The translations under genes were made by a program, and so were the position numbers. 64,000 nt of DNA, taken from Mesorhizobium australicum. Lineage in GTDB: Bacteria; Pseudomonadota; Alphaproteobacteria; Rhizobiales; Rhizobiaceae. Positions 1 through 64,000 of the stretch are shown one piece after another. The notes under the pieces are model-generated. The model was not told where the DNA came from. It saw only the letters and a program-made list of their open reading frames with translations, and made no database searches. Location of the stretch: assembly GCF_900177325.1 (NCBI RefSeq), contig NZ_FXBL01000004.1, positions 5,027,501 through 5,091,500 of the forward strand. Reading direction: 5' to 3'. The number at the start of each line of letters is the position of its first letter. Position 1 is the first letter of the stretch.

Positions 1-113
1 CTGAAGTTGAACACGCCGATCGTGGTCCAGACCAGCGCGAGGCCGACCGCCATCATGGCGTAGAGCGAGCCCTGGAACAGGCCGCCGAACAGGATATCCG
101 CCACGGTGTTCAT
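1..113 (-). CDS. livH: Branched-chain amino acid ABC permease, LivH type (N-terminal fragment)
   Basis: This is the first 37 or so codons of a membrane permease that runs off the left edge of the window. The visible residues begin MNTVADILFGGLFQGSLYAM and continue into a hydrophobic segment ending in VWTTIGVFNF, as in LivH-family inner-membrane subunits of HAAT importers. The ATG lies 3 bp downstream of the livF stop, so it is the distal gene of the same operon. The fragment is too short to predict the substrate. Confidence 0.8.
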   Translation of the reverse strand, partial: MNTVADILFGGLFQGSLYAMMAVGLALVWTTIGVFNF

Positions 114-116
114 GGT

Positions 117-833
117 TCAGTGCCCGAAATACATGGCCATGATGTCGGAGTGGGCCAGGCTTTCGCCCGGCTTGATCTCCGTTTCCACCTGGCCGTGATT
201 GATGAAATAGAGGTGGTTCGTAAGTTCGAGCAGGAACTCGACATCCTGCTCGACCACGATCAGCGGCACGCCGCTCTTCGAAATGTCGAAGACCGCCTTG
301 CAGAGCTCGTCCTTGATCTTCGGCGCGAGGCCGAGCGTCGGCTCGTCGAGGATCAAAAGCTTCGGATGACTCATCAGCGCAGTGCCGATGGACACCATCT
401 GCCGTTCGCCGCCGGACAAGGTGCGCACACGCTGCCGCCAGCGCGCGCGCAGCTTCGGAAAGAGTGCCAGCACCTTTTCCCGGTTCGCCTCCTCAGCGGC
501 GCGGGCGCGCGGCGTGTAGGCGCCGAGTGCCAGGCAGTCGGCAATGGTCAGGTCCGGGAAAAGCGTGTTGCCCTGCGGAACGTGGATCAGCCCCCTGTCG
601 ACGATGGCCCTCGGGCTCATACCGGTGATGTTCTCGCCTTCGAACTCGACCGCCCCGGCGCGCGGCTTGAGCAGCCCCGATATGGCGCGCAGCAGCGTGG
701 TCTTGCCGTGGCCGTTGGGGCCGAACAGGCCGACATTGCCATTCGCGCCCGCGGCCACGGAAATCCCGTCGAGCACCGTCACCCGGCCATAGCCGGCGGA
801 GAGGCGGGCGACGTTGAGCATGGGAGCGCTCAT
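117..833 (-). CDS. livF: Branched-chain amino acid ABC transporter ATP-binding protein LivF
   Basis: This cytoplasmic ATPase powers a HAAT-type importer. The 238 aa contain Walker A (GPNGHGKTT, about residues 38-46), an intact LSGGERQ signature near 145 and Walker B with the LivF-typical DEPTLGLAP. A longer open frame upstream is only read-through. The ATG at 833 was chosen because it overlaps the livG stop by 4 bp (ATGA), the usual coupling in liv operons, and begins a normal LivF N terminus. The real substrate could be an amino acid, an amide or an aromatic acid. Confidence 0.88.
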   Translation of the reverse strand: MSAPMLNVARLSAGYGRVTVLDGISVAAGANGNVGLFGPNGHGKTTLLRAISGLLKPRAGAVEFEGENITGMSPRAIVDRGLIHVPQGNTLFPDLTIADCLALGAYTPRARAAEEANREKVLALFPKLRARWRQRVRTLSGGERQMVSIGTALMSHPKLLILDEPTLGLAPKIKDELCKAVFDISKSGVPLIVVEQDVEFLLELTNHLYFINHGQVETEIKPGESLAHSDIMAMYFGH

Positions 834-1558
834 GCGACCTTCCTGCTTCCGAGATAGGCTTCCACGACGCGCTGGTCCGCCACCACCGTGCGCGGGTCGC
901 CGAGGGCCAGAACGGAGCCTTCGTTGAGCACGAGCAGGTGCTGCGACAGGCTCATCAGCAGCGTCAGAACATGTTCGATGAGCAATATGGTGATGCCGCG
1001 CGCGGCCGTGCGGCGGATGAGCTCGATCGAACTGTCGATCTCGGGCTTGGTGAGGCTGGACGCCGGCTCGTCGAGCAGCAGCATCTTCGGCTTCATGGCG
1101 ATCGCCGTCGCCAGCATCAGGCACTTGCGCTGGAACACCGACAGCTCGCCCGCCGGGCGGCCGAAATCCTGCGCCGAAAAGCCGACGAATTCGAGCGCTT
1201 CCGCGGCCGAGGCGGCCGCCTCCACCGTCTGCTGGCCGCCGAAGGCCGAGCCCATCAGCGCATTCTCGAACACGGTCAGGCCGTCGAAGGCCGTCTCGCG
1301 CTGAAAGGTGCGGGCGAGACCGAGGCGCGCGATCCGGTGACCGCGGAGCTTCTGGATCTCCACGCCGTCGAAACGGATCGTGCCACGGTCAGGCCCGAAG
1401 GGAATGCCGGTGATAGTGTTGAACAGCGTGCTCTTGCCGCTGCCGTTGGGGCCGGCGATCCCGAAGATCTCGCCGGCCTCGACCTTGAAGGAGACGTTGT
1501 CGACGGCCTTCAGCGAGCCGAAGGCCTTCGAGACGCCGTCCAGTTCCAGCAACGCCAT
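830..1558 (-). CDS. livG: Branched-chain amino acid ABC transporter ATP-binding protein LivG
   Basis: This is the second ATPase of the importer (242 aa). Walker A (GPNGSGKST) lies near residues 36-44, and Walker B reads LLLDEPASSL. The ABC signature is degenerate: LSVFQ stands where LivG proteins normally have LSxGQ. The usual LivG C-terminal extension is short. The gene sits 4 bp after the binding-protein gene and overlaps livF by 4 bp, so the set is one transcript. LivF has a normal signature, so the two composite ATP sites may not be equivalent. Confidence 0.87.
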   Translation of the reverse strand: MALLELDGVSKAFGSLKAVDNVSFKVEAGEIFGIAGPNGSGKSTLFNTITGIPFGPDRGTIRFDGVEIQKLRGHRIARLGLARTFQRETAFDGLTVFENALMGSAFGGQQTVEAAASAAEALEFVGFSAQDFGRPAGELSVFQRKCLMLATAIAMKPKMLLLDEPASSLTKPEIDSSIELIRRTAARGITILLIEHVLTLLMSLSQHLLVLNEGSVLALGDPRTVVADQRVVEAYLGSRKVA

Positions 1559-1562
1559 TGCG

Positions 1563-2816
1563 TCACTTCATCCACGGCTGGATCTGGAACTCTCCGGTCG
1601 CATACTGCTCCGGCGAGATCAGCGTCCGCTTGCCGTCCCAGATCTGGAAGAAGGTGATCGGGATGAAGTCGTCGCCCTGCATAGCGAGATGCGTCGCCTG
1701 GTCAAACTTCAGCCGGCCGGCGGAGATTTGCTTGTCGGTCTCGCCGAGCGCCTTCATGACGGCGGCATGGTCGGAGGCATCGCCCGCCTTCTTGAGAGCA
1801 TCGAGGTAGAGATAGACGGTCTCATAGAGCGCGACGCCGTAGGTGCCGCTCTCGGTGCCGTATTTCGCCTTGTATTTCGCAGCCACTTCGTCCGCCCGCG
1901 GGTTCTTCGGCGTGGTCAGCGGGCCGCCCAGCAGGTTGTAGATGATGCCGGTCGAATTCGCCTTCGTCAGCTCGACGAACTCAGGCACGCTCGGCGCATA
2001 CTGCAGGAAGACGAGGCTCTTGGTCGGCTGCTCCATAAACTGGTTGAGGAACGAGGCCGAGTTGCCCGGCAGGTAGTCGGTGTTGATGACCACGTCCGGA
2101 ACGTCGCCGCGCACCTTTGTCAGGATGGCGCGCCAGTCGGTGACTTCGCCGAACGGCACGAGTTCATCGACCGTGATCGTCCAGCCCTGTTCGGTGAAGG
2201 TCTTCTTCATGCCCTCGGAGATGGTCTTCGAATAGGCGTTGTCGGACGAGATGATCGCCACCTTCTTGGTCGGCAGCTGGATCTTTCCGTCCTTGGCGAG
2301 CTTCTCGACGAAATAGGTCACGTCGGTGTTGTAGGCGTCGAAGGACGGCGTCAGCGACCAGCAGCAGGTATATTTGGCCGGATCCGGCGCAATGATGTCG
2401 CGCGTCTGCTGCGAGGTGGCGGAGAGCACGTAAGGCATTTCCGCCTCAGCCATGTTCTCGATTTCGAAATTGGTCAGGCTGGCGTAGCCGGTGGTCATGA
2501 AATGCACGTCGGGATCGCCGAGCAGGCGCTCCACCGCGCTGGTGACGTTGCCGGCCGACTGGTCCTTCACATCGCCGACGACAAGCTCAAAGGTGTTGCC
2601 GTTGAAACCTCCGGCGGCATTGATCTCGTCGATGGCGAGCTGCGCGCCGCGCTGGAACTCCTGACCGTCGGCCGCGGCCGGTCCGGTCTGCGGCGCGAGC
2701 AGTCCGATCTTGATCGTGTCGGCCCATGCAGCCCCGCCGGCCGTAGCGGCCAATGCTGCGAGCGAAGCCCCCAGGAGAAGGCGGCGGACACGAGAACCCA
2801 TGGTATTCGACATCAT
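1563..2816 (-). CDS. Periplasmic substrate-binding protein of a HAAT/LivK-type ABC transporter
   Basis: A 417-aa secreted receptor that leads the liv operon. The N terminus carries a Sec signal peptide (basic SRVRRLLLG, hydrophobic core, probable cleavage after GGAAWA). The mature protein begins DTIKIGLLAPQTGP, the classic start of type I periplasmic binding proteins of the LivK/AmiC family. A ribosome-binding site (AGAGGGG) lies 7 bases before two adjacent ATG codons, either of which could start. The ligand is unknown. The divergent hydrolase next door may act on or produce it. Confidence 0.85.
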   Translation of the reverse strand: MMSNTMGSRVRRLLLGASLAALAATAGGAAWADTIKIGLLAPQTGPAAADGQEFQRGAQLAIDEINAAGGFNGNTFELVVGDVKDQSAGNVTSAVERLLGDPDVHFMTTGYASLTNFEIENMAEAEMPYVLSATSQQTRDIIAPDPAKYTCCWSLTPSFDAYNTDVTYFVEKLAKDGKIQLPTKKVAIISSDNAYSKTISEGMKKTFTEQGWTITVDELVPFGEVTDWRAILTKVRGDVPDVVINTDYLPGNSASFLNQFMEQPTKSLVFLQYAPSVPEFVELTKANSTGIIYNLLGGPLTTPKNPRADEVAAKYKAKYGTESGTYGVALYETVYLYLDALKKAGDASDHAAVMKALGETDKQISAGRLKFDQATHLAMQGDDFIPITFFQIWDGKRTLISPEQYATGEFQIQPWMK

Positions 2817-2997
2817 ATTACGACCCCTCTGGAACCCTTGTTGGACAGGTTGAATAATTGACAATCTATGCACATGCGGTCCAATCTGAAAAGACATTTT
2901 CACACCCCGGCGCGATCTTTTGCCTACTCGCTGGACTCGCCGGCGCGGGTGATGAATTGATGTGCAGGCAGTGAATATCGCGAAAACGGAGGCCCCG

Positions 2998-3825
2998 GTG
3001 GCAACGAAGAAGTCCAAGATCGAGACAAGTCATGGCACGCTCGCGGTACGGGAGACCGACAGTTCCGGCATGCCGTTGCTGATGATCCACGGCAATTCGT
3101 CGAGCAGCGAAGTCTTCCGCAACCAGTTCGAGGGACAGATCGGCCGGGATTACCATCTGATCGCGATCGACCTGCCCGGACATGGCGAGTCCGCCGACGC
3201 GATCGATCCGGACCGCACCTACAACATGCCCGGCTATGCCGACGCCTTCACCGAGGCGATGCTCAAGCTCGGCTACGACCGCGCGGCGATCTTCGGCTGG
3301 TCGCTCGGGGGTCATATCGGTCTCGAAATGATCGGTCTCTACAAGGGAATGCTCGGCCTGATGATCACCGGCACGCCGCCGGTCTCGGCAGCCGACCTCG
3401 GCAACGGCTTTCTTCCGAGCCCGCACATGGGTCTGGCCGGCAAGGAGCATTTCACCGCCGAAGACGTCGACGCCTACGCGCACAGCACCTGCGGCGAGCC
3501 CTATGACCAGTTGCTCCACGACGCGGTGAAGCGCACCGACGGGCGGGCGCGCGCCATGATGCTCGGCAAGTTCGCGCAGGGCGTCGGCCGCGACCAGGCG
3601 CAGATCGTGCTCGGCGACACGCCGCCGATCGCCGTGGTCAACGGCGCGGACGAGCCCTTCGTCAATGTCGCCTTCGTCGACACGATCCCCTTCTCCAATT
3701 TGTGGGAGGGCAAGAAATTCGTCATCGAAAAATCCGGCCATGCGCCGTTCTGGGATTCGCCGGACCGTTTCGACCCGATCCTCGACCGCTTCCTGAAGAG
3801 CCTGGAGCCGGCCTGGCGCAAATAG
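2998..3825 (+). CDS. Alpha/beta hydrolase fold protein
   Basis: A probable cytoplasmic esterase or hydrolase of 275 aa. It shows the oxyanion HGN (residues 31-33), nucleophile elbow GWSLGG (Ser about 102), acid residue in NGADEPF and catalytic His in KSGHAPFWD near the C terminus, so the triad is complete. The GTG at 2998 is preceded at 5 bases by GGAGG. A GTG at 2962 would add 12 codons but lacks a good ribosome-binding site. It is divergent from the liv operon. Substrate unknown. Confidence 0.8.
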   Translation: MATKKSKIETSHGTLAVRETDSSGMPLLMIHGNSSSSEVFRNQFEGQIGRDYHLIAIDLPGHGESADAIDPDRTYNMPGYADAFTEAMLKLGYDRAAIFGWSLGGHIGLEMIGLYKGMLGLMITGTPPVSAADLGNGFLPSPHMGLAGKEHFTAEDVDAYAHSTCGEPYDQLLHDAVKRTDGRARAMMLGKFAQGVGRDQAQIVLGDTPPIAVVNGADEPFVNVAFVDTIPFSNLWEGKKFVIEKSGHAPFWDSPDRFDPILDRFLKSLEPAWRK

Positions 3826-3852
3826 GCTGCGACGCCGCGAAGGCGGGCGAGG

Positions 3853-7659
<3,807 letters not shown>

Positions 7660-7690
7660 CACCTGTCCTTTATGCGACGAGGTCTTCGTC

Positions 7691-7710
7691 ACATAAAGAC
7701 ATCTTTATGT
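7691..7710. promoter_or_regulatory. Candidate operator palindrome upstream of metH
   Basis: Two perfect 9-bp arms, ACATAAAGA and TCTTTATGT, are separated by CA. A third CATAAAG half-site lies nearer the metH start. ArsR-type methionine regulators responding to SAH or SAM (SahR/SamR) control metH in many proteobacteria through AT-rich palindromes, so such a repressor is a reasonable candidate. No regulator gene is in the window. No SAM riboswitch was recognised here. Confidence 0.6.
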
Positions 7711-7740
7711 CAACATGCGGCAAGTTGCAGAATGAATTTG

Positions 7741-7926
7741 CTACTCGTCCTGCAGCTCCTCGATCAACTCGCCGAAGAGACGTTTCAGCGTCCGCACACC
7801 CGCCTCATCCCGGTGAACGGCCAGTCGCTCGATCTGCGCCCGGGCGCCGGCGACAATGTCCGCCTCCGGCGGCTGAGCGACGAGCCAGCACAGGAACACC
7901 TGTTCGGGCGACGGCAATGGCCGCAT
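7741..7926 (-). CDS. Small conserved-looking protein coupled to nrdB
   Basis: A 61-aa acidic protein (starts [10 protein letters not shown], ends EELIEELQDE region) with no recognisable domain. Its ATG shares one base with the nrdB stop (TGATG), suggesting translational coupling. An in-frame ATG 9 bp upstream is an alternative start. It ends the nrdAB transcript. A role with ribonucleotide reductase is inferred only from position. Confidence 0.6.
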   Translation of the reverse strand: MRPLPSPEQVFLCWLVAQPPEADIVAGARAQIERLAVHRDEAGVRTLKRLFGELIEELQDE

Positions 7927-9056
7927 CAGTCCCATGCCAGCGCTCCGCCATTCTGGTATTCGATGACGCGGGTCTCGAAGAAGTTCTTCTCCTTCTTGAG
8001 GTCCATTGCCTCCGACATCCAGGGGAACGGGTTCTCCGCTTCCGCGAACACCGGAACGAGACCGAGCTGCGCGCAGCGGCGGTTGGCGATGAAGTGCATG
8101 TACTGTTCGCACAGCGCCGCGTTCAGCCCGAGGAAGCCGCGCGGCATGGTGTCCCGGCCATAGGCCGCTTCCAGTTCCGCCGCGTTGGATATCATCCCCC
8201 GCACCTCGTCCTGGAACGCCTTCGTCCACAGGTGCGGGTTCTCCAGCTTGATCTGGTTGATGACGTCGATGCCGAAATTGAGATGGATGGATTCGTCGCG
8301 CAGGATGTACTGGTACTGCTCGGCGATGCCGACCATCTTGTTGCGGCGCCCGAGCGACAGGATCTGCGCGAAGCCGGTGTAGAACCACATCCCCTCGAAG
8401 ATGACGTAGAAGGCGACGAGATCGCGCAGGAAAGACTGGTCGGCCTCCGGCGTGCCGGTCCTGAAGTCCGGATTGTCGAGGTTCTGCGTGTGCTTCAGCG
8501 CCCAGGCCGCCTTGTCGGTGATCGACGGCACCTCGCGATACATGTTGAACAGCTCGCCCTCGTCGAGGCTGAGGCTTTCCACGATATACTGGAAGGTGTG
8601 GGTGTGGATCGCCTCCTCGAAAGCCTGCCGGAGCAGATACTGGCGGCATTCGGGGTTGGTGAGGTGCCGGTAGATGGCGAGCACGATGTTGTTCGCCACC
8701 AGGCTTTCCGAGGCGGCGAAGAAGCCGAGGTTGCGCTTGATCATGCGCCGCTCGTCGTCGGTCAGGCCTTCGCGTGACTTCCACAGCGCGATGTCAGCCT
8801 GCATCGACACTTCGGTCGGCATCCAGTGATTGTTGCAGCCGGAAAGATATTTCTCCCACGCCCAGCGGTATTTCAGCGGCAGCAGCTGGTTCACGTCGGC
8901 ACGGGCGTTGATCATGCGCTTGTCGTCAACCGAGACGCGCGCGCCGCCGCGTTCGATCTCGCCGAGGCCGGTGGCGTCGACGGCGGGAGCATCCGTGCCG
9001 AGCGGCGGGATGGGAGAATTGGGCTTGGGTTCGGACCAGTCGAGCATTGGAGGCAT
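7926..9056 (-). CDS. nrdB: Ribonucleotide reductase class I beta subunit, class Ic-like (Phe at radical site)
   Basis: The R2 subunit (376 aa) houses the dimetal radical cofactor used by NrdA to reduce ribonucleotides. The metal-ligand helix reads EAIHTHTF: Glu148 and His151 are ligands, and Phe155 occupies the place of the radical Tyr (Tyr122 in E. coli). Residue 82 is Glu in MPTEVSM where class Ia has Asp. The second ligand pair is in RDESIH. Phe plus Glu is the pattern of Chlamydia R2c, which uses Mn(IV)/Fe(III). Start may be 9056 or the ATG at 9047; AGGA is very close to the first. Confidence 0.93.
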
Positions 9057-9081
9057 CTTCCTGAATATAGAAAATCGGAGG

Positions 9082-9190
9082 CGTCATCCCGGCCAAGAGA
9101 GCGAGGCGACCGCGAGCCGGGATCCAGTCCGCCGACGTTGCGGGCTGGATCCCGGATAGCCTCCGCTGCGCTGCGGCTTCCGGGATGACG
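9082..9190. repeat. Intergenic palindromic repeat between nrdA and nrdB
   Basis: Outer arms CGTCATCCCGG (9082-9092) and CCGGGATGACG (9180-9190) are perfect inverse complements. Nested inside is a second inverted pair around CCGGGATCCAG and CTGGATCCCGG. This matches the style of short interspersed palindromes common in rhizobial genomes (from memory). It would fold into a long cruciform or RNA hairpin between two cotranscribed genes and might tune nrdB relative to nrdA. Confidence 0.75.
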
Positions 9191-9209
9191 CGGATGGGCG
9201 GAGCGGCGT

Positions 9210-12101
9210 CTACTGGCAGGCCTCGCAGTCGGGATCGTCGATGGCGCAGGCCTTGCCCCAGGCGGCATCCGGATTGACGACGATCGGCTGGGATGCGGGT
9301 GCAGCGGCAACCACGGCCGACACCGCGTTCAGCTTTCCGTCCGTGCCCTTCAGCGTCGACTTCTCGACATGGGTCGCCGATCGCGAGCGCAGGTAGTAGG
9401 TCGTCTTCAACCCCTTCCTCCACGCCAGGCGATACAGCTCGTCCAGCTTCTTGCCCGACGGATTGGCGATGTAGAGGTTGAGCGACTGCGCCTGGTCGAT
9501 CCATTTTTGCCGGCGCGAGGCGGCCTCGATCAGCCACGCGGTGTCGAGCTCGAACGCGGTCGCATAGAGCGCCTTCAGGTCGTCCGGCACACGGTCGATC
9601 TGGCCGACGGACCCGTCGAAATACTTCAGGTCCGACACCATCACCTCGTCCCAGAGGCCGCGCATCTTCAGGTCGTGAACGAGCTGCGCGTTCACGACGG
9701 TGAAGTCGCCCGACATGTTCGATTTGACGAACAGGTTCTGGTAGCCGGGCTCGATCGACTGCGACACGCCGCAAATGTTGGAGATCGTGGCGGTGGGTGC
9801 GATCGCCATCGTATTGGAGTTGCGCATGCCGGTGGTCTTCACCCGCCTGCGGAGCCCCTCCCAGTCGAGTGTCGAGGCGGCATCCATCTCGACGCCGGGC
9901 CGCGCCTCCTCCAGCAGCCGGATCGAGTCGATGGGAAGAATGCCCTTCGACCAGAGCGAGCCGTCAAAGCTCGGATAGCGCCCGCGTTCGGCCGCGAGAT
10001 CGACCGAAGCCGAGATCGCATGGTAGCTGATCGCCTCCATCGAGCGATCCGCGAACTGCACCGCGGCGTCCGACGCGTACGGGATGCGCAATGTCTGCAG
10101 CGCGTCCTGGAAACCCATCAGGCCGAGACCGACCGGACGGTGCCTGAGGTTCGAGCGCCGCGCCTCCGGGATCGTGTAGAAATTGATGTCGACGACATTG
10201 TCGAGCATGCGCATCGCCGTGCCGACCGTCCTCGCCAGGCGATCCAGGTCGAGACCCTTTTCGGTGACGTGGTTGGCGAGGTTGACGGAGCCGAGATTGC
10301 ACACCGCCACCTCGTCCCTCGACGTGTTCAGCGTGATCTCCGTGCACAGGTTGGAGGAGTGCACGACGCCGACATGGCCCTGCGGCGAGCGGATGTTGCA
10401 AGGATCCTTGAACGTGATCCAGGGATGCCCCGTCTCGAACAGCATCGTGAGCATCCTGCGCCACAGGTCCACGGCGCGGACCTTGCGGAACACCTTCATG
10501 CCGCCGGCCGCCGCCTTCGCCTCATAGGCTTCGTAGGCCGCGCGGAATGCCGTGCCGTAGAGGTCGTGCAGGTCCGGCACCTCGTCGGGAGAGAACAGCG
10601 TCCACTCGGCATCGGCCTCGACGCGCTCCATGAAAAGGTCCGGCACCCAGTTGGCCGTATTCATGTCGTGCGTGCGGCGGCGGTCGTCGCCGGTGTTCTT
10701 GCGCAGGTCGAGGAACTCCTCGATGTCGACATGCCACGTCTCGAGATAGGCGCAGACCGCACCCTTGCGCTTGCCGCCCTGGTTGACGGCGATCGCGGTG
10801 TCGTTGGCGACCTTCAGGAACGGCACCACGCCCTGGCTCTCGCCATTGGTGCCCTTGATGTGGGCGCCGAGCCCGCGCACCGGCGTCCAGTCGTTGCCGA
10901 GCCCGCCGGAATATTTGGCGAGCAGCGCATTGTCCTTGATGCCCTTGAAGATCGCGTCGAGATCGTCGCCGATCGTGGTCAGGAAGCAGGAGGAGAGCTG
11001 CGGCCGCGTCGTGCCCGAATTGAACAGCGTCGGGGTCGAGGCCATGAAGTCGAACGAGGAGAGCAGGTCGTAGAACTCGATCGCCCTCGCCTCGCGGTCG
11101 ATCTCGCGGATTGCCAGTCCCATCGCCACGCGCATGAAGAAGGCTTGCGGCAACTCGAAGCGCCTTCCGCGCGTGTGCAGGAAATAGCGGTCGTAGAGGG
11201 TCTGGAGACCGAGATACTGGAAGTTCAGGTCACGTTCCGGCTTGAGGGCCGCGCCGAGCCTGGCGAGATCGAAGCGGCCGAGTTCCGGATCGATCAGTTC
11301 GGCCTCGATGCCCGTCTTGACGAAATCCGGGAAATAGCTCGCATAGCGCTTGGCCATGTCGGCCTGCGTTGCCAGCTCCGTCCGGCCGGAGACGAAGGAC
11401 AGCGCTTCCCGCCGCAGCCGGTCGAGCAGCAGGCGAGCCGAGACGAAGGCATAGTTCGGCTCCTGCTCGACCAGCGTGCGCGCGGCGAGGATCGGGGCGA
11501 GCGACAGTTCGTCGAGCGTGATGCCGTCGTAGAGGTTGCGTCTTGCCTCGGCGAGGATCGGCTGGGCGGAGACCGCATCGAGACCGTCACAAGCCTCATC
11601 GACGATCCGTGCCAGCCGCGCCTCGTCCAGCGGCAGCAGCGCGCCGTCCTCGGCTTTCACGTGCAGCGAAGGCGCCGCCTGTTCGACGGCCGCGGCCTTT
11701 TCGGCGGCGCGCTCGCGCGCCCGTTCCTCGCGATAGAGCACATAGGCGCGCGCTATCTTGTGATGCTCGCCGCGCATCAGGGCGAGTTCGACCTGGTCCT
11801 GCACGTCCTCGATGTGGAAGATCCTGCCCTCGCCGACGCGGCGCGTCAGCGCGGTCACGACCTGTTCCGTCAGGTCCTCGACGACGTCATGGACGCGCCG
11901 CGACCCCGCGGCCGTCGAGCCCTCCACCGCCAGGAAGGCCTTGGTGAGAGCCACGGTGATCTTCGTCGGATCGAACGGCGTCAGGCCGCCGTTGCGCCGG
12001 ATGACCCGGTAGCCGGGCTCCGCGCCCCGCCGCGCGCCGGTGTCGAGGGAGGGAGGAACCGGTGAGGTTCCCATGGTGTCGAGTGTCGCAGTCGCCGGCA
12101 T
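9210..12101 (-). CDS. nrdA: Ribonucleoside-diphosphate reductase alpha subunit
   Basis: The catalytic and allosteric subunit (963 aa) of class I ribonucleotide reductase. The N-terminal 230 residues hold two ATP-cone-like modules (about 30-120 and 145-230), more than in E. coli NrdA but like chlamydial NrdA, the partner of R2c. The catalytic barrel has the NLCTE motif with the thiyl Cys. The C terminus ends CEACQ, the shuttle cysteine pair. The ATG at 12101 follows GGGGAAAAG. Upstream lie a cobalamin riboswitch and a hairpin over the ribosome-binding site, so synthesis should fall when B12 is plentiful. Confidence 0.96.
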   Translation of the reverse strand: MPATATLDTMGTSPVPPSLDTGARRGAEPGYRVIRRNGGLTPFDPTKITVALTKAFLAVEGSTAAGSRRVHDVVEDLTEQVVTALTRRVGEGRIFHIEDVQDQVELALMRGEHHKIARAYVLYREERARERAAEKAAAVEQAAPSLHVKAEDGALLPLDEARLARIVDEACDGLDAVSAQPILAEARRNLYDGITLDELSLAPILAARTLVEQEPNYAFVSARLLLDRLRREALSFVSGRTELATQADMAKRYASYFPDFVKTGIEAELIDPELGRFDLARLGAALKPERDLNFQYLGLQTLYDRYFLHTRGRRFELPQAFFMRVAMGLAIREIDREARAIEFYDLLSSFDFMASTPTLFNSGTTRPQLSSCFLTTIGDDLDAIFKGIKDNALLAKYSGGLGNDWTPVRGLGAHIKGTNGESQGVVPFLKVANDTAIAVNQGGKRKGAVCAYLETWHVDIEEFLDLRKNTGDDRRRTHDMNTANWVPDLFMERVEADAEWTLFSPDEVPDLHDLYGTAFRAAYEAYEAKAAAGGMKVFRKVRAVDLWRRMLTMLFETGHPWITFKDPCNIRSPQGHVGVVHSSNLCTEITLNTSRDEVAVCNLGSVNLANHVTEKGLDLDRLARTVGTAMRMLDNVVDINFYTIPEARRSNLRHRPVGLGLMGFQDALQTLRIPYASDAAVQFADRSMEAISYHAISASVDLAAERGRYPSFDGSLWSKGILPIDSIRLLEEARPGVEMDAASTLDWEGLRRRVKTTGMRNSNTMAIAPTATISNICGVSQSIEPGYQNLFVKSNMSGDFTVVNAQLVHDLKMRGLWDEVMVSDLKYFDGSVGQIDRVPDDLKALYATAFELDTAWLIEAASRRQKWIDQAQSLNLYIANPSGKKLDELYRLAWRKGLKTTYYLRSRSATHVEKSTLKGTDGKLNAVSAVVAAAPASQPIVVNPDAAWGKACAIDDPDCEACQ

Positions 12102-12106
12102 CTTTT

Positions 12107-12129
12107 CCCCGTAGGCGTTGTGGACGGGG
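12107..12129 (-). promoter_or_regulatory. Hairpin sequestering the nrdA ribosome-binding site
   Basis: In the nrdA leader, CCCCGT and ACGGGG can pair across an 11-base loop. The 3' arm is the GGGG of the nrdA Shine-Dalgarno sequence, ending 5 bases before the ATG. This is a plausible translational expression platform for the upstream cobalamin riboswitch. The stem is only 6 bp. Confidence 0.5.
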
Positions 12130-12227
12130 ATGGCGTGGAACGCATGCCGGACGCGGGCTCCTCAAGCCGCACGCAGACACAGCGCACCGCCGGGACACCC
12201 CGCCCGTGGTTCGTTCAGATCCGTCAC

Positions 12228-12403
12228 GGCAGGTCTCCTGGCTCGCAGGTCGCCGCTTTTGTCGGCCTTCCCGGCGCCGTCAGGCACCAGTGGCTAATCT
12301 CGACGCAAGCTCACTGCTTACAGTTGCGGGGGCAGCGCCGGCATTGTGAACACGCACCGGCTTCCCTCTTAGCTTCCGAGCTGGAACGACTCGGAAGAAC
12401 CAT
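12228..12403 (-). promoter_or_regulatory. Cobalamin (B12) riboswitch upstream of nrdA
   Basis: Read on the minus strand, the leader contains the conserved blocks of the RF00174 class in order: GGTTC at the 5' side, GGGAAGCCGGTG, GCTGCCCCCGCAACTGTAAG, AGCCACTG, GCCGGGAAGGC, and the B12 box AGCCAGGAGACCTGCC (complement of 12228-12243). The match is extensive. B12 riboswitches before class I reductases usually mean the cell also has the B12-dependent class II enzyme NrdJ and silences nrdAB when cobalamin is available; nrdJ is not in this window. Confidence 0.95.
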
Positions 12404-12513
12404 GACCACAACATCTAGACGGAAAGGCCATCAGACTGTCAACAGGTCGCTTCAACTGTTGTGTGAAAGTCCGTGTCGGTTATGTTTCGCCACCGAGATT
12501 GGGAGAAGCGGAC

Positions 12514-13545
12514 GTGACGAAGACACGCATTGCGATTGTCGGCCTTGGCATGGCGGTAACGCCGCACGCGCGGGGGCTGATGGATTTGGCCGGCACGGTC
12601 GAGGTCGTGCATGCCTATGCGCGCAGCGAAGGACGACGACAGGCTTTCGGCGCGAAGTTTCCCTTTCCGCTCTGCGACAGCCTCGAAACCATCCTGAACG
12701 ACGACAGCGTCGAAGCGGTGGCGGTTCTCTCGCCGGCCAACACGCATCGCGACATCGCGCTGCGTTGCGCGGAGGCCGGCAAGCATGTGCTGATGGAGAA
12801 GCCGCTCGAGATCACCACCGCGCGCGCCGAGGAACTCGTCGCCGCCTGCCGCAGGGCGGGCGTCAGGCTCGGCGTCGTGCTGCAGCATCGTTTCCGGCCC
12901 GCCGGCATGAAGCTGGCGGAGATGCTGCGCGCGGGCGAACTGGGCGCCATCGTCGGCTGCTCCACCGTGATCCGGCTATGGCGGCCCCAGTCCTACTACG
13001 ACGAGCCGGGTCGCGGCACTTTGGCCCGCGACGGCGGCGGCGTGCTGATCTCGCAGGGCATCCACACGCTGGACCTGATGCTGAGCCTCGCCGGCCCGGT
13101 TGCGGAGGTCACTGGGTTCACGGCGACCACTCCGATCCATAGAATGGAGACCGAGGACATGGTCTGCGCCGCCGCGCGCTTCGCCAATGGCGCGATCGGC
13201 ACGATCGACGCGACGACGGCCGCCTATCCCGGCTTCCCCGAGGAGATCGTCCTCACCTGCGAGAAGGGCACCGCCCTGCTGCGCGGCACGGAACTTCTCG
13301 TGCAGTTTCAGGACGGCCGGAAGATCGCCATGGAGCCGGACCGCTCGGCAGGAGGCACCGGAGCCGACCCGATGGCCTTTCCCCACGACTATCACCGCGC
13401 GGTCATGGCCGACTTCGTCGAGGCGATCCGCGCCGGCCGCGACCCGAAGGTGACCGGCGAGGAAGCGCTCAAGGTACACCGCCTGATCGACGCCCTGATC
13501 GAAACCGGCCGCACCGGCCGGCCGGTCCGCTGCAAGACGAGCTGA
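12514..13545 (+). CDS. Gfo/Idh/MocA family oxidoreductase
   Basis: A 343-aa NAD(P)-dependent sugar or polyol dehydrogenase-like protein. The N-terminal Rossmann fold starts TRIAIVGLGMA, and the family EKPLEIT motif follows near residue 95, with Lys as the usual catalytic base. The C-terminal half is the GFO/IDH alpha/beta domain. GTG at 12514 is chosen for the GGGAGA about 8 bases upstream; an ATG at 12463 would add 17 codons inside the divergent riboswitch promoter zone. The gene stands alone, so the substrate cannot be given. Confidence 0.85.
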   Translation: MTKTRIAIVGLGMAVTPHARGLMDLAGTVEVVHAYARSEGRRQAFGAKFPFPLCDSLETILNDDSVEAVAVLSPANTHRDIALRCAEAGKHVLMEKPLEITTARAEELVAACRRAGVRLGVVLQHRFRPAGMKLAEMLRAGELGAIVGCSTVIRLWRPQSYYDEPGRGTLARDGGGVLISQGIHTLDLMLSLAGPVAEVTGFTATTPIHRMETEDMVCAAARFANGAIGTIDATTAAYPGFPEEIVLTCEKGTALLRGTELLVQFQDGRKIAMEPDRSAGGTGADPMAFPHDYHRAVMADFVEAIRAGRDPKVTGEEALKVHRLIDALIETGRTGRPVRCKTS

Positions 13546-13565
13546 CGCTCCAGTAGGCAACCGGC

Positions 13566-14066
13566 TCAGGCGGCCTCGTTCTTGGCGAGAATGCCGACGA
13601 TCACCGGCAGGCGCATGTCCTTGCAGGTCTGGACTCGATCCTCGTCGAAATGGCCCGACTCCGCGAGGCAGTTCAATGTCCCGATCACCCGGCCGAAGAG
13701 GACGAGAGGCACGTTGACGAGGGACTCGCAGCCGATCGACCGGATGGTGTCGTGGTCGGCCATCACCTCGGCCAGCGTCTCGTAGTCGTTCGCCACGAAC
13801 ACTTCGAGCTTTTCCATCACCTGCTGGCTCCAGCGGGTGGTGTTCGCCGGCTTGCGGCCGGAAACGGGGTAGACGTCGGGCATCGACGAGTAGAGCCGTT
13901 CATAGGACAGGTCGTTCGGATCGACGGCGGTGACGGTCACCAGCTTGGCCCCTGCCTTCTCGCGCAGTTCGTCCGCGACCAGCTTGAACACGTCGGCGCT
14001 CGTCGACGCGGCCCGGGCAAGGGCGTCGGCAAAGTCGTCCGGATGGGCGGTAGGTGCGCTCGTCAC
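13566..14066 (-). CDS. GAF domain protein
   Basis: A 166-aa soluble protein consisting almost entirely of a GAF fold. The pattern includes RWSQQVMEKLEVFVANDYETL, a central GCESLVNVPLV and LFGRVIGTLNCLAE. There is no attached output domain. GTG at 14066 has AAGGAA 6 bases upstream; a TTG 6 bp earlier is too close to it. It is the last gene after the CUT2 ABC and hydantoinase operon, so it may bind the imported compound or a product. This is inferred only from position. Confidence 0.75.
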   Translation of the reverse strand: MTSAPTAHPDDFADALARAASTSADVFKLVADELREKAGAKLVTVTAVDPNDLSYERLYSSMPDVYPVSGRKPANTTRWSQQVMEKLEVFVANDYETLAEVMADHDTIRSIGCESLVNVPLVLFGRVIGTLNCLAESGHFDEDRVQTCKDMRLPVIVGILAKNEAA

Positions 14067-14093
14067 GATCAATTCCTTTTCTGCGTAGGTCGT

Positions 14094-15038
14094 TCAGGAT
14101 CGCTTGCCGGCGACGCTCACCGCCACGGCGACGAGGATGACGACGCCGGTTGCGAGGTCCTTGTAGAAGGGATCGGCGTTCAGGATGTTGAAGCCGTTGT
14201 TGATGAGGGCAAGCAGCATGACGCCCGCGACGGACCGCCAGACCGCCCCCTCCCCGCCATAGATCGAGGTCCCGCCGAGGATGACGGCCGCGATGGCCTG
14301 CAGTTCCATCCCCTGCCCGGCGGTCGGCTGTCCCATGGAGATGCGCGAGACGGTGATCGCCGAGGCGAGGCCCGCCGCCAGCCCCGAGATGGCGAAGGTG
14401 GCGACCCGCACCCTGTCTACCCGTATCCCCGAGAGCTCCGCCGCCTGGACATTGCCGCCGACGGCGAAGATGCGCCGGCCTAGGCCGGTCTGCGTCAGGA
14501 CCACAGCCAGGATTCCGGCGAAGAGTATCAGCACGATGACGGCGACGTTGACGCCGAAATACTGAGCCCGCCCCAGCCAGGTGAAGGCGTCGATGCGCAC
14601 CGGGATCAGGTTGCCGTCGGAGATCAGGATCGCGAGGCCCTGGAAGACCAGCCCTGTGGCGAGCGTAGCGAGGAAGGAGTGGACCCGAAGCCGCGTCACC
14701 ACGATGCCGTTGAAGACGCCGAGGGCCAGGCCGACGAGCGGCGCGATCAGCAGGCCGAGCGCCGGGTTCACCGCCAGCGCCACCGAGGCACAGACCACGC
14801 TCGCGACGCCGAAAATCGCGCCGACCGAGAGATCGAAGCCTCCGCCGATGATGACGAAGGTCATCGCGGCGGCCATGATGGCCAAGGGCGCATTCTGGTT
14901 GAGGATGTTGGCGATGTTGCGCCAGGTCAGGAAGGCGTCGCTCGCCAGCGCCAGCACGATCACCATCAGAACCAGTGCGATGGCGATGGCATAGCGCTGC
15001 GCGAAGGCGGAAGGGTTGATCCGAACGGCGGTCGACAA
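14094..15038 (-). CDS. Ribose-type (CUT2) ABC transporter permease
   Basis: A 314-aa inner-membrane subunit with about nine hydrophobic segments, of the RbsC/BPD_transp_2 family. The GGGFDLSVG motif near residue 65 and the C-terminal ILGGTSIYGGEG are the family landmarks. The start is TTG at 15038, six bases after a strong AAGGAG; no better in-frame ATG exists. It follows its ATPase by 12 bp. CUT2 systems usually carry sugars, but some carry purines or other polar compounds. With hyuA and hyuB in the operon the ligand could be a cyclic amide. Confidence 0.88.
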   Translation of the reverse strand: MSTAVRINPSAFAQRYAIAIALVLMVIVLALASDAFLTWRNIANILNQNAPLAIMAAAMTFVIIGGGFDLSVGAIFGVASVVCASVALAVNPALGLLIAPLVGLALGVFNGIVVTRLRVHSFLATLATGLVFQGLAILISDGNLIPVRIDAFTWLGRAQYFGVNVAVIVLILFAGILAVVLTQTGLGRRIFAVGGNVQAAELSGIRVDRVRVATFAISGLAAGLASAITVSRISMGQPTAGQGMELQAIAAVILGGTSIYGGEGAVWRSVAGVMLLALINNGFNILNADPFYKDLATGVVILVAVAVSVAGKRS

Positions 15039-15050
15039 GCGGCTCTCCTT

Positions 15051-16574
15051 CTACGATGGCTCGGATTCGACCTGGAACAGCGCGTTCAGCACCTCGGCCA
15101 TGGTCGTCTCAGGGGGAGAAATCTCCTTCACGGTCCGGCCCTCGTGGACCAGATAGGCGCGGTGCGAGAGGCCGAGGACTTCCTCCAGCTCCGAAGAGAT
15201 CAGGAGAACCGCCTTGCCCGAAGCCGCCTGCTCGATGACGAAGTCGTGAATCCGGCGTCTTGCGCCGATGTCGACGCCCCGGCTCGGCTCGTCGAGAATG
15301 ATGAGCGAGGGAGCGATGGTGACCCATTTGGCGAGCAGCACCTTCTGCTGGTTCCCGCCGGAAAGCTTGCGGATATCGCCGTCCATTGACGGCGGCGTGA
15401 TGGAGAATTCCGAGATCCGCGCGGTGACGTTCGCCAGTTCCTTGCGGCGTCGGAGGAACCCGCCGAGGAGAAATGCCGGCAGGCTCGCCATGGTGATGTT
15501 GGGGCGGACGGGACTCGCCAGGACGAGTCCCTGGCTGCGTCGATCCTCGGGGACGAAGGCGACGCCGCGGGCGATCGATGCTTCCGGGCTGCGGTCCGCA
15601 TAGTCTTCGCCGTTGAGGCGGACGGTTCCCTCGGATGGGTCGGCGCCGAAGATCGCCCGCGCGATTTCGCTTCGCCCGCTGCCGACAAGGCCGACGAGGC
15701 CGACGACCTCGCCCGGCCGGACGATCAGGTCCGCACCTTTTACTCCCGCCCCGGAGACGAGGCCTTTGACCTCGAGGAGCGGCGGAACCTCCGGACCGGG
15801 GAGCGGAGGGAGGTCGGGATAAATGATCTCCTGCGCGCCCCCGCCCAGCATGCCGCCGATCAGGGTCGCCTTGGTTTCGGAGGCCGTGTCGGCGGTGCGG
15901 ACCACCGAACCGTCGCGCAGGATCGTCACGCGATCGCTGACCTCGAGCACATGGTCGAGGAAATGCGTGATGTAGATCAGGGTCCGGCCGTCGTCGCGCA
16001 GCCGCTTCATCGTCGCATGCAGCCGCTCGATCTCGTCGAAGGTGAGCGACGAGGTCGGCTCGTCCAGCACGATCACCTGCGCGTTGCGAGCGAGCGCCCG
16101 CATGATCTCGATCTTCTGCTGGTCGGCCAGCGCGAGATCGCCGGCGCGCGCATTCGGGTCGAGCTCGAAGCCGCAGATCCGCTCGATCTCGGCGGCTCGG
16201 GCTGCATCGTCATGCTTGAGCAGGCCGAAGCGCAGGGATTCGATCCCCAGGAAGACGTTCTGGGCGACCGTCAGCGCCGTCACGATCTGCAGCTCCTGGT
16301 GCATGATCGCGACGCCCTTCTCCAGCGCCCGGACGGGATTCCAGGCGCCGACTGGATGGCCTTCGTGGAGGATCTCCCCCTTGGTCGCACTGTAGAAGCC
16401 GCCCGCGATCTTGCCGACCGTCGACTTGCCCGCGCCGTTCTCGCCGACGAGGGCGTGGATTTCGCCCGGCCGGAAGCCGATCGAGACGTCGTGCAGGATC
16501 TCGGTCCCGTAGAAGGACTTCGAGACATGGGACAGGGCCAGCCTGTCCAATCCCTCCTGCGTCGCCTCGGCCAC
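15051..16574 (-). CDS. Ribose-type (CUT2) ABC transporter ATP-binding protein, tandem domains
   Basis: A 507-aa RbsA/MglA-like ATPase with two nucleotide-binding domains. The first has intact Walker A (GENGAGKST, about 43-51) and DEPTSSLT. The second has the degenerate Walker A typical of the family (GLVGSGRSE) but a good LSGGNQQK signature and DEPSRGVD. GTG start at 16574, 6 bp after the hyuB stop, with AAGG close upstream. It is transcribed between hyuB and the permease, tying the hydantoinase-like enzyme to this importer. Confidence 0.9.
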   Translation of the reverse strand: MAEATQEGLDRLALSHVSKSFYGTEILHDVSIGFRPGEIHALVGENGAGKSTVGKIAGGFYSATKGEILHEGHPVGAWNPVRALEKGVAIMHQELQIVTALTVAQNVFLGIESLRFGLLKHDDAARAAEIERICGFELDPNARAGDLALADQQKIEIMRALARNAQVIVLDEPTSSLTFDEIERLHATMKRLRDDGRTLIYITHFLDHVLEVSDRVTILRDGSVVRTADTASETKATLIGGMLGGGAQEIIYPDLPPLPGPEVPPLLEVKGLVSGAGVKGADLIVRPGEVVGLVGLVGSGRSEIARAIFGADPSEGTVRLNGEDYADRSPEASIARGVAFVPEDRRSQGLVLASPVRPNITMASLPAFLLGGFLRRRKELANVTARISEFSITPPSMDGDIRKLSGGNQQKVLLAKWVTIAPSLIILDEPSRGVDIGARRRIHDFVIEQAASGKAVLLISSELEEVLGLSHRAYLVHEGRTVKEISPPETTMAEVLNALFQVESEPS

Positions 16575-16580
16575 GGCGCC

Positions 16581-18296
16581 TTAGCCCCAGGTAGCCCGGG
16601 GCGTGCTGGCCGCCGTGTCGATCGCTCCGTCCTTGACCACCACGCCGTAGTCGCGCGCGGCGACGTCCGGCGAGAGGTAGCCGCAGTCAAGGTCTTCCTG
16701 GATCTCCGCGAAGGGACGGGCAAGCGGATCGCCAAAGCCGCCGCCGCCGCCGGTCTTGGTGACGAGGACGGTCCCCTTCGGCAGGGAGCGGGCGCGCATC
16801 TTGAGCCGTTTCTCCTCGCTGCCGTCGGGCCAGTAGATGGTCACGTCCGGACCTTGCGCGCTGTTGCCGCCATTGAGGCCGAACGCCGGCGTCAGGGCCC
16901 GGTCGAACCACAGCGCGCCCGCTGCGTCGTCCAGCAGCTTGTAGGATCGCACCACCCCGTTTCCGCCGCGCCAGCGGCCTGCGCCGCTGGAGTCCGGGCG
17001 GATCGAGAACTCCTCGACCCGCACCGGGAACTTGGTCTCGTAGATTTCCGCCGGCAGGTTACGGAAGCCGCCATTGGTTATGTTGATCAGCGCGCTCTCG
17101 CCGTCTGCGCCGTTGGAGCCGCCCCAGCCGCCGGCGGTCGCCTCGGTCGAGATCCACTGCTTGCGCTTGGGGTCGACCGAGAAGAAGGAGACCACCATGG
17201 AGTCACCGTAGTGGGCAGCCGTGGCTCTCTCCGGCATCGCTTCGGAAAGGCAGGAGATCAACTGGTCGGCGAGCAGGCCGAAGCTGGTGAAATACCAGGA
17301 ACACGCGGCCGGCTCCTTGGCGTTGAACATGCAGTCGTCGGGGATCTTGACCTCCATGGTGGAGAAGGATCCGCCGGTGATTGCCCGGTCGGGCGAGATC
17401 ATCGTCTTGTAGGCGAGGCGCAGGATGGACACCGTCTGCACCGCGCCGCAGTTGATCGAACCCTTCACCTGGGGTGAGGAGCCCTCAAGGTCGAGGATCA
17501 GCCTTTCGCCGTCGATGGTGACCTTCAGCGCCACCTTGACCGGATCGTCCGACAGGCCGTCATTGTCGATATAGCCTTCGCGATAGTAGGTGCCGTCCTT
17601 GAGCGCGCCGATCGCCTCGCGGTCGAGCGTGCGGGCCTGCTCGAAGATGTTCTCGCAGGAGGCCTGGTAGGTCGGCACACCGATCCGGTCGAGAAGCTGG
17701 TTCAGTCGCCGCTCGCCGGTCCGGATGGCGCTGATCTGGGCGCGGAAATCGCCAAGGGTCAGTTCCTTCAGCCGGGTGTTGCGCAGGATCAGGTCGAACC
17801 AGTCCGGCAGTTCCCTGAAGTTCTGCACCACCCGCGTCGGCCCGAGCCTCCAGCCTTCCTGGAAGATCGATGAGGCGCCCATCACCATGCCAGGATCGGT
17901 GGCCCCGACATCGGCCCAGTGAGCCCTTGCCGCGCCGAAGCCGACCAGCTTGCCTTTGTAGAAAAGCGGGCCGACCGCGGTGAAGTCGTTCAGATGCGTT
18001 CCCTGCAGATAGGCGTCGTTCATCAGGAAAATGTCGCCTTCGCCGATGTCGTCGCCATAGCGGTCGAGGACCATGTGGACGCAGGCGTCGATGGCGCCGA
18101 CGAACAGCGGCACGCCGGTTGACTGGCCGAGCATGTTGCCTTTCGCGTCGAGCAGGGCGACGGCCGAGTCCCGGCCTTCGTAGATCAGGGCCGAGAAGGC
18201 CGAGCGCCAGAGCGAGGCGTTCATGTCCTCTGCGCAGGAGATGACGAAGTTGCGGACGACTTCGGTCGTGATCGGATCGGCAGTGACTGTGGTCAT
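16581..18296 (-). CDS. hyuB: Hydantoinase B/oxoprolinase family subunit
   Basis: This 571-aa protein is the B subunit of the ATP-dependent hydantoinase/5-oxoprolinase/acetone-carboxylase-like superfamily. It begins DPITTEVVRNFVISCAEDM and shows the family landmarks NDAYLQGTHLND, GSINCGAVQT and a glycine-rich C terminus (KTGGGGGFGDPL). It starts one base after the hyuA stop (TGA-G-ATG). With HyuA it would use ATP to open a cyclic amide ring such as an N-substituted hydantoin or oxoproline; the exact substrate cannot be read from sequence. Confidence 0.9.
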   Translation of the reverse strand: MTTVTADPITTEVVRNFVISCAEDMNASLWRSAFSALIYEGRDSAVALLDAKGNMLGQSTGVPLFVGAIDACVHMVLDRYGDDIGEGDIFLMNDAYLQGTHLNDFTAVGPLFYKGKLVGFGAARAHWADVGATDPGMVMGASSIFQEGWRLGPTRVVQNFRELPDWFDLILRNTRLKELTLGDFRAQISAIRTGERRLNQLLDRIGVPTYQASCENIFEQARTLDREAIGALKDGTYYREGYIDNDGLSDDPVKVALKVTIDGERLILDLEGSSPQVKGSINCGAVQTVSILRLAYKTMISPDRAITGGSFSTMEVKIPDDCMFNAKEPAACSWYFTSFGLLADQLISCLSEAMPERATAAHYGDSMVVSFFSVDPKRKQWISTEATAGGWGGSNGADGESALINITNGGFRNLPAEIYETKFPVRVEEFSIRPDSSGAGRWRGGNGVVRSYKLLDDAAGALWFDRALTPAFGLNGGNSAQGPDVTIYWPDGSEEKRLKMRARSLPKGTVLVTKTGGGGGFGDPLARPFAEIQEDLDCGYLSPDVAARDYGVVVKDGAIDTAASTPRATWG

Positions 18297-18297
18297 C

Positions 18298-20325
18298 TCA
18301 CGCTCCCGCTTTGGTCATGGACAGGTGGCCGCCGACGATGACTTCGATCCGCCAGCCGGGCGGGACGAGGGTTGTCGCGGTTTCTTCTTCCAGGATTGCC
18401 GGCCCTTCGACCGCCTCGCCGAGAGCGAGCGTGTTGCGGTCGACGATCGCCGTCTCCCGTTCGGACCCGTCGAAATAGACGAGCCGGCTGCGGGCCGAGC
18501 CCTTGGCTTTCGTCTCCGGGTCGGGCTGCGCAGGCCGCGCCAGCCGGCCAAGCGCTGCGACGCGCAGGTTGGCCACCTCGACCGGGGTCGTCCCGCTCGA
18601 ATGGCCGTAGTGCTGCTGGTAGGACTTGTCGAACTCGGCACGAACGGCAGCGAGGTCCACGGGTCCGTTGGGCACCTGGATCGTCAGGACATATTCCTGC
18701 CCCTGGTAGCGCAAGTCGGCGAAACGCTCGTAGGAGATGTCGGCGGCCTCCATGCCTTCCTTCTTCAGGTAGGCGAAGCCTCGCTTCTCCAGCTCTTCGA
18801 ACTTCTGCGTCACCTCGGCCGGATCGAGCGTGCCCCACTGGCCGTAATAGGTCATCTTGAAATCGTGGCGCATATCGGTCTGCAGCATGCCCCAGGCCGA
18901 GAAGGCGCCCGGATGGACGGGGATGATAACCTCGCGAATGTCGAGCTGGTCGGCCAGCGCGGCCGCCTGGCTGGGGCCGGCGCCGCCATAGGCGAGCAGG
19001 GCGAAGTCGCGCGGATCGATGCCGCGCTGCACGGTGATAGTGCGGATCGCATCCGCCATCTTGGCGTTGATGATGTCGATGATGCCCTGGGCGAAAACTT
19101 CCGGCCCCATGCCGAACCGCTCGCCGAGGTCGTGCATCGCCTGCCGGGCAAGGCCCGCATCGAGTTGCATCTCGCCGCCCGAGAAGTTCGAGGAATCGAG
19201 CCGCTTCAACACCAGGTTCGCGTCCGAGACGGTCGGCTCGGTGCCGCCGCGTCCGTAGCAGGCAGGGCCGGGAACCGACCCGGCCGACTGGGGGCCGACG
19301 CGCAACGCCTTCGCCTCTTCCCAGGCGATCGAGCCTCCGCCGGCTCCGATGACGTGGATGTCGACCACCGACATCTGCACCGGAAGTCCCTCGAGCTTGG
19401 TCTCCGTCGAGCTGGAGGGCAGTCCGTCGACGATCAGGCTCGCGTCGAAGGACGTGCCGCCCATGTCGACGCAGATCAGGTTCCTGCGGCCGGTCTGCTC
19501 GGCAAGCGAACGGCCGCCGATGGTTCCGCCCACCGGGCCGGACAGCAGGGTCTGCAGCGGATTTTCGGCGGCGGCCGTGGCGGTCATCGCACCGCCGTTC
19601 GATTCCATCACATGGACCTGGCCGTCGGCCGGCAGCGTGTCCTTCATCTGCTCGACCAGCGTGCGCAGATAGCGGCGCACCACCGGAGCGGTAAAGGCGT
19701 TCATCGCGGTCGTCGAGATGCGGTCGAACTCGCGCCACTCGGGCGAGACCTTGTGCGACAGGGTGATGTCCACGCCCGGCAGATGCTCGCGCAGATAGGC
19801 CTCGGCGGCAAGTTCATGCGCAGGGTTGCGGAAGGAGAACAGGAAGCAGACCGCCACGGCGGCATATCCCTTGTCCTTCACCGCGGCGACGAACGGGGCG
19901 AGATCCTCGACCTTCATCGGGACCACGACGCTCCCGTCGGCTGCGACGCGCTCGGCGACCGTATAGGTGTCCTTCACCGACACCAGCGGCTTGGGCTTCT
20001 TCCAGCGGATCGAGAAGATCTCGCCCCGGTCGTTGCCCTGGATGGTATAGACATCGCGGAACTTCTCGGTGGTCAGCAGCGCCACCCGGGCGCCGCGGCG
20101 GGTCAGGACCGAGTTCAGTCCGACCGTTGTTCCATGCACGAAGAAGTCGACATGTTCGTCGGGGCCGAGCCCCTTGCGGATACCTTCCAGCACGGCGAGC
20201 GCCGGGTTTTCGGGGGTCGACAGGACCTTGAGCGCCCGGCAGGCGCCGGTCTCGGTATCCTGGAAGACGACGTCAGTGAAAGTGCCGCCAATATCGGCGG
20301 ACACCCGATAGCCGGTGGATGGCAT
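18298..20325 (-). CDS. hyuA: Hydantoinase A/oxoprolinase family subunit
   Basis: The 675-aa A subunit carries the ASKHA-type ATPase fold. The phosphate loop YRVSADIGGTFTDVV sits at the N terminus, HGTTVGLNSVL near residue 75, the second phosphate motif VDMGGTSFDASL near 290 and GGAGPSQAAALA near 465. ATG at 20325 has GGAGAGG 5 bases upstream; an earlier in-frame ATG (20346) has no such site. It pairs with HyuB directly downstream and is preceded by the CUT2 binding protein. Confidence 0.9.
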   Translation of the reverse strand: MPSTGYRVSADIGGTFTDVVFQDTETGACRALKVLSTPENPALAVLEGIRKGLGPDEHVDFFVHGTTVGLNSVLTRRGARVALLTTEKFRDVYTIQGNDRGEIFSIRWKKPKPLVSVKDTYTVAERVAADGSVVVPMKVEDLAPFVAAVKDKGYAAVAVCFLFSFRNPAHELAAEAYLREHLPGVDITLSHKVSPEWREFDRISTTAMNAFTAPVVRRYLRTLVEQMKDTLPADGQVHVMESNGGAMTATAAAENPLQTLLSGPVGGTIGGRSLAEQTGRRNLICVDMGGTSFDASLIVDGLPSSSTETKLEGLPVQMSVVDIHVIGAGGGSIAWEEAKALRVGPQSAGSVPGPACYGRGGTEPTVSDANLVLKRLDSSNFSGGEMQLDAGLARQAMHDLGERFGMGPEVFAQGIIDIINAKMADAIRTITVQRGIDPRDFALLAYGGAGPSQAAALADQLDIREVIIPVHPGAFSAWGMLQTDMRHDFKMTYYGQWGTLDPAEVTQKFEELEKRGFAYLKKEGMEAADISYERFADLRYQGQEYVLTIQVPNGPVDLAAVRAEFDKSYQQHYGHSSGTTPVEVANLRVAALGRLARPAQPDPETKAKGSARSRLVYFDGSERETAIVDRNTLALGEAVEGPAILEEETATTLVPPGWRIEVIVGGHLSMTKAGA

Positions 20326-20396
20326 CGGAACCTCTCCGTTATTCATGAAAGTCGGGAAGGGGCGGCCCCTCTTGCGGGGCCGCCGGAGGGGTCAGG

Positions 20397-21413
20397 TCAC
20401 TGTGCCCACTCGCCGACGAAGGCGGGATTCTTGTCGAGCACGTCCTTGGTGACGATGAACGGCACGGGACCGCCGACATCCATGTCGTAGGTGACCGGAT
20501 ACTTTTCCTTCTTCATCGCGGCGACCAGGGTCTCGAGGGCAACCGTGCCCATCGTCTCGGGGAAGTAGGCGAGCGTGTTGTCCCAGTCGCCCTTGCGCAC
20601 CGCGTCGACGCCGTAGGTCGACGCGCCCGCAGCGGCGAGGAAGATCGGCCCCATGTCGATTCCCGCGTCCTTGAGGGCAATCTCGACCCCGATCATCTGC
20701 TGATCGGCGACGGACAGCACGGCGTTGAAGTCGCTCTGCGCCTGCATGATGTCCTGCATCGCGGTCAGCGTCGCATCGGGGCTGTAGAGCCCTTCCGCCG
20801 TCGCGACGATCTTGATGTTCGGATGTCCGGCGAAGACCTTTTCATAGGCCGCGAGGCGGATCTGGTCGAACGGCGAGACCTTGAAGCCCAGCAGGATGAC
20901 CACTTTGCAGGGATCCTTGTCCTTGCAGAACTCCGCGACCGATTCCGCCTGGGCGGTGGCTCCGATCGCCGGGACATGGCCGACCGTAGCGGTGAGACCG
21001 GGGATCTGGGGCTCGAGCGTGCCGAGATCGGGACCGATCGGGAACATGACGGCGACGAGCGGCACACCCTTGGCGATCACCTGCTCGGCAGCGCCGGAAA
21101 TGCCGACCGTATCCTGCGCGTAGAGGATCATGCCGTCGAAGTTGCCGCTGGCGAGCACGTCCTCGACCTGCGCGTACTGCACGACGGGATCGAACTTGCC
21201 GTCGTAGATGGAGACCGAGATGCCGCCGAGCTCCTTGGCTTTCTTCTGGATCCCCGACCAGACGGCCTGATTGAAGCCGTTCTGCGAGGCCGAGGCGAAG
21301 AAGGCGATCTTGAGGTCCTGGGCCGATGCTCCCGTTGCCGCCAGGCCTAGCATAGCGCCTGCGGCAAGCAGCCCCGCACGGCAGACGCGCCACGATTCAT
21401 TGAACAATGTCAT
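20397..21413 (-). CDS. Ribose-type ABC transporter substrate-binding protein
   Basis: A 338-aa periplasmic protein with a Sec signal peptide (cleavage probably after TGASA) followed by QDLKIAFFASASQNGFNQAV, the entry of the periplasmic_binding_4 (RbsB-like) fold. Two cysteines (CKDKDPC) are unusual and could form a disulfide. It is first in the operon binding protein-hyuA-hyuB-ATPase-permease-GAF, divergent from a GntR gene. Ligand unknown. Confidence 0.87.
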   Translation of the reverse strand: MTLFNESWRVCRAGLLAAGAMLGLAATGASAQDLKIAFFASASQNGFNQAVWSGIQKKAKELGGISVSIYDGKFDPVVQYAQVEDVLASGNFDGMILYAQDTVGISGAAEQVIAKGVPLVAVMFPIGPDLGTLEPQIPGLTATVGHVPAIGATAQAESVAEFCKDKDPCKVVILLGFKVSPFDQIRLAAYEKVFAGHPNIKIVATAEGLYSPDATLTAMQDIMQAQSDFNAVLSVADQQMIGVEIALKDAGIDMGPIFLAAAGASTYGVDAVRKGDWDNTLAYFPETMGTVALETLVAAMKKEKYPVTYDMDVGGPVPFIVTKDVLDKNPAFVGEWAQ

Positions 21414-21477
21414 GTGGTTACCCCTACTGAAGACTGTGTTTCTTATCGTTGACGAGATCGAGGCTAGTCGATATGCG

Positions 21478-21513
21478 AACTTTATGCAATTGGGTTATCC
21501 AAACTTTATGCAA
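21478..21513. promoter_or_regulatory. Two direct repeats in the divergent GntR/ABC promoter
   Basis: The 12-mer AACTTTATGCAA occurs at 21478-21489 and again at 21502-21513, 24 bp apart start to start. The spacing is a little over two helical turns, and both lie in the AT-rich divergent promoter. They are the best candidates for the binding sites of the GntR protein starting at 21574, which would control both itself and the hyu/ABC operon. Confidence 0.6.
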
Positions 21514-21573
21514 GTCAGACAGGGTAGTGATGGAACGCAGCAGTCCACGCAGAATCACATCGGGAGGAAACGC

Positions 21574-22335
21574 ATGACGGGCGAGAAGCCGACCGGGGCC
21601 GAGGCGGCCGGCCCCAAGCGCGAAAGAGGGGCGACGACGATCTATTCCTCTCTGCGCGAGGACATCCTGACCCTGCGCCTGGCACCGGGCTCGGCGGTGG
21701 ACGAGGTGGATGTCGCCCGGCAGTTCGGCCTTTCCCGCACGCCGGTGCGCGAGGCGCTGATCATGCTTTCCGGCGAAGGACTGGTCCGGTTCCTGCCGAA
21801 CCGTTCCTCGATCATCGCGCCGCTGACCATGGAGAACATGAACGACTACTTCGACACGCTGCTCATCCTGACCCGGTCGATCATGGTGGCCGCAGCCACC
21901 AAGCGGCTCCCCGAGGACGGAGAGCGGCTGCGCCAGCTGCTTGTCAGCTTCCGCGAGAGCATTGTTCAGGACGAGGACGTGTTCCGGATCGTCTTTGCCC
22001 AGCTGGACCTGCTCAAGGGCTTTTCCCGCGTCGCGCGCAACGACTTCCTCGGCAAGTTCTTCCCCACCTGCCTCGACTACGGCCGGCGGACGATGTTGCT
22101 GCACTACTTCCCCTTTGCGGGACCGGAGGACCTCGCCTTCGTCGCCGACACCTACGCCCGCCTGATCGAGGCGGTGGAGAAAGGCGACACCTCGGCCTGC
22201 AACGAGATCGTCAACGAGCAGATGAATTCGGTCGTCCGCGTGGTGCAGAGGTCGCTCGAGCCGACCTTCGCCGAATCCGTCGACCTGTCGACAGACACCT
22301 ATCCCCGCTTCAAGAATCTCGCGAAGAGAAAGTGA
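21574..22335 (+). CDS. GntR family transcriptional regulator (FadR/FCD type)
   Basis: A 253-aa DNA-binding regulator. The winged helix spans about residues 22-85, with AVDEVDVARQFGLSRTPVRE as the recognition region and GLVRFLPNRSSI as the wing. The remaining 160 residues are helical, as in the FCD ligand-binding domain. ATG at 21574 follows GGGAGGAAACGC; the open frame extends upstream only by chance. It is divergent from the CUT2/hyu operon and overlaps the M24 peptidase gene by 4 bp. Confidence 0.88.
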   Translation: MTGEKPTGAEAAGPKRERGATTIYSSLREDILTLRLAPGSAVDEVDVARQFGLSRTPVREALIMLSGEGLVRFLPNRSSIIAPLTMENMNDYFDTLLILTRSIMVAAATKRLPEDGERLRQLLVSFRESIVQDEDVFRIVFAQLDLLKGFSRVARNDFLGKFFPTCLDYGRRTMLLHYFPFAGPEDLAFVADTYARLIEAVEKGDTSACNEIVNEQMNSVVRVVQRSLEPTFAESVDLSTDTYPRFKNLAKRK

Positions 22336-23435
22336 CGCCTGTGACCAGCCCCCGCATCGCCAAGCTGCAGACCTTGCTCCAGGCCGCCGATCTGCCTGCT
22401 GTCGCCTTCGTGCCGGGACCGAACTTCTACTATCTGACAGGCGTTCACCTGCACCTGATGGAGCGGCCAACGATCCTGATCGTCACCGCCGAGGGTGCGA
22501 TCCACGCAGCGATCCCTGCCCTGGAGCGTGACCGCTGGAACGCCGACATGCCCAAGGCCGAGACCGTCTTCTGGCAGGATTCCGAAGGCTACGCCGACGC
22601 GCTCACCACGCTGGCCCGCCAGACCGGACTCGACCGGCTTGGCGTGGAATCAGGCCGGATGCGGCATTTCGAGGCCGCCGCGCTGGAGGCCGCCTTCGGC
22701 TTCAGGATCGTCGATGCCAGCAAGGCGCTTGCGAAGCTGCGCCTGATCAAGGAGCCCGAGGAACTCGCAGCGATGGAGCGCGCCATCCGCATCAGCGAGG
22801 CCGCCCTAGAGGACACCCTGCCGCGGATCGTCGCCGGCATGTCGGAAACCGAAATCCGCGCACGGCTCAACATCGCCATGCTGGAACGCGGCGCCGACGG
22901 ACCGGCCTACGACCTGATCGTGCTGACCGGAGGCGCCTCGGCCGATTGCCATGGCGTCCCGTCGCCAGACCGGCGCGTGGCCAGAGGCGACGCCCTGCTG
23001 TTCGACTGGGGCGCGGCTGCGGGCGGCTACGCGGCGGACCTGACGCGGACCTTCTTCGTCGAGACCGTCTCGAAGGCCCACCGCGACATCTACCAGACCG
23101 TGCTCGACGCCAACCGGCTGGGTCTCTCGACGGCCGCTCCGGGCGTGACCTACGACGCGCTCGACACCGCCGTGCTGAGACTGCTGGCAGACAGGGGCTA
23201 TGCCGACATGATCCGGCACAAGACCGGACACGGCCTCGGCCTCGACGTCCACGAGGCGCCGCAGGTGATGGTCGGCAACCGCGAAACGATGTCGCCCGGC
23301 ACCGTCTTCACCATCGAGCCCGGCCTCTACCGTCCGGACAATCTCGGGGTGCGAATCGAGGACGACGTGGTCGTCACGGAGACCGGTGCGAGGTCCCTAT
23401 CGGTCATGTCGCGGGAGCTGCGGATCATCGGCTGA
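22332..23435 (+). CDS. M24 family metallopeptidase (Xaa-Pro dipeptidase-like)
   Basis: A 367-aa pita-bread enzyme with a creatinase-like N-terminal domain and a catalytic C-terminal half. All five metal ligands seem present: the Asp pair in DWGAAAGGYAADLTR, His in TGHGLGLDVHE, Glu in FTIEPG and Glu in RIEDDV. That argues for a metal-dependent peptidase rather than metal-free creatinase. GTG overlaps the GntR stop by 4 bp. In context it may hydrolyse an amide or dipeptide product of the HyuAB reaction. Confidence 0.85.
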   Translation: MTPVTSPRIAKLQTLLQAADLPAVAFVPGPNFYYLTGVHLHLMERPTILIVTAEGAIHAAIPALERDRWNADMPKAETVFWQDSEGYADALTTLARQTGLDRLGVESGRMRHFEAAALEAAFGFRIVDASKALAKLRLIKEPEELAAMERAIRISEAALEDTLPRIVAGMSETEIRARLNIAMLERGADGPAYDLIVLTGGASADCHGVPSPDRRVARGDALLFDWGAAAGGYAADLTRTFFVETVSKAHRDIYQTVLDANRLGLSTAAPGVTYDALDTAVLRLLADRGYADMIRHKTGHGLGLDVHEAPQVMVGNRETMSPGTVFTIEPGLYRPDNLGVRIEDDVVVTETGARSLSVMSRELRIIG

Positions 23436-23490
23436 GGGTAGCGTGGGCGAGCGGGCCTGACGTCAGCGGCAAGCGGCTTCGAGCAGGATT

Positions 23491-23523
23491 CACATACGTG
23501 TCGAATGTCCGCCCAAGGCGGAC
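23491..23523. promoter_or_regulatory. CACATACGTG operator and adjacent hairpin upstream of the CoA-transferase gene
   Basis: CACATACGTG at 23491-23500 differs by one base from the CACATATGTG palindrome found before every other operon of this locus. It is followed by a 7-bp hairpin (GTCCGCC-CAA-GGCGGAC, 23507-23523), possibly a terminator for the upstream M24 gene but without a T run. The CaiB start is 158 bp downstream. Confidence 0.5.
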
Positions 23524-23657
23524 AGGGTGTTGGCGATGTTCGGAACGCTGGTTAGGTGTGCGACGAGATGGCGGCGCATGAGACGTCGGCCGTCCGGAAA
23601 CGCTAACCGAGAGGGTCACGGCGTATCGCGAAGATGCGGAACGCCGGGCGGAACCAT

Positions 23658-24890
23658 ATGGCACAGGCCGGAGCATTGGCGGGGATTCGCGTCCTGGACC
23701 TCACCCAGGCTCTCGCCGGGCCTTTTTGCACGCAGATACTAGCCGACCATGGCGCAGATGTCGTCAAGATCGAGCCGCCGGTCAGCGGGGACATGGCGCG
23801 GCTTTCGGGCCCCTATCATCCCGACGACCGGCAGAAGACCGAATCCGGCTACTTCCACAGCATCAACCGCAACAAGCGCAGCGTCGTCATCGATCTCAAG
23901 ACCCCGGACGGGCGAGACCTGCTGCTGCGCATGCTGCCCGACTTCGACGTGGTGGTGGAGAACTTCCGGACCGGCGTAATGGACCGCTTCGGTCTCTCCT
24001 ACGAGACGCTTCGAGCAGCTCATCCGAAGGTGGTCTACGGCACAATTCGCGGCTTCGGCGACCCACGTTCCGGCGAAAGTCCCTATTCGGACTGGCCGGC
24101 CTTCGATGTCGTCGCCCAGGCAATGGGCGGCATGATCGGCGTCACGGGGGCGGATGCGGTCCACCCCGTCAAGGTAGGGCCCGGTGTCGGCGACACGATA
24201 CCCGCGCTTTATCTTGCGATCGGAATCCTGGCCGCGGTTCTGCGCGCGAGGGAGACGGGGCAGGGGCAGTTCGTCGACGTCTCCATGGTGGATGCGATCC
24301 TTGCCGTGACCGAGAGGATCGTCCACCAGAATTCCTTCGGCGGCAAGGTCGCCCTGCCGGAAGGCAACCATCACCCTTTCATCGTGCCGTTCGGACTGTT
24401 CTCCGCCCGTGACGGCCATGTCGCGCTCGCCTGCCACAACGACGCATTCTTCGGCGTCCTCTGCAAGTCGCTGGATGCGGATGCGGTTCTGGAAAATCCG
24501 ATCGTAAGGACAAAGGAGAGCCGCACCGAGAACCGGGCCGCCGCGATCGCGCTGATCGACGAGATGACGCGCCGGTTCACCAAGGCCGAGCTCAACGAGC
24601 GGCTCGGCGGCAAGGTCCCGTTCGGCCCGGTCTACCAGATCGACGAAATCGAGCGCGATCGGCATTTCACCGTCCGTGAAATGATCGCGGAGATCGAGTG
24701 CCCTCCGATCCAGGGCAAGATGCGGATTGCCGGCGTGCCGATAAAGTTCAGCGACACGCCCGGCAGCGTCAGGACGCGAGGTCCGCGCCAAGGCGAGCAC
24801 ACCGCCGAGGTTCTGGCGGCGTCCGGCCTGTCGGACGCCGAGATGAAGAGCCTGAAGGAGAGGGGCGTCATCGGCGGTGACTTCGGCTGA
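23658..24890 (+). CDS. CaiB/BaiF family (class III) CoA-transferase
   Basis: A 410-aa cytoplasmic enzyme that moves CoA from a donor thioester to a carboxylic acid. It opens LAGIRVLDLTQALAGPFCTQ, and GVGDTIPALYLAIG holds the Asp expected to form the aspartyl-CoA thioester. ATG 23658 is used; ATG 23634 is an alternative. Given the Mcl1-like lyase, MaoC and acyl-CoA dehydrogenase nearby, the acceptor may be a short branched dicarboxylate such as methylsuccinate or itaconate (inference). Confidence 0.88.
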   Translation: MAQAGALAGIRVLDLTQALAGPFCTQILADHGADVVKIEPPVSGDMARLSGPYHPDDRQKTESGYFHSINRNKRSVVIDLKTPDGRDLLLRMLPDFDVVVENFRTGVMDRFGLSYETLRAAHPKVVYGTIRGFGDPRSGESPYSDWPAFDVVAQAMGGMIGVTGADAVHPVKVGPGVGDTIPALYLAIGILAAVLRARETGQGQFVDVSMVDAILAVTERIVHQNSFGGKVALPEGNHHPFIVPFGLFSARDGHVALACHNDAFFGVLCKSLDADAVLENPIVRTKESRTENRAAAIALIDEMTRRFTKAELNERLGGKVPFGPVYQIDEIERDRHFTVREMIAEIECPPIQGKMRIAGVPIKFSDTPGSVRTRGPRQGEHTAEVLAASGLSDAEMKSLKERGVIGGDFG

Positions 24891-25021
24891 CGACCGGGTC
24901 GGGTTCTCCATCGCTCGTTCGCGCCCTCCAGATCAAAAGACGGCAGATTCACGAGAACGCCATTCCTGGCCGCGCGCCAAACGGCGCCCACGAAGGTTCC
25001 GGCCTTGCTGGACAAGTCGAA

Positions 25022-25060
25022 CACATATGTGATCTGTCTTCGCCGGTTCCGTTAACCGGC
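25022..25060. promoter_or_regulatory. CACATATGTG operator upstream of the iclR-type gene
   Basis: A perfect 10-bp palindrome CACATATGTG at 25022-25031, with a GCCGGTT/AACCGGC hairpin 10 bases later (25042-25060). It is 88 bp before the IclR start, as expected for autoregulation. Confidence 0.6.
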
Positions 25061-25118
25061 TGTTCTCGATACGGATCCGGTGGAGAGTGCCGTCGCGTTC
25101 GACCTGGAGGAGATCGAA

Positions 25119-25928
25119 ATGTCCTATGAGCAATTCGAAGGCTCGGTGATCGTGCCGGGGCTTCCGGTGCGCGACAAGACGGTCAAATCGGCGCGCAGGA
25201 CCATCGAGCTGCTCGAGTTCTTCGTCGAGCATCGTCGGCCTGCCAACCTCCTGACGATCTCCCAGGCCCTCCGCTATCCGGCATCGAGCACGGCGGCGCT
25301 GGCGAAGAGCCTGACCGTTCTCGGCTATCTTCACTACGATTCCAGCACCCGCACCTATTTCCCGACCCTCCGCATATCGCTCCTCGGCGGCTGGCTGCAG
25401 GATCAGTATTTTTCCGACACCAAGACGCTCGACCTGATGAATGCGATCGCCAAGGAAACGCGACAGACCGTGATTCTGGCGATGCAGTCCGGCATTCACG
25501 TCCAGTATCTGATGGTGATCCAGGGGCATGAGCACCTGCGCGCCTACACCCGGATCGGCTCGCTGCGGCCGATCTGCCGGGCCTCGACCGGATTGATGCT
25601 GCTGACCCTGGCGCCGGTGGAAGCGCTGCGCGGGATCGTCAACCACGCCAACTCGCTGGAAAAGGAGCCGTCGGCGCGCGTCATGTTCAAGGACCTGGTC
25701 AAGGAACTCGACGAGTGCCGCGCCCGGGGATACGCGACGACGTCGGGCAACGTCACGCCGGGCCTCGGAACTGTCGCGATGCTGCTGCCGAGATCGGAGA
25801 GGCACGTGCCCCTCGTCATCGCCGTCGGCGGCCCGCTGGAGGCGCAGCGGGAGGAGATGCCGGACTGGATACGCATCATGCGGGACCGGATCGCGGACTA
25901 CTATCCAAAGCTCACCAGAACGGTCTGA
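25119..25928 (+). CDS. IclR family transcriptional regulator
   Basis: A 269-aa regulator with an N-terminal winged helix (about 20-80; KSARRTIELLEFFVEH then NLLTISQALRYPASSTAAL) and a C-terminal GAF-like effector domain ending in ERHVPLVIAVGGPLEAQREE. ATG 25119 has GGAGGAGA 5-7 bases upstream; a GTG at 25080 is weaker. It lies inside the catabolic locus whose promoters all carry CACATATGTG-like palindromes, including its own, so it is the obvious candidate for their regulator. The effector is probably a pathway intermediate. Confidence 0.87.
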   Translation: MSYEQFEGSVIVPGLPVRDKTVKSARRTIELLEFFVEHRRPANLLTISQALRYPASSTAALAKSLTVLGYLHYDSSTRTYFPTLRISLLGGWLQDQYFSDTKTLDLMNAIAKETRQTVILAMQSGIHVQYLMVIQGHEHLRAYTRIGSLRPICRASTGLMLLTLAPVEALRGIVNHANSLEKEPSARVMFKDLVKELDECRARGYATTSGNVTPGLGTVAMLLPRSERHVPLVIAVGGPLEAQREEMPDWIRIMRDRIADYYPKLTRTV

Positions 25929-26032
25929 GTTTCTGCGCCCCGGCATGGCCCGGAGGCAGGGAGTAACTGGCTTCCGGAAGCCTGCCCCAGCCTACGCTTC
26001 CCGACGGTCACAGGGACGGAATCGCACATGAA

Positions 26033-26042
26033 CACATATGTG
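26033..26042. promoter_or_regulatory. CACATATGTG operator upstream of dctP
   Basis: A perfect copy of the palindrome, within the context GAACACATATGTGC, 111 bp before the TRAP binding-protein start. A partial half-site (CACATG) lies 8 bp earlier. Confidence 0.6.
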
Positions 26043-26152
26043 CTTTGGCCCTCCGAGGAGCCTGTCCAGGGTGAAGCGAGCCGGCAAACCCAATAGATTG
26101 GGCTTCCGGTTGCCGGCTCAGCGGCCCCGACAGGACCATTTCGGAGGAGATC

Positions 26153-27175
26153 ATGAAAACCACAACTGGCGGCGGTTTCGCCGTCCTCGCCTTGCTCGGC
26201 GGCCTGCTTTCCGCAAGCACCGCCATCGCCCAGGATCACACGATGCGCATCTCGCTCGACACGGGGGCGAACTCCAGCCGTGTCATCTGGGTCCAGAAAT
26301 TCGCGGACGCGGTGGAGAGCCGATCGAACGGCCGTATCGACACCCAGGTCTTCCATAGCGGCCAGCTTTTCCGTGATGTCGACGTGCCGAAGGCGATCCG
26401 CCAGGGCAATGTCCAGATGGGCGTGCCGGGCAGCTGGCAGCTGGGCGGCTTCGATCCGCGCATGAACATGTTCCAGCTTCCGGTCATGTACGGGCGCTCG
26501 GCCGATGTCGTTCACGAACTGGTCGACGGTCCGCTCGGCCAGAACCTTGCCAAGTCGATTGGCGAGCGACTGGGTGTCGAGGTCATCGGGAACTGGCTCG
26601 ATCTCGATGCCGGCTCGGTCTTTACCACGACGAAGAAAATCGAAACGCATGGCGACTTCTCGGGCCTGACGATCCGCTTTCCCGGCGGCGCCGCCATCGA
26701 AGAGAAACTGAAGGTGCTGGGCGCGGTGCCCGTGCGGGTTCCTTTCCCCGACGTGCCGATGGGCCTTCAGCGCGGCAACTTCCAGGGTCTCGTGTCGACG
26801 GCCAACACGGTCGTGTCCGCCAAGCTCTGGGAGTCGGGCATCAAATACGGCTACCTTGAAGCAAACTCGCGCGATCAGTTCATCCCGATGGTGTCCAAGG
26901 ATTTCTGGAGCGGCCTTCCCGACGACCTGAAGCAGATCGTCACGGAAGAATGGAGCAAGATGATCCCGCTGGCGCGCGAGGACGTCCTGCTGCAGGCGGG
27001 CAAGGACGCGGAGACGCTGAAGCAGAACGGCGTCGAGCTGGTCGAACCCAGCGAGTCGGAAATTGCCGCGACACGCGAGATTCTGATGCAGAAGCAGGAA
27101 GAAATCACCAAGACGCTGGGGATCGAAGCCGACTTCGTGAAGAGCGTGAGCGCGGCGCTCGGCGAGAGCCAATAG
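26153..27175 (+). CDS. dctP: TRAP transporter substrate-binding protein DctP
   Basis: A 340-aa periplasmic receptor. A Sec signal peptide ends near STAIAQ, and the mature part starts DHTMRISLDTGANSSRVIW. The conserved DctP helix RFPGGAAIEEKLKVLGAVPV lies near residue 175, including the Arg that normally salt-bridges the substrate carboxylate. GGAGGAGATC precedes the ATG. The membrane subunits are encoded convergently (27465-29275). Ligand probably an organic acid (family knowledge). Confidence 0.9.
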   Translation: MKTTTGGGFAVLALLGGLLSASTAIAQDHTMRISLDTGANSSRVIWVQKFADAVESRSNGRIDTQVFHSGQLFRDVDVPKAIRQGNVQMGVPGSWQLGGFDPRMNMFQLPVMYGRSADVVHELVDGPLGQNLAKSIGERLGVEVIGNWLDLDAGSVFTTTKKIETHGDFSGLTIRFPGGAAIEEKLKVLGAVPVRVPFPDVPMGLQRGNFQGLVSTANTVVSAKLWESGIKYGYLEANSRDQFIPMVSKDFWSGLPDDLKQIVTEEWSKMIPLAREDVLLQAGKDAETLKQNGVELVEPSESEIAATREILMQKQEEITKTLGIEADFVKSVSAALGESQ

Positions 27176-27212
27176 CACCTCGCAGAACGGATCCGACATC
27201 GGGTCGAAATGA

Positions 27213-27247
27213 AGCCGTCGCCGGCCCACCGGCGGCGGCTTTCTTTT
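27213..27247 (+). terminator. Rho-independent terminator after dctP
   Basis: AGCCGTCGCCGG (27213-27224) pairs with CCGGCGGCGGCT (27229-27240) around a CCCA loop, with one G-T pair, followed by TTCTTTT. It is 37 bp past the dctP stop. Confidence 0.85.
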
Positions 27248-27403
27248 GCGCCGGCGCTACGCATCGAAGGTATCGCGAGCGCCGAAGCGGCAAGCTCCCG
27301 ACGACCACTGCAGTTCAAAGCTGCGCAGCGATGCGCGGTCGTCGCCTCCAATGCAACTCGTCCGAGCCTTCGGGATCGATGCCGCAGCAGGCTGTAACGA
27401 AAG

Positions 27404-27435
27404 CGGAGCGGCGGGTGTCGAACCGCGCCGCTCCG
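27404..27435 (-). terminator. Probable terminator of the dctQM operon
   Basis: CGGAGCGGCG and CGCCGCTCCG form a perfect 10-bp stem with a 12-base loop. On the minus strand it lies about 30 bp past the dctM stop and is followed by CTTTCGTT, a weak U-tract. The rest of the 27176-27464 gap shows nothing else. Confidence 0.55.
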
Positions 27436-27464
27436 TTGTTGCCTGTCGGGATATGCGCCGGCAG

Positions 27465-28742
27465 CTATGGTCCGTAGACCATCTCTGGCAGCCACAGGGT
27501 GAGGCCGGGAATGAACGCGACCAGCAGCAGCAGGCCAAGCATAAGGACCACGAACGGCCATATGCCGGCGTTCACCTCGGACGTCGTGCCCTTGGAGATC
27601 GCCGCAAGCACATAGAGGTTGAGCCCGACAGGAGGCGTGATCGCCGCGATCTCCATGTTGATCGCCATGAGGATTCCGAAATGGATCGGGCTGATGTCGT
27701 AGGCGCCCAGCAGCGGAATGAGGATCGGCGTCGTGATCAGCAGGATCGAGGCGATCTCCAGGATCGTTCCCAGCACGATCAGGATCAGCATGACGATGAC
27801 GATGAACTGCCACGGCTGGAGATTGAGAGAACTCGTCCACTCGACCAGCCGCGCCGGCACTCCGGATTCGGTTACCCAGTGGCCGAACACCATCGCGGTC
27901 ATGATGATGAGGATGATCGCCGAGACGCTGTAGATCGACTCCCCGATCACTGAGATCGTCTCCCTCAGCTTCACGCCGCGATAGACGAAGATGCTCAGGA
28001 TGAGCGAGACGAACGCCGCGGCCACCGCGGAATCCGTGATCGTCAGCAGCCCGCCATAGATGCCGACCGCGATCACGATCGGCACCAGAAGCGCGGGAGC
28101 CGCGCGCAGGGCAAGCACGCCGATCTCGCCGGCGGACTGCCGAGGCTCCGCCGGCAGATTGCGGACGCGGGCCATCACGATGACGTAGATTGCCAGCAGC
28201 AGGGCCTGCATCAGCCCCGGTATGACCGCCGCGAGGAACAGCCTCGGCACGCTTTCCTCGGCAAGAATGGCGTAGAGGATGAGCGGCAGGCTCGGTGGGA
28301 TCAGAATGCCGAGCGTGCCGCCGGCGCCGAGAAGGCCCGTCGAGAACGGACGGCCGTAGCCCTTGGCGAGCATGGACGGCAGAAGCAGCACGCCCATCGC
28401 CAGCGCTGTCGTGACGCTCGAGCCGGAGATGGTCGCGAACATCGTGCACGCGGCGACGGCGACGAGCCCCAGTCCGCCGCGCATCCAGCCGATGAGTCCG
28501 ATCGCAAGATCGACCAGCGACTTCGCGACGCCGCCCCGCTGCATGAAGACGGCCGCCATGCCGAAGAACGGCAGGGACATCAGCAGGTCGTTGTTCAGCT
28601 CGTCGATCATCTTTTGCGCGACGAGCGTGAGGGACATGTGGCCCTCGGCAACGATCAGGACCGAGACCGAGGCGCCGAGCACCACGAAGAGCGGCGTGCC
28701 GAGATAAAGCAGCACGAAAAAGAGAACGAGCAGGAGCAGCAT
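27465..28742 (-). CDS. dctM: TRAP transporter large permease DctM
   Basis: A 425-aa inner-membrane protein with about 12 hydrophobic helices, the ion-coupled channel of a TRAP importer. Family landmarks include MSLPFFGMAAVFMQRGGVA, TISGSSVTTALAMG, GGTLGILIPPSLPLI and the C-terminal AAITPPVGLNLYVL. The ATG shares one base with the dctQ stop (TGATG). The operon runs toward dctP, which is on the opposite strand. Confidence 0.92.
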   Translation of the reverse strand: MLLLLVLFFVLLYLGTPLFVVLGASVSVLIVAEGHMSLTLVAQKMIDELNNDLLMSLPFFGMAAVFMQRGGVAKSLVDLAIGLIGWMRGGLGLVAVAACTMFATISGSSVTTALAMGVLLLPSMLAKGYGRPFSTGLLGAGGTLGILIPPSLPLILYAILAEESVPRLFLAAVIPGLMQALLLAIYVIVMARVRNLPAEPRQSAGEIGVLALRAAPALLVPIVIAVGIYGGLLTITDSAVAAAFVSLILSIFVYRGVKLRETISVIGESIYSVSAIILIIMTAMVFGHWVTESGVPARLVEWTSSLNLQPWQFIVIVMLILIVLGTILEIASILLITTPILIPLLGAYDISPIHFGILMAINMEIAAITPPVGLNLYVLAAISKGTTSEVNAGIWPFVVLMLGLLLLVAFIPGLTLWLPEMVYGP

Positions 28743-29275
28743 CAGACCGACTCGCTCCCGCTCGCAGGGGCGGCGTGTTCGGGCTCGAGCCCGGGGACGT
28801 CCCGTCCTGCCGCGAGATAGGCCAGCCGGATCGCGTAGAAGACCGACATGATCAGGAAGCTGGCGGGAAGTGCGGCGTAGTAGATCCACATCGGGAATTG
28901 CAGGGACGTAACGGACCTCTCTCCGATGTCCCACGCATCATAGGTGATCTTGTATCCGTAGTACGCGATGGCGCCGCAGAACGTCAGGGATATCAGGACA
29001 TTGAGCGTCTCGACATATCGCAGCGGCCTGCCCTTCAGCGTGGCGAAGATGCTGTCGACGCGGATGTGTTTGCCCTCGGCGGCCAGGGTCGACGCGGTCA
29101 GCAGCGACGCCCAGACCAGGAGGTAGATGAAGACCTCGTAGATCCACGGTCGCATTCCGGGCGGATACAGTACCTGCGCGAAGATCTGGTAGGTCGGCAG
29201 CGCGAGCGCCGCGAACGCCAGTAGTCCGGCGATCCAGTTCAGGATACGGATTGCAATGGCAACATAGGCATTCAT
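28742..29275 (-). CDS. dctQ: TRAP transporter small permease DctQ
   Basis: A 177-aa protein with four hydrophobic helices. It has the DctQ pattern of a helix followed by AEGKHIRVDSIFATLKGR in the cytoplasmic loop and ends with a charged tail. ATG 29275 has CGGGAGGGA upstream; the longer frame starts lack one. It is the first gene of the dctQM operon and shares its upstream region with the GMC gene. Confidence 0.88.
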   Translation of the reverse strand: MNAYVAIAIRILNWIAGLLAFAALALPTYQIFAQVLYPPGMRPWIYEVFIYLLVWASLLTASTLAAEGKHIRVDSIFATLKGRPLRYVETLNVLISLTFCGAIAYYGYKITYDAWDIGERSVTSLQFPMWIYYAALPASFLIMSVFYAIRLAYLAAGRDVPGLEPEHAAPASGSESV

Positions 29276-29724
29276 GGACGGTCCCTCCCGGCTCGCCCGG
29301 TCCTCGCTTGCGATGCGAACTCGCATCCCGGACGACTGCCCGCCGATGGAGTCGGGCCGGCGGCCCATCATCGTCACAGCACGCTTGACGAGGATCAGGC
29401 CACGTCGCTCGACCGGCGGGCGTGTCTATCAGCCATCATCTGGCGACCGGCCTGACAAGGGCTGGAGCCCGACGCCGAAAGGCAAACCACATATGTATTT
29501 TGACGCCCGGACGGCTCGACACCGCCCGTTTCGCGGGTCTTTCGCGTTCCTGAGACGATGTCAGGCATGGAAGACGATCTGGACTGCCCGCTTCGCGGAC
29601 GACCGGCGGCATCCCCTCCGGGGCGTCGAAGAAACACATTCGTGTCCTGATTGCCGCCCCAGCCCACCGATGTTGATCGGTCGCTGCGTTCTCGCCCAAA
29701 TGCATCGCAAATGGGAGGAACGGT
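29276..29724. promoter_or_regulatory. 449-bp divergent control region with two operator copies
   Basis: No convincing gene is present. Two copies of the locus operator occur: CACATATGTA at 29488-29497 and CACATTCGTG at 29635-29644 (one and two bases off the consensus). They are 147 bp apart, close to 14 helical turns, and flank the region from which both dctQM (minus) and the GMC gene (plus) must start. A looped repressor complex is possible. Confidence 0.55.
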
Positions 29725-31317
29725 ATGTACGACTACGTGATCATCGGCGCGGGATCGGCTGGCTGCGTGATCGCCAACAGGCTGAGCGCGGATCCTTCCA
29801 TACGCGTTCTGTTGCTGGAGGCCGGGTCCGAGCCGTCCGACCCGTGGATCAAGATCCCGGCCGGCATGGCGAGAATGTACCTGCCGGGCAAGAACAACTG
29901 GGGCTACATGTCCCTGCCGGAGCCCGGCCTGAACAATCGCGAAATCTACTGGCCGCGCGGCAAGGTGCTGGGCGGCACCAGCGCGATCAACGGTATGCTC
30001 TACGTCCGCGGCCATCCGCTGGATTTCGACGACTGGGCTCAGCGCGGCAATTTCGGCTGGAGCTGGGACGACCTGCTGCCGCTATTCAAGCGAGGCGAGG
30101 ACTACCAGTTCGGAGCGACGGGCGAGCATGGCGCCGGCGGGGAGCTGTCGGTGACGGAACCGGTGATGAAGCTGCCTTTCTCGCAGGCGTTCATCGAGGC
30201 CGCGGCCAAGTGCGGACACAAGGTGAATGAGGACTTCAACAGCGGCGATCAGGACGGCGTCGGGTTTCTTCACTTCACGATCAGGAACGGCTCGCGCAAC
30301 TCGACCTACGACGCCTTCGTCAAGCCGATCCGCCATCGGCGGAATCTCGACATCGTCACCGACGCGTTCGCGGAGAGGATCGTCATCCGCGAGGGGCGCG
30401 CATGCGGCGTGGAATACAGTCTGGGCGGGGAACGCAGGACAGCCGAGGCGCGCCGCGAGATCGTGCTCAGCGGCGGAGTCATCAATTCGCCCCAGCTCCT
30501 GATGCTGTCCGGTATCGGTCCGGCCGCCCATCTCAAGGAGTTCGGCATAGAGCCGATCGTGGACCTTCCCGGCGTCGGGCAGAACCTGCACGACCATCTC
30601 TACACGAACCTGGTCTTCGAGGTGGAGCCGGCATCCTCGGTGAACAGCAGGATCCGGGGAGCCGCAGCCTATCTCGAAGGCCTGAAATACGTCCTGGCAA
30701 AGACCGGCAACCTTACCAGCGGCTCCTCGCAGACATCCCTCTTCGCCCGGGTCATGCCCGGCGCCGACAGGCCCGACATCCAGATCAACTCGCGGCCTCT
30801 GAGCTTCGAGTTCTCGAAGGGCAAGATCGAGGTCGGCAAGGCCCCTGCCGTAACGGTTTCCGTCTGCCAGCTCCGTCCTCATTCCCGCGGCGAGGTGCGT
30901 CTCACATCGCCCGATCCGCGGGCGGCGCCCAGCATGATCGCCAACTATATGAAGGAGGAATGGGATCGGCTGACCATGATCGGCGGCGTCCGCATGGCGG
31001 AGCAGATCGTGTCCACAGAGCCCGTCGCCTCACGCATCGTCGGCCGCAGGGCTCCGGCGGAGGAACTCGTCACCGACGACGAGATCCTCGCCTACATCCG
31101 CCAGAGCGCGCAGTCGGTCTACCATCCCGTGGGCACATGCAAGATGGGCAACGATGCGCTGGCGGTCGTCGATCACCGGCTGCGCGTGCGCGGCGTGGCG
31201 GGTCTGCGCGTCGCCGACGCGGCCATCATGCCGGTCATCACCTCGGGAAACACCAACGCGCCGGCTATCGTCATCGGCGAGAAAGCCTCCGACCTCTTGA
31301 ACGAAGATCGGCGCTGA
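29725..31317 (+). CDS. GMC family FAD-dependent alcohol dehydrogenase (choline dehydrogenase-like)
   Basis: A 530-aa flavoenzyme that oxidises a primary alcohol to an aldehyde. It begins YDYVIIGAGSAGCVIANRLS (ADP-binding, residues 2-21), contains the GMC signature around YWPRGKVLGGTSAINGMLYV, and has the catalytic His in SVYHPVGTCKMG near 465. There is no signal peptide, so it is cytoplasmic or membrane-associated. A strong GGGAGGAA precedes the ATG. The aldehyde dehydrogenase at 36346 is the likely next step. Confidence 0.9.
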   Translation: MYDYVIIGAGSAGCVIANRLSADPSIRVLLLEAGSEPSDPWIKIPAGMARMYLPGKNNWGYMSLPEPGLNNREIYWPRGKVLGGTSAINGMLYVRGHPLDFDDWAQRGNFGWSWDDLLPLFKRGEDYQFGATGEHGAGGELSVTEPVMKLPFSQAFIEAAAKCGHKVNEDFNSGDQDGVGFLHFTIRNGSRNSTYDAFVKPIRHRRNLDIVTDAFAERIVIREGRACGVEYSLGGERRTAEARREIVLSGGVINSPQLLMLSGIGPAAHLKEFGIEPIVDLPGVGQNLHDHLYTNLVFEVEPASSVNSRIRGAAAYLEGLKYVLAKTGNLTSGSSQTSLFARVMPGADRPDIQINSRPLSFEFSKGKIEVGKAPAVTVSVCQLRPHSRGEVRLTSPDPRAAPSMIANYMKEEWDRLTMIGGVRMAEQIVSTEPVASRIVGRRAPAEELVTDDEILAYIRQSAQSVYHPVGTCKMGNDALAVVDHRLRVRGVAGLRVADAAIMPVITSGNTNAPAIVIGEKASDLLNEDRR

Positions 31318-31381
31318 CTGCGTACTACCGCGGGAGCGGATGCTACATTCGCATAGGCTCCCGGGCAGAATGCCGGCCGAA

Positions 31382-31410
31382 CGGCACGCCTCCACGGCGA
31401 AGGCGTGCCG
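31382..31410. terminator. Hairpin between convergent GMC and citE-like genes
   Basis: CGGCACGCCT (31382-31391) and AGGCGTGCCG (31401-31410) form a perfect 10-bp stem with a 9-base loop in the gap between converging genes. There is no clear T run, so termination is likely but unproven. Confidence 0.5.
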
Positions 31411-31418
31411 GCAGCCGG

Positions 31419-32339
31419 TCACATGCCGATTGCGTCCGCCCGCTGGACGATGTTCCTGATGTGGCGAACCGAGGCAATGTCGATCATCTGCCCCTTGAAC
31501 TGAACCGCGCCCAGCCCTTCGGACAGGGCCTTCTCGAAGGCCGCGTACATTTCCCGCGCCTCGTCCACCTGCGCTTGCGTGGGAGAGAACACCTCCTGCG
31601 CGACAGCCACCTGCGAGGGATGGATCGCCCATTTTCCGACCATGCCCAGCGTGGCCGCGCGTGTGGCCTCGCGGCGATAGGCTTCGGGATTGGAGAAGTC
31701 GCCGAACGGGCCGTCGACCGCATCGATGCCGTGGGCGCGGCATGCGATGGTCATGCGTGTGCGCTGATAGTGCCAGATGTCGCCCGGATAGCCGCTCTCC
31801 CCACCGATCGAGGTGATCGGAACGCCCTGGCTGGCCGAATAATCCCCCATTCCGAAGATCAGGCCTTCCAGCCGCGGCGTTGACGCCGCGATGCGCTCGA
31901 CATTCATCATCGCCTCGACCTCTTCGATCAGGCACTCGATGCCGATTTTGCGCTCCAGGCCCAGATCCTTCTCGATCTGGCTGAGGAGCTTGTCGACGAA
32001 GAGCACGTCGTCGGCGTCGAGGACCTTCGGGACAATGATCATGTCCAGGTTCCGGCCCGCACCGGAGACGACCTCGATGAGGTCGCCATAGCAGAAATGA
32101 CTGGCCGGATCGTTGATCCGCACGCAGCGCGTGGTGCGGCCGAAGTCGAGCGTGTTCAGCGCCTCGACGATCTTTCCGCGCGCTTCCTTCTTCTTGTCGG
32201 GAGCCACCGCGTCCTCAAGGTCGAGGAAGACGTAGTCGACGTCCATCGACGCTGCCTTGTTCATCATCTTCTCGGAGCTGCCGGGCACCGAAAGCTGGCA
32301 GCGGCGCAGCCGCGGAGGATGCGGGTATTTCGTGATCAT
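31419..32339 (-). CDS. CitE/HpcH family lyase, malyl-CoA/beta-methylmalyl-CoA lyase (Mcl1)-like
   Basis: A 306-aa (beta/alpha)8 enzyme of the Mg-dependent CitE superfamily. It opens RRCQLSVPGSSEKMMNKA, has metal-binding DLEDAVAPDKK near residue 42, a Glu in IECLIEEVEAM, and VDGPFGDFSNPEAYRREA plus ATLGMVGKWAIHP. The latter motifs closely recall Rhodobacter Mcl1, which splits beta-methylmalyl-CoA into glyoxylate and propionyl-CoA (from memory). It is last in the operon MaoC2-ACAD-MaoC1-lyase, fitting a terminal cleavage step. Confidence 0.88.
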   Translation of the reverse strand: MITKYPHPPRLRRCQLSVPGSSEKMMNKAASMDVDYVFLDLEDAVAPDKKKEARGKIVEALNTLDFGRTTRCVRINDPASHFCYGDLIEVVSGAGRNLDMIIVPKVLDADDVLFVDKLLSQIEKDLGLERKIGIECLIEEVEAMMNVERIAASTPRLEGLIFGMGDYSASQGVPITSIGGESGYPGDIWHYQRTRMTIACRAHGIDAVDGPFGDFSNPEAYRREATRAATLGMVGKWAIHPSQVAVAQEVFSPTQAQVDEAREMYAAFEKALSEGLGAVQFKGQMIDIASVRHIRNIVQRADAIGM

Positions 32340-32355
32340 CGGTGTCTCTTCCTTC

Positions 32356-32856
32356 TTACCTGGCAGCGCTCGGCTTGCGCTTGACGAGCGCGGTGCGCTC
32401 GCCTTCGAAGACCAGCTTGTCGTCCTGATTGATGCCGTAGTGCCGGAATCGGATGACGCCCGCGTCCGGACGGGCCGACTCCGTTTTCTCCAGCACTTCC
32501 GTCATGGCGTAGAGGGTGTCGCCGTGGATGACCGGATGCTTGAGGCGGATCTTGTCCATGCCCAGCTCCTCGATCACCTGTTCGGCGGTGTCCTGTGCCG
32601 CCAGCCCTATGACGAGCGAGAAGTTGATGCCGCCAAACACGATGCGCGTGTCGAAGCCGGCGACGCCTTTCAGCGACTGGGTCTTCATCCGATGCTCGTT
32701 GAAATGTCCGTCGGCGGTGTTCATGACCAGATTGGTCAGCAGCACATTGTCCATCTCGGTCATCGTCTTGCCGCGGGCATGCGAGATGACCTGTCCGACC
32801 TCGAAATCCTCGAAGTAGTTGTTCGGTGAGGTCAGGGCGGGATCGTTGGCTTTCAT
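32356..32856 (-). CDS. MaoC-like hot-dog dehydratase
   Basis: A 166-aa single hot-dog domain protein probably adding water to an enoyl-CoA. It opens NYFEDFEVGQVISHARG, and the active-site stretch reads NTADGHFNEH. His is kept, while the Asp of the canonical (R)-hydratase TGDxNPxH is shifted or replaced by Asn depending on alignment. The G-rich helix is VFGGINFSLVIGL. GAGGAGAGC precedes the ATG. Placed just before an Mcl1-like lyase, it resembles mesaconyl-CoA or itaconyl-CoA hydratases in role (inference). Confidence 0.85.
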   Translation of the reverse strand: MKANDPALTSPNNYFEDFEVGQVISHARGKTMTEMDNVLLTNLVMNTADGHFNEHRMKTQSLKGVAGFDTRIVFGGINFSLVIGLAAQDTAEQVIEELGMDKIRLKHPVIHGDTLYAMTEVLEKTESARPDAGVIRFRHYGINQDDKLVFEGERTALVKRKPSAAR

Positions 32857-32866
32857 GCTGCTCTCC

Positions 32867-34111
32867 TCATGCTTCGCCGAACGCCATGTCGACCATGCGC
32901 CTGTCCGTCTCCGATCGGCCCAGGATGCTGTCCGAGATGATGCGAAGCTGGATTTCCGACGTGCCTTCGAAGATCTTCGTCAGGCGCGCGTCGCGCCAGT
33001 GCCGCTCGACGGCATGCAGCTTGGTGTAGCCGGCGCCGCCGAGGATCTGCAGCGCATCCGAAGTGACGCGCTCCGCCATCTCGGCCGAGAGATATTTCAC
33101 CATCGAGGATTCGCGATCGCAGCGGCGGCCCTGGTCGATCTCGTTGCAGACGAAATACATCAGCTGTCGGCACGCTTCGATCCTCGTCGCCATCTCGGCG
33201 ATCCTGAACCGCAGCGACTGGAACTCCGTGATCGGCATGCCGAACTGCCTGCGTTCGCCCGCATAGGCGATGGCGTCGTCCAGCGCCGCCTGCGCGAGGC
33301 CGATCGAGCGGGCGGCCGTGTGCGCGCGGGCGCCTTCGAGACCGCTCGTCATCAGGTAGAAGGCCTTGCCCTCCTCGCCCAGCAGCGCCGAGCCGGGGAC
33401 GCGCGTGCCCTGGAAACTCAGCTCGAACGTGTTCCAGCCGAAATAGCCGATCTTGGGGATCGGGCTGCCAGCGCAGTTCGTCGGAAGCGTGCCGCGCTCC
33501 TTGTCGATCACGAAGGCGGAGATGCCGAGGTGGCGTTTGGCCGCCGACGGCGGCGGCGAGGTGCGTGCGAACACGACAAGGAAATCGGCACCGTCCGCGA
33601 AAGTGCACCAGTATTTGCTCCCGGTGATCACCCATTCGTCCCCGTCCTTGACGGCCCGGCAGGAGATCGAGGCGAGATCGGAGCCGGTGCCGGGCTCCGA
33701 CAGCGCCGCGGCGGCCAGATAGTCGCCTTGCGCCGCCCGGCGAAGCCGATCTGCCTGCGCGTCCGTCAGGTTCCCTTTCTTCGGCAGGAACGAGCCCTGG
33801 CCCCGCGCAATGATCGATGCCACCGACATCCAGCCGCGCGCGAGTTCCTCCGCGATAAGGCAATACTCGAAATATCCGAGCCCCAATCCGCCATATTGCT
33901 CCGGCACCAGGATGCCGAAATATCCCATCTCGGCCATCTTCCGGCGCAGATCCATCGGGATCTCGCCCTTCTCCGGATCAAGCCGGTTCGCCACCGGCAA
34001 CACCTCGTTGCGGGTGAATTCGCGCGCCACCTGCTGGATCATCCGGCGTTCGGACGTCATGTAGCCGCGACCGTCGTTCTCGACGGACGGGTCTGCCGAT
34101 AGTGCGGTCAT
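32867..34111 (-). CDS. Acyl-CoA dehydrogenase
   Basis: A 414-aa FAD enzyme forming an alpha,beta-double bond in an acyl-CoA. Family motifs appear in order: FGILVPEQYGGLGLGYFEY, ALSEPGTGSDLASI, ITGSKYWCTFADGADF, then YAGERRQFGMPI, LQILGGAGYTK and IFEGTSEIQ, where the Glu is the usual catalytic base. It overlaps neither neighbour but sits 1 base after MaoC2's stop. Specificity (methylsuccinyl-CoA, glutaryl-like or branched chain) cannot be decided from sequence. Confidence 0.9.
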   Translation of the reverse strand: MTALSADPSVENDGRGYMTSERRMIQQVAREFTRNEVLPVANRLDPEKGEIPMDLRRKMAEMGYFGILVPEQYGGLGLGYFEYCLIAEELARGWMSVASIIARGQGSFLPKKGNLTDAQADRLRRAAQGDYLAAAALSEPGTGSDLASISCRAVKDGDEWVITGSKYWCTFADGADFLVVFARTSPPPSAAKRHLGISAFVIDKERGTLPTNCAGSPIPKIGYFGWNTFELSFQGTRVPGSALLGEEGKAFYLMTSGLEGARAHTAARSIGLAQAALDDAIAYAGERRQFGMPITEFQSLRFRIAEMATRIEACRQLMYFVCNEIDQGRRCDRESSMVKYLSAEMAERVTSDALQILGGAGYTKLHAVERHWRDARLTKIFEGTSEIQLRIISDSILGRSETDRRMVDMAFGEA

Positions 34112-34112
34112 T

Positions 34113-34610
34113 TCAGCCGTCCCTCTTGCGCACGAGATTGCTCCTCGTGAATTCGATCAGGGTTTCGCCGGCCACGGTGTGGCCGCGCGTGCGCCAGGTG
34201 ACGATGCCGTAGTCGGGTCGGCTTTCGGTCGTCCGGCAGGCCGTGACGGTGCTTTCCGCATACACGGTCTCCCCGACGATAACCGGCCGTGCGTAGGTGA
34301 GGTCGTCCACGCCGAGAAAAGGCCCGCCGATTTCGCTCAGATCCTCCACGCTCAGGCCGAAGACGGTTCCAAAAAGCAGCAGCGGACACACGACCAGGCC
34401 GCTCCGTCCCTCCGCCCGCGCATATTCCTCGTTGAAGTAGATCGGGTTGTAGTGGAGCGTGAGGGTGGTGAAGAGGACGTTGTCGCCCTGCGTCAGCGTA
34501 CGCCCCCAATGGTGGCGGAAAACCTGGCCGACCGCGAAGTCCTCATAGCTGTTTCCGCGCCCCCAGAACTGCGCGCGACTGCGCAACTGCGCGACGATGT
34601 CGTCCGGCAT
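34113..34610 (-). CDS. Second MaoC-like hot-dog protein, catalytic dyad altered
   Basis: A 165-aa hot-dog protein, first gene of the lyase operon. It starts with SYEDFAVGQVFRHHWGRTL and has the fold motif GLVVCPLLLFGTVFGL. At the active-site segment it reads LHYNPIYFNEEYA where active hydratases read GDxNPIHxDEEYA, so Asp appears as His and His as Tyr. It could be inactive, could partner MaoC1 in a heterodimer, or could catalyse a different reaction. CGAGGGAGGG precedes the ATG. Confidence 0.82.
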   Translation of the reverse strand: MPDDIVAQLRSRAQFWGRGNSYEDFAVGQVFRHHWGRTLTQGDNVLFTTLTLHYNPIYFNEEYARAEGRSGLVVCPLLLFGTVFGLSVEDLSEIGGPFLGVDDLTYARPVIVGETVYAESTVTACRTTESRPDYGIVTWRTRGHTVAGETLIEFTRSNLVRKRDG

Positions 34611-35018
34611 CCGGCGTCCCTCCCTCGGTCACGCAGCCGATGGTGCGATCGGGCGTGTTTTCTTCCAGGCCCGCGGATGCTGCGCAGGATCGCAAGCCGG
34701 ATCCCGCCGATGTGCCGACGCCGCTGGTGTCGCGGCACTCCGTCATCCACGCGCTTGTCCTGTTGTTCAGAAAGCGGTGTCCGCAAACAAGCGCAAACCG
34801 GGCGCGGCGCGCCGGACAACACATATGTGGCGCGTGCACTTCGATGGACGGATTTCGTTCCGCCGGCCGCATTTCACATATGTGCTCTCAGCGTCCCTTT
34901 CCCCGCTCTCCGATTGACTGCCACGCCGTCCAGCGAACACGCTCCTTTCGTTCGCGGCTAGGCAAGGCCAGCTTCTCGCTGGTCATGCAGGGGCGCGAAG
35001 CAAGGGAGGAGGACGATC
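34611..35018. promoter_or_regulatory. 408-bp divergent control region with two CACATATGTG operators
   Basis: No gene is seen. Perfect palindromes CACATATGTG occur at 34820-34829 and 34875-34884, centres 55 bp apart (about five helical turns). One probably serves the MaoC2-ACAD-MaoC1-lyase operon to the left and the other the SCP2-like/hydrolase/aldehyde dehydrogenase genes to the right. Confidence 0.6.
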
Positions 35019-35414
35019 ATGCAGGAATCCATCACGTTCGATGTCGACGAGATCCGTCTTCAGGTGAACGCCGACAAGGAATGGACGCTGGCCGCGCGCT
35101 ACTGGTACGCGCGAATCCGTTTCTCGATCGGAGCCGACCGCTACTTCATGCGTGTCGAGGACGGCAGGGTGACGGAGTTCGTCGCGGGAACGCAGGGCTT
35201 CGATCCTTACCAGATCGACATCGGCGCTCCCGCCGAAGTCTGGGAAAAGATGCTGGCGAAGGTCCCGCCGGCCTACTGCCAGAGTTTTCTGCCGGCACAG
35301 CTCTTCTTCGGCGCGACGCTCGGCGGCGATCTGGCCGCGATCTACTCTCACTACGCGGCGCTCGAGCGCATCCTGGCGGTCATGCGCCGCTGTCACAACG
35401 CGGTTGCCGCCTGA
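35019..35414 (+). CDS. Small protein resembling SCP2 sterol-binding domain
   Basis: A 131-aa protein that I place tentatively in the SCP2-like fold: ITFDVDEIRLQVNADKEW, then alternating strands, FMRVEDGRVTEFVAG and the helix IGAPAEVWEKMLAKVPP. The C-terminal part is helical. There is no signal peptide. A strong GGAGGAGGACGATC precedes the ATG. It begins the rightward operon with a hydrolase and aldehyde dehydrogenase. It may bind or ferry a hydrophobic substrate or acyl-CoA; this is a guess from fold and context. Confidence 0.6.
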   Translation: MQESITFDVDEIRLQVNADKEWTLAARYWYARIRFSIGADRYFMRVEDGRVTEFVAGTQGFDPYQIDIGAPAEVWEKMLAKVPPAYCQSFLPAQLFFGATLGGDLAAIYSHYAALERILAVMRRCHNAVAA

Positions 35415-35437
35415 GTCCGCAGAGGGAGGAAGCATCA

Positions 35438-36289
35438 ATGAGATACTCGAACGTTACCGGCCGCTATGCCTATCTCGAAGTCGAGGGGGTCGAATACCGC
35501 GTCTACATCGAGGAGGCCGGAGCCGGCATCCCGGTTCTGCTCCAGCACACGGCCGGCTCCGACGCCCGCCAGTGGCGCCACCTCCTCGAAGACGAGGAGC
35601 TGACGAAAAGGTTCCGCTTCATCGCCTACGACCTGCCTTACCATGGCAAGTCGGTGCCACCGCTTTCCGAGCGGTATTGGGAAGAGGAATACAAGCTGCG
35701 CAAGGACTGGTTCATGACCTTCGTCACCACCCTTGCAAGCGAAATGAAGCTGGTGGATCCGATCTACATGGGGTGTTCGATGGGCGGCCATCTCGCACCC
35801 GATCTGGCGCTGCATTATCCCGGCGTCTTCAGGGCGGTCATCGGCATAGAGGCCGCGGCATCCAGCGCCGGGGTGGAAACGCTGCTGAAGTTCCTCTGGC
35901 ATCCGGAAATCTCGAACGAGAGCAAGCCCGCGATGATGCACACCTTGTGCTCGCCCACCGCTCCCGAGCCCTATGTGCGCGAGACCATTTGGTGCTACAG
36001 CCAGGGTGCTCCGGTCGTCTTCAAGGGCGACCTCAACTACTACGTCGTCGAGCACGACCTGACCGCGACGGCCAGAGACATCGATACGTCGAAGACGGCC
36101 GTCTACATCCTCAACGGCGAGTATGACTGGTCGGGCTACGCCGCGGCCGGCGAGGCCCTGGCGAAGGATATCGCCGGCGCGAAATGGACCTTCATGCAGG
36201 GGGTCGGCCATTTCCCGATGAGCGAGGATCCGGTCCGGTTCCGGTCCTACATCGTACCGATCCTCGACGAGATCGCCGCGCGCGCTTAG
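35438..36289 (+). CDS. Alpha/beta hydrolase (esterase-like)
   Basis: A 283-aa serine hydrolase. The nucleophile elbow is GCSMGG (Ser about 114), the oxyanion region QHTAGSDAR, the acid probably in LNGEYDWSGY and the His in GVGHFPMSEDP. GGGAGGAA lies before the ATG at 35438. It is 23 bp downstream of the SCP2-like gene and upstream of the aldehyde dehydrogenase. An ester or lactone hydrolysis feeding the GMC alcohol dehydrogenase would fit the locus. Confidence 0.85.
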   Translation: MRYSNVTGRYAYLEVEGVEYRVYIEEAGAGIPVLLQHTAGSDARQWRHLLEDEELTKRFRFIAYDLPYHGKSVPPLSERYWEEEYKLRKDWFMTFVTTLASEMKLVDPIYMGCSMGGHLAPDLALHYPGVFRAVIGIEAAASSAGVETLLKFLWHPEISNESKPAMMHTLCSPTAPEPYVRETIWCYSQGAPVVFKGDLNYYVVEHDLTATARDIDTSKTAVYILNGEYDWSGYAAAGEALAKDIAGAKWTFMQGVGHFPMSEDPVRFRSYIVPILDEIAARA

Positions 36290-36345
36290 TCACGCGGCCT
36301 GCGCCAGCCACCCGCAAATTCAGACGGGACATGAAGGAAGAGAAC

Positions 36346-37782
36346 GTGAGCGATCGCTGGAACCACTACATCGGCGGGACATTCAGGGAGCCGGCTGGCG
36401 GCGCCTATCTTCGCGAGCGCAATCCCCGCACCCGCGGCTTTTCCTATGAGATTGCGCGCGGCTCGTCCGAAGACGTGCGTCTTGCCGTGGAAGCCGCCCG
36501 CGCGGCCTACCCGGCATGGCGGGCGCTGAGGCCGATCGCGAGAGGGCGTGTCCTCTCCGCAATGGCCGCAGCGATCCGCAGCAACCTTGACGACCTTGCC
36601 GAGAGCGAGAGCCTGGAGACCGGCAAGACGGCCGTGCAGGCGAAAGCCGAGATCGAGGTGGCCGCCCAGTATTTCGAGTTCTATGCCAGCGTCATCAACC
36701 TGCCCGGCGGCGAGGTCATCGACCTCGGCGACAAATACCATTCCTACACCCGGCGCGAGCCGCTCGGCGTCGTCGGCGTCATCCTGCCCTGGAACGGGCC
36801 GCTGAACCAGGCAGCGCGAGGCATCGCGCCGGCGCTCGGCGCTGGCAACGCTGTAGTGTCGAAGCCGTCGGAATTCACCTCCGTCTCCCTCCTCAAACTC
36901 GCGCGCCTCGCAGTGGAGCAATGCGGGCTTCCGGCCGGCCTGCTGAACGTCGTGACCGGAAACGGTCCGGAAACGGGCGAGGCCATCGTTTCGCACCCCG
37001 AAATCCGCAAGGTCGCCTTCACCGGCTCGCTGAGAGCCGGCCGCGAGATCGGCCGCATCGCCGCCGAAAGGGTGATACCGGTGACGCTGGAGCTCGGCGG
37101 AAAATCCCCGAATGTCGTTTTCGCCGACGCCGACCTGGACGCCGCCGCGCTAGGAGCGCTGAGGGCATTTATCAGCAATGCCGGACAGATCTGCTCCAGC
37201 GGCACGCGCTGCCTGGTCGAGGCCTCGATCCACGACGTCTTCGTCGACAAGCTGGCAACCGCGCTGGATAAGGTGAGCATCGGCAGGCAGGAGCCTGGCT
37301 CGATCGGTCCGATGTCAACCGAGGCGCAGTTCGACAAGGTGCAGTCCTATTACGGGATAGCGCGGGGAGAGGGTCTGGTCGCCGTGCGCGGCGGTGCGCT
37401 GCCCGATGCTCCGGAGCTGAAGGAAGGCTGGTTCGTCCTGCCGACCATATACGCAAACGTGCCCAACTCGTCGCGCCTCGCGCGAGAGGAAATCTTCGGC
37501 CCCATCCTGTCCGTCATCCCCTTTTCCGACGAGGCCGACGCGATACGGATCGCCAACGATACAGAGTATGGCCTCGTGGCAGGCCTGTGGACGCGCGACC
37601 TCGCCCGCGCGCACCGCGTCGCCGGCCAGATCGAGGCCGGCCAGGTCTTCGTCAACGAGTATTTTGCCGGCGGTGTGGAAACCCCGTTCGGCGGCTACAA
37701 GCAGAGCGGCATCGGACGCGAAAAGGGCATCGAGGCCCTTCACCATTATTCCCAAGTCAAATCCGTCACCATAGCACTCTGA
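36346..37782 (+). CDS. Aldehyde dehydrogenase (NAD(P)+ dependent)
   Basis: A 478-aa member of the ALDH superfamily that oxidises an aldehyde to a carboxylic acid. Catalytic Glu249 lies in VTLELGGKSPN, and the nucleophile Cys283 in FISNAGQICSSGTR. The substrate tunnel motif VGVILPWNGPLNQ and C-terminal FGGYKQSGIGREKG are intact. GTG 36346 is preferred because AAGGAAGAG precedes it; ATG 36331 gives five more residues. Together with the GMC enzyme it would turn a primary alcohol into the acid used by the CoA-transferase. Confidence 0.88.
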   Translation: MSDRWNHYIGGTFREPAGGAYLRERNPRTRGFSYEIARGSSEDVRLAVEAARAAYPAWRALRPIARGRVLSAMAAAIRSNLDDLAESESLETGKTAVQAKAEIEVAAQYFEFYASVINLPGGEVIDLGDKYHSYTRREPLGVVGVILPWNGPLNQAARGIAPALGAGNAVVSKPSEFTSVSLLKLARLAVEQCGLPAGLLNVVTGNGPETGEAIVSHPEIRKVAFTGSLRAGREIGRIAAERVIPVTLELGGKSPNVVFADADLDAAALGALRAFISNAGQICSSGTRCLVEASIHDVFVDKLATALDKVSIGRQEPGSIGPMSTEAQFDKVQSYYGIARGEGLVAVRGGALPDAPELKEGWFVLPTIYANVPNSSRLAREEIFGPILSVIPFSDEADAIRIANDTEYGLVAGLWTRDLARAHRVAGQIEAGQVFVNEYFAGGVETPFGGYKQSGIGREKGIEALHHYSQVKSVTIAL

Positions 37783-37935
37783 ACATACATGCTCGTCGAA
37801 TAGCTCCGAGATCAGGGCGCGATCTGGAACAGCGCCTGCATGCTCCACGTCGCAGTCGGCGCCTGACCCATGCCAATCAAGGTGAGATCGTGTGTCTGTG
37901 GAGCAACGTGCGCCGAGCCGCGCTAAAGCTGCTTT

Positions 37936-39288
37936 TCAGTCTGTTGCAAACTGGCAATCCAACCGGTGAAGGCTAGACGGCCGGTCGGTGATACCTCTCC
38001 GACCGTGACCGACAGTCCAGCGTGAGGGCCAGATGACTTTGTTGATCTCACTGGTCGTAGCACTCTGAAGAGATGACCAATCGCTCGCGGCATGATGCTT
38101 CCAAAGGATGCCGCCAGGTCCCATTTCGGGATTGAACATCACGTTGAGATCGAAAGCAGACACCTCCGCCAAGTTCGGTCCGATCCAATATGACGGACTC
38201 CGACCAGGACTACCGTGGACTATCGCGGTCAACGTTTGCTGGCTGCCCCGCAAGCCCAGCCAAATCTGCTCGATCGAACCTGGAGCGAAAGCTGAGAAGA
38301 AGGTTTGTGGCCTGGCGGTCCCGCAGGAGCTCGGCTGTCCCGTAACCCTCAGTTCAATCCGTCGACCCATAGCAAGGCAGCCCTGGATAGGGGCTTCCAT
38401 TTCGCCCCTCGGCAAGGTTTTCCACTCCGACTCTTGCTCGGTCGGCGGCCACTCAAATTTCTCTCTGATAGCCCCCTCTGTGTCCAACACATTCAAGCGA
38501 AGGCCTTGGTCGTCAATCGCGGCTTGGACGCAGTGCAGGTATTCGACACCTTCAGGCATGCGGTGCGCGGTCCCGGCACCAGCAGTACATATCTGCAGGA
38601 CACCTCGATGGATCTGCACATCGAATGCGAGGATATGGCTGCAGACATAGGCCAACACCTTCTCCCTGACCAATATGTCCCAGAACTTTGGGCCGTCTTC
38701 CGGGCCAATCTCGCGCTGGTACGGGCCGGAAAATCCGTTCACCGGAAAGACCGGGTGGTGACCGACAACGAGTTTGTGGCGAACGTCAGCATTCTCCTGG
38801 AGTGTCCTCTCGAGCCACTGGGTCTCGACATACCCCTCGCCTCCCGAGCCGCTCCACAAAGTGTTGACGAAGACCATCAGGAGATCGCCACGCCGCACGA
38901 AATAGGACAGGCCAAGTTGGTCGACCGGACCATTGTCCGGGAGTCCGAGCACATCGCGGAATACCGCTTCGCTCATCTCATCATAGGCTGTGTGGTTGCC
39001 GGTGGTATGCCACATCGGGATCTGCGTGCGATCCAGCCAGCCCATCTCGACTTCCAGCCAATGCCGCCACTGGTCCCTCAGCGCCGCTTCGTCCGAAACC
39101 AAACCGATGACTTCGTCGCCAGGGAAGAGGATGAATTCCGGCGCTGGATCGAGGCGTCTCACGACCGCATTCACTGAAGCAAACGTCTGTTCATGAAGGG
39201 CATTCGGGACGCCTGAACAGGAGTCGCCGTAGATGACGAACTGGTGGCCTTGACCACGCGGACAAATCGCCGGAATGCGCGGCGTCAT
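37936..39288 (-). CDS. Calcineurin-like phosphoesterase family protein, unusual C-terminal half
   Basis: A 450-aa protein. Residues about 15-250 form a metallophosphoesterase: VIYGDSCSG, FPGDEVI, TTGNHTAYDE, VVGHHPVF and CSHILAFD. The last motif departs from GHxH (second His replaced by Leu), and the GDN Asn/His position is Glu, so metal binding may be altered. The C-terminal 190 residues are rich in strands and recognised by no motif I know. There is no signal peptide. Codon use looks less GC-biased than its neighbours. GGAGGAG precedes the ATG. It stands alone between loci B and C; no catabolic link is evident. Confidence 0.72.
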   Translation of the reverse strand: MTPRIPAICPRGQGHQFVIYGDSCSGVPNALHEQTFASVNAVVRRLDPAPEFILFPGDEVIGLVSDEAALRDQWRHWLEVEMGWLDRTQIPMWHTTGNHTAYDEMSEAVFRDVLGLPDNGPVDQLGLSYFVRRGDLLMVFVNTLWSGSGGEGYVETQWLERTLQENADVRHKLVVGHHPVFPVNGFSGPYQREIGPEDGPKFWDILVREKVLAYVCSHILAFDVQIHRGVLQICTAGAGTAHRMPEGVEYLHCVQAAIDDQGLRLNVLDTEGAIREKFEWPPTEQESEWKTLPRGEMEAPIQGCLAMGRRIELRVTGQPSSCGTARPQTFFSAFAPGSIEQIWLGLRGSQQTLTAIVHGSPGRSPSYWIGPNLAEVSAFDLNVMFNPEMGPGGILWKHHAASDWSSLQSATTSEINKVIWPSRWTVGHGRRGITDRPSSLHRLDCQFATD

Positions 39289-39500
39289 ATACTCCTCCCT
39301 TGAGCTGCTACGCCCTTCAGGACGCGCCCGTCACGTGCGCAATAGGGAGCTCCGATCCCTTCCATGGACCCATCCACGTCTGCAGAACGTCCGGCGGCGC
39401 GCATCCGCGGAGCATCCGCTTACCAAGCTGGCGCTTCAGCAGCATCCTCCCCGTTCTGCCCCTGAGCGGCGTTACGATCGCTGCAGCCTCGCAAAACAGG
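39289..39500. other. Gap without visible gene
   Basis: Between the phosphoesterase start and the pyrF stop I see no gene, repeat or strong hairpin. It must hold the phosphoesterase promoter and the end of the pyrF transcript. Confidence 0.5.
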
Positions 39501-40394
39501 TCATTGCTCCGAATTGGCGGCCCATGCCTCGTCTCGATACCGCCGGATCGCGGTGCGCAGACCGGCTACACTTGGACCCTTTGCCAGAATCGCACGAGAG
39601 ACGGAGGGCAGCGTTCGTTTTGCTGCGCGGCCAAACCTGGCTTTGACGTCCGAGATCGTCGCGCCCTGGGCGCCGACGCCCGGCGCCAACACAAGAGAGA
39701 GTGGTAGCCGGTCAAGGACGGTGCTGTCCGCTGCATCGATCGTCGCGCCGATCACCGCGCCGACATGTCCGATGCCCTCGCCCGTCTCGCGATTGATCAC
39801 CGTGATGGAATCCGCAAGCGCCTCCGCGACGGTCCGGCCATCGTCATGCATCGCCTTCTGCAGGAAGTGTCCGTCGGCATTCGACGAACGTACCACCACG
39901 AAGACAGCCGCGCCGCAGGCGGCAGCCCTGTCGATCACGGGTCTGAGCGCGTCCAGTCCGAGATAGGCGGTGACAGTCATTGCATCGCCACCAAAGCCGC
40001 TGTCATCGCCGAGCATTGCCTGCGCATAGCCCGTCATTGTCCTGGCGAAGTCACCCCTCTTGCAGTCGATGAGGGCGAGCGCGCCCTGGCTCTTGGCCTG
40101 CCTGATCACCTTCGCCATCACGTCCATGCCACCAGGTCCGAGGCGTTCGAAGAAGCCGCATTGCGGCTTCACGACCGCGATCTCGTCAGCCGCCGCTTCG
40201 AGCACTGTCTGGCAGAAGCGATGCATTCCCTCGACCGAATCGTCGAGACCCCAGTGGCGGATGAGATCCTCCGAGGGATCCAGTCCCAGACACAGCGGTG
40301 ATCGTGCCTGTGCGAGATCCACGAACCGATCCGCAAAGCGCCGTGCAACAGGCCTGCTTGTGTTCCCGGATTCGCGTCGAACTGCTGCTGGCAT
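39501..40394 (-). CDS. pyrF: Orotidine 5'-phosphate decarboxylase, type 2 (long form)
   Basis: PyrF converts OMP to UMP. This 297-aa version is the long type-2 form: LCLGLDPSEDLIRHWG, VVKPQCGFFERLG and the catalytic LIDCKRGDFARTM (Asp/Lys/Asp about 110-115), ending RAILAKGPSVAGLRTAIRRY. Alphaproteobacteria normally use the 230-aa type-1 form, so this is probably a second, acquired copy. It follows dctM of a TRAP operon by 14 bp, so its expression is tied to import. Confidence 0.92.
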   Translation of the reverse strand: MPAAVRRESGNTSRPVARRFADRFVDLAQARSPLCLGLDPSEDLIRHWGLDDSVEGMHRFCQTVLEAAADEIAVVKPQCGFFERLGPGGMDVMAKVIRQAKSQGALALIDCKRGDFARTMTGYAQAMLGDDSGFGGDAMTVTAYLGLDALRPVIDRAAACGAAVFVVVRSSNADGHFLQKAMHDDGRTVAEALADSITVINRETGEGIGHVGAVIGATIDAADSTVLDRLPLSLVLAPGVGAQGATISDVKARFGRAAKRTLPSVSRAILAKGPSVAGLRTAIRRYRDEAWAANSEQ

Positions 40395-40408
40395 GCTTCC
40401 GTTCCTCG

Positions 40409-41686
40409 CTAGAAGATCAAGTTGGGCAGGAAGGTCGACAACCAGGGCACATAGCTGACAAGCGCCAGCACCAGCAGATTGACGGCGATGAAAGGCATTA
40501 TGCCGGCCACGACCTGTTCGACCGGTCGCCCGAGCGTTGCCGAGGTTACAGCGAGATCGAGCCCGACCGGCGGCGTTATCATGCCGGTGCAGACGTTCAG
40601 CGTTACGATCATGCCGAAGTGGACAGGGTCGATTCCAAGCGCGGTCGAGACTGGGAAGAGGGTTGGCAGGAAAATCACCATGATCGAGTTGGGATCGAGA
40701 AACATGCCGCAGATGAGAAACAGCACGTTCACGCACAGCATGAACACGATCCAGTTCACGTTGTTGTCCTGGATGATGCCCAGCAATGTGCGGTCAAACC
40801 CGGCCAGCGTGATGAAGTAGGCAAGAAGCGCGCCCATCGACAGCAGGATGAAGATCACGCCGGTGGAGACAGCGCTGTCGCGCGCGATCGAGAAGACGTC
40901 GCGCAACGAGAGCGAGCGGAAGATGAAGACCTCCACGATCACGGCATAGACGGCGGAGACCGCGGCCGCCTCGGTCGCCGTGAATATCCCGCTGAAAATT
41001 CCGACCAGGATGATGACCTGCATCAGCAGCGCCCAGAAGGCGTCGACAAAAGCCGACCACCTCCCGCGCCAGGTCACACGCTCGACCCCAGGAATGCCCT
41101 CCCTCCATGCGGTGAATGCAACCAGCGCCATGAAGCCGAGGCCAAGGACGATCCCCACCATCAGACCCGCCGCAAACAGCGCGGCGATCGAAGTCCCCGT
41201 CAGCCAGCTGTAGACGACAAAGGTGATCGAGGGCGGGATCAGGAGTGCGCATTCCGCGCTCGAGGCTATCAGGCCAAGGCTGAAGCGTTCGCTGAAGCCG
41301 GAGCGCCTGAGTTCGGGAAAGGCCACGCGCCCCATCGCTGCCACGGTGGCTGGAGCGGATCCCGCGGCGGCGCCGAACACCATGCAGGTTACGACCGTCG
41401 AATGGCCGAGGCCTCCCCGTTTGTGGCCGACCAGGGCGCGGAACAGACCGGCAAGCTGCCCTGCCATTCTGCCCCGCGCCATCAGGTCCGCCGCGAAAAT
41501 GAAGAAGGGAATGGCGAGCAGCGTCACCACTTCGACGCCGCCGACCAGGCGCTGCCCGATGATCAGATCGGGCATCATCGGATACATGAGGTATTTGGTG
41601 ACGACCGCCGGAACGCCGAGAACCAGGAATATCTCTGCGGCTATCGCCAGAAGAACGGCCGCGAGAACGAAGAGGAGCCCAACCAT
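40409..41686 (-). CDS. dctM: TRAP transporter large permease DctM (pyrimidine locus)
   Basis: A 425-aa polytopic inner-membrane protein with about 12 helices. Landmarks include LLAIPFFIFAADLMARGRMA, FGAAAGSAPATVAAMG, SAECALLIPPSITFV and TGMITPPVGLDLAV. The longer open frame upstream overlaps dctQ and is not used. ATG 41686 lies 7 bp after the dctQ stop. It forms the channel of a second TRAP system encoded with pyrF. Confidence 0.91.
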   Translation of the reverse strand: MVGLLFVLAAVLLAIAAEIFLVLGVPAVVTKYLMYPMMPDLIIGQRLVGGVEVVTLLAIPFFIFAADLMARGRMAGQLAGLFRALVGHKRGGLGHSTVVTCMVFGAAAGSAPATVAAMGRVAFPELRRSGFSERFSLGLIASSAECALLIPPSITFVVYSWLTGTSIAALFAAGLMVGIVLGLGFMALVAFTAWREGIPGVERVTWRGRWSAFVDAFWALLMQVIILVGIFSGIFTATEAAAVSAVYAVIVEVFIFRSLSLRDVFSIARDSAVSTGVIFILLSMGALLAYFITLAGFDRTLLGIIQDNNVNWIVFMLCVNVLFLICGMFLDPNSIMVIFLPTLFPVSTALGIDPVHFGMIVTLNVCTGMITPPVGLDLAVTSATLGRPVEQVVAGIMPFIAVNLLVLALVSYVPWLSTFLPNLIF

Positions 41687-41693
41687 GTGACCG

Positions 41694-42215
41694 CTACAGA
41701 TGGTGCATGGGGTCGATCTCGCGCGCAAAGCGGTCCGACAACCCAAGCAGTTCAACCAGATATTGCGCCGCAAGCAGGAGGAAGCCGACAGGCATGATCC
41801 CGTAGAGCCACGCGACGGAGAAGCCGAGCGTCGGACTGGTCTGCCCGCTGCGCGCCACGAAAGCCGTGATCTCCCAGCCGACCTTCAGCATGTAGACGCT
41901 GAAGACCAGGCCGAGCAGATTGATGACGATTTTCACGAGGCGCTGGGCCGAAGGCGGCATGCGGTCGAGCAGCATGCGCATGCTGATATGCCGTCCGCTT
42001 TCGAGCGCGAGACCGATCGCCAGAAAGACGATCCACACCAGCCCGAAGAGCGAGACCTCGTCGATCCACGCCAGTCTCGGTGCGAGCGACGGCATGATTT
42101 CACGAACAAGGACATTGGTCGCGTAGCCGAAGGTCATTGCAAGCATGAGCAGACCGAGCAGGAAACCCTGCACGGTCTGCACGCGCCCCAGCGCGGCGAC
42201 GAAGCGCGCGCCCAT
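41694..42215 (-). CDS. dctQ: TRAP transporter small permease DctQ (pyrimidine locus)
   Basis: A 173-aa protein with four hydrophobic helices and the DctQ loop ALESGRHISMRMLLDRMPP. Its ATG shares one base with the dctP stop (TGATG), so translation is coupled. A TTG one codon earlier is possible. Confidence 0.88.
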   Translation of the reverse strand: MGARFVAALGRVQTVQGFLLGLLMLAMTFGYATNVLVREIMPSLAPRLAWIDEVSLFGLVWIVFLAIGLALESGRHISMRMLLDRMPPSAQRLVKIVINLLGLVFSVYMLKVGWEITAFVARSGQTSPTLGFSVAWLYGIMPVGFLLLAAQYLVELLGLSDRFAREIDPMHHL

Positions 42216-43240
42216 CAACCGGCGAGCTTCTTGTACTCGGCGTCGTAGATCTTGAGTATGTCCTCGCCCTCGGCCCCCGCCAGCGCCACATAGGCTTCGC
42301 GGGCCTTCGGCGCGGTCGCGTCGCGCAATTTCCCGCGCTCGGCTTCATCCGCGATCCGGACATTGACACCGGCGGCCTTGATGATCTCGAGCGCGGCGCT
42401 GGCCGACGCTTCCTTCATCTTCTCGACTTCGGGTCGCACCTCGTCGAATGCCTTTGCAATGATGTCCTTGTGGCCATCCGGCAGCGCCTGCCACCATGCA
42501 GGATTGAACAGGACGAAGTCCTCCATCGCGCCATGCTCGGTCACGACGAGGTTCTTCTGGACCTCGTGGAACTTCATGGTGGTGATGGTGTCGAGCGGGT
42601 TTTCCTGCCCGTCGACGAGACCCGTCTGGAGCGAGGTGTAGAGCTCGCCGAAGTTGATGGCGACGGCGGTGGCGCCGACCGCGGCGAACTGATCGATCAG
42701 GATCTTGGAGTCCATGACGCGGAACTTCTGTCCCGCGAGCTCGACCAGATTGTCGAGGGATTTGTTCGAGGTCAGGCTTTTGCGGCCGTTCGGCCATTCG
42801 GTGAGCGCATGCAGACCGCGCTTCTCGAAGCTTGCAAGCAAAGCCTTGCCGAATGGCCCCTCGCGCAGCTGCTGCGACATGGCGCGATCGGTCGGCAGCA
42901 GGTAAGGAACGTCGAGCACCGACACCACCGGATTGAAGCCACCGAGGAAGGCGGCCGGCTGAACCGTGCACTCGATGGCGCCGAACTGCGTGCCCTCGAT
43001 CATCTGGCGCGCATTGCCGAGCTGGGACAGCGGGTAGAGCGTGAACTCGACTTCACCGCTCGTACGTTCCTTCACCAGAGCCCCGACTTTTTCGAGACCC
43101 TTGTGGCGCGGTTGAGCCGGCGATTCGAGATGCGCGACTTTCACTGGATACTTCGCGGCCTGACCGAATGCGACCCTGGGCATCATCGCCGCGGTGGCCG
43201 CCAACGCTCCCGACTTCAGGACTGTCCTTCTGGATATCAT
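42215..43240 (-). CDS. dctP: TRAP transporter substrate-binding protein DctP (pyrimidine locus)
   Basis: A 341-aa periplasmic receptor. The N terminus MISRRTVLKSGALAA has an SRR twin-arginine motif, so export is probably by Tat, with cleavage after VAFG. The mature part shows the DctP fold, with GQKFRVMDSKILIDQFAAVG carrying the carboxylate-binding Arg. GAGGGTGAAC precedes the ATG; upstream lie a TTGACA -35 box and the locus operator. With pyrF in the operon, orotate or a related carboxylated pyrimidine is a reasonable ligand (inference). Confidence 0.9.
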   Translation of the reverse strand: MISRRTVLKSGALAATAAMMPRVAFGQAAKYPVKVAHLESPAQPRHKGLEKVGALVKERTSGEVEFTLYPLSQLGNARQMIEGTQFGAIECTVQPAAFLGGFNPVVSVLDVPYLLPTDRAMSQQLREGPFGKALLASFEKRGLHALTEWPNGRKSLTSNKSLDNLVELAGQKFRVMDSKILIDQFAAVGATAVAINFGELYTSLQTGLVDGQENPLDTITTMKFHEVQKNLVVTEHGAMEDFVLFNPAWWQALPDGHKDIIAKAFDEVRPEVEKMKEASASAALEIIKAAGVNVRIADEAERGKLRDATAPKAREAYVALAGAEGEDILKIYDAEYKKLAG

Positions 43241-43263
43241 CTTGTTCACCCTCGTTTTTAGTT

Positions 43264-43307
43264 GTCTCATTTTTGAGAATTGATCCATATATTGAGTATC
43301 GTGTCAA
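43264..43307 (-). promoter_or_regulatory. dctPQM-pyrF promoter with GTCTC-type operator
   Basis: GTCTCATTTTTGAGAA (43264-43279) is a near-perfect copy of the locus palindrome and ends 24 bp upstream of the dctP start. On the minus strand a TTGACA -35 box (43302-43307) precedes the TCTCA element by 23 bases, so the operator would lie across the -10/+1 region. The arrangement matches the promoters at 49810 and 54028. Confidence 0.7.
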
Positions 43308-43337
43308 CGCCCGTTCGACAGGAAAACGTACCTCCGC

Positions 43338-43706
43338 TCAGTTGGAAATCGACAGATCCGCAAGGCCGACGCGATTGATGAGGGCGATCAGGCTCTCGGC
43401 GTCACCGGGCGGCAGTTCGCTTGCTTCACGTACATAGGCCTTGAGTTGGCTCAGGGCTTGACTGGCGGTGGACAGATCAAGTGGCTCGCCATCAAATTCG
43501 TCTGCGAAGCGACCCGACAGATCGGCCAGCAGCCTCATCAGGCCTGCCTGCCGGTTATGCGAGGCACGAAGCGCAAGGGACCTTCGCTGGAACTCATAGA
43601 AGGTCGCCACGCCGCCCTTCTGCATGTCCAGCCATTGCAGGAGCCCGTGAAGACCCTCCTGCGCCTGCGTTTCCAAATTGATGCCCGAGGAATGTTCGCC
43701 ACTCAT
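43338..43706 (-). CDS. Unknown protein coupled to pyrC
   Basis: A 122-aa protein, predicted mostly helical and cytoplasmic, with no cysteine, signal peptide or motif I recognise. Segments such as TFYEFQRRSLALRASHNRQA and LSQLKAYVREASELPP look amphipathic. Its ATG overlaps the pyrC stop in ATGA, the fourth such overlap in a row in this operon. It might be a subunit, chaperone or small regulator of the pathway. I cannot assign a family. Confidence 0.72.
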   Translation of the reverse strand: MSGEHSSGINLETQAQEGLHGLLQWLDMQKGGVATFYEFQRRSLALRASHNRQAGLMRLLADLSGRFADEFDGEPLDLSTASQALSQLKAYVREASELPPGDAESLIALINRVGLADLSISN

Positions 43707-44818
43707 CTTGCTCTTCCTTCCAACTGCGGATCACGGTCACCTTCTTCGTCGATGGACCAGGCCAGCCGTTCACCCCCACGAAACATCGCGATATCGCTGC
43801 TGCCGATCCGCAGGGAGCGATCGCCCAGATTCTTCCGTCGTCGCAGCGTGATCGTCCCGGTGTTGAGCGGTAGACGATAGAAGGCCGGTCCGTTGCAGGA
43901 TGCGAATGATTCCAGCCTGCCGAGCGCGCCCTCCTCCTCGAAAACCTGGGCATAGGTCTGAAGGGCGGTCGGCCCGCAGAAGATGCCGGCCGAACAGCAC
44001 TCCGCCTGCTTGGCCTCGCGAAGATGCGGTGCCGAGTCGGTGCCGAGGAAAAAGCAGGGATCGCCGGAGACGGCGGCGCGCCTGAGCGCCAGGCGATGGT
44101 GCTCGCGCTTGGCGACCGGCAGGCAATAGTAGTGGGGCCGCAGGCCACCCTGAAACAATGATGTGCGATTGAGCACCAGGTGGTGGGGTGTGATGGTCGC
44201 GGCCATGCGCGCCGAATTCTCGCGCACAACGGCCACGCCTTCGACGGTCGTGACATGCTCCAGCACGATCCTGAGTTCCTGGTGTCGACCAAGAAGTGTC
44301 CGCAGGCTGTTCTCGATGAAGAAGCTCTCGCGGTCGAATGTGTCGACCGTCGGCTCGGTCGCCTCGCCGTGGATCAGAACGGGCATGCCGATCCTTTCCA
44401 TCCGCTCCAGCACGGATCCGATACGGGCGAGGTTGGTGACGCCGTGACTTGAATTGGTCGTTGCGCCGGCCGGATAGAGTTTGCAGGCAACCCACACGCG
44501 GTCCCGAAAGCCGGCCTCAACCTCGTCGGCGGATGTCTCGTCCGTCAGGTAGCAGGTCATCAGGGGTGTAAACGTGGCTCCTCGCGGCAGCGCCGCCACG
44601 ATCCGGTCGCGATAGGCTTGCGCCGCGGCCACCGTGGTGACCGGCGGGGTCAGGTTGGGCATGACGATGGCCCGACCGAACTGCGAACTGGTGAACGGCA
44701 GCACCGCCCTCATCATGTCGCCGTCCCGAAGATGAACGTGCCAGTCGTCCGGGCGCCTGATCGTCAGCGTCGTGACGGGACTGTCGCCGGGCGGACCGAA
44801 GATCTTTTCGGTGTTCAT
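43703..44818 (-). CDS. pyrC: Dihydroorotase (E. coli PyrC type)
   Basis: A 371-aa amidohydrolase that interconverts N-carbamoyl-L-aspartate and dihydroorotate. HVHLRDGDMM (His27/29) binds zinc, Lys113 in CKLYPAGATTNSSHG is the carbamylated bridging residue, HGEATEP and LEHVTT supply further His ligands, and FLGTDSAPH the catalytic Asp. This is the class II (350-aa) form. It overlaps amaB upstream and the unknown gene downstream by ATGA. In a catabolic reading it would hydrolyse dihydroorotate. Confidence 0.94.
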   Translation of the reverse strand: MNTEKIFGPPGDSPVTTLTIRRPDDWHVHLRDGDMMRAVLPFTSSQFGRAIVMPNLTPPVTTVAAAQAYRDRIVAALPRGATFTPLMTCYLTDETSADEVEAGFRDRVWVACKLYPAGATTNSSHGVTNLARIGSVLERMERIGMPVLIHGEATEPTVDTFDRESFFIENSLRTLLGRHQELRIVLEHVTTVEGVAVVRENSARMAATITPHHLVLNRTSLFQGGLRPHYYCLPVAKREHHRLALRRAAVSGDPCFFLGTDSAPHLREAKQAECCSAGIFCGPTALQTYAQVFEEEGALGRLESFASCNGPAFYRLPLNTGTITLRRRKNLGDRSLRIGSSDIAMFRGGERLAWSIDEEGDRDPQLEGRAR

Positions 44819-46101
44819 TGCGCCGCCTCCTGGATCGCGGCATGCATCACATCTATCCCGGCGATCAGATCAGACAGGTCCATCGCCTCGCGCGGATTGT
44901 GGGAACCGTGCTGGTTGCGCACGAAGACCATGGCGCTCGGCACACCGGCATTCGCAAACACCGCCGCGTCGTGCCCGGCGCCGCTGGCGATCGTTTCGAA
45001 GGGGAGATTCAGCCGACCGGCCGCGGCGGTCAGTCTTTCGATCCACATCTTGTCCATGGTGGCGCCGGCGGCCTCCACCTTCTCGTCGAACCGGAAGGAC
45101 ACGCCGCGCTCCCTGGAGACCGAGGCGCATTCGGACAGGAAGAGTTCGTAGACGGCGTCGAGCGTGGCCTTGCTCTGACTGCGAATTTCGAAGGCGAAAC
45201 GCACGAGTTCAGGAATACGAGCGATGGCATTGACCTTCGGGTCGGTCGCGACAATGCCCGATGTGAGGACCAGATCGTGGCCCCGCTCAAGCAACGTTCT
45301 CCAGTGCGCGTCGAGATGGGTGATCAGTTCGCACATCCCGAACACGGCGTCGTGGCGCAGCCATCTTGGCACCGCCCCCGAATGACCGGCCTGGCCGACA
45401 CATTCGACCGCGCGGTGCCTTATGTTGCCACGGATTCCCGAGACGATCCCTATCGGCAGGTTGCGGGCGGTGAGCACCGGGCCCTGCTCGATATGGAGCT
45501 CCACCCAGGCCGCCATGGACGCCGGCTCCAGCAAGACCTCGCGCGCTGCGATACGGTCGACCGCGACACCGACGCTGCGCATGCAGTCGCCCATCGAGCG
45601 ACCATCGTCCTCCGCCTTGGTCTCCAGATCGGACGGCGTCAGCTTCCCAAAGAGACAGCTCGATCCGAGATAGGGTTTGCCAAATCGCGCGCTCTCTTCG
45701 CCGCGCAACGCGAACAGCTTGACCGTGCGCTTCAATGGTCTTTCCAGCGCCTTCAGACGGCGCAGGACGGCGAGTGCCGCAACGACGCCGGCGGCTCCGT
45801 CGAAATTTCCGCCTTGCGGCACCGAATCGACATGCGAGCCGCAGGCGATGAAGGGAAGTCCCCCATCAGATCCGGGCAGCGTGGCGACGAGGTTGGCGGC
45901 GGCGTCCCTCTCCGTGGTCAGACCGATGCGCCGGGCTTCGACCTCGATCATCTCAAGAGCTCGGCTCTCCACCTCGCTATAGGCGACGCGACTGATCCCG
46001 ACACCATCGAATGCCGCGTCCCGAAGTGCATCGAACAGCGTCGAGATCTCGTCATACTCGCTGGGCGCGTGTCCACGATTGCGGGTGGCCGACGCCATCA
46101 T
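44815..46101 (-). CDS. N-carbamoyl-L-amino acid hydrolase (M20 family; candidate ureidosuccinase)
   Basis: A 428-aa member of the hydantoinase/carbamoylase M20 family, which frees an amino acid, CO2 and ammonia from its N-carbamoyl form. Metal ligands are His90 in CGSHVDSVP, Asp101 in GGNFDGAAG, the Glu pair in ALRGEESARFG and His in WVELHIEQGP, with a final His in GSHNPREAM. Sitting between pyrC and pyrD, N-carbamoyl-L-aspartate is the likely substrate, making it a ureidosuccinase. Allantoate or beta-ureidopropionate hydrolysis are alternatives. ATG 46101 overlaps pyrD by ATGA. Confidence 0.88.
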   Translation of the reverse strand: MMASATRNRGHAPSEYDEISTLFDALRDAAFDGVGISRVAYSEVESRALEMIEVEARRIGLTTERDAAANLVATLPGSDGGLPFIACGSHVDSVPQGGNFDGAAGVVAALAVLRRLKALERPLKRTVKLFALRGEESARFGKPYLGSSCLFGKLTPSDLETKAEDDGRSMGDCMRSVGVAVDRIAAREVLLEPASMAAWVELHIEQGPVLTARNLPIGIVSGIRGNIRHRAVECVGQAGHSGAVPRWLRHDAVFGMCELITHLDAHWRTLLERGHDLVLTSGIVATDPKVNAIARIPELVRFAFEIRSQSKATLDAVYELFLSECASVSRERGVSFRFDEKVEAAGATMDKMWIERLTAAAGRLNLPFETIASGAGHDAAVFANAGVPSAMVFVRNQHGSHNPREAMDLSDLIAGIDVMHAAIQEAAQ

Positions 46102-47048
46102 TGCGCCGGCTCCGTCCACGCCATGTCAGGTTCGTCGCTTTCTTCAACGACGAGCGCTCCGGACAGGTCGGCGATTCTCGCTATGTCCCGGTGCGCGCAA
46201 AACTGCGCGAGACCGTCGATGATGCGGAGAAGAGCATCAGGCTGGACAAAGGACGCAGTGCCAATCTGCACGGCCGTCGCCCCTGCCAGCAGGAATTCCA
46301 CCGCATCCTCGGCGCTGGAGATACCGCCGCATCCGATAATCGGAATCCTTGCCGCCCGCGCGCACTGGTAGACCTGCCGCAGGATGATCGGCTTGACCGC
46401 CGGCCCGGACAGTCCACCCATGATATTGCCCAGGGAAGGCCTGAACGTCTTCAGGTCCACGGCCATTGCCAGGATCGTGTTGGCGACGACAAGGGCGTCC
46501 GCACCTGCTTCCTCGCTGGCGCGCGCGACCGCCGCGATGTCTCCCGTGTTCGGCGTCAGCTTGGCCCACAGGGGAAGAGTTGTCGCCCTGCGCAGTGCAG
46601 CGGTCACGCGCGCCGCCGACTTGGGGCTCATCGCGAAGGCCTTGCCGTCTTCCTCGATGTTGGGACAGGAGATGTTCGCCTCGATCGCGGCAACGCCCGG
46701 CACAGAGACGGCTTCGGCGAGATAGGCAAATCCCTCCACGGTCGGCGCCGAGATGCTGACCACGAGAGGGGTCGAATACTGGGCATAGAGCGGCAACGTC
46801 TCTTCTATGAAGTGGTCGATGCCCTTCGACGGGATTCCGATCGAATTGATCATGCCGTCGGGCTGTTCCACGACGCGCGGCAAGGGGTTGCCAGTCCGCA
46901 ATTCGCGCGTGATCGTTTTGGTGACCAGCGCGCCAAGCCGGTTGAAGTCGATGACGCGATCGAGACCTTCGGCGAAGGTTCCCGAGGCAGGCATGACCGG
47001 GTTGCGCAAGCTCAGCGACCCGACCTTGACGGAGAGATCGACGCTCAT
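46098..47048 (-). CDS. pyrD: Dihydroorotate dehydrogenase, class 1B catalytic subunit
   Basis: A 316-aa FMN barrel enzyme interconverting dihydroorotate and orotate. It begins VKVGSLSLRNPVMPASGTF, and the catalytic base is Cys128 in NISCPN, which marks class 1 (class 2 has Ser). C-terminal IIGCGGISSAEDAVEFLLAGA binds FMN phosphate. Class 1B works with an FAD/FeS PyrK partner and NAD, and pyrK lies directly upstream with an ATGA overlap. Alphaproteobacteria normally rely on class 2 PyrD, so this pair is probably an extra, specialised enzyme. Confidence 0.93.
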   Translation of the reverse strand: MSVDLSVKVGSLSLRNPVMPASGTFAEGLDRVIDFNRLGALVTKTITRELRTGNPLPRVVEQPDGMINSIGIPSKGIDHFIEETLPLYAQYSTPLVVSISAPTVEGFAYLAEAVSVPGVAAIEANISCPNIEEDGKAFAMSPKSAARVTAALRRATTLPLWAKLTPNTGDIAAVARASEEAGADALVVANTILAMAVDLKTFRPSLGNIMGGLSGPAVKPIILRQVYQCARAARIPIIGCGGISSAEDAVEFLLAGATAVQIGTASFVQPDALLRIIDGLAQFCAHRDIARIADLSGALVVEESDEPDMAWTEPAQ

Positions 47049-47893
47049 GGCATCGCCTCCGCCAGGTCGAAGACGGGACCGTCCCAGCACACGCGCCGGC
47101 TGATGATCTCGCCATCGACGTTGAAGTCGCGAACGCAGCAGTAGCAAAGGCCGATGCCGCAGGCCATCTGCTGCTCGAGCGCGATCTGGCCGGGGATGCC
47201 GAACTCATGCGCCAGCCGCTGTTGCACGCGCATCAGCCGGGCTGAGCCGCAGGTGAAGAAGGCGTCGCAACTGTCCTGTGCGATCAGAGCGCGCAGAACC
47301 TTCTCGACATTGGCGGGACCGCTGGTGGCTTCGGCATCGGTCACACCGATCACGTCTGCGCCATAGGTCTGGAAAAGGTCGACAGAAACCAGAAGATCGG
47401 GACGGCGCGCACTCAGGATCGCCGTGACGCGAATGTTCAGTTCGGCCGCCGCACGAGCCAACGGCGCAAGGGTCGCCAGACCCGCGCCACGTCCGACCAC
47501 GACGATGTGGCGCCATTGCCGGTCGAGCGTGAAACCAACGCCAAGCGGCCCGAAGACGTCGATGGTATCGCCGGACTGAAGGGTCGCCAGGCCTCGCGTG
47601 CCCGCACCCGTCACCTTGTACAGAAACTCGATCCGACAAGGATCTGCCTGCACCGCATAGACGCTCATCGGACGGCGCAAGAACGGCTTTTCGCCAACCG
47701 GCTGCGGGCAGAGGAGTTGAAAGAACTGGCCGGGGCGAGCGCTCGCGGCGAGCGCGCCGCATGAGAGAATGAGGTGCCTGTAGTCGCTCGCGATGGGGCG
47801 ATTGGAGATGACCGTCGCAATCTCGGGCATCGCCTTCGGCTGCCACGCCGCGCCTGATCTCGAACCGACTTGCTCTCCTGACGTCTGAAGCAT
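47045..47893 (-). CDS. pyrK: Dihydroorotate dehydrogenase electron transfer subunit PyrK
   Basis: A 282-aa FAD/[2Fe-2S] protein linking PyrD to NAD(H). FAD binds at RRPMSVYAV (about 73-81), and NAD at VGRGAGLATLAPLA (about 134-146). The C-terminal cluster ligands are Cys245, Cys250, Cys253 and Cys269 in CGIGLCYCC...RRVCWDGPVF, as in Gram-positive PyrK. It is first in the operon pyrK-pyrD-carbamoylase-pyrC-unknown. ATG 47893 was chosen by family start; the ribosome-binding site is weak. It is divergent from pyrE. Confidence 0.92.
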   Translation of the reverse strand: MLQTSGEQVGSRSGAAWQPKAMPEIATVISNRPIASDYRHLILSCGALAASARPGQFFQLLCPQPVGEKPFLRRPMSVYAVQADPCRIEFLYKVTGAGTRGLATLQSGDTIDVFGPLGVGFTLDRQWRHIVVVGRGAGLATLAPLARAAAELNIRVTAILSARRPDLLVSVDLFQTYGADVIGVTDAEATSGPANVEKVLRALIAQDSCDAFFTCGSARLMRVQQRLAHEFGIPGQIALEQQMACGIGLCYCCVRDFNVDGEIISRRVCWDGPVFDLAEAMP

Positions 47894-47952
47894 GCTGCAG
47901 TCACCGGCTAAAAAGAGAGCCTGACACAGGCAAATCTCAATTGCAATGCTTT

Positions 47953-47968
47953 GTCTCTTTTTTGCGAC
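47953..47968. promoter_or_regulatory. GTCTC-type operator in the pyrK/pyrE divergent region
   Basis: GTCTCTTTTTTGCGAC is a looser copy of the locus palindrome, 60 bp upstream of pyrK and 184 bp upstream of pyrE. The whole gap 47894-48151 is AT-rich compared with its flanks, holds both promoters, and shows no gene. Confidence 0.5.
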
Positions 47969-48151
47969 AAAACGCCAACTGATATCAGTATCTGCATTGT
48001 TAGCTTTTTGTGAGGAAATGTCGCATTTTTCAAATTCGACGTTGACGGATCGCCGCCCGGGGGACAGAAGAGGCCGTTTGTACCCAGCAAGCGCCCGCCC
48101 CTGACAACGCCGCGCCGGTGAACGCCGACGCGCAGCCATGGAGAACGACCC

Positions 48152-48856
48152 ATGCCCAGCCTCTACACGCCCGTCGACAAGGAGACGATCGCCAGGGAAG
48201 CAGCGAAGATGCTGCTCGAGATCAAAGCCGTTCACTTCTACGACGAGAAGCCGTTTTTCTTCACGTCGGGTTGGGCAAGTCCCGTCTACATCGACTGCCG
48301 CAAGATCATCTCATATCCACGGCTGCGCTCGTCGCTTATCGACTTCGCGGCGGCGACGATCGTGCGCGATATCGGCTACGAGTCGATCGACTGCGTCGCC
48401 GGCGGCGAGACAGCCGGCATCCCGTTCGCAGCATGGATCTCCGACCGGCTGATGCTGCCGATGCAGTATGTGCGCAAGAAGGCCAAGGGCTTTGGACGCA
48501 ACGCGCAGATCGAGGGTGAGATCGCTTCGGGCGCCCGCACGATTCTGGTCGAAGACCTGGCGACGGACGGACGGAGCAAGGTCAATTTCTGCCAGGCGCT
48601 GCGCGAGGCCGGAGCGCATGTCGATCATTGCTTCGTGCTGTTCTACTACGACATCTTCCCGAAGAGCCGCGAACTGATGGAGGAGTTGGGCGTTCGCCTG
48701 CACCACCTCACCACATGGTGGCATGTTCTGGAGGTCGCCAAGGCAAGCGGCCATTTCGAGCCGAAGGTTCTCGGCGAGGTCGAGCAGTTCCTGAATGATC
48801 CGGCAACGTGGTCGGCGGCGCACGGCGGAATCTCGGACTTCGGCAAGAGCGCCTGA
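48152..48856 (+). CDS. pyrE: Orotate phosphoribosyltransferase
   Basis: PyrE joins orotate to PRPP to give OMP. The 234-aa protein shows [19 protein letters not shown], the [12 protein letters not shown] loop, the basic [10 protein letters not shown] segment and the PRPP motif [13 protein letters not shown] (about 131-143), matching the form found in rhizobia. GGAGAACGACCC precedes the ATG. It is divergent from pyrK and convergent with the XRE gene. With PyrF it completes orotate-to-UMP conversion. Confidence 0.94.
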
Positions 48857-48872
48857 GGCGCCCGACAGGAGC

Positions 48873-49790
48873 TCAGGCCGTCGCAGCGCGACGACGGCCT
48901 GGCGCACCGATCGCGGAGCGCGTCAGCACCGTGCGCAGAAGATCGGCCGCTTCCCTGCCCTTGCGCGCCCGCTTCCAGAGTTCGTCGACAAGCCGTTCAT
49001 AGAGCTGCACCGGCTCGAGATCCGCCGTGACCGTCGCAACGCCGGAACGGATGTTGGGCAGATCCCCCCCAAGCCGGAACGGACTGACGCCGAGATAGGT
49101 CTTCTCGGCGGTTCGGAACAGCTGGAAGGCTGTGTTCGGCAGAACCTCTTCCAGAAGACCGATCTGGATTCCCATCGGCTCGCTCTCGATCAGCGTGATC
49201 AGATGCTCGACCTCGTCGCGCGCGGCCCGTCGCCGCTCTGTCAGTTCGGGGCCGGACATATCGAACCGGCCGACGATGCCGAGCTTCAGCCAACGCTCGA
49301 TTTCCAGCAGATTGACGAAATTAACCACGCTCAGGCGCCGCTGCTGACTCGACTGCTTGCGCTCGTCGAGGATGGAGATGATCAGGTCGATGTCGCGCTC
49401 GGCGGTCTTGTCGTGAACATGCGGCGGCAGCGTTTCGAGCAACGAGCGTTTCAGATAGGCCGGGAAGGCGTCGGAGGTCAGCAGGTAAGACAGCGGCGGG
49501 AAGTGGGCGACAACCTGGTCTGCATCCGCCTCGATCTGGCGCATGCGCTCGAAATAGCTGATGGGGCTGGCGTAGTACTCCACGCCTGCGCCGAGCAGCG
49601 AAGCGACCGTCGTGCCGAGAACGACGGCCAGCTTCTCGAGAGTTTCGATCTTCACGACGTCGCCGGTCTCGATGCGATAGACGGCGGCGCGCGAGATTCC
49701 CAGGTCGTCGGCGATGGCATCGGCGGTGAGGCCTTTGCCCATCCGGTAGGCCTTCAATCGCCGGCCAATCTCCTCGAACTGGCTTGCCAT
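48873..49790 (-). CDS. XRE family transcriptional regulator with long C-terminal domain
   Basis: A 305-aa regulator. Residues 6-64 form a Cro/CI-type helix-turn-helix (IGRRLKAYRMGKGLTADAIA, then DDLGISRAAVYRIETGDVVK). The remaining 240 residues have no motif I recognise and presumably sense a ligand; the segment YYASPISYFERMRQIE follows the linker. ATG 49790 has GGGAGGGG upstream. Its promoter carries the GTCTC palindrome that also precedes the TRAP, pyr and ABC operons, so it is the likely regulator of this whole locus and of itself. Confidence 0.85.
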   Translation of the reverse strand: MASQFEEIGRRLKAYRMGKGLTADAIADDLGISRAAVYRIETGDVVKIETLEKLAVVLGTTVASLLGAGVEYYASPISYFERMRQIEADADQVVAHFPPLSYLLTSDAFPAYLKRSLLETLPPHVHDKTAERDIDLIISILDERKQSSQQRRLSVVNFVNLLEIERWLKLGIVGRFDMSGPELTERRRAARDEVEHLITLIESEPMGIQIGLLEEVLPNTAFQLFRTAEKTYLGVSPFRLGGDLPNIRSGVATVTADLEPVQLYERLVDELWKRARKGREAADLLRTVLTRSAIGAPGRRRAATA

Positions 49791-49809
49791 GGCCCCTCCC
49801 AAATCGTTT

Positions 49810-49854
49810 GTCTCATTATTTAGACGCACTTAGCGTAAATACGCCCCGCTGCAA
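49810..49854 (-). promoter_or_regulatory. XRE regulator promoter with GTCTC-type operator
   Basis: GTCTCATTATTTAGAC (49810-49825) ends 20 bp before the regulator start. A TTGCAG -35-like box (49849-49854 complement) lies 24 bases upstream of it on the minus strand, the same architecture as at 43264 and 54028. It points to autoregulation. Confidence 0.6.
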
Positions 49855-49860
49855 AGTCTC

Positions 49861-50631
49861 TCAGCCGGCCTCCAACGCCAAACGTTCCCGGGCGTCGGTA
49901 CTTTCGTGCCACCTGAGCATTCGCCGTTCGACATGGTCTACGGCCATGAACAGGGCATAGCCCAAAAGGGACAGCAGGGTAACGCTGATCAAGACCAGGC
50001 CGATGTCGGACGTCTCCTGGCCGAGACTCAAAAGATAACCCAATCCCGCACGGGCGCCCATCAGTTCGCCGATCACCGCCGCGGTGACAGCCAGGGTGAT
50101 GCCAACCTTCATCCCTGTGAACAGGAGCGGCAGGGCCTGCGGAAGCTCGATCCGCCACAGGCGGCTCCAGGTGCTCATGCGCAGGATCCTAGCCAATGCG
50201 AGGAGATTCGGGTCGATCGTCCGCAACGCGCTGATCATGTTGGACAGGACCGGAAAGAAGACGACGATCGCCACCAGCACCACCTTTGGCGTTGCCCCCA
50301 GCCCCAGCCACAGCAGGAGCAGCGGCGCGATGGCGATCTTCGGCGCGGTCTGTACGAAAATGATCAAGGGGTTCATGACGATCTCGAGCAGCGGAACGCG
50401 CACGAACAGCACTGCGAGACCAATGCCGAGCACCGTGCCGATGACGAAACCCAGCACGATTTCCATCAGGGTCACAGGGACATGGCTGAACAGCCCGGCC
50501 TGTGTCGTCAGGAACCAGAATTTCGCCGCCAGCGTTGGCGGCGACGGCACGAGGTATTCGGGGACGCCGAATACCCAGACCGCGCCCCACCAAAGGGCGA
50601 CAAACACCAAGAGCGAAATGACTGCTCGCAA
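49861..50631 (-). CDS. NitT/TauT-type ABC transporter permease (second of two)
   Basis: A 256-aa inner-membrane subunit with about six helices and the EAA-type loop (FPVLSNMISALRTIDPNLLA, later GITLAVTAAVIGELMGARAG). It is of the SsuC/TauC/ThiX family. The start is TTG at 50631, 6 bases after GGGAGA. It is last in the ABC operon, 45 bp after the binding protein. A different permease is encoded earlier, so a heterodimeric channel is likely. Confidence 0.85.
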   Translation of the reverse strand: MRAVISLLVFVALWWGAVWVFGVPEYLVPSPPTLAAKFWFLTTQAGLFSHVPVTLMEIVLGFVIGTVLGIGLAVLFVRVPLLEIVMNPLIIFVQTAPKIAIAPLLLLWLGLGATPKVVLVAIVVFFPVLSNMISALRTIDPNLLALARILRMSTWSRLWRIELPQALPLLFTGMKVGITLAVTAAVIGELMGARAGLGYLLSLGQETSDIGLVLISVTLLSLLGYALFMAVDHVERRMLRWHESTDARERLALEAG

Positions 50632-50676
50632 GTCAGGTCTCCCGGCGCTCCAGCCCAGCTGGAGCGCCGCTTTGCG

Positions 50677-51684
50677 CTAGAGATCGGATGGCTTCTCGAC
50701 GACGAGGTCGGCGGCGGGGAAGGCCTCCGGTATCGCCTTGTATTCGGCTGCGACGTCGATCGTCTTCTGCCAGCCGGCGATGTTGCCGTAGCCGAAGCCG
50801 TTCGCCTTCGTGTCCTCGCTCTGCCACAGGGTCTTTATGAAGACCTCCTTGATGATTTCGGTGACGACCTTCTCTTGCGGGGCGAAAGTCGGCGCATAGT
50901 CGGCGATCGCCATCTTGACCTCCTTTTCAACGTCACCCTCGACGATGTGCTTGAGGGCCTTGTCGAGCGCGGCGATGAAACCCTTCACCTGCTGCGGATT
51001 GGAGGCGAGATAGCTGTCCGACGTGACAAGCACGTTGCCGTGGCTGGGCAGGAAATCATCCGAAGCGATCATGCCGACATCCACGCCCTCGGCCTTGAGC
51101 GCGTAATAGCGCAGCATGGAGAAGACGATCGCGTCGACCTGGTCCGACTTCAATGCATCCAGGATCGCGCCGGTGCCGACGATCTCGACCTTGACGTCGT
51201 CGATGGACTTGCCGGCCTGGCTCATCATAACCTGAAGCTGGATGTAGTTCGGGCTGCCGTAGCTTGTCACGGCGACCTTCTTGCCAACGAGATCCGCCGG
51301 GGTCTTGATGCCGCTCGCATTCTTGAACAGCACCGCACCGATGCCGCGCTGATAGGTCGAGTGGACAACCTTGACCGGGATGCCGTTCGCGCGGGCGGAG
51401 ATGACGGCATCGCCATTCGGAAAGCCGAACTGGACATTGCCGGCGGCAACATTGTTCAGGATGTCCGCGGCATTGGCATAGAGGAACTCGACCTCAAGAC
51501 CCTGTTCCTTGAAGTATCCTTCCTTCTGCGCGACGTACAGCGGAAGATAGTAGGGCACAGCCGCGCCATCGATCTGGATCGTCACCTTTTCATCGGCTCT
51601 GGTCGCGAACGTTCCGGCCGTCAGCGCCAGCAGCGCGAGCGGAATTGCCAGTGCGGCGGCCCTTAGGATTGCGTGCAGTCTCAT
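50677..51684 (-). CDS. NMT1/ThiY-like ABC transporter substrate-binding protein
   Basis: A 335-aa periplasmic receptor with a Sec signal peptide (cleavage near FATRA). The mature start reads EKVTIQIDGAAVPYYLPLYV, then AQKEGYFKEQGLEVEFLYA, the NMT1/THI5-like fold used for pyrimidine precursors, sulfonates and nitrate. AGGAG precedes the ATG. Being encoded between a nucleoside phosphorylase and a permease in a pyrimidine regulon suggests a nucleoside or pyrimidine ligand (inference). Confidence 0.87.
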   Translation of the reverse strand: MRLHAILRAAALAIPLALLALTAGTFATRADEKVTIQIDGAAVPYYLPLYVAQKEGYFKEQGLEVEFLYANAADILNNVAAGNVQFGFPNGDAVISARANGIPVKVVHSTYQRGIGAVLFKNASGIKTPADLVGKKVAVTSYGSPNYIQLQVMMSQAGKSIDDVKVEIVGTGAILDALKSDQVDAIVFSMLRYYALKAEGVDVGMIASDDFLPSHGNVLVTSDSYLASNPQQVKGFIAALDKALKHIVEGDVEKEVKMAIADYAPTFAPQEKVVTEIIKEVFIKTLWQSEDTKANGFGYGNIAGWQKTIDVAAEYKAIPEAFPAADLVVEKPSDL

Positions 51685-51702
51685 CACATTCTCCTCTGTC
51701 GG

Positions 51703-52488
51703 TTATTGTGTCTTGAAGGTTTCGATCATGGTCGCCGCCGCCTGAGCGCCAATGCGCAGGAGGTTGCGCTGGGTTGCCTCGTAGTCTTCGAGCCAACCAT
51801 CGCTGCGCCGATGTGCGTGCACGGCCAGAACGGCGCCGGCCCGCACATTGCATGCGGAGGCCACCGCCAGGATCACTTCGGCTTCCATTTCGACGGCATC
51901 GGCGCCCGCCGCCGCGAAACGATCGAGCAGGCCGGCATCTCCCTGGCCATCGGCGGTGTTCGGCCTGCCCTGGGCGCGATAATATCCGTCGGCGGTCAGG
52001 CATTTTCCCGGACGGGCCGCCAATCGAAGCGATCTGCAGGCGTCAAGCAGCGCCGAACTGACCGAAGCGTCCGCGCCGACCGCGATCGCCGGGTCCGGCT
52101 GATACACAGCGGCGACGCCGCTGTTGCGGACAGCCTCCTGCACGATCAGGAAATCGCCGAGCGACAGATCGTCGGCGAGCGCGCCGCAGCCACCGGTACG
52201 AATGAGGATGGTTGCGCCCATCGCGGCAAGCTCCACCGTCGCGATCTCGGCCGAGGCGCCGCCGACACCGGTCGAGCACACCCCGATCAATGCTTCTCCA
52301 AAATAGCCGCACCCCAGTCGAAACTCCCGGTTCTGGCCGACGACGACAAAATCGCGGAGCACGGACGCTGCGAAGTCGACGCGAGCGGGATCGCCCGGCA
52401 GCAGGAAGGCTGTCGGCATCAGCGTGGGACGCGGCAGATGAGGTGGGGTATCGCCGCGCCAGGGCCATGCTGCCGAACGGTTGTTCAT
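51703..52488 (-). CDS. Nucleoside phosphorylase (uridine phosphorylase/PNP family)
   Basis: A 261-aa enzyme of the PNP_UDP_1 family, splitting a nucleoside with phosphate into base and ribose-1-phosphate. Phosphate-binding FLLPGDPARVDFAASVL opens the protein, followed by VCSTGVGGASAEIATVEL, the base-pocket IRTGGCGAL and the ribose-binding DAVEMEAEV. ATG 52488 overlaps the upstream permease stop by ATGA. It sits inside an ABC importer operon, so it probably acts on the imported compound: uridine, or perhaps orotidine. Confidence 0.87.
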   Translation of the reverse strand: MNNRSAAWPWRGDTPPHLPRPTLMPTAFLLPGDPARVDFAASVLRDFVVVGQNREFRLGCGYFGEALIGVCSTGVGGASAEIATVELAAMGATILIRTGGCGALADDLSLGDFLIVQEAVRNSGVAAVYQPDPAIAVGADASVSSALLDACRSLRLAARPGKCLTADGYYRAQGRPNTADGQGDAGLLDRFAAAGADAVEMEAEVILAVASACNVRAGAVLAVHAHRRSDGWLEDYEATQRNLLRIGAQAAATMIETFKTQ

Positions 52489-53237
52489 CGCCATGAGAGC
52501 AGCCATTTTTCAAGGCCGGCGAGCGACTGGTAGATCAGGATGCCGAGCAGTGAGGTGACCAGCACCATCGCGAACAGCATCGGCGTCTTGTACGTGGTTC
52601 CGGCGAAGACCATCAGGTAGCCAAGTCCCTGCCCGCCGGAGAGCCATTCAGCCAGGATCGCTCCGATTGTGGCCTGCACCGCGCCCACTTTGAGGCCGGC
52701 GAATATTTCGGGGACCGCCGAGGGAAGCTCGATGCGAACGAGGCGGTCTCTTCGTGTAAGGTGCAGGATGTCCGCCAGGAAGCCGAAATTCGCGGGCACC
52801 GAACGCAGCCCGAGGATCGTGCCTGCCATCACCGGGAAGAAGACCAGGGAGACGGCCAGAACGATCTGGGAGGTCAGTCCGAGCCCGAACCAGAGGATGA
52901 AAAGCGGCGCCAGCGCGATCTTGGGCGCGGTCTGGAAAAAGAAAAGGTAGGGGCCGATGATCCGCTCGGTCCGCGGGCTCTTGGCCAGGATGAAGCCAAG
53001 CACGAAACCCAGCGCCGATCCGATCCCGAAGCCCGCGACGATGATGCCGAGCGTATGCGCCAGATGCGGCCAGATTGTCCCGTCCCGGAAGAGCGCAACG
53101 AGGGCCGATCCGACGGCGCCCGGCGGCGGCAGCACAAAACGCGGAACGTTGAAGATCCGCACATAGGCCCACCATACCGCGATCAGCGCGAGCGGCGTCA
53201 CGACCATGAAGACCGCATGCAGGGCGCGGTTGTTCAT
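52485..53237 (-). CDS. NitT/TauT-type ABC transporter permease (first of two)
   Basis: A 250-aa inner-membrane subunit with about six helices. It has the EAA-like loop FPVMAGTILGLRSVPANFGF and, near the C terminus, AVQATIGAILAEWLSGGQGLGY. It overlaps the ATPase gene and the phosphorylase gene by 4 bp each. Confidence 0.87.
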   Translation of the reverse strand: MNNRALHAVFMVVTPLALIAVWWAYVRIFNVPRFVLPPPGAVGSALVALFRDGTIWPHLAHTLGIIVAGFGIGSALGFVLGFILAKSPRTERIIGPYLFFFQTAPKIALAPLFILWFGLGLTSQIVLAVSLVFFPVMAGTILGLRSVPANFGFLADILHLTRRDRLVRIELPSAVPEIFAGLKVGAVQATIGAILAEWLSGGQGLGYLMVFAGTTYKTPMLFAMVLVTSLLGILIYQSLAGLEKWLLSWR

Positions 53238-54004
53238 TTCAGTTCCCGACGCAGCAGTGAGAGCCAGCGATGGAAATCGGGCGTGTCCTTGAGCGCCTCG
53301 TCGCGATCCTTGCCGAGGTCGAGCGTATGGACGGCGCTGATCCGTCCCGGCCGGGGCGACATGACCGCGACGCGATCCGACAGATAGGCAGCCTCATCGA
53401 TGGAGTGGGTTACGAAGACGATCGTGGCTGCCGTCTCCGCCTTGATGCGAAGAAGTTCGTCGTTCATGCGATCCCGGGTCAGGAGGTCGAGCGCGCCGAA
53501 TGGCTCATCCATCAGGACGAGCCGCGGGCGATAGACGAGCGCACGGGCGATGGAGGCGCGCTGCCGCATTCCACCCGAGAGCTCCTTGGGCAGGGCCCTG
53601 CCGAAATCCTTGAGTCCGACCAGTGCCAGCATGGCGGCCGCGCGCTCGTCTGCCTCCTGCCGTGCGACACCGAACACGTCGAGCGGAAACCGCACATTGT
53701 CCTGAATGCTGAGCCAGGGCAGCAGAACGGGCTCCTGGAAGACGAAACCGATATCGGTTCCGCGGCTCGGCGCCCCGTCCTGCCAGCGGATCACGCCGCC
53801 CGACGCCTGTTCCAGCCCGGCCAACAGGCGCAAAAGGGTCGACTTACCGCACCCCGATGGTCCAATAAGGCTCAGGAGTTCGCCGCGATAGACGTCCAGC
53901 GTCACGGGCGAGAGGGCCTCGACGTTCGAGCCCTCTCTGGTTTTGTAAGTCTTGGTCAGCGCTTCCACGCCGACAAGCACCGAAGGATCTGTCGTCTGCT
54001 GCAA
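53234..54004 (-). CDS. NitT/TauT-type ABC transporter ATP-binding protein
   Basis: A 256-aa SsuB/TauB-like ATPase. Walker A is GPSGCGKST, the Q-loop FVFQEPVLLPW, the signature LSGGMRQR, and Walker B LVLMDEPFGALD. The open frame extends to 54103, but the operator and promoter at 54028-54073 lie inside that extension. I therefore take the TTG at 54004, with GTG codons further in as alternatives; none has a strong ribosome-binding site. It is first in the operon ATPase-permease-phosphorylase-binding protein-permease. Confidence 0.85.
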   Translation of the reverse strand: MQQTTDPSVLVGVEALTKTYKTREGSNVEALSPVTLDVYRGELLSLIGPSGCGKSTLLRLLAGLEQASGGVIRWQDGAPSRGTDIGFVFQEPVLLPWLSIQDNVRFPLDVFGVARQEADERAAAMLALVGLKDFGRALPKELSGGMRQRASIARALVYRPRLVLMDEPFGALDLLTRDRMNDELLRIKAETAATIVFVTHSIDEAAYLSDRVAVMSPRPGRISAVHTLDLGKDRDEALKDTPDFHRWLSLLRRELK

Positions 54005-54027
54005 TTTTTTCGACTGCCGAGCCCGTT

Positions 54028-54073
54028 GTCTCAATATTGAGACGAAGGTTGCAAGGAACTCGATCCTTGTCAA
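54028..54073 (-). promoter_or_regulatory. ABC operon promoter with perfect GTCTCAATATTGAGAC operator
   Basis: GTCTCAATATTGAGAC (54028-54043) is a perfect 16-bp palindrome and the best copy in the locus. On the minus strand a consensus TTGACA (complement of 54068-54073) lies 25 bases upstream of TCTCA. Initiation at or just after the palindrome means repression by occlusion is likely. Confidence 0.75.
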
Positions 54074-54196
54074 ACTGAAAACGCGCTGGCTCAAACTTTG
54101 CAATCGGGTCAGCCGACCAAAATATCAGCGATCAGCGTTTTTCGGGCCAAGTGCGTCGATGAAACTGATCGCTCACCAGAGCGGATCTGGCGGCCG

Positions 54197-54319
54197 TCAG
54201 CTCAATAGCCAATTGATATGTCTCGACTTGTTGGCTGCAAAGAGCACGTGAAACACGGCGTCCGGATTCTTGGCCAGCTTGATGAAATTCCCGCCTGACT
54301 CATATGGTCTGGGCTTCAA
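54197..54319 (-). pseudogene. Possible gene remnant next to tRNA-Ala
   Basis: A 40-codon open stretch with a protein-like composition (contains [19 protein letters not shown] and FAANKSRHINWLLS before its stop), but no ATG and no ribosome-binding site. It may be the tail of a gene cut off by a past recombination beside the tRNA. It could equally be chance; family unknown. The rest of 54104-54330 shows nothing clear. Confidence 0.3.
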
Positions 54320-54330
54320 CTATCCGCCGT

Positions 54331-54406
<76 letters not shown>

Positions 54407-54535
54407 GTCCGACGGATGGCCGGCATTTATGTGCCGGGGCCCGGTTCTGTCAAGCGCGTTACGCGCCGGATTCCGGCTGCCCTTGCCGCTTCCGCCCGCA
54501 ATGGCTACATCTGCCCGACGATCACGGAGACGTTC

Positions 54536-54829
54536 ATGCTGGCCCTTATCCAGACCATCATCCTGGCGCTCGATATCTACTGGTGGCTGATCATCCTGTC
54601 GGCGATCTTTTCCTGGCTGTACGCGTTCAATGTGATCAATTCGCGCAACCAGTTCGTCGGCATGGTGGGGGACTTCCTCTACAAGGTGACCGAGCCGGCG
54701 CTCCGCCCGATCCGGCGTTTCCTGCCGGACCTCGGAGGCATCGACATCTCGCCGATCATCCTGCTGCTGATCCTGTTCTTCATCCGCCAGCTCATCCTGC
54801 AGACGGTCGCCCCGGCTCTCCTATCCTGA
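54536..54829 (+). CDS. YggT family membrane protein
   Basis: A 97-aa inner-membrane protein with two hydrophobic helices ([20 protein letters not shown] and [18 protein letters not shown]) and the family segment [13 protein letters not shown] between them. ATG 54536 has GGAGA 6-9 bases upstream; the longer frame lacks support. It is followed at 1 bp by the DUF167 gene, a pairing seen in many proteobacteria. Its function is not settled. Confidence 0.9.
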
Positions 54830-54830
54830 G

Positions 54831-55148
54831 ATGGAGCGCATGGTCCGGCTTTCGGCCGGCCGCATCGACATCCGCGTGCGCCTGACGCCGAAATCCTCGG
54901 CCGACCGGATCGAAGGCGTCGCGGCGGCCTCCGACGGCTCGGCCCATCTTGCCGCCCGCGTCCGCGCGGTGCCTGAAAAGGGCGCGGCGAATGCAGCGCT
55001 GGAGCGGCTGGTGGCCGATTGGCTTGGCGTGCCCGGCCGCACGGTCTCCGTGACGGGCGGAGCCACGTCGCGCATCAAGACCGTCAGCGTCGCGGGCGAC
55101 GCGACGCTGCTCTCGAAACGCGTGGAGGAACGGCTCGTGGGCGGCTGA
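54831..55148 (+). CDS. DUF167 (YggU) family protein
   Basis: A 105-aa basic cytoplasmic protein. The family core RVRLTPKSSADRIEG and ARVRAVPEKGAANAALERLV is intact. It starts 1 base after the yggT stop. An ATG four codons in (MVRLSAG) is an alternative start. Function unknown. Confidence 0.9.
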   Translation: MERMVRLSAGRIDIRVRLTPKSSADRIEGVAAASDGSAHLAARVRAVPEKGAANAALERLVADWLGVPGRTVSVTGGATSRIKTVSVAGDATLLSKRVEERLVGG

Positions 55149-55160
55149 AGCCCGGGCGGC

Positions 55161-55694
55161 CTACTTCGCCGCCTTTGCCCGCTCGATGCCTTCGACAATC
55201 ATCTTCTTGGCGTAGTCGGCGTCGTGCCAGCCGCCGATCTTCACCCACTTGCCGGGCTCGAGATCCTTGTAGTGCTCGAAGAAATGCGCCACCTGCTGCA
55301 GCGTGATCTCCGGCAGGTCGGTGTAGTTGAGCACCTTGTCGTAGCGCCGCGTCAGCTTCGGCGTGGGCACGGCGATGACCTTCTCGTCCTGCCCTGCATT
55401 GTCCTCCATGATCAGCACGCCGATCGGACGGACATTGATGTAGCAGCCGGGCATCAGCTCGCGCGTGTTGCAGACGAGCACGTCCACCGGATCGCCGTCG
55501 CCCGACAGCGTGTGCGGCACGAAGCCGTAGTTTCCGGGATAGGCCATCGGCGTGTAGAGGAACCGGTCGACGAACAGCGTGCCCGCCTCCTTGTTCATCT
55601 CGTACTTGATCGGCTGTCCGCCGATCGGCACCTCGATGATGACGTTCACGTCGTCGGGCGGATTGTTTCCGATCGGAATGGCGTCGATGCGCAT
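55161..55694 (-). CDS. ppa: Inorganic pyrophosphatase
   Basis: A 177-aa family I soluble pyrophosphatase hydrolysing PPi to two phosphates. Signature residues lie in [42 protein letters not shown] (the metal-binding DGDPVDV core) and [18 protein letters not shown] 55694 has CTGGAG 8-9 bases upstream. It is divergent from a small exported protein gene. Confidence 0.95.
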
Positions 55695-55812
55695 CAAAGA
55701 ACTCCAGTAATTTTCGGGCAGCGGTATCGTTTTGTGCGATGCAGCGCAAGCGGCCGAATTGACGCCGCGTCGGACGCGGCGGAAGATGCGCCCTCCACCG
55801 GAGGAAAGGACG

Positions 55813-56415
55813 ATGCGCATACTTGCCGGCTTGATGCTCCTGGCGTCCTCGCTCGGCGCTTATGGCGCCGAAAGTACCTACCAGAAGGTCGATTTCGAGA
55901 CCGATTGCAGTGAGGTCCAGTCCGATGAAACCGGCGGATCGTGGACCTGCAAGGGCTACGGCGACTACGGCATCAGCTTCGCCGAGGGCGACCTCAGGCA
56001 ATCCGCCTTCTACGGCCATCTCGGGCCATGGTTCGAAAAGGGCGCCTTCGAAACGTTTTCGGGCTTCAACCATGCCGGCGACACGATCGAATGGCGGCTC
56101 GACGGCGCCACGCCCTTCGCGACGATCCGGCGCTGGTTCGTCTCGCCCGGCACCAACGACAAGGGCGACCCGTTGCCGGAAGTCCAGGTGCTGGTGATCT
56201 CGAAGGTCGGGCAGAAGGATGCGAGAGACGCTTGCGTCGTCGGCTATGTCGAGGCAACGGCCAACAAGGATGCCAATGCGCTGGCGCGCAAGATCGCCGA
56301 CGAAGAAGCGCACGATTTCGCCTGTCGCTACGCCGAGGCGATGTGGCATGGCGAGCGACGCGCGACGGGAATAGAGGCGTCCAGCTATTTCGAGGACAAG
56401 GCTGGCGTCGAATAG
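55813..56415 (+). CDS. Exported hypothetical protein
   Basis: A 200-aa protein with a short signal peptide ([18 protein letters not shown], cleavage near YGA-E). The mature part contains a Cys pair ([16 protein letters not shown]) and [18 protein letters not shown], suggesting a periplasmic beta-rich domain. GAGGAAAGGACG precedes the ATG. I recognise no family. Confidence 0.75.
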
Positions 56416-56442
56416 GCCTGGCCAGACCCGTTCAGGGCCAGA

Positions 56443-56949
56443 TTATTTCCAGACGAAGGCGATCTTGCGCAGCGCCTTCTGGTCGAAGATCTCGACACCC
56501 TCGGCGACATCGCGGCCGCCGATGCCGTGGTAGAACGAGGTCGCATTGGCATTGTCTTCCAGCGCCCAGATGACGAGCCCCTTCAGCCCGTGCCCGCTGA
56601 GCCGTTCGCGCGCGGCCTGGAAGAGTCGCGTGCCGAGGCCGATGCCCTGGTACTCCGGCCTGACGTACAGCTCGTAGATCTCGCCTTCCTGCTTGAGGTC
56701 GCGCGACCTGTTGCGGCCGATCGTGGCGTAGCCGACGACCTTGCCGCCCACCTCGACCACCAGCACGGAAGCCGCCCGCTTGATCGCGCTCGCCCACCAG
56801 CTCTGGCCGCGGCGATTGATCATCGCCGTGAGTGCGCGATGTGGGATGATGCCCGCATAGGCTCCCTGCCACGCCGCCTGATGAATAGACGCGATCGCGG
56901 CCGCGTCATCTTCCTCGGCTCTGCGTATGCCTACGGTCAGGGTTTTCAT
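56443..56949 (-). CDS. GNAT family N-acetyltransferase
   Basis: A 168-aa acetyl-CoA-dependent transferase. Motif A reads YELYVRPEYQGIGLGTRLFQ (acetyl-CoA pyrophosphate loop), and motif B covers LVIWALEDNANATSFYHGIG. The N terminus IRRAEEDDAAAIASIHQAAW is typical of the family. Target unknown. Confidence 0.88.
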   Translation of the reverse strand: MKTLTVGIRRAEEDDAAAIASIHQAAWQGAYAGIIPHRALTAMINRRGQSWWASAIKRAASVLVVEVGGKVVGYATIGRNRSRDLKQEGEIYELYVRPEYQGIGLGTRLFQAARERLSGHGLKGLVIWALEDNANATSFYHGIGGRDVAEGVEIFDQKALRKIAFVWK

Positions 56950-57021
56950 AATGGCTTAACCATAGCCGGGTGCGAAGAGTCGGCGCAAGCGGCGAGCCGC
57001 GCCGGCTGGTGGATTTTCCAC

Positions 57022-57648
57022 TCAGATTTCGACCAGCCTGTCGTCGAGCTCGTTGCGGTCGCGCGTTCCGCGCGGCACATGGGTGGCAAGCAGGGCGCCG
57101 GCAGCGGCGACCGCGCTTTCGAAACCCTCGGTCAACCGTTTCTGCGACGCCGCGACGACGAGATCAGCAATGATCCGGTTCCACTCCGACTGCGGCACCT
57201 TCTCGCTGATGCCGGTGTCCGCCACCACTTCCGCATAGCGTTCTGCCAGCGAAACGAAGATCAGCACGCCGGTCCGCTCGCTTGTCGTGTGCACGTTCCG
57301 CGACAGGAACTGCCGCATGGCGTTGGCGTGCGCCTTGGCATAGCGGACGCGCTTCGGCACCAGCCGGATGCGCAGCGATGGAACGGCCTTCAGCAGGATC
57401 ACCCCCGCCGCGAACGCGAGGCATTGCGCCAGCACGAAGGTCGAGGCCTCGACATGGCGCCAGCCCCACTCGAGCCAGAGCGCGACGAGCAGGCTGAGGA
57501 CCATGATGGCGCCGGCCAGCACCGCGGCCGCGACGTGGAAATAGCCGTCGCTGGCGCGCGCGAGCACGCAGAATATCTCGCCGGATGTCGACGTCTCGGC
57601 CTGCCTGATGGCGGCCGAGACGCGGGAATGATCGACCTCGCCGCTCAT
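57022..57648 (-). CDS. TPM domain (DUF477) membrane protein
   Basis: A 208-aa protein with two membrane helices near residues 38-58 and 68-90 followed by a TPM-type domain (RTGVLIFVSLAERYAEVVADTGISEKVPQSEWNRII...). It is 10 bp after the larger TPM gene, and the two form an operon with lemA. Role unknown; associated with membrane or photosystem maintenance in other organisms. Confidence 0.85.
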   Translation of the reverse strand: MSGEVDHSRVSAAIRQAETSTSGEIFCVLARASDGYFHVAAAVLAGAIMVLSLLVALWLEWGWRHVEASTFVLAQCLAFAAGVILLKAVPSLRIRLVPKRVRYAKAHANAMRQFLSRNVHTTSERTGVLIFVSLAERYAEVVADTGISEKVPQSEWNRIIADLVVAASQKRLTEGFESAVAAAGALLATHVPRGTRDRNELDDRLVEI

Positions 57649-57658
57649 GCCGTCTCTC

Positions 57659-58483
57659 CTACCATCCGCCCGAGGCTCCCCCGCCGCCCGACGAGCCGCC
57701 GCCGCCGGAGAAGCCGCCGCCGGAGCTTCCCGACGACCAGCCGGACGAGCCGCCCGAATAGCTTCCGCCCGAAGACGACCCGCCGATGGTGATGTCCATG
57801 CCGAGCCAGCGATAGCGGTTCGGCCCGAGCTTCTTGCCGTAGATCGGCGCCAGGAAGGAGATCAGGAAGCCGCCGACGAACAGCGTCACCCACAGCGTGA
57901 CGAAGAGGACGACGAACCAGTCGATGTCCGCCGGCGCGTCCTGGTTCCGCTCGGCGCGGGCCTCGAGTTCGGCAACATTGCCTTCCAGCACCATGATGAT
58001 GTCGTCGACCGCCCGCGAGATGCCGCCGGAAAAGTCGCCGGCGCGGAAGGCGGGCACCATCGTGTTCTCGATGATGAGCTTCGAATGCAGGTCGGTCAGC
58101 GTGCCTTCCAGCCCGTAGCCGACCTCGATCCGCATCTTGCGGTCGTCCTTCGCCACCAGCAGCAGGATGCCGTTGTTCTCGCCCGCCTGACCCAGCCCCC
58201 AGGCGCGAAACTGCCGGTTGGCGAAATCCTCGATGCTTTCGCCATCGAGGCTGTCCATCGTCGCAACGACGATCTGGTCGGAGGATTTCTGCTCGAAGGC
58301 GGCCAGCTTTGCCGTCAGCGCGGCCTCGGTCGCCGCATCGATCATGTCTGCCTGGTCGACCACGCGACCGGTCAGCGGCAGAAGCTCCGCCGTGAACGCA
58401 GGCAGCAGCGAAAACGCGACAAGGAAAACGGCCGCGAGGAGCCGAGCGCCTGCGCTCATGCCCTCGCGGAGTGCGTACTGCAT
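57659..58483 (-). CDS. TPM domain protein (YgcG-like) with Gly/Ser-rich tail
   Basis: A 274-aa secreted and membrane-anchored protein: signal peptide (LLAAVFLVAFSLLPAFTA), TPM domain (LTGRVVDQADMIDAATEAAL; NNGILLLVAKDDRKMRIEVG), a membrane helix near 200 and a C-terminal stretch of about 45 residues almost all Gly and Ser ending SGGW. ATG 58483 or 58459 may start. It is downstream of lemA by 13 bp, the usual pairing. Confidence 0.88.
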   Translation of the reverse strand: MQYALREGMSAGARLLAAVFLVAFSLLPAFTAELLPLTGRVVDQADMIDAATEAALTAKLAAFEQKSSDQIVVATMDSLDGESIEDFANRQFRAWGLGQAGENNGILLLVAKDDRKMRIEVGYGLEGTLTDLHSKLIIENTMVPAFRAGDFSGGISRAVDDIIMVLEGNVAELEARAERNQDAPADIDWFVVLFVTLWVTLFVGGFLISFLAPIYGKKLGPNRYRWLGMDITIGGSSSGGSYSGGSSGWSSGSSGGGFSGGGGSSGGGGASGGW

Positions 58484-58496
58484 GGCGGTTTAAGCC

Positions 58497-59138
58497 TCAG
58501 CCGCCCTGCTTCGTGCCGAAATCGACCTTCGGCACCTCCATCTTGTCCTCGGCGACAGTGAAGTTCTGGAACGGCTCGTTGGAGGTGAACCAGAGCTTGG
58601 CCCAGATCAGCGACGGGAAGGTGCGCAGCGTCGTGTTATAGACCCGGACCGCCTCGATATAGTCGCGGCGGGCGACCGCGATCCGGTTCTCCGTGCCTTC
58701 GAGCTGCGCCTGCAGCGCCAGGAAGTTCTGGTTGGACTTGAGATCCGGATAGTTCTCGACGACCGCCAGCAGCCGCGACAGCGCGCTAGTCAGCCCGGCC
58801 TGGCTGTCCTGGAACGCCTTGAAAGCCTCGGGATCGGACAGCTGCTCCGGCGTCACCTGGATTTGCGGCTGGGTCGCCTTGGCGCGAGCCTCGACGACCG
58901 ATTCGAGCACGTCCTTTTCCTGGGCCGCATAGCCCTTCACGGTCTCGACGAGGTTCGGGATCAGGTCGGCGCGCCGCTGGTACTGGTTGAGCACCTCGCT
59001 CCAGGCCGCCTTCGCCCGTTCCTCTTCGGTGGGGATCGTGTTGAAGCCACAGCCCGAAAGCAGCGGGACGAGCAGAAGGAGCAGGAGTGCGCCGAGGCGC
59101 GGAAGGCGAAGAGCCGGAGCTTGGATTGAAGCGGTCAT
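58497..59138 (-). CDS. lemA: LemA family lipoprotein
   Basis: A 213-aa protein with a lipoprotein signal (LLLLLLVPLLSGCGFN, lipidated Cys after LSG). The LemA coiled-coil domain has LNQYQRRADLIPNLVETVKG near residue 50 and ENYPDLKSNQNFLALQAQLE near 125. GAGGGGAGATC precedes the ATG. First in the lemA-TPM-TPM operon. Confidence 0.92.
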   Translation of the reverse strand: MTASIQAPALRLPRLGALLLLLLVPLLSGCGFNTIPTEEERAKAAWSEVLNQYQRRADLIPNLVETVKGYAAQEKDVLESVVEARAKATQPQIQVTPEQLSDPEAFKAFQDSQAGLTSALSRLLAVVENYPDLKSNQNFLALQAQLEGTENRIAVARRDYIEAVRVYNTTLRTFPSLIWAKLWFTSNEPFQNFTVAEDKMEVPKVDFGTKQGG

Positions 59139-59262
59139 GATCTCCCCTCGTCGATCCATGCGGATCAGGAACGGTGCGCACATTACTCCGCCGGCACACG
59201 GAAGGAAACGGCGGCGACAGCGTCCCCTGTGCAGGACCGAATGCGCCGGCTAGAGTGGCGTC

Positions 59263-59514
59263 ATGGCAGACAGGAAGGAAAACCCGGAGGCGGAGTCGCG
59301 CCGCATCCTCGACCGCGTGGCGAAGGAATCGTCCGCGGACGGCGCTTCCTTCGTCGGGCGCGGGGTCGATCGGCTCAAGGGTCATCTCAACGCCGACGAT
59401 GTCGATCAGGCCGACAGCATCGAGGTCTGGGGCACCCGCGTCGGCCGCGCAATCGGCTTCCTCATCACGCTGGCGATCCTGGCCTGGCTCCTCTTCTATA
59501 TCCTCGGCGGCTGA
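59263..59514 (+). CDS. Small single-pass membrane protein
   Basis: An 83-aa hypothetical protein: charged N-terminal 60 residues (MADRKENPEAESRRILDRVA...) and one C-terminal helix (IGFLITLAILAWLLFYILGG). It ends 6 bp before pdxY and is probably cotranscribed with it. No family recognised. Confidence 0.75.
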   Translation: MADRKENPEAESRRILDRVAKESSADGASFVGRGVDRLKGHLNADDVDQADSIEVWGTRVGRAIGFLITLAILAWLLFYILGG

Positions 59515-59520
59515 ACCGGC

Positions 59521-60405
59521 ATGCAGACCCATACGACCGATACGCCGCGCGCGGTAATCGTCATCTCCAGCCACGTCGCGCGCGGCTCCGTCGGCAACCG
59601 CGCCGCCGTCTTCGCTCTCGAAACGCTGGGCTTTCCCGTCTGGGCCGTTCCGACCGTGATCCTGCCCTGGCATCCGGGCCATGGCCGCGCCACGCGCATC
59701 GTGCCGCCGGCGGCCGATTTCGCCGCGCTGATGAAAGACCTCGAAGGCGCCCGCTGGCTCGGCGAAGTCGGCGCGGTCCTCTCCGGATATCTCGGCGATC
59801 CAGCGCAGGCCGAGGCGATCGCATCGCTGGTCGCGGCCGTGAAGGCCCGCAATCCCCGCGCGCTCTATGTCTGCGACCCGGTCATGGGCGACAAGGGCGG
59901 GCTCTATGTCCCAGAGGCGACAGCCATCGCAATCCGCGACCTGCTGGTGCCGGTCGCGGACGTAGCGACGCCGAACCGCTACGAGCTCGCCTGGATGACG
60001 GGCGCCCCTCTCGACGAAATCTCCAGCCTGCTTCAGGCGGCGCAAGACGCCCCGCCCCCGACCATGCTGGTCACCTCGGCCCCGGCGATGATGAACGGTT
60101 CGATCGGCAACCTCCTGCTGACGCCCTCGCAAGCGCTGCTCGCCGAGCATCGCATGATCGACAGGCCGCCGAACGGGCTTGGCGACCTCACGGCGGCGGT
60201 CTACCTCGCCCGTGTCCTGTCAGGCCAGTCGCCGGACAAGGCGCTCCAGTCGACCACAGCCGCCGTGTTCGAGATTCTCGCCCGCACGGCCAAGCGCGGC
60301 GGCGACGAGCTGCAGATCGAAACCGACGCCCAGAGCCTGTCGCACCCGATGGCGATGGTCCAGACGCGCCATCTTTCCGTGCCGGGCAGAAACCGGCGCG
60401 CGTGA
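59521..60405 (+). CDS. pdxY: Pyridoxal kinase PdxY
   Basis: A 294-aa ribokinase-fold enzyme phosphorylating pyridoxal in the PLP salvage pathway. It has SSHVARGSVGNRAAVFALE, VWAVPTVILPWHPGHG, CDPVMGDKGGLYV, TPNRYELAWMTG and the anion-hole/catalytic segment NGLGDLTAAVY (GxGD). The next gene overlaps it by GTGA. Confidence 0.93.
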   Translation: MQTHTTDTPRAVIVISSHVARGSVGNRAAVFALETLGFPVWAVPTVILPWHPGHGRATRIVPPAADFAALMKDLEGARWLGEVGAVLSGYLGDPAQAEAIASLVAAVKARNPRALYVCDPVMGDKGGLYVPEATAIAIRDLLVPVADVATPNRYELAWMTGAPLDEISSLLQAAQDAPPPTMLVTSAPAMMNGSIGNLLLTPSQALLAEHRMIDRPPNGLGDLTAAVYLARVLSGQSPDKALQSTTAAVFEILARTAKRGGDELQIETDAQSLSHPMAMVQTRHLSVPGRNRRA

Positions 60406-61163
60406 GCACCGTCCTCGCCGGGGTCGACGGCTGCAAGGCCGGCTGGGTGGCAGCCGTGAGACGCCCCGGATCTCAGGATGAGATCGTCGTCGTCGATCGT
60501 TTCTCAAGCTTGGTCGATGCTCTCCCGGACGATGCGGTGATCGCGGTGGACATGCCGATCGGATTGCCCGACGTCACCCGCAAGGGCGGCCGCGGCCCCG
60601 AGATGGCCGTCAGGCCTCTCCTCGGCCAGCGGCAGTCGAGCGTGTTCTCGATCCCCTCGCGCGCGGCCGTCTATGCCGAACCCGCCGGCTTCACTACGCT
60701 CGATGCGTGGTACGAGGCGCATCGGCGCTCCAGCGCCATCGCCCGCGCCACCTCGGATCCGCCGCGGTCCATCTCCATCCAGGCGTTCGGCATCTTCTCG
60801 AAGATCCGCGAGATCGACGGCCTGCTGCGCGATCGCCCGGACCTGCGCGGCCGCATCCACGAATCCCATCCCGAAGTCGCGTTCTGGCGCCTGAACGGCA
60901 TGCAGGCCATGTCCCTGCCCAAGAAGGTCAAGGGGCGCGTGTCTGCTCCCGGCATGGAGGAGCGACGGGCTCTGCTTGCGCAATGCGGGCTCGAACGGAC
61001 GTTTCTCGATCGCCCTTCCCCGCGCGGCGCCGGCGACGACGACGTGCTCGACGCCTGCGCGATGCTGCTGATCGCAGCGCGCATCGAACGGGGCGAGGCG
61101 AGGCCGTATCCGGACCCGCCGCTGGTGGATTCCTGCGGGCTGCCGATCGCGATCTGGGTTTGA
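60402..61163 (+). CDS. DUF429 family protein (predicted RNase H-like nuclease fold)
   Basis: A 253-aa protein. The N-terminal LAGVDGCKAGWVAAVR and AVIAVDMPIGLPD carry acidic residues expected of the RNase H-like fold, followed by VFSIPSRAAVYAE and HESHPEVAFWRLNG, and near the C terminus DDDVLDACAMLLIAAR. GTG at 60402 overlaps the pdxY stop by 4 bp. Biochemical role not established. Confidence 0.88.
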   Translation: MSTVLAGVDGCKAGWVAAVRRPGSQDEIVVVDRFSSLVDALPDDAVIAVDMPIGLPDVTRKGGRGPEMAVRPLLGQRQSSVFSIPSRAAVYAEPAGFTTLDAWYEAHRRSSAIARATSDPPRSISIQAFGIFSKIREIDGLLRDRPDLRGRIHESHPEVAFWRLNGMQAMSLPKKVKGRVSAPGMEERRALLAQCGLERTFLDRPSPRGAGDDDVLDACAMLLIAARIERGEARPYPDPPLVDSCGLPIAIWV

Positions 61164-61220
61164 CCCGCTGTGCATCGTTCGCAATTGCGAATGATCCGGA
61201 TTCCCGCTAATCGCATCTGC

Positions 61221-61865
61221 ATGAGCGCTTTCCCGGAACAGCTTCTCAACGGCTATCGGTCCTTCATGAGCGGCCGTTACGCACACGAAACGAATCGCTA
61301 TCGGGAGCTCGCGCGAAGCGGCCAGTCGCCGGAGACGCTGATCGTGGCCTGCTGCGATTCCCGCGCCGCGCCAGAGACGATTTTCGACGCGGGGCCGGGC
61401 GAACTCTTCGTCGTCCGCAACGTCGCCAATCTCGTGCCGCCCTATTCGCCGGATGGCGAATATCACTCGACGTCCGCCGCGCTCGAATTCGCGGTGCAGA
61501 GCCTGAAGGTCAAGAACATCGTGGTGATGGGCCACGGACGCTGCGGCGGCATTCGTGCAGCGCTTTCGCCCGTGGCGGAGCCCCTGTCGCCGGGCGACTT
61601 CATCGGCAAGTGGATGAGCCTTGTCGCACCGGCCGCGGAAGACGTGTCGAAGAACACGATGCTCACCGCCGCCGAGCGCCAGACCGCGCTGGAGCGCATC
61701 TCGATCCGCTTCTCCATCGCCAATCTGCGCACCTTTCCGTGCGTGAGCATCCTCGAAAAGAAGGAGCGGCTCACATTGCACGGCGCCTGGTTCGACATCT
61801 CGACCGGCGAACTCTGGATCATGAATCCCGAAACCGGCGACTTCGAGCGGCCTGAAGCCGAGTGA
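61221..61865 (+). CDS. Beta-type carbonic anhydrase
   Basis: A 214-aa zinc enzyme hydrating CO2. The zinc and dyad residues lie in ACCDSR (Cys44, Asp46, Arg48) and GHGRCGG (His and Cys near 104 and 107), with FVVRNVANLVPPY between. No good ribosome-binding site precedes the ATG at 61221; upstream in-frame starts are no better. It is convergent with the MFS gene, one stop almost touching the other. Confidence 0.93.
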   Translation: MSAFPEQLLNGYRSFMSGRYAHETNRYRELARSGQSPETLIVACCDSRAAPETIFDAGPGELFVVRNVANLVPPYSPDGEYHSTSAALEFAVQSLKVKNIVVMGHGRCGGIRAALSPVAEPLSPGDFIGKWMSLVAPAAEDVSKNTMLTAAERQTALERISIRFSIANLRTFPCVSILEKKERLTLHGAWFDISTGELWIMNPETGDFERPEAE

Positions 61866-63116
61866 TCAGCTGATCGTGATATCCTTAGGGGGCCGGACGA
61901 TCCGCGCAGCGTCCGGCAGCTTCCTGAACCCCAGCCAGCAGAGAACAGTGATCAGCCCCATTGTGGGGATCACGGTAGCGATCGCCAGAATGGGCTCCCC
62001 GATCAGCACGGCGACCGCGCTGCCGAGAAGGCCGCCGCCCATCTGCATGAAGCCTGAAAGCGATGAGGCCGCGCCTGCCATGTGCGGAAAGGGCGCAAGC
62101 GCCGCCGTGGTCAGGGCCGGCGTCACGAAGGCGATACCCACCGCATAAGACGCGATCGGCAGCATCACCGTATAGAAGCTCGGACCGAACAGCAGCGGCA
62201 GCGCGCAGATGGCGATGCTGCCGAGGACCACGAAGCCCAGGCCGATCGGGACGAGCGCATGCGAGCCGAGCTTCGGCATGATGAACCGCACGGCGAGCGA
62301 TCCGAAGAAATAGGACCCCGACTGCATCAGCATCGACAGGCCGAACTGCGTCGCCGTCAGCCCGACGCGCTCGATCAGGACAAAGGGAAGCATGGTCGCG
62401 AGGGTGTAGAGCGCGCCCACCGTGCCGCCGAGCATGAGGCTCGGATACATGAAGGAACGGCTGGCGAGCAGCGACTTGTAGGACCGCAGGATCGCCATCG
62501 GGCGGATGCGGCTGAGGTCACGCGTCACTGTCTCCTGCAGGGAGAATGTCGCGATCAGGATGATCACCGCGCCGAAAGCCACCATCAGGACGAAGATCGC
62601 GTGCCAGCCGAACAATTCCATCGTCACGCCGCCGATGACGGGGGAGAAGGCCGGCCCGATCGCCAGGATGATGCCGATCAGGTTCATGATCCTGGCGGAC
62701 GATTCGTTGGTGAAGAGATCGCGCACGATGGCGCGCGAGATCGCGATTCCGGCGGCAGCCCCCACGCCCTGAAGGAAACGCGCGGCGATCAGCACGTGGA
62801 CGTTGGGGGAGAACAGCGCCAGCGTGCTCGCGACGAGATAAATCCCCATGAACGCCACGGTGACGGGCCGCCGGCCAAATCCGTCCGACAGCGGCCCGCA
62901 GAAGAGCTGCGCGATGGCAAAGCCGGCGAAATACATCGAAAGCGTCAGCTTGACCGCCGCCTCCGTCGTGCCGAAGGCGCGCACGATCTCGGGCATTGCC
63001 GGCGTGTAGAGCGCCATCGAGACCGGTCCGAGCGCGACCAGCATCGCGCCGATGATCGCGACGCGCCGCTCCGACATCAAGGGCGGCATCGCCACCGGAG
63101 CCTGCATCATGTTCAT
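61866..63116 (-). CDS. Bcr/CflA-type MFS multidrug exporter
   Basis: A 416-aa membrane protein with 12 predicted helices. MFS motif A reads GPLSDGFGRRPV, motif C-like VLALGPVS...TPAMPEI opens helix 1, and LQGVGAAAGIAISRAIVRDL is the Bcr/CflA landmark. ATG 63116 overlaps the marR stop by ATGA. It is likely a drug:proton antiporter under control of the coupled MarR protein. Confidence 0.9.
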   Translation of the reverse strand: MNMMQAPVAMPPLMSERRVAIIGAMLVALGPVSMALYTPAMPEIVRAFGTTEAAVKLTLSMYFAGFAIAQLFCGPLSDGFGRRPVTVAFMGIYLVASTLALFSPNVHVLIAARFLQGVGAAAGIAISRAIVRDLFTNESSARIMNLIGIILAIGPAFSPVIGGVTMELFGWHAIFVLMVAFGAVIILIATFSLQETVTRDLSRIRPMAILRSYKSLLASRSFMYPSLMLGGTVGALYTLATMLPFVLIERVGLTATQFGLSMLMQSGSYFFGSLAVRFIMPKLGSHALVPIGLGFVVLGSIAICALPLLFGPSFYTVMLPIASYAVGIAFVTPALTTAALAPFPHMAGAASSLSGFMQMGGGLLGSAVAVLIGEPILAIATVIPTMGLITVLCWLGFRKLPDAARIVRPPKDITIS

Positions 63117-63589
63117 GCGGCGTCGCTTTCCCGCTTGTTCGCCTCGAGGCGAAGCTGGTTGAGGCTGTCGCGGGCATGCCGCAGCGCCGAATTGAGCTGC
63201 TCCCATTCCGACGGGCTGATCCTCGTGGCGACATCGACCCGCACGCTGGCGCCGATGATCTGGATCTTCTCCAGCACCACATGCGCCTCGTCCGTCAGGT
63301 GAATGAGCTTTGCGCGCCTGTCGGTCGGATCGGGCTGACGCTGGACGAGGCCACGGGCTTCGAGCCGATCGAGATAGGTGCTCAGCGTCATCGCCTCGAC
63401 ACCCATCCGCTCGGCAAGTACCGTCTGGCGCACGACGCCGGCGCGAAACGCGTTGGAGAGCGCACGCGCCTCGCCCGGCGTCACGCCGATGCCTGCCTCG
63501 CCGATGCGCCGGTCGAACTCCGCACGCATAAGCCGCGACACGTCGGCGATCAGGAAGCCGAATGAATCCGGGTCTTGGAGAAGAGCCAT
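63113..63589 (-). CDS. MarR family transcriptional regulator
   Basis: A 158-aa winged-helix regulator: RQTVLAERMGVEAMTLSTYL is the recognition region and RRQPDPTDRRAKLIHL-like sequence (LVQRQPDPTDRRAKLIHLTD) forms the wing. Amphipathic helices at both ends should dimerise. It probably represses itself and the coupled exporter. Confidence 0.9.
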   Translation of the reverse strand: MALLQDPDSFGFLIADVSRLMRAEFDRRIGEAGIGVTPGEARALSNAFRAGVVRQTVLAERMGVEAMTLSTYLDRLEARGLVQRQPDPTDRRAKLIHLTDEAHVVLEKIQIIGASVRVDVATRISPSEWEQLNSALRHARDSLNQLRLEANKRESDAA

Positions 63590-63599
63590 CTGGGTCGGA

Positions 63600-63621
63600 A
63601 TTAGTAAGCCATACTGATAAT
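63600..63621. promoter_or_regulatory. Candidate MarR operator
   Basis: The AT-rich imperfect inverted repeat ATTAGTA-agcca-TACTGATAAT lies 11 bp upstream of the marR start, the usual place for a MarR autorepressor site. Confidence 0.4.
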
Positions 63622-63721
63622 AAGCGGGCCATAGTGCGTCTGCCGTTCCGCGTCAAGCGGTTGTCCCGCGCCGCCGCAGCGATTACATGCCTCGCAGCAT
63701 GTCCCTCCCGGAGCATCTTCC

Positions 63722-64000
63722 ATGACCGCCCACCCGCTCGATCTCGCTTCGCATCCCCTCACCCGCTGGACGGGCGAGATCAGCCTGCCGGAATTCGAGC
63801 GGATCGACGACGGTGATTACGCGCCCGCGTTCGAGGCTGCCCTGTCGGCCCATGGCGCTGAGATAGACGCGATCGCCGGCAATGCCGAGGAGCCGACGAT
63901 CGAGAACACGCTCGCAGCACTTGAGCTCGCGGGCGATCCGTTGAGCCGCGTCTCCGCCCTGTTCTGGGCCCGCGCGGGCGCGCACACCAACGAGACCATC
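63722..64000 (+). CDS. M3 family oligopeptidase (N-terminal fragment)
   Basis: The first 93 codons of a gene leaving the window on the right. The visible protein (PLTRWTGEISLPEFERIDDG, then IAGNAEEPTIENTLAALELA, then ALFWARAGAHTNETI) matches the start of dipeptidyl carboxypeptidase/oligopeptidase A enzymes. GGAG lies 8 bases before the ATG. The zinc HEXXH site lies outside the window. Confidence 0.87.
   Translation, partial: MTAHPLDLASHPLTRWTGEISLPEFERIDDGDYAPAFEAALSAHGAEIDAIAGNAEEPTIENTLAALELAGDPLSRVSALFWARAGAHTNETI

Follow-up and report, generated by a model that had tools for sequence, protein, structure and literature searches.

A probable orotate import and breakdown regulon with a shared operator in Mesorhizobium australicum

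The window analysed here is a 64,000-nucleotide stretch of the Mesorhizobium australicum genome. A scan of its open reading frames with family models places a TRAP set, a pyrimidine set and an ABC set of genes in a single region (39501–54004), and all of the genes named in the initial annotation (importers, PyrDK, PyrC, carbamoylase, PyrE, PyrF, phosphorylase and XRE regulator) are present. That annotation had also described aspartate transcarbamoylase (ATCase) and carbamoyl-phosphate synthetase as absent from the locus, and neither occurs among the window ORFs scanned. The features, in window positions, are as follows.

39501–40394, minus strand: pyrF, type-2 orotidine-5'-phosphate decarboxylase (TIGR02127 259.7 bits, cut-off 110.6)
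40409–41686, minus strand: DctM, TRAP large membrane subunit (PF06808, E 4e-101)
41694–42215, minus strand: DctQ, TRAP small membrane subunit (PF04290, E 3.8e-29)
42215–43288, minus strand: DctP, TRAP binding protein, predicted orotate-binding (true start probably ATG at about 43240)
43264–43279, minus strand: operator copy before dctP, TTCTCAAAAATGAGAC, 1 mismatch
43338–43706, minus strand: conserved 122-aa protein without Pfam or NCBIfam match
43703–44818, minus strand: pyrC, class II (dimeric) dihydroorotase (TIGR00856 412.8 bits, cut-off 292.95)
44815–46119, minus strand: M20 carbamoylase, predicted N-carbamoyl-L-aspartate amidohydrolase (ureidosuccinase) (TIGR01879 283 bits, cut-off 204)
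46098–47048, minus strand: pyrD, class 1B dihydroorotate dehydrogenase catalytic subunit (NF005574 355.2 bits, cut-off 269)
47045–47893, minus strand: pyrK, FAD/[2Fe-2S]/NAD electron-transfer subunit (PF10418; 5ksw_B 105.8 bits)
47953–47968, minus strand: operator copy between pyrK and pyrE, GTCGCAAAAAAGAGAC, 2 mismatches
48152–48856, plus strand: pyrE, orotate phosphoribosyltransferase (NF001729 390 bits, cut-off 245; 4ohc 344.6 bits)
48873–49790, minus strand: XRE-family regulator, N-terminal HTH (PF13560, PF01381), C-terminal domain moderately PLD-fold-like
49810–49825, minus strand: operator copy before the XRE gene, GTCTAAATAATGAGAC, 1 mismatch
49861–50631, minus strand: ABC importer permease (PF00528)
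50677–51687, minus strand: ABC importer binding protein, NMT1/THI5-like (PF09084, E 2.4e-43)
51703–52506, minus strand: uridine-phosphorylase-like nucleoside phosphorylase (TIGR01718 127.5 bits, below cut-off 280.3)
52485–53237, minus strand: ABC importer permease (PF00528)
53234–54004, minus strand: ABC importer ATPase (PF00005; start TTG at 54004 proposed)
54028–54043, minus strand: operator copy before the ABC operon, perfect palindrome GTCTCAATATTGAGAC, 0 mismatches

The second minus-strand run extends from 54004 to 48873 and encodes, in this order, the ABC ATPase, a permease, the phosphorylase, the NMT1-type binding protein, the other permease and the XRE regulator. The true starts of DctP (about 43240), XRE (49790) and the ATPase (about 54004) probably lie inside the longest ORFs, partly because operator copies fall in the apparent N-terminal extensions; for the ATPase, both the place of the operator and a comparison with the relative locus L028 point to the TTG. 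Third-position GC is lower across about 34.6 to 54.1 kb. A tRNA-Ala gene adjoins the locus and was considered as an integration site; its 3' end was not found a second time in the window, the best other match being 16 bases at 16233.

Alignment of PyrD with L. lactis PyrDB (1ep1, 238.6 bits) shows that Cys135 is kept, and a cysteine at this position, which we take to be catalytic, is found in at least 97% of 80 aligned PyrD sequences, the window included. PyrK scores under the NCBIfam PyrK equivalog cut-offs, matches PF10418 and keeps the cysteines of the C-terminal cluster motif ([2Fe-2S]) of 5ksw_B. Judged from their sequences, PyrD and the adjoining PyrK classify as a class 1B dihydroorotate dehydrogenase with predicted NAD(H) activity. 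PyrC aligns with the E. coli enzyme (1xge, 409 bits) and keeps the residues of the metal site and of the flexible loop with its threonines; family cut-off and active-site residues together assign it to the class II dihydroorotases. The carbamoylase (168.6 bits against 3n5f) passes only the broad TIGR01879 cut-off, lies below the cut-offs of the narrower models shown, and also gives scores against the hydantoinase/carbamoylase and ErtE (N-carbamoyl-glutamate) families. It is thereby assigned at family level, and its genomic context suggests N-carbamoyl-L-aspartate as the substrate. The window thus brings together the dehydrogenase, dihydroorotase and carbamoylase genes expected for orotate breakdown of the Clostridium oroticum type.

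The initial annotation had proposed a search for the same gene set in related genomes, and its core does recur. Among 80 related loci of alpha- and betaproteobacteria, picked by PyrK and not independent of each other (L082 and L087 have over 3 kb in common at 95% or more, as do L091 and L097), pyrK, pyrD and the carbamoylase gene are co-oriented and close in 78, and carbamoylase relatives are likewise found in 78. Each of 10 further stretches also carries all three genes; nine of these are new DNA and one, L123, duplicates L046. L124 resembles L046 at 89% over 6.9 kb. PyrK itself is patchily distributed (it occurs in 11 of the 385 genomes of the class and in 19 of the 297 of the order, but in none of 12 further genomes listed from the same family), and core, transporters, regulator and operator recur across many genera. 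Class II PyrC is present in 34 of the 80 loci and was not found in 46, some of which lie on short contigs. When 36 genomes without an in-locus PyrC were searched, a class II PyrC over cut-off was located elsewhere in 22 and not in 14. A gene frequently found upstream in PyrC-less loci was tried as a replacement dihydroorotase and rejected, as it proved to be an MFS carrier, and no hydrolase was seen among ten proteins scanned. An aspartate ammonia-lyase family member occurs in 8 of the 80 loci, consistent with a breakdown route that leads to aspartate and on from there. Relatives of the 122-aa protein, many of them weak, are found in 25.

A separate de novo set is encoded elsewhere in the genome, consisting of PyrB with class I PyrC, class 2 PyrD, PyrE_Therm and type-1 PyrF (C4:369992). 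The genome has three PF02729 places, none of them inside the window, and the one beside class I PyrC is the ATCase, so that the locus itself lacks the ATCase that would mark a de novo pyrimidine operon. The locus is therefore a second, non-orthologous pyrimidine gene set, distinct from the biosynthetic genes. This excludes the possibility, named in the initial annotation as fatal to its proposal, that the locus holds the only biosynthetic copies, and a purely biosynthetic reading was rejected for the same reason. Class 2 PyrD is over cut-off in all 56 of the other locus-bearing genomes tested. We also considered the locus PyrE as a sole copy, the other match being 33% identical; this was rejected, with L014 matching TIGR01367 at 220.4 bits (cut-off 150.25).

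The TRAP system has all three subunits (DctPQM) by Pfam. DctP is identical to 4NN3 at 192 of 324 aligned residues (59%) and keeps 94 of the 96 residues invariant in the 4NN3 group. The 4NN3 structure is described as holding orotic acid (PMC11668362). This kinship makes DctP a predicted orotate binder and supports the importer side of the breakdown reading. Lys170, at the Arg152 position, was dropped as an orotate-specific residue, because a Lys occupies this position in 9dsy and 4ovs too. Family models refine the second importer of the initial annotation to an NMT1/SsuABC-type ABC transporter. Relatives exchange the TRAP importer for an MFS carrier: TRAP is found in 24 of the 80 loci, MFS in 42, both in only one, and neither was seen in 15. 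For the one MFS carrier scanned with NCBIfam, the nearest family is aromatic-acid/H+ symport.

A pattern search reveals that the 16-bp palindrome GTCTCAAnAnTGAGAC precedes four transcription units of the window, which is new. In the whole genome (5.86 Mb), all three places with at most one mismatch are within the locus; at up to two mismatches four places lie outside it, and the backwards pattern used as control gives 4 matches against 10. Within the window alone at three mismatches, the 7 strand-counted matches are not rarer than chance, since 11 of 100 shuffles reach 7. The same genes carry the operator upstream in relatives. Across the 80 loci at up to two mismatches, 60 sites precede regulon genes, whereas 60 permuted half-sites give a mean of 0.28 (maximum 3). 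Over these 80 non-independent loci, at the same stringency, the operator is present in 36 and absent in 14 of the 50 that bear XRE, and present in 3 and absent in 27 of the 30 without it (p 4e-8). In the nine new extra stretches, none was found in three XRE-bearing ones (L124, L129, L130). GTCTCAAnAnTGAGAC is therefore a candidate operator, presumably bound by the XRE regulator, and the term regulon used in the initial annotation is supported by its presence before four units and its recurrence alongside XRE. The regulator has the Cro/C1-type HTH of the XRE family. Its C-terminal half seems to bear a moderate resemblance to PLD-fold proteins, and among the matches listed by the fold search we recognised no effector domain of known ligand; the part beyond residue 159 is barely covered by the reference list. 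An HKD motif was rejected as catalytic: the window protein has one H-x-K-x4-D string, and its relatives in the alignment do not.

Salvage of orotate to UMP through PyrE and PyrF had also been proposed. Both genes are present in the window, and PyrE-type genes accompany 66 of the 80 loci, but type-2 PyrF is found in-locus only in the window and one relative (L028), so the UMP branch via PyrF is not a general part of the locus. The phosphorylase and its ABC operon are found in 5 of the 80 loci and in one further stretch (L132). Falling under the uridine phosphorylase cut-off, the phosphorylase is a divergent relative of that family; Gln179 and Arg181 are kept in all six aligned locus members.

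We consider it highly probable that the locus is a patchily distributed regulon, controlled by XRE, through which orotate is imported and reductively broken down, a side branch leading to UMP. The orotate breakdown already suggested in the initial annotation gains support from the distinct de novo genes, the kinship of DctP with orotate-bound 4NN3, the aspartate ammonia-lyase and the shared operator. DctPQM would import orotate, which the NADH-linked PyrDK would reduce to dihydroorotate; PyrC would then open the ring to N-carbamoyl-L-aspartate, and the carbamoylase would probably release aspartate, CO2 and ammonia. PyrE with PyrF may divert part of the orotate to UMP, while the ABC operon and the uridine-phosphorylase-like enzyme probably supply a pyrimidine nucleoside. 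XRE would bind GTCTCAAnAnTGAGAC before the four units, most likely as a repressor that leaves the DNA once orotate or a product is sensed by the C-terminal domain. A wider scheme is conceivable, which we put forward only tentatively: a horizontally spread orotate/orotidine regulon, where the ABC importer and the divergent phosphorylase, acting as a new orotidine phosphorylase, free orotate from orotidine, TRAP or MFS carriers import orotate, ureidosuccinase yields aspartate and aspartase fumarate, and orotate is sensed by an XRE regulator that has a degenerate phospholipase-D-fold domain and binds GTCTCAAnAnTGAGAC.

There are Gram-positive bacteria that use class 1B enzymes in de novo pyrimidine biosynthesis. 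The locus might likewise run in the biosynthetic direction, salvaging imported dihydroorotate, N-carbamoyl-aspartate or orotate to UMP via PyrC, PyrDK, PyrE and PyrF, with the carbamoylase acting on another substrate. The frequent PyrE-type genes, the type-2 PyrF of the window and L028, and the occurrence of class 1B enzymes also in Gram-positive bacteria (class table of PMC10395836) are compatible with such a role. However, we regard it as unlikely: the carbamoylase, which would waste the intermediate, is among the most constant partners whereas PyrF is nearly always missing, aspartate ammonia-lyase recurs, and de novo genes exist elsewhere.

TRAP and MFS carriers transport many carboxylates, and the M20 protein scores with the hydantoinase/carbamoylase and ErtE families, so PyrC and M20 could be a hydantoinase and carbamoylase whose substrate is not dihydroorotate, and PyrDK could reduce an analogue of orotate. 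Such hydantoin or cyclic-ureide breakdown appears quite improbable, because PyrC, which has the flexible-loop threonines, clearly belongs to the class II dihydroorotases, DctP groups with orotate-bound 4NN3 and the PyrE in the locus points to orotate. The lower third-position GC and patchy distribution would also suit a genomic island in which spare pyrimidine genes have accumulated with no common function; the recurrence of core, transporters, regulator and operator in many genera, with frames open, makes this extremely improbable.

The enzymology of orotate breakdown goes back to the 1950s, and the orotate fermentation of C. oroticum (now Faecalicatena orotica) uses an NAD-linked dihydroorotate dehydrogenase, dihydroorotase and ureidosuccinase. 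The dehydrogenase is class 1B according to the title of Argyrou 2000 (cited in PMC9326563 and PMC10395836). At the level of the pathway, the regulon proposed here shares these enzyme types and their reductive order with C. oroticum, but is proteobacterial and has a dedicated importer, a PyrE/PyrF branch, an XRE regulator and a shared operator. Among the open-licence PMC papers listed, none was found to describe an orotate breakdown gene cluster, a ureidosuccinase gene or an operator for this pathway, and an earlier description elsewhere is possible; many of the orotate matches listed concern genetic tools based on the lactococcal orotate transporter. The locus supplies gene candidates for every step of orotate breakdown, ureidosuccinase included, as well as a putative sensor of orotate and the operator that goes with it, and the gene set could serve as a marker for spotting orotate users in genomes. 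It also cautions that proteobacterial class 1B PyrDK and class II PyrC are not necessarily biosynthetic. With de novo biosynthesis the locus shares the PyrC, PyrD, PyrE and PyrF reactions, but it differs in lacking ATCase, in its enzyme classes and in its extra carbamoylase and importers. Desal_2161 (4NN3), with which DctP shares its likely ligand, is in contrast a Desulfovibrio binding protein whose structure was solved on its own. Reductive uracil/thymine catabolism proceeds through PreAT, dihydropyrimidinase and beta-ureidopropionase. Reduction, ring opening and carbamoyl cleavage are common to both, whereas the proposed pathway has a carboxylated substrate, dihydroorotase in place of dihydropyrimidinase, class 1B PyrDK in place of PreTA, and aspartate as product. 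The genome also encodes PreA and two dihydropyrimidinase-family proteins.

Genes of the locus (39501–54104 of the window) were called by Pfam and NCBIfam scans together with inspection of start sites, and the families and gene order found in this way bear out the gene set named in the initial annotation. One minus-strand run consists, in order, of pyrK, pyrD, the M20 carbamoylase, pyrC, a gene for a 122-aa protein, dctP, dctQ, dctM and pyrF, with pyrE on the opposite (plus) strand and oriented divergently to pyrK. A second minus-strand run encodes an ABC ATPase, a permease, a phosphorylase, an NMT1-type binding protein, a permease and the XRE regulator. In the NCBIfam scan, PyrD, PyrC, PyrE and type-2 PyrF exceed the curated cut-offs of their own families, the carbamoylase passes only a broad hydantoinase/carbamoylase model, TIGR01879, and PyrK, matched by PF10418, falls below the PyrK equivalog cut-offs. 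Comparison with the L. lactis enzyme reveals that PyrD retains the cysteine at the Cys135 position; the C-terminal cluster-motif cysteines are retained in PyrK, and the metal-site and loop residues of E. coli dihydroorotase in PyrC. We take these to be residues with active-site roles. Two further genes belong to this description:

43338–43706, minus strand, 122-aa protein of unknown function; no match in Pfam or NCBIfam; 25 of the 80 related loci have relatives, many of them weak
37936–39288, minus strand, calcineurin-like phosphoesterase after pyrF; a relative (215 bits) likewise follows pyrF in the related locus L028

The locus is a second set beside the other pyrimidine genes of this 5.86 Mb genome, in which the window spans C4:5027501-5091500. 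Elsewhere the genome encodes a class 2 PyrD (L001), a type-1 PyrF (L008), a TIGR01367-type PyrE (L014), a class I PyrC (L022) and another member of the dihydroorotase family (L023), along with PreA and two proteins of the dihydropyrimidinase family. The ORF adjoining the class I PyrC is an aspartate carbamoyltransferase (NF002032, 411.7 bits, cut-off 263). A class 2 PyrD above its cut-off is also present in all 56 other locus-bearing genomes searched (50 reached through the 50 of 80 named loci submitted, and six from the class sample). Because of this separate set and the class 2 PyrD of the other genomes, the possibility raised against the initial annotation, that the locus holds the only biosynthetic copies, is excluded as far as gene content tells.

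Beyond the observed gene content, enzyme families, redundancy, conservation and operator pattern, a route can be proposed in which orotate would be converted to dihydroorotate, then to N-carbamoyl-aspartate and finally to aspartate, with a putative side branch from orotate to UMP. The reaction order is common to this proposed pathway and orotate breakdown in Clostridium oroticum. The C. oroticum dehydrogenase is class 1B according to a title cited in PMC9326563 and PMC10395836. A 2023 table assigns class 1B to Gram-positive and class 2 to Gram-negative bacteria (PMC10395836), so that, measured against this table, an accessory enzyme of class 1B is unusual in Proteobacteria. Read in this way, the locus would give an already known pathway a new form, in both its genes and its regulation.

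A 13-row PyrK alignment, run against the species-genome collection, retrieved 228 relatives; the 80 best were retained. In these 80 loci, which were selected by PyrK and are not independent, and where several short contigs may have led to overcounted absences, local phmmer found PyrK in 80 (by construction), PyrD in 79, the carbamoylase in 78, a PyrE-type protein in 66, XRE in 51, class II PyrC in 34, DctM in 26, DctP in 25, DctQ in 24, the 122-aa protein in 25, the phosphorylase in five and type-2 PyrF in one. After score filtering, pyrK, pyrD and the carbamoylase gene are close together and co-oriented in 78 of the best 80. The three proteins also occur together in all ten extra regions, taken from the 28 other genomes matched in the class and order searches (nine are new; L123 duplicates the DNA of L046). 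Among loci lacking PyrC, a class II PyrC above cut-off was found elsewhere in 22 of 36 genomes searched (36 of 46 such loci submitted).

The importer varies: score-filtered counts give the TRAP importer in 24 of the 80 loci and a recurrent MFS carrier, encoded upstream of pyrK, in 42; one locus has both and 15 have neither. The single MFS protein scanned by NCBIfam comes nearest to the aromatic-acid/H+ symport family, scoring 314.7 bits against a cut-off of 418.55. A lyase group adjoining the core in eight of the 80 loci is aspartate ammonia-lyase, with four of the eight scanned; all four exceed NF008909 (664–720 bits, cut-off 510) and fall below TIGR00839 (582–647, cut-off 681). Bosea or Boseaceae account for four of these eight loci; the rest come from Devosia, Bradyrhizobium, an Acetobacteraceae MAG and Massilia.

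The XRE regulator would bind the palindrome GTCTCAAnAnTGAGAC, possibly as a repressor with a putative inducer. This consensus was derived by inspecting intergenic stretches of the window and of the related loci L028 and L029, which are therefore not independent of it. Four putative operators are present in the locus:

43264–43279, before dctP, 1 mismatch
47953–47968, before pyrK, 2 mismatches
49810–49825, before the XRE gene, 1 mismatch
54028–54043, before the ABC operon, 0 mismatches

At up to 3 mismatches the operator is not enriched in the window over shuffles (seven strand-counted matches, at these four places, versus a mean of 3.63; 11 of 100 shuffles reach seven), and the argument therefore rests on position and genome-wide scarcity. 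In the whole genome, only three places match with no more than 1 mismatch, and all lie inside the locus; 2 mismatches add one further place in the locus and four elsewhere. The backwards-pattern control gives 4 strand-counted matches versus 10 for the operator. Across the 80 loci, 29 sites with at most 1 mismatch fall within the 82,468 bases of sequence preceding regulon genes, versus five in the 1,460,799 bases outside, and at 2 mismatches 60 versus 16; for 60 permuted half-sites, the count in the same upstream regions at 2 mismatches averages 0.28 and never exceeds 3. Operator and XRE occur together in 36 loci, XRE only in 14, operator only in three and neither in 27 (Fisher p 4e-8, uncorrected for kinship). 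The operator is found at up to 2 mismatches in six of the nine new extra stretches; L124, L129 and L130 have XRE and no operator at this threshold, nor does L123. Three of the four window operators lie about 20–24 bases before the proposed start codon, a spacing that would suit a repressor and is only consistent with one, since the starts were partly picked from operator position.

The C-terminal domain of the XRE protein (48873–49790, minus strand) moderately resembles the phospholipase-D fold, to our knowledge an uncommon partner for an XRE HTH. Five related loci (L043, L045, L046, L049 and L124) have XRE proteins scoring about 247–270 bits and no upstream operator at 2 mismatches; perhaps theirs is a sister regulator with another operator. 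XRE scores are similar in L076 and L088, where the operator is present.

Upstream of the ABC ATPase gene, the operator occurs with no more than 1 mismatch in the window and in both L028 and L029, and with 2 mismatches in the related locus L132; in L060 and L098 the only sites at this position have 3 mismatches. The phosphorylase scores well below the NCBIfam uridine phosphorylase cut-off and retains the Gln-x-Arg pair and later Arg of that enzyme, presumably the residues of pyrimidine recognition. The substrate of this operon is likely a pyrimidine nucleoside, for which orotidine is the boldest candidate.

PyrK of the locus group occurs in 11 of 385 class genomes and 19 of 297 order genomes, own genome counted in both, and in none of the 12 other same-family genomes listed. 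Third-position GC is lowered over about 34.6–54.1 kb of the window. These patchy counts and the lowered GC suggest that the locus is a horizontally moved accessory locus. A search of the window found no attachment repeat of the 3' end of the tRNA at the locus edge. ORFs for an alpha/beta hydrolase and an aldehyde dehydrogenase (34640–37782, plus strand) share the lowered third-position GC. Two RNA features were recorded:

54331–54406, minus strand, tRNA-Ala(CGC) at the locus edge
12211–12419, minus strand, cobalamin riboswitch elsewhere in the window (131.7 bits)
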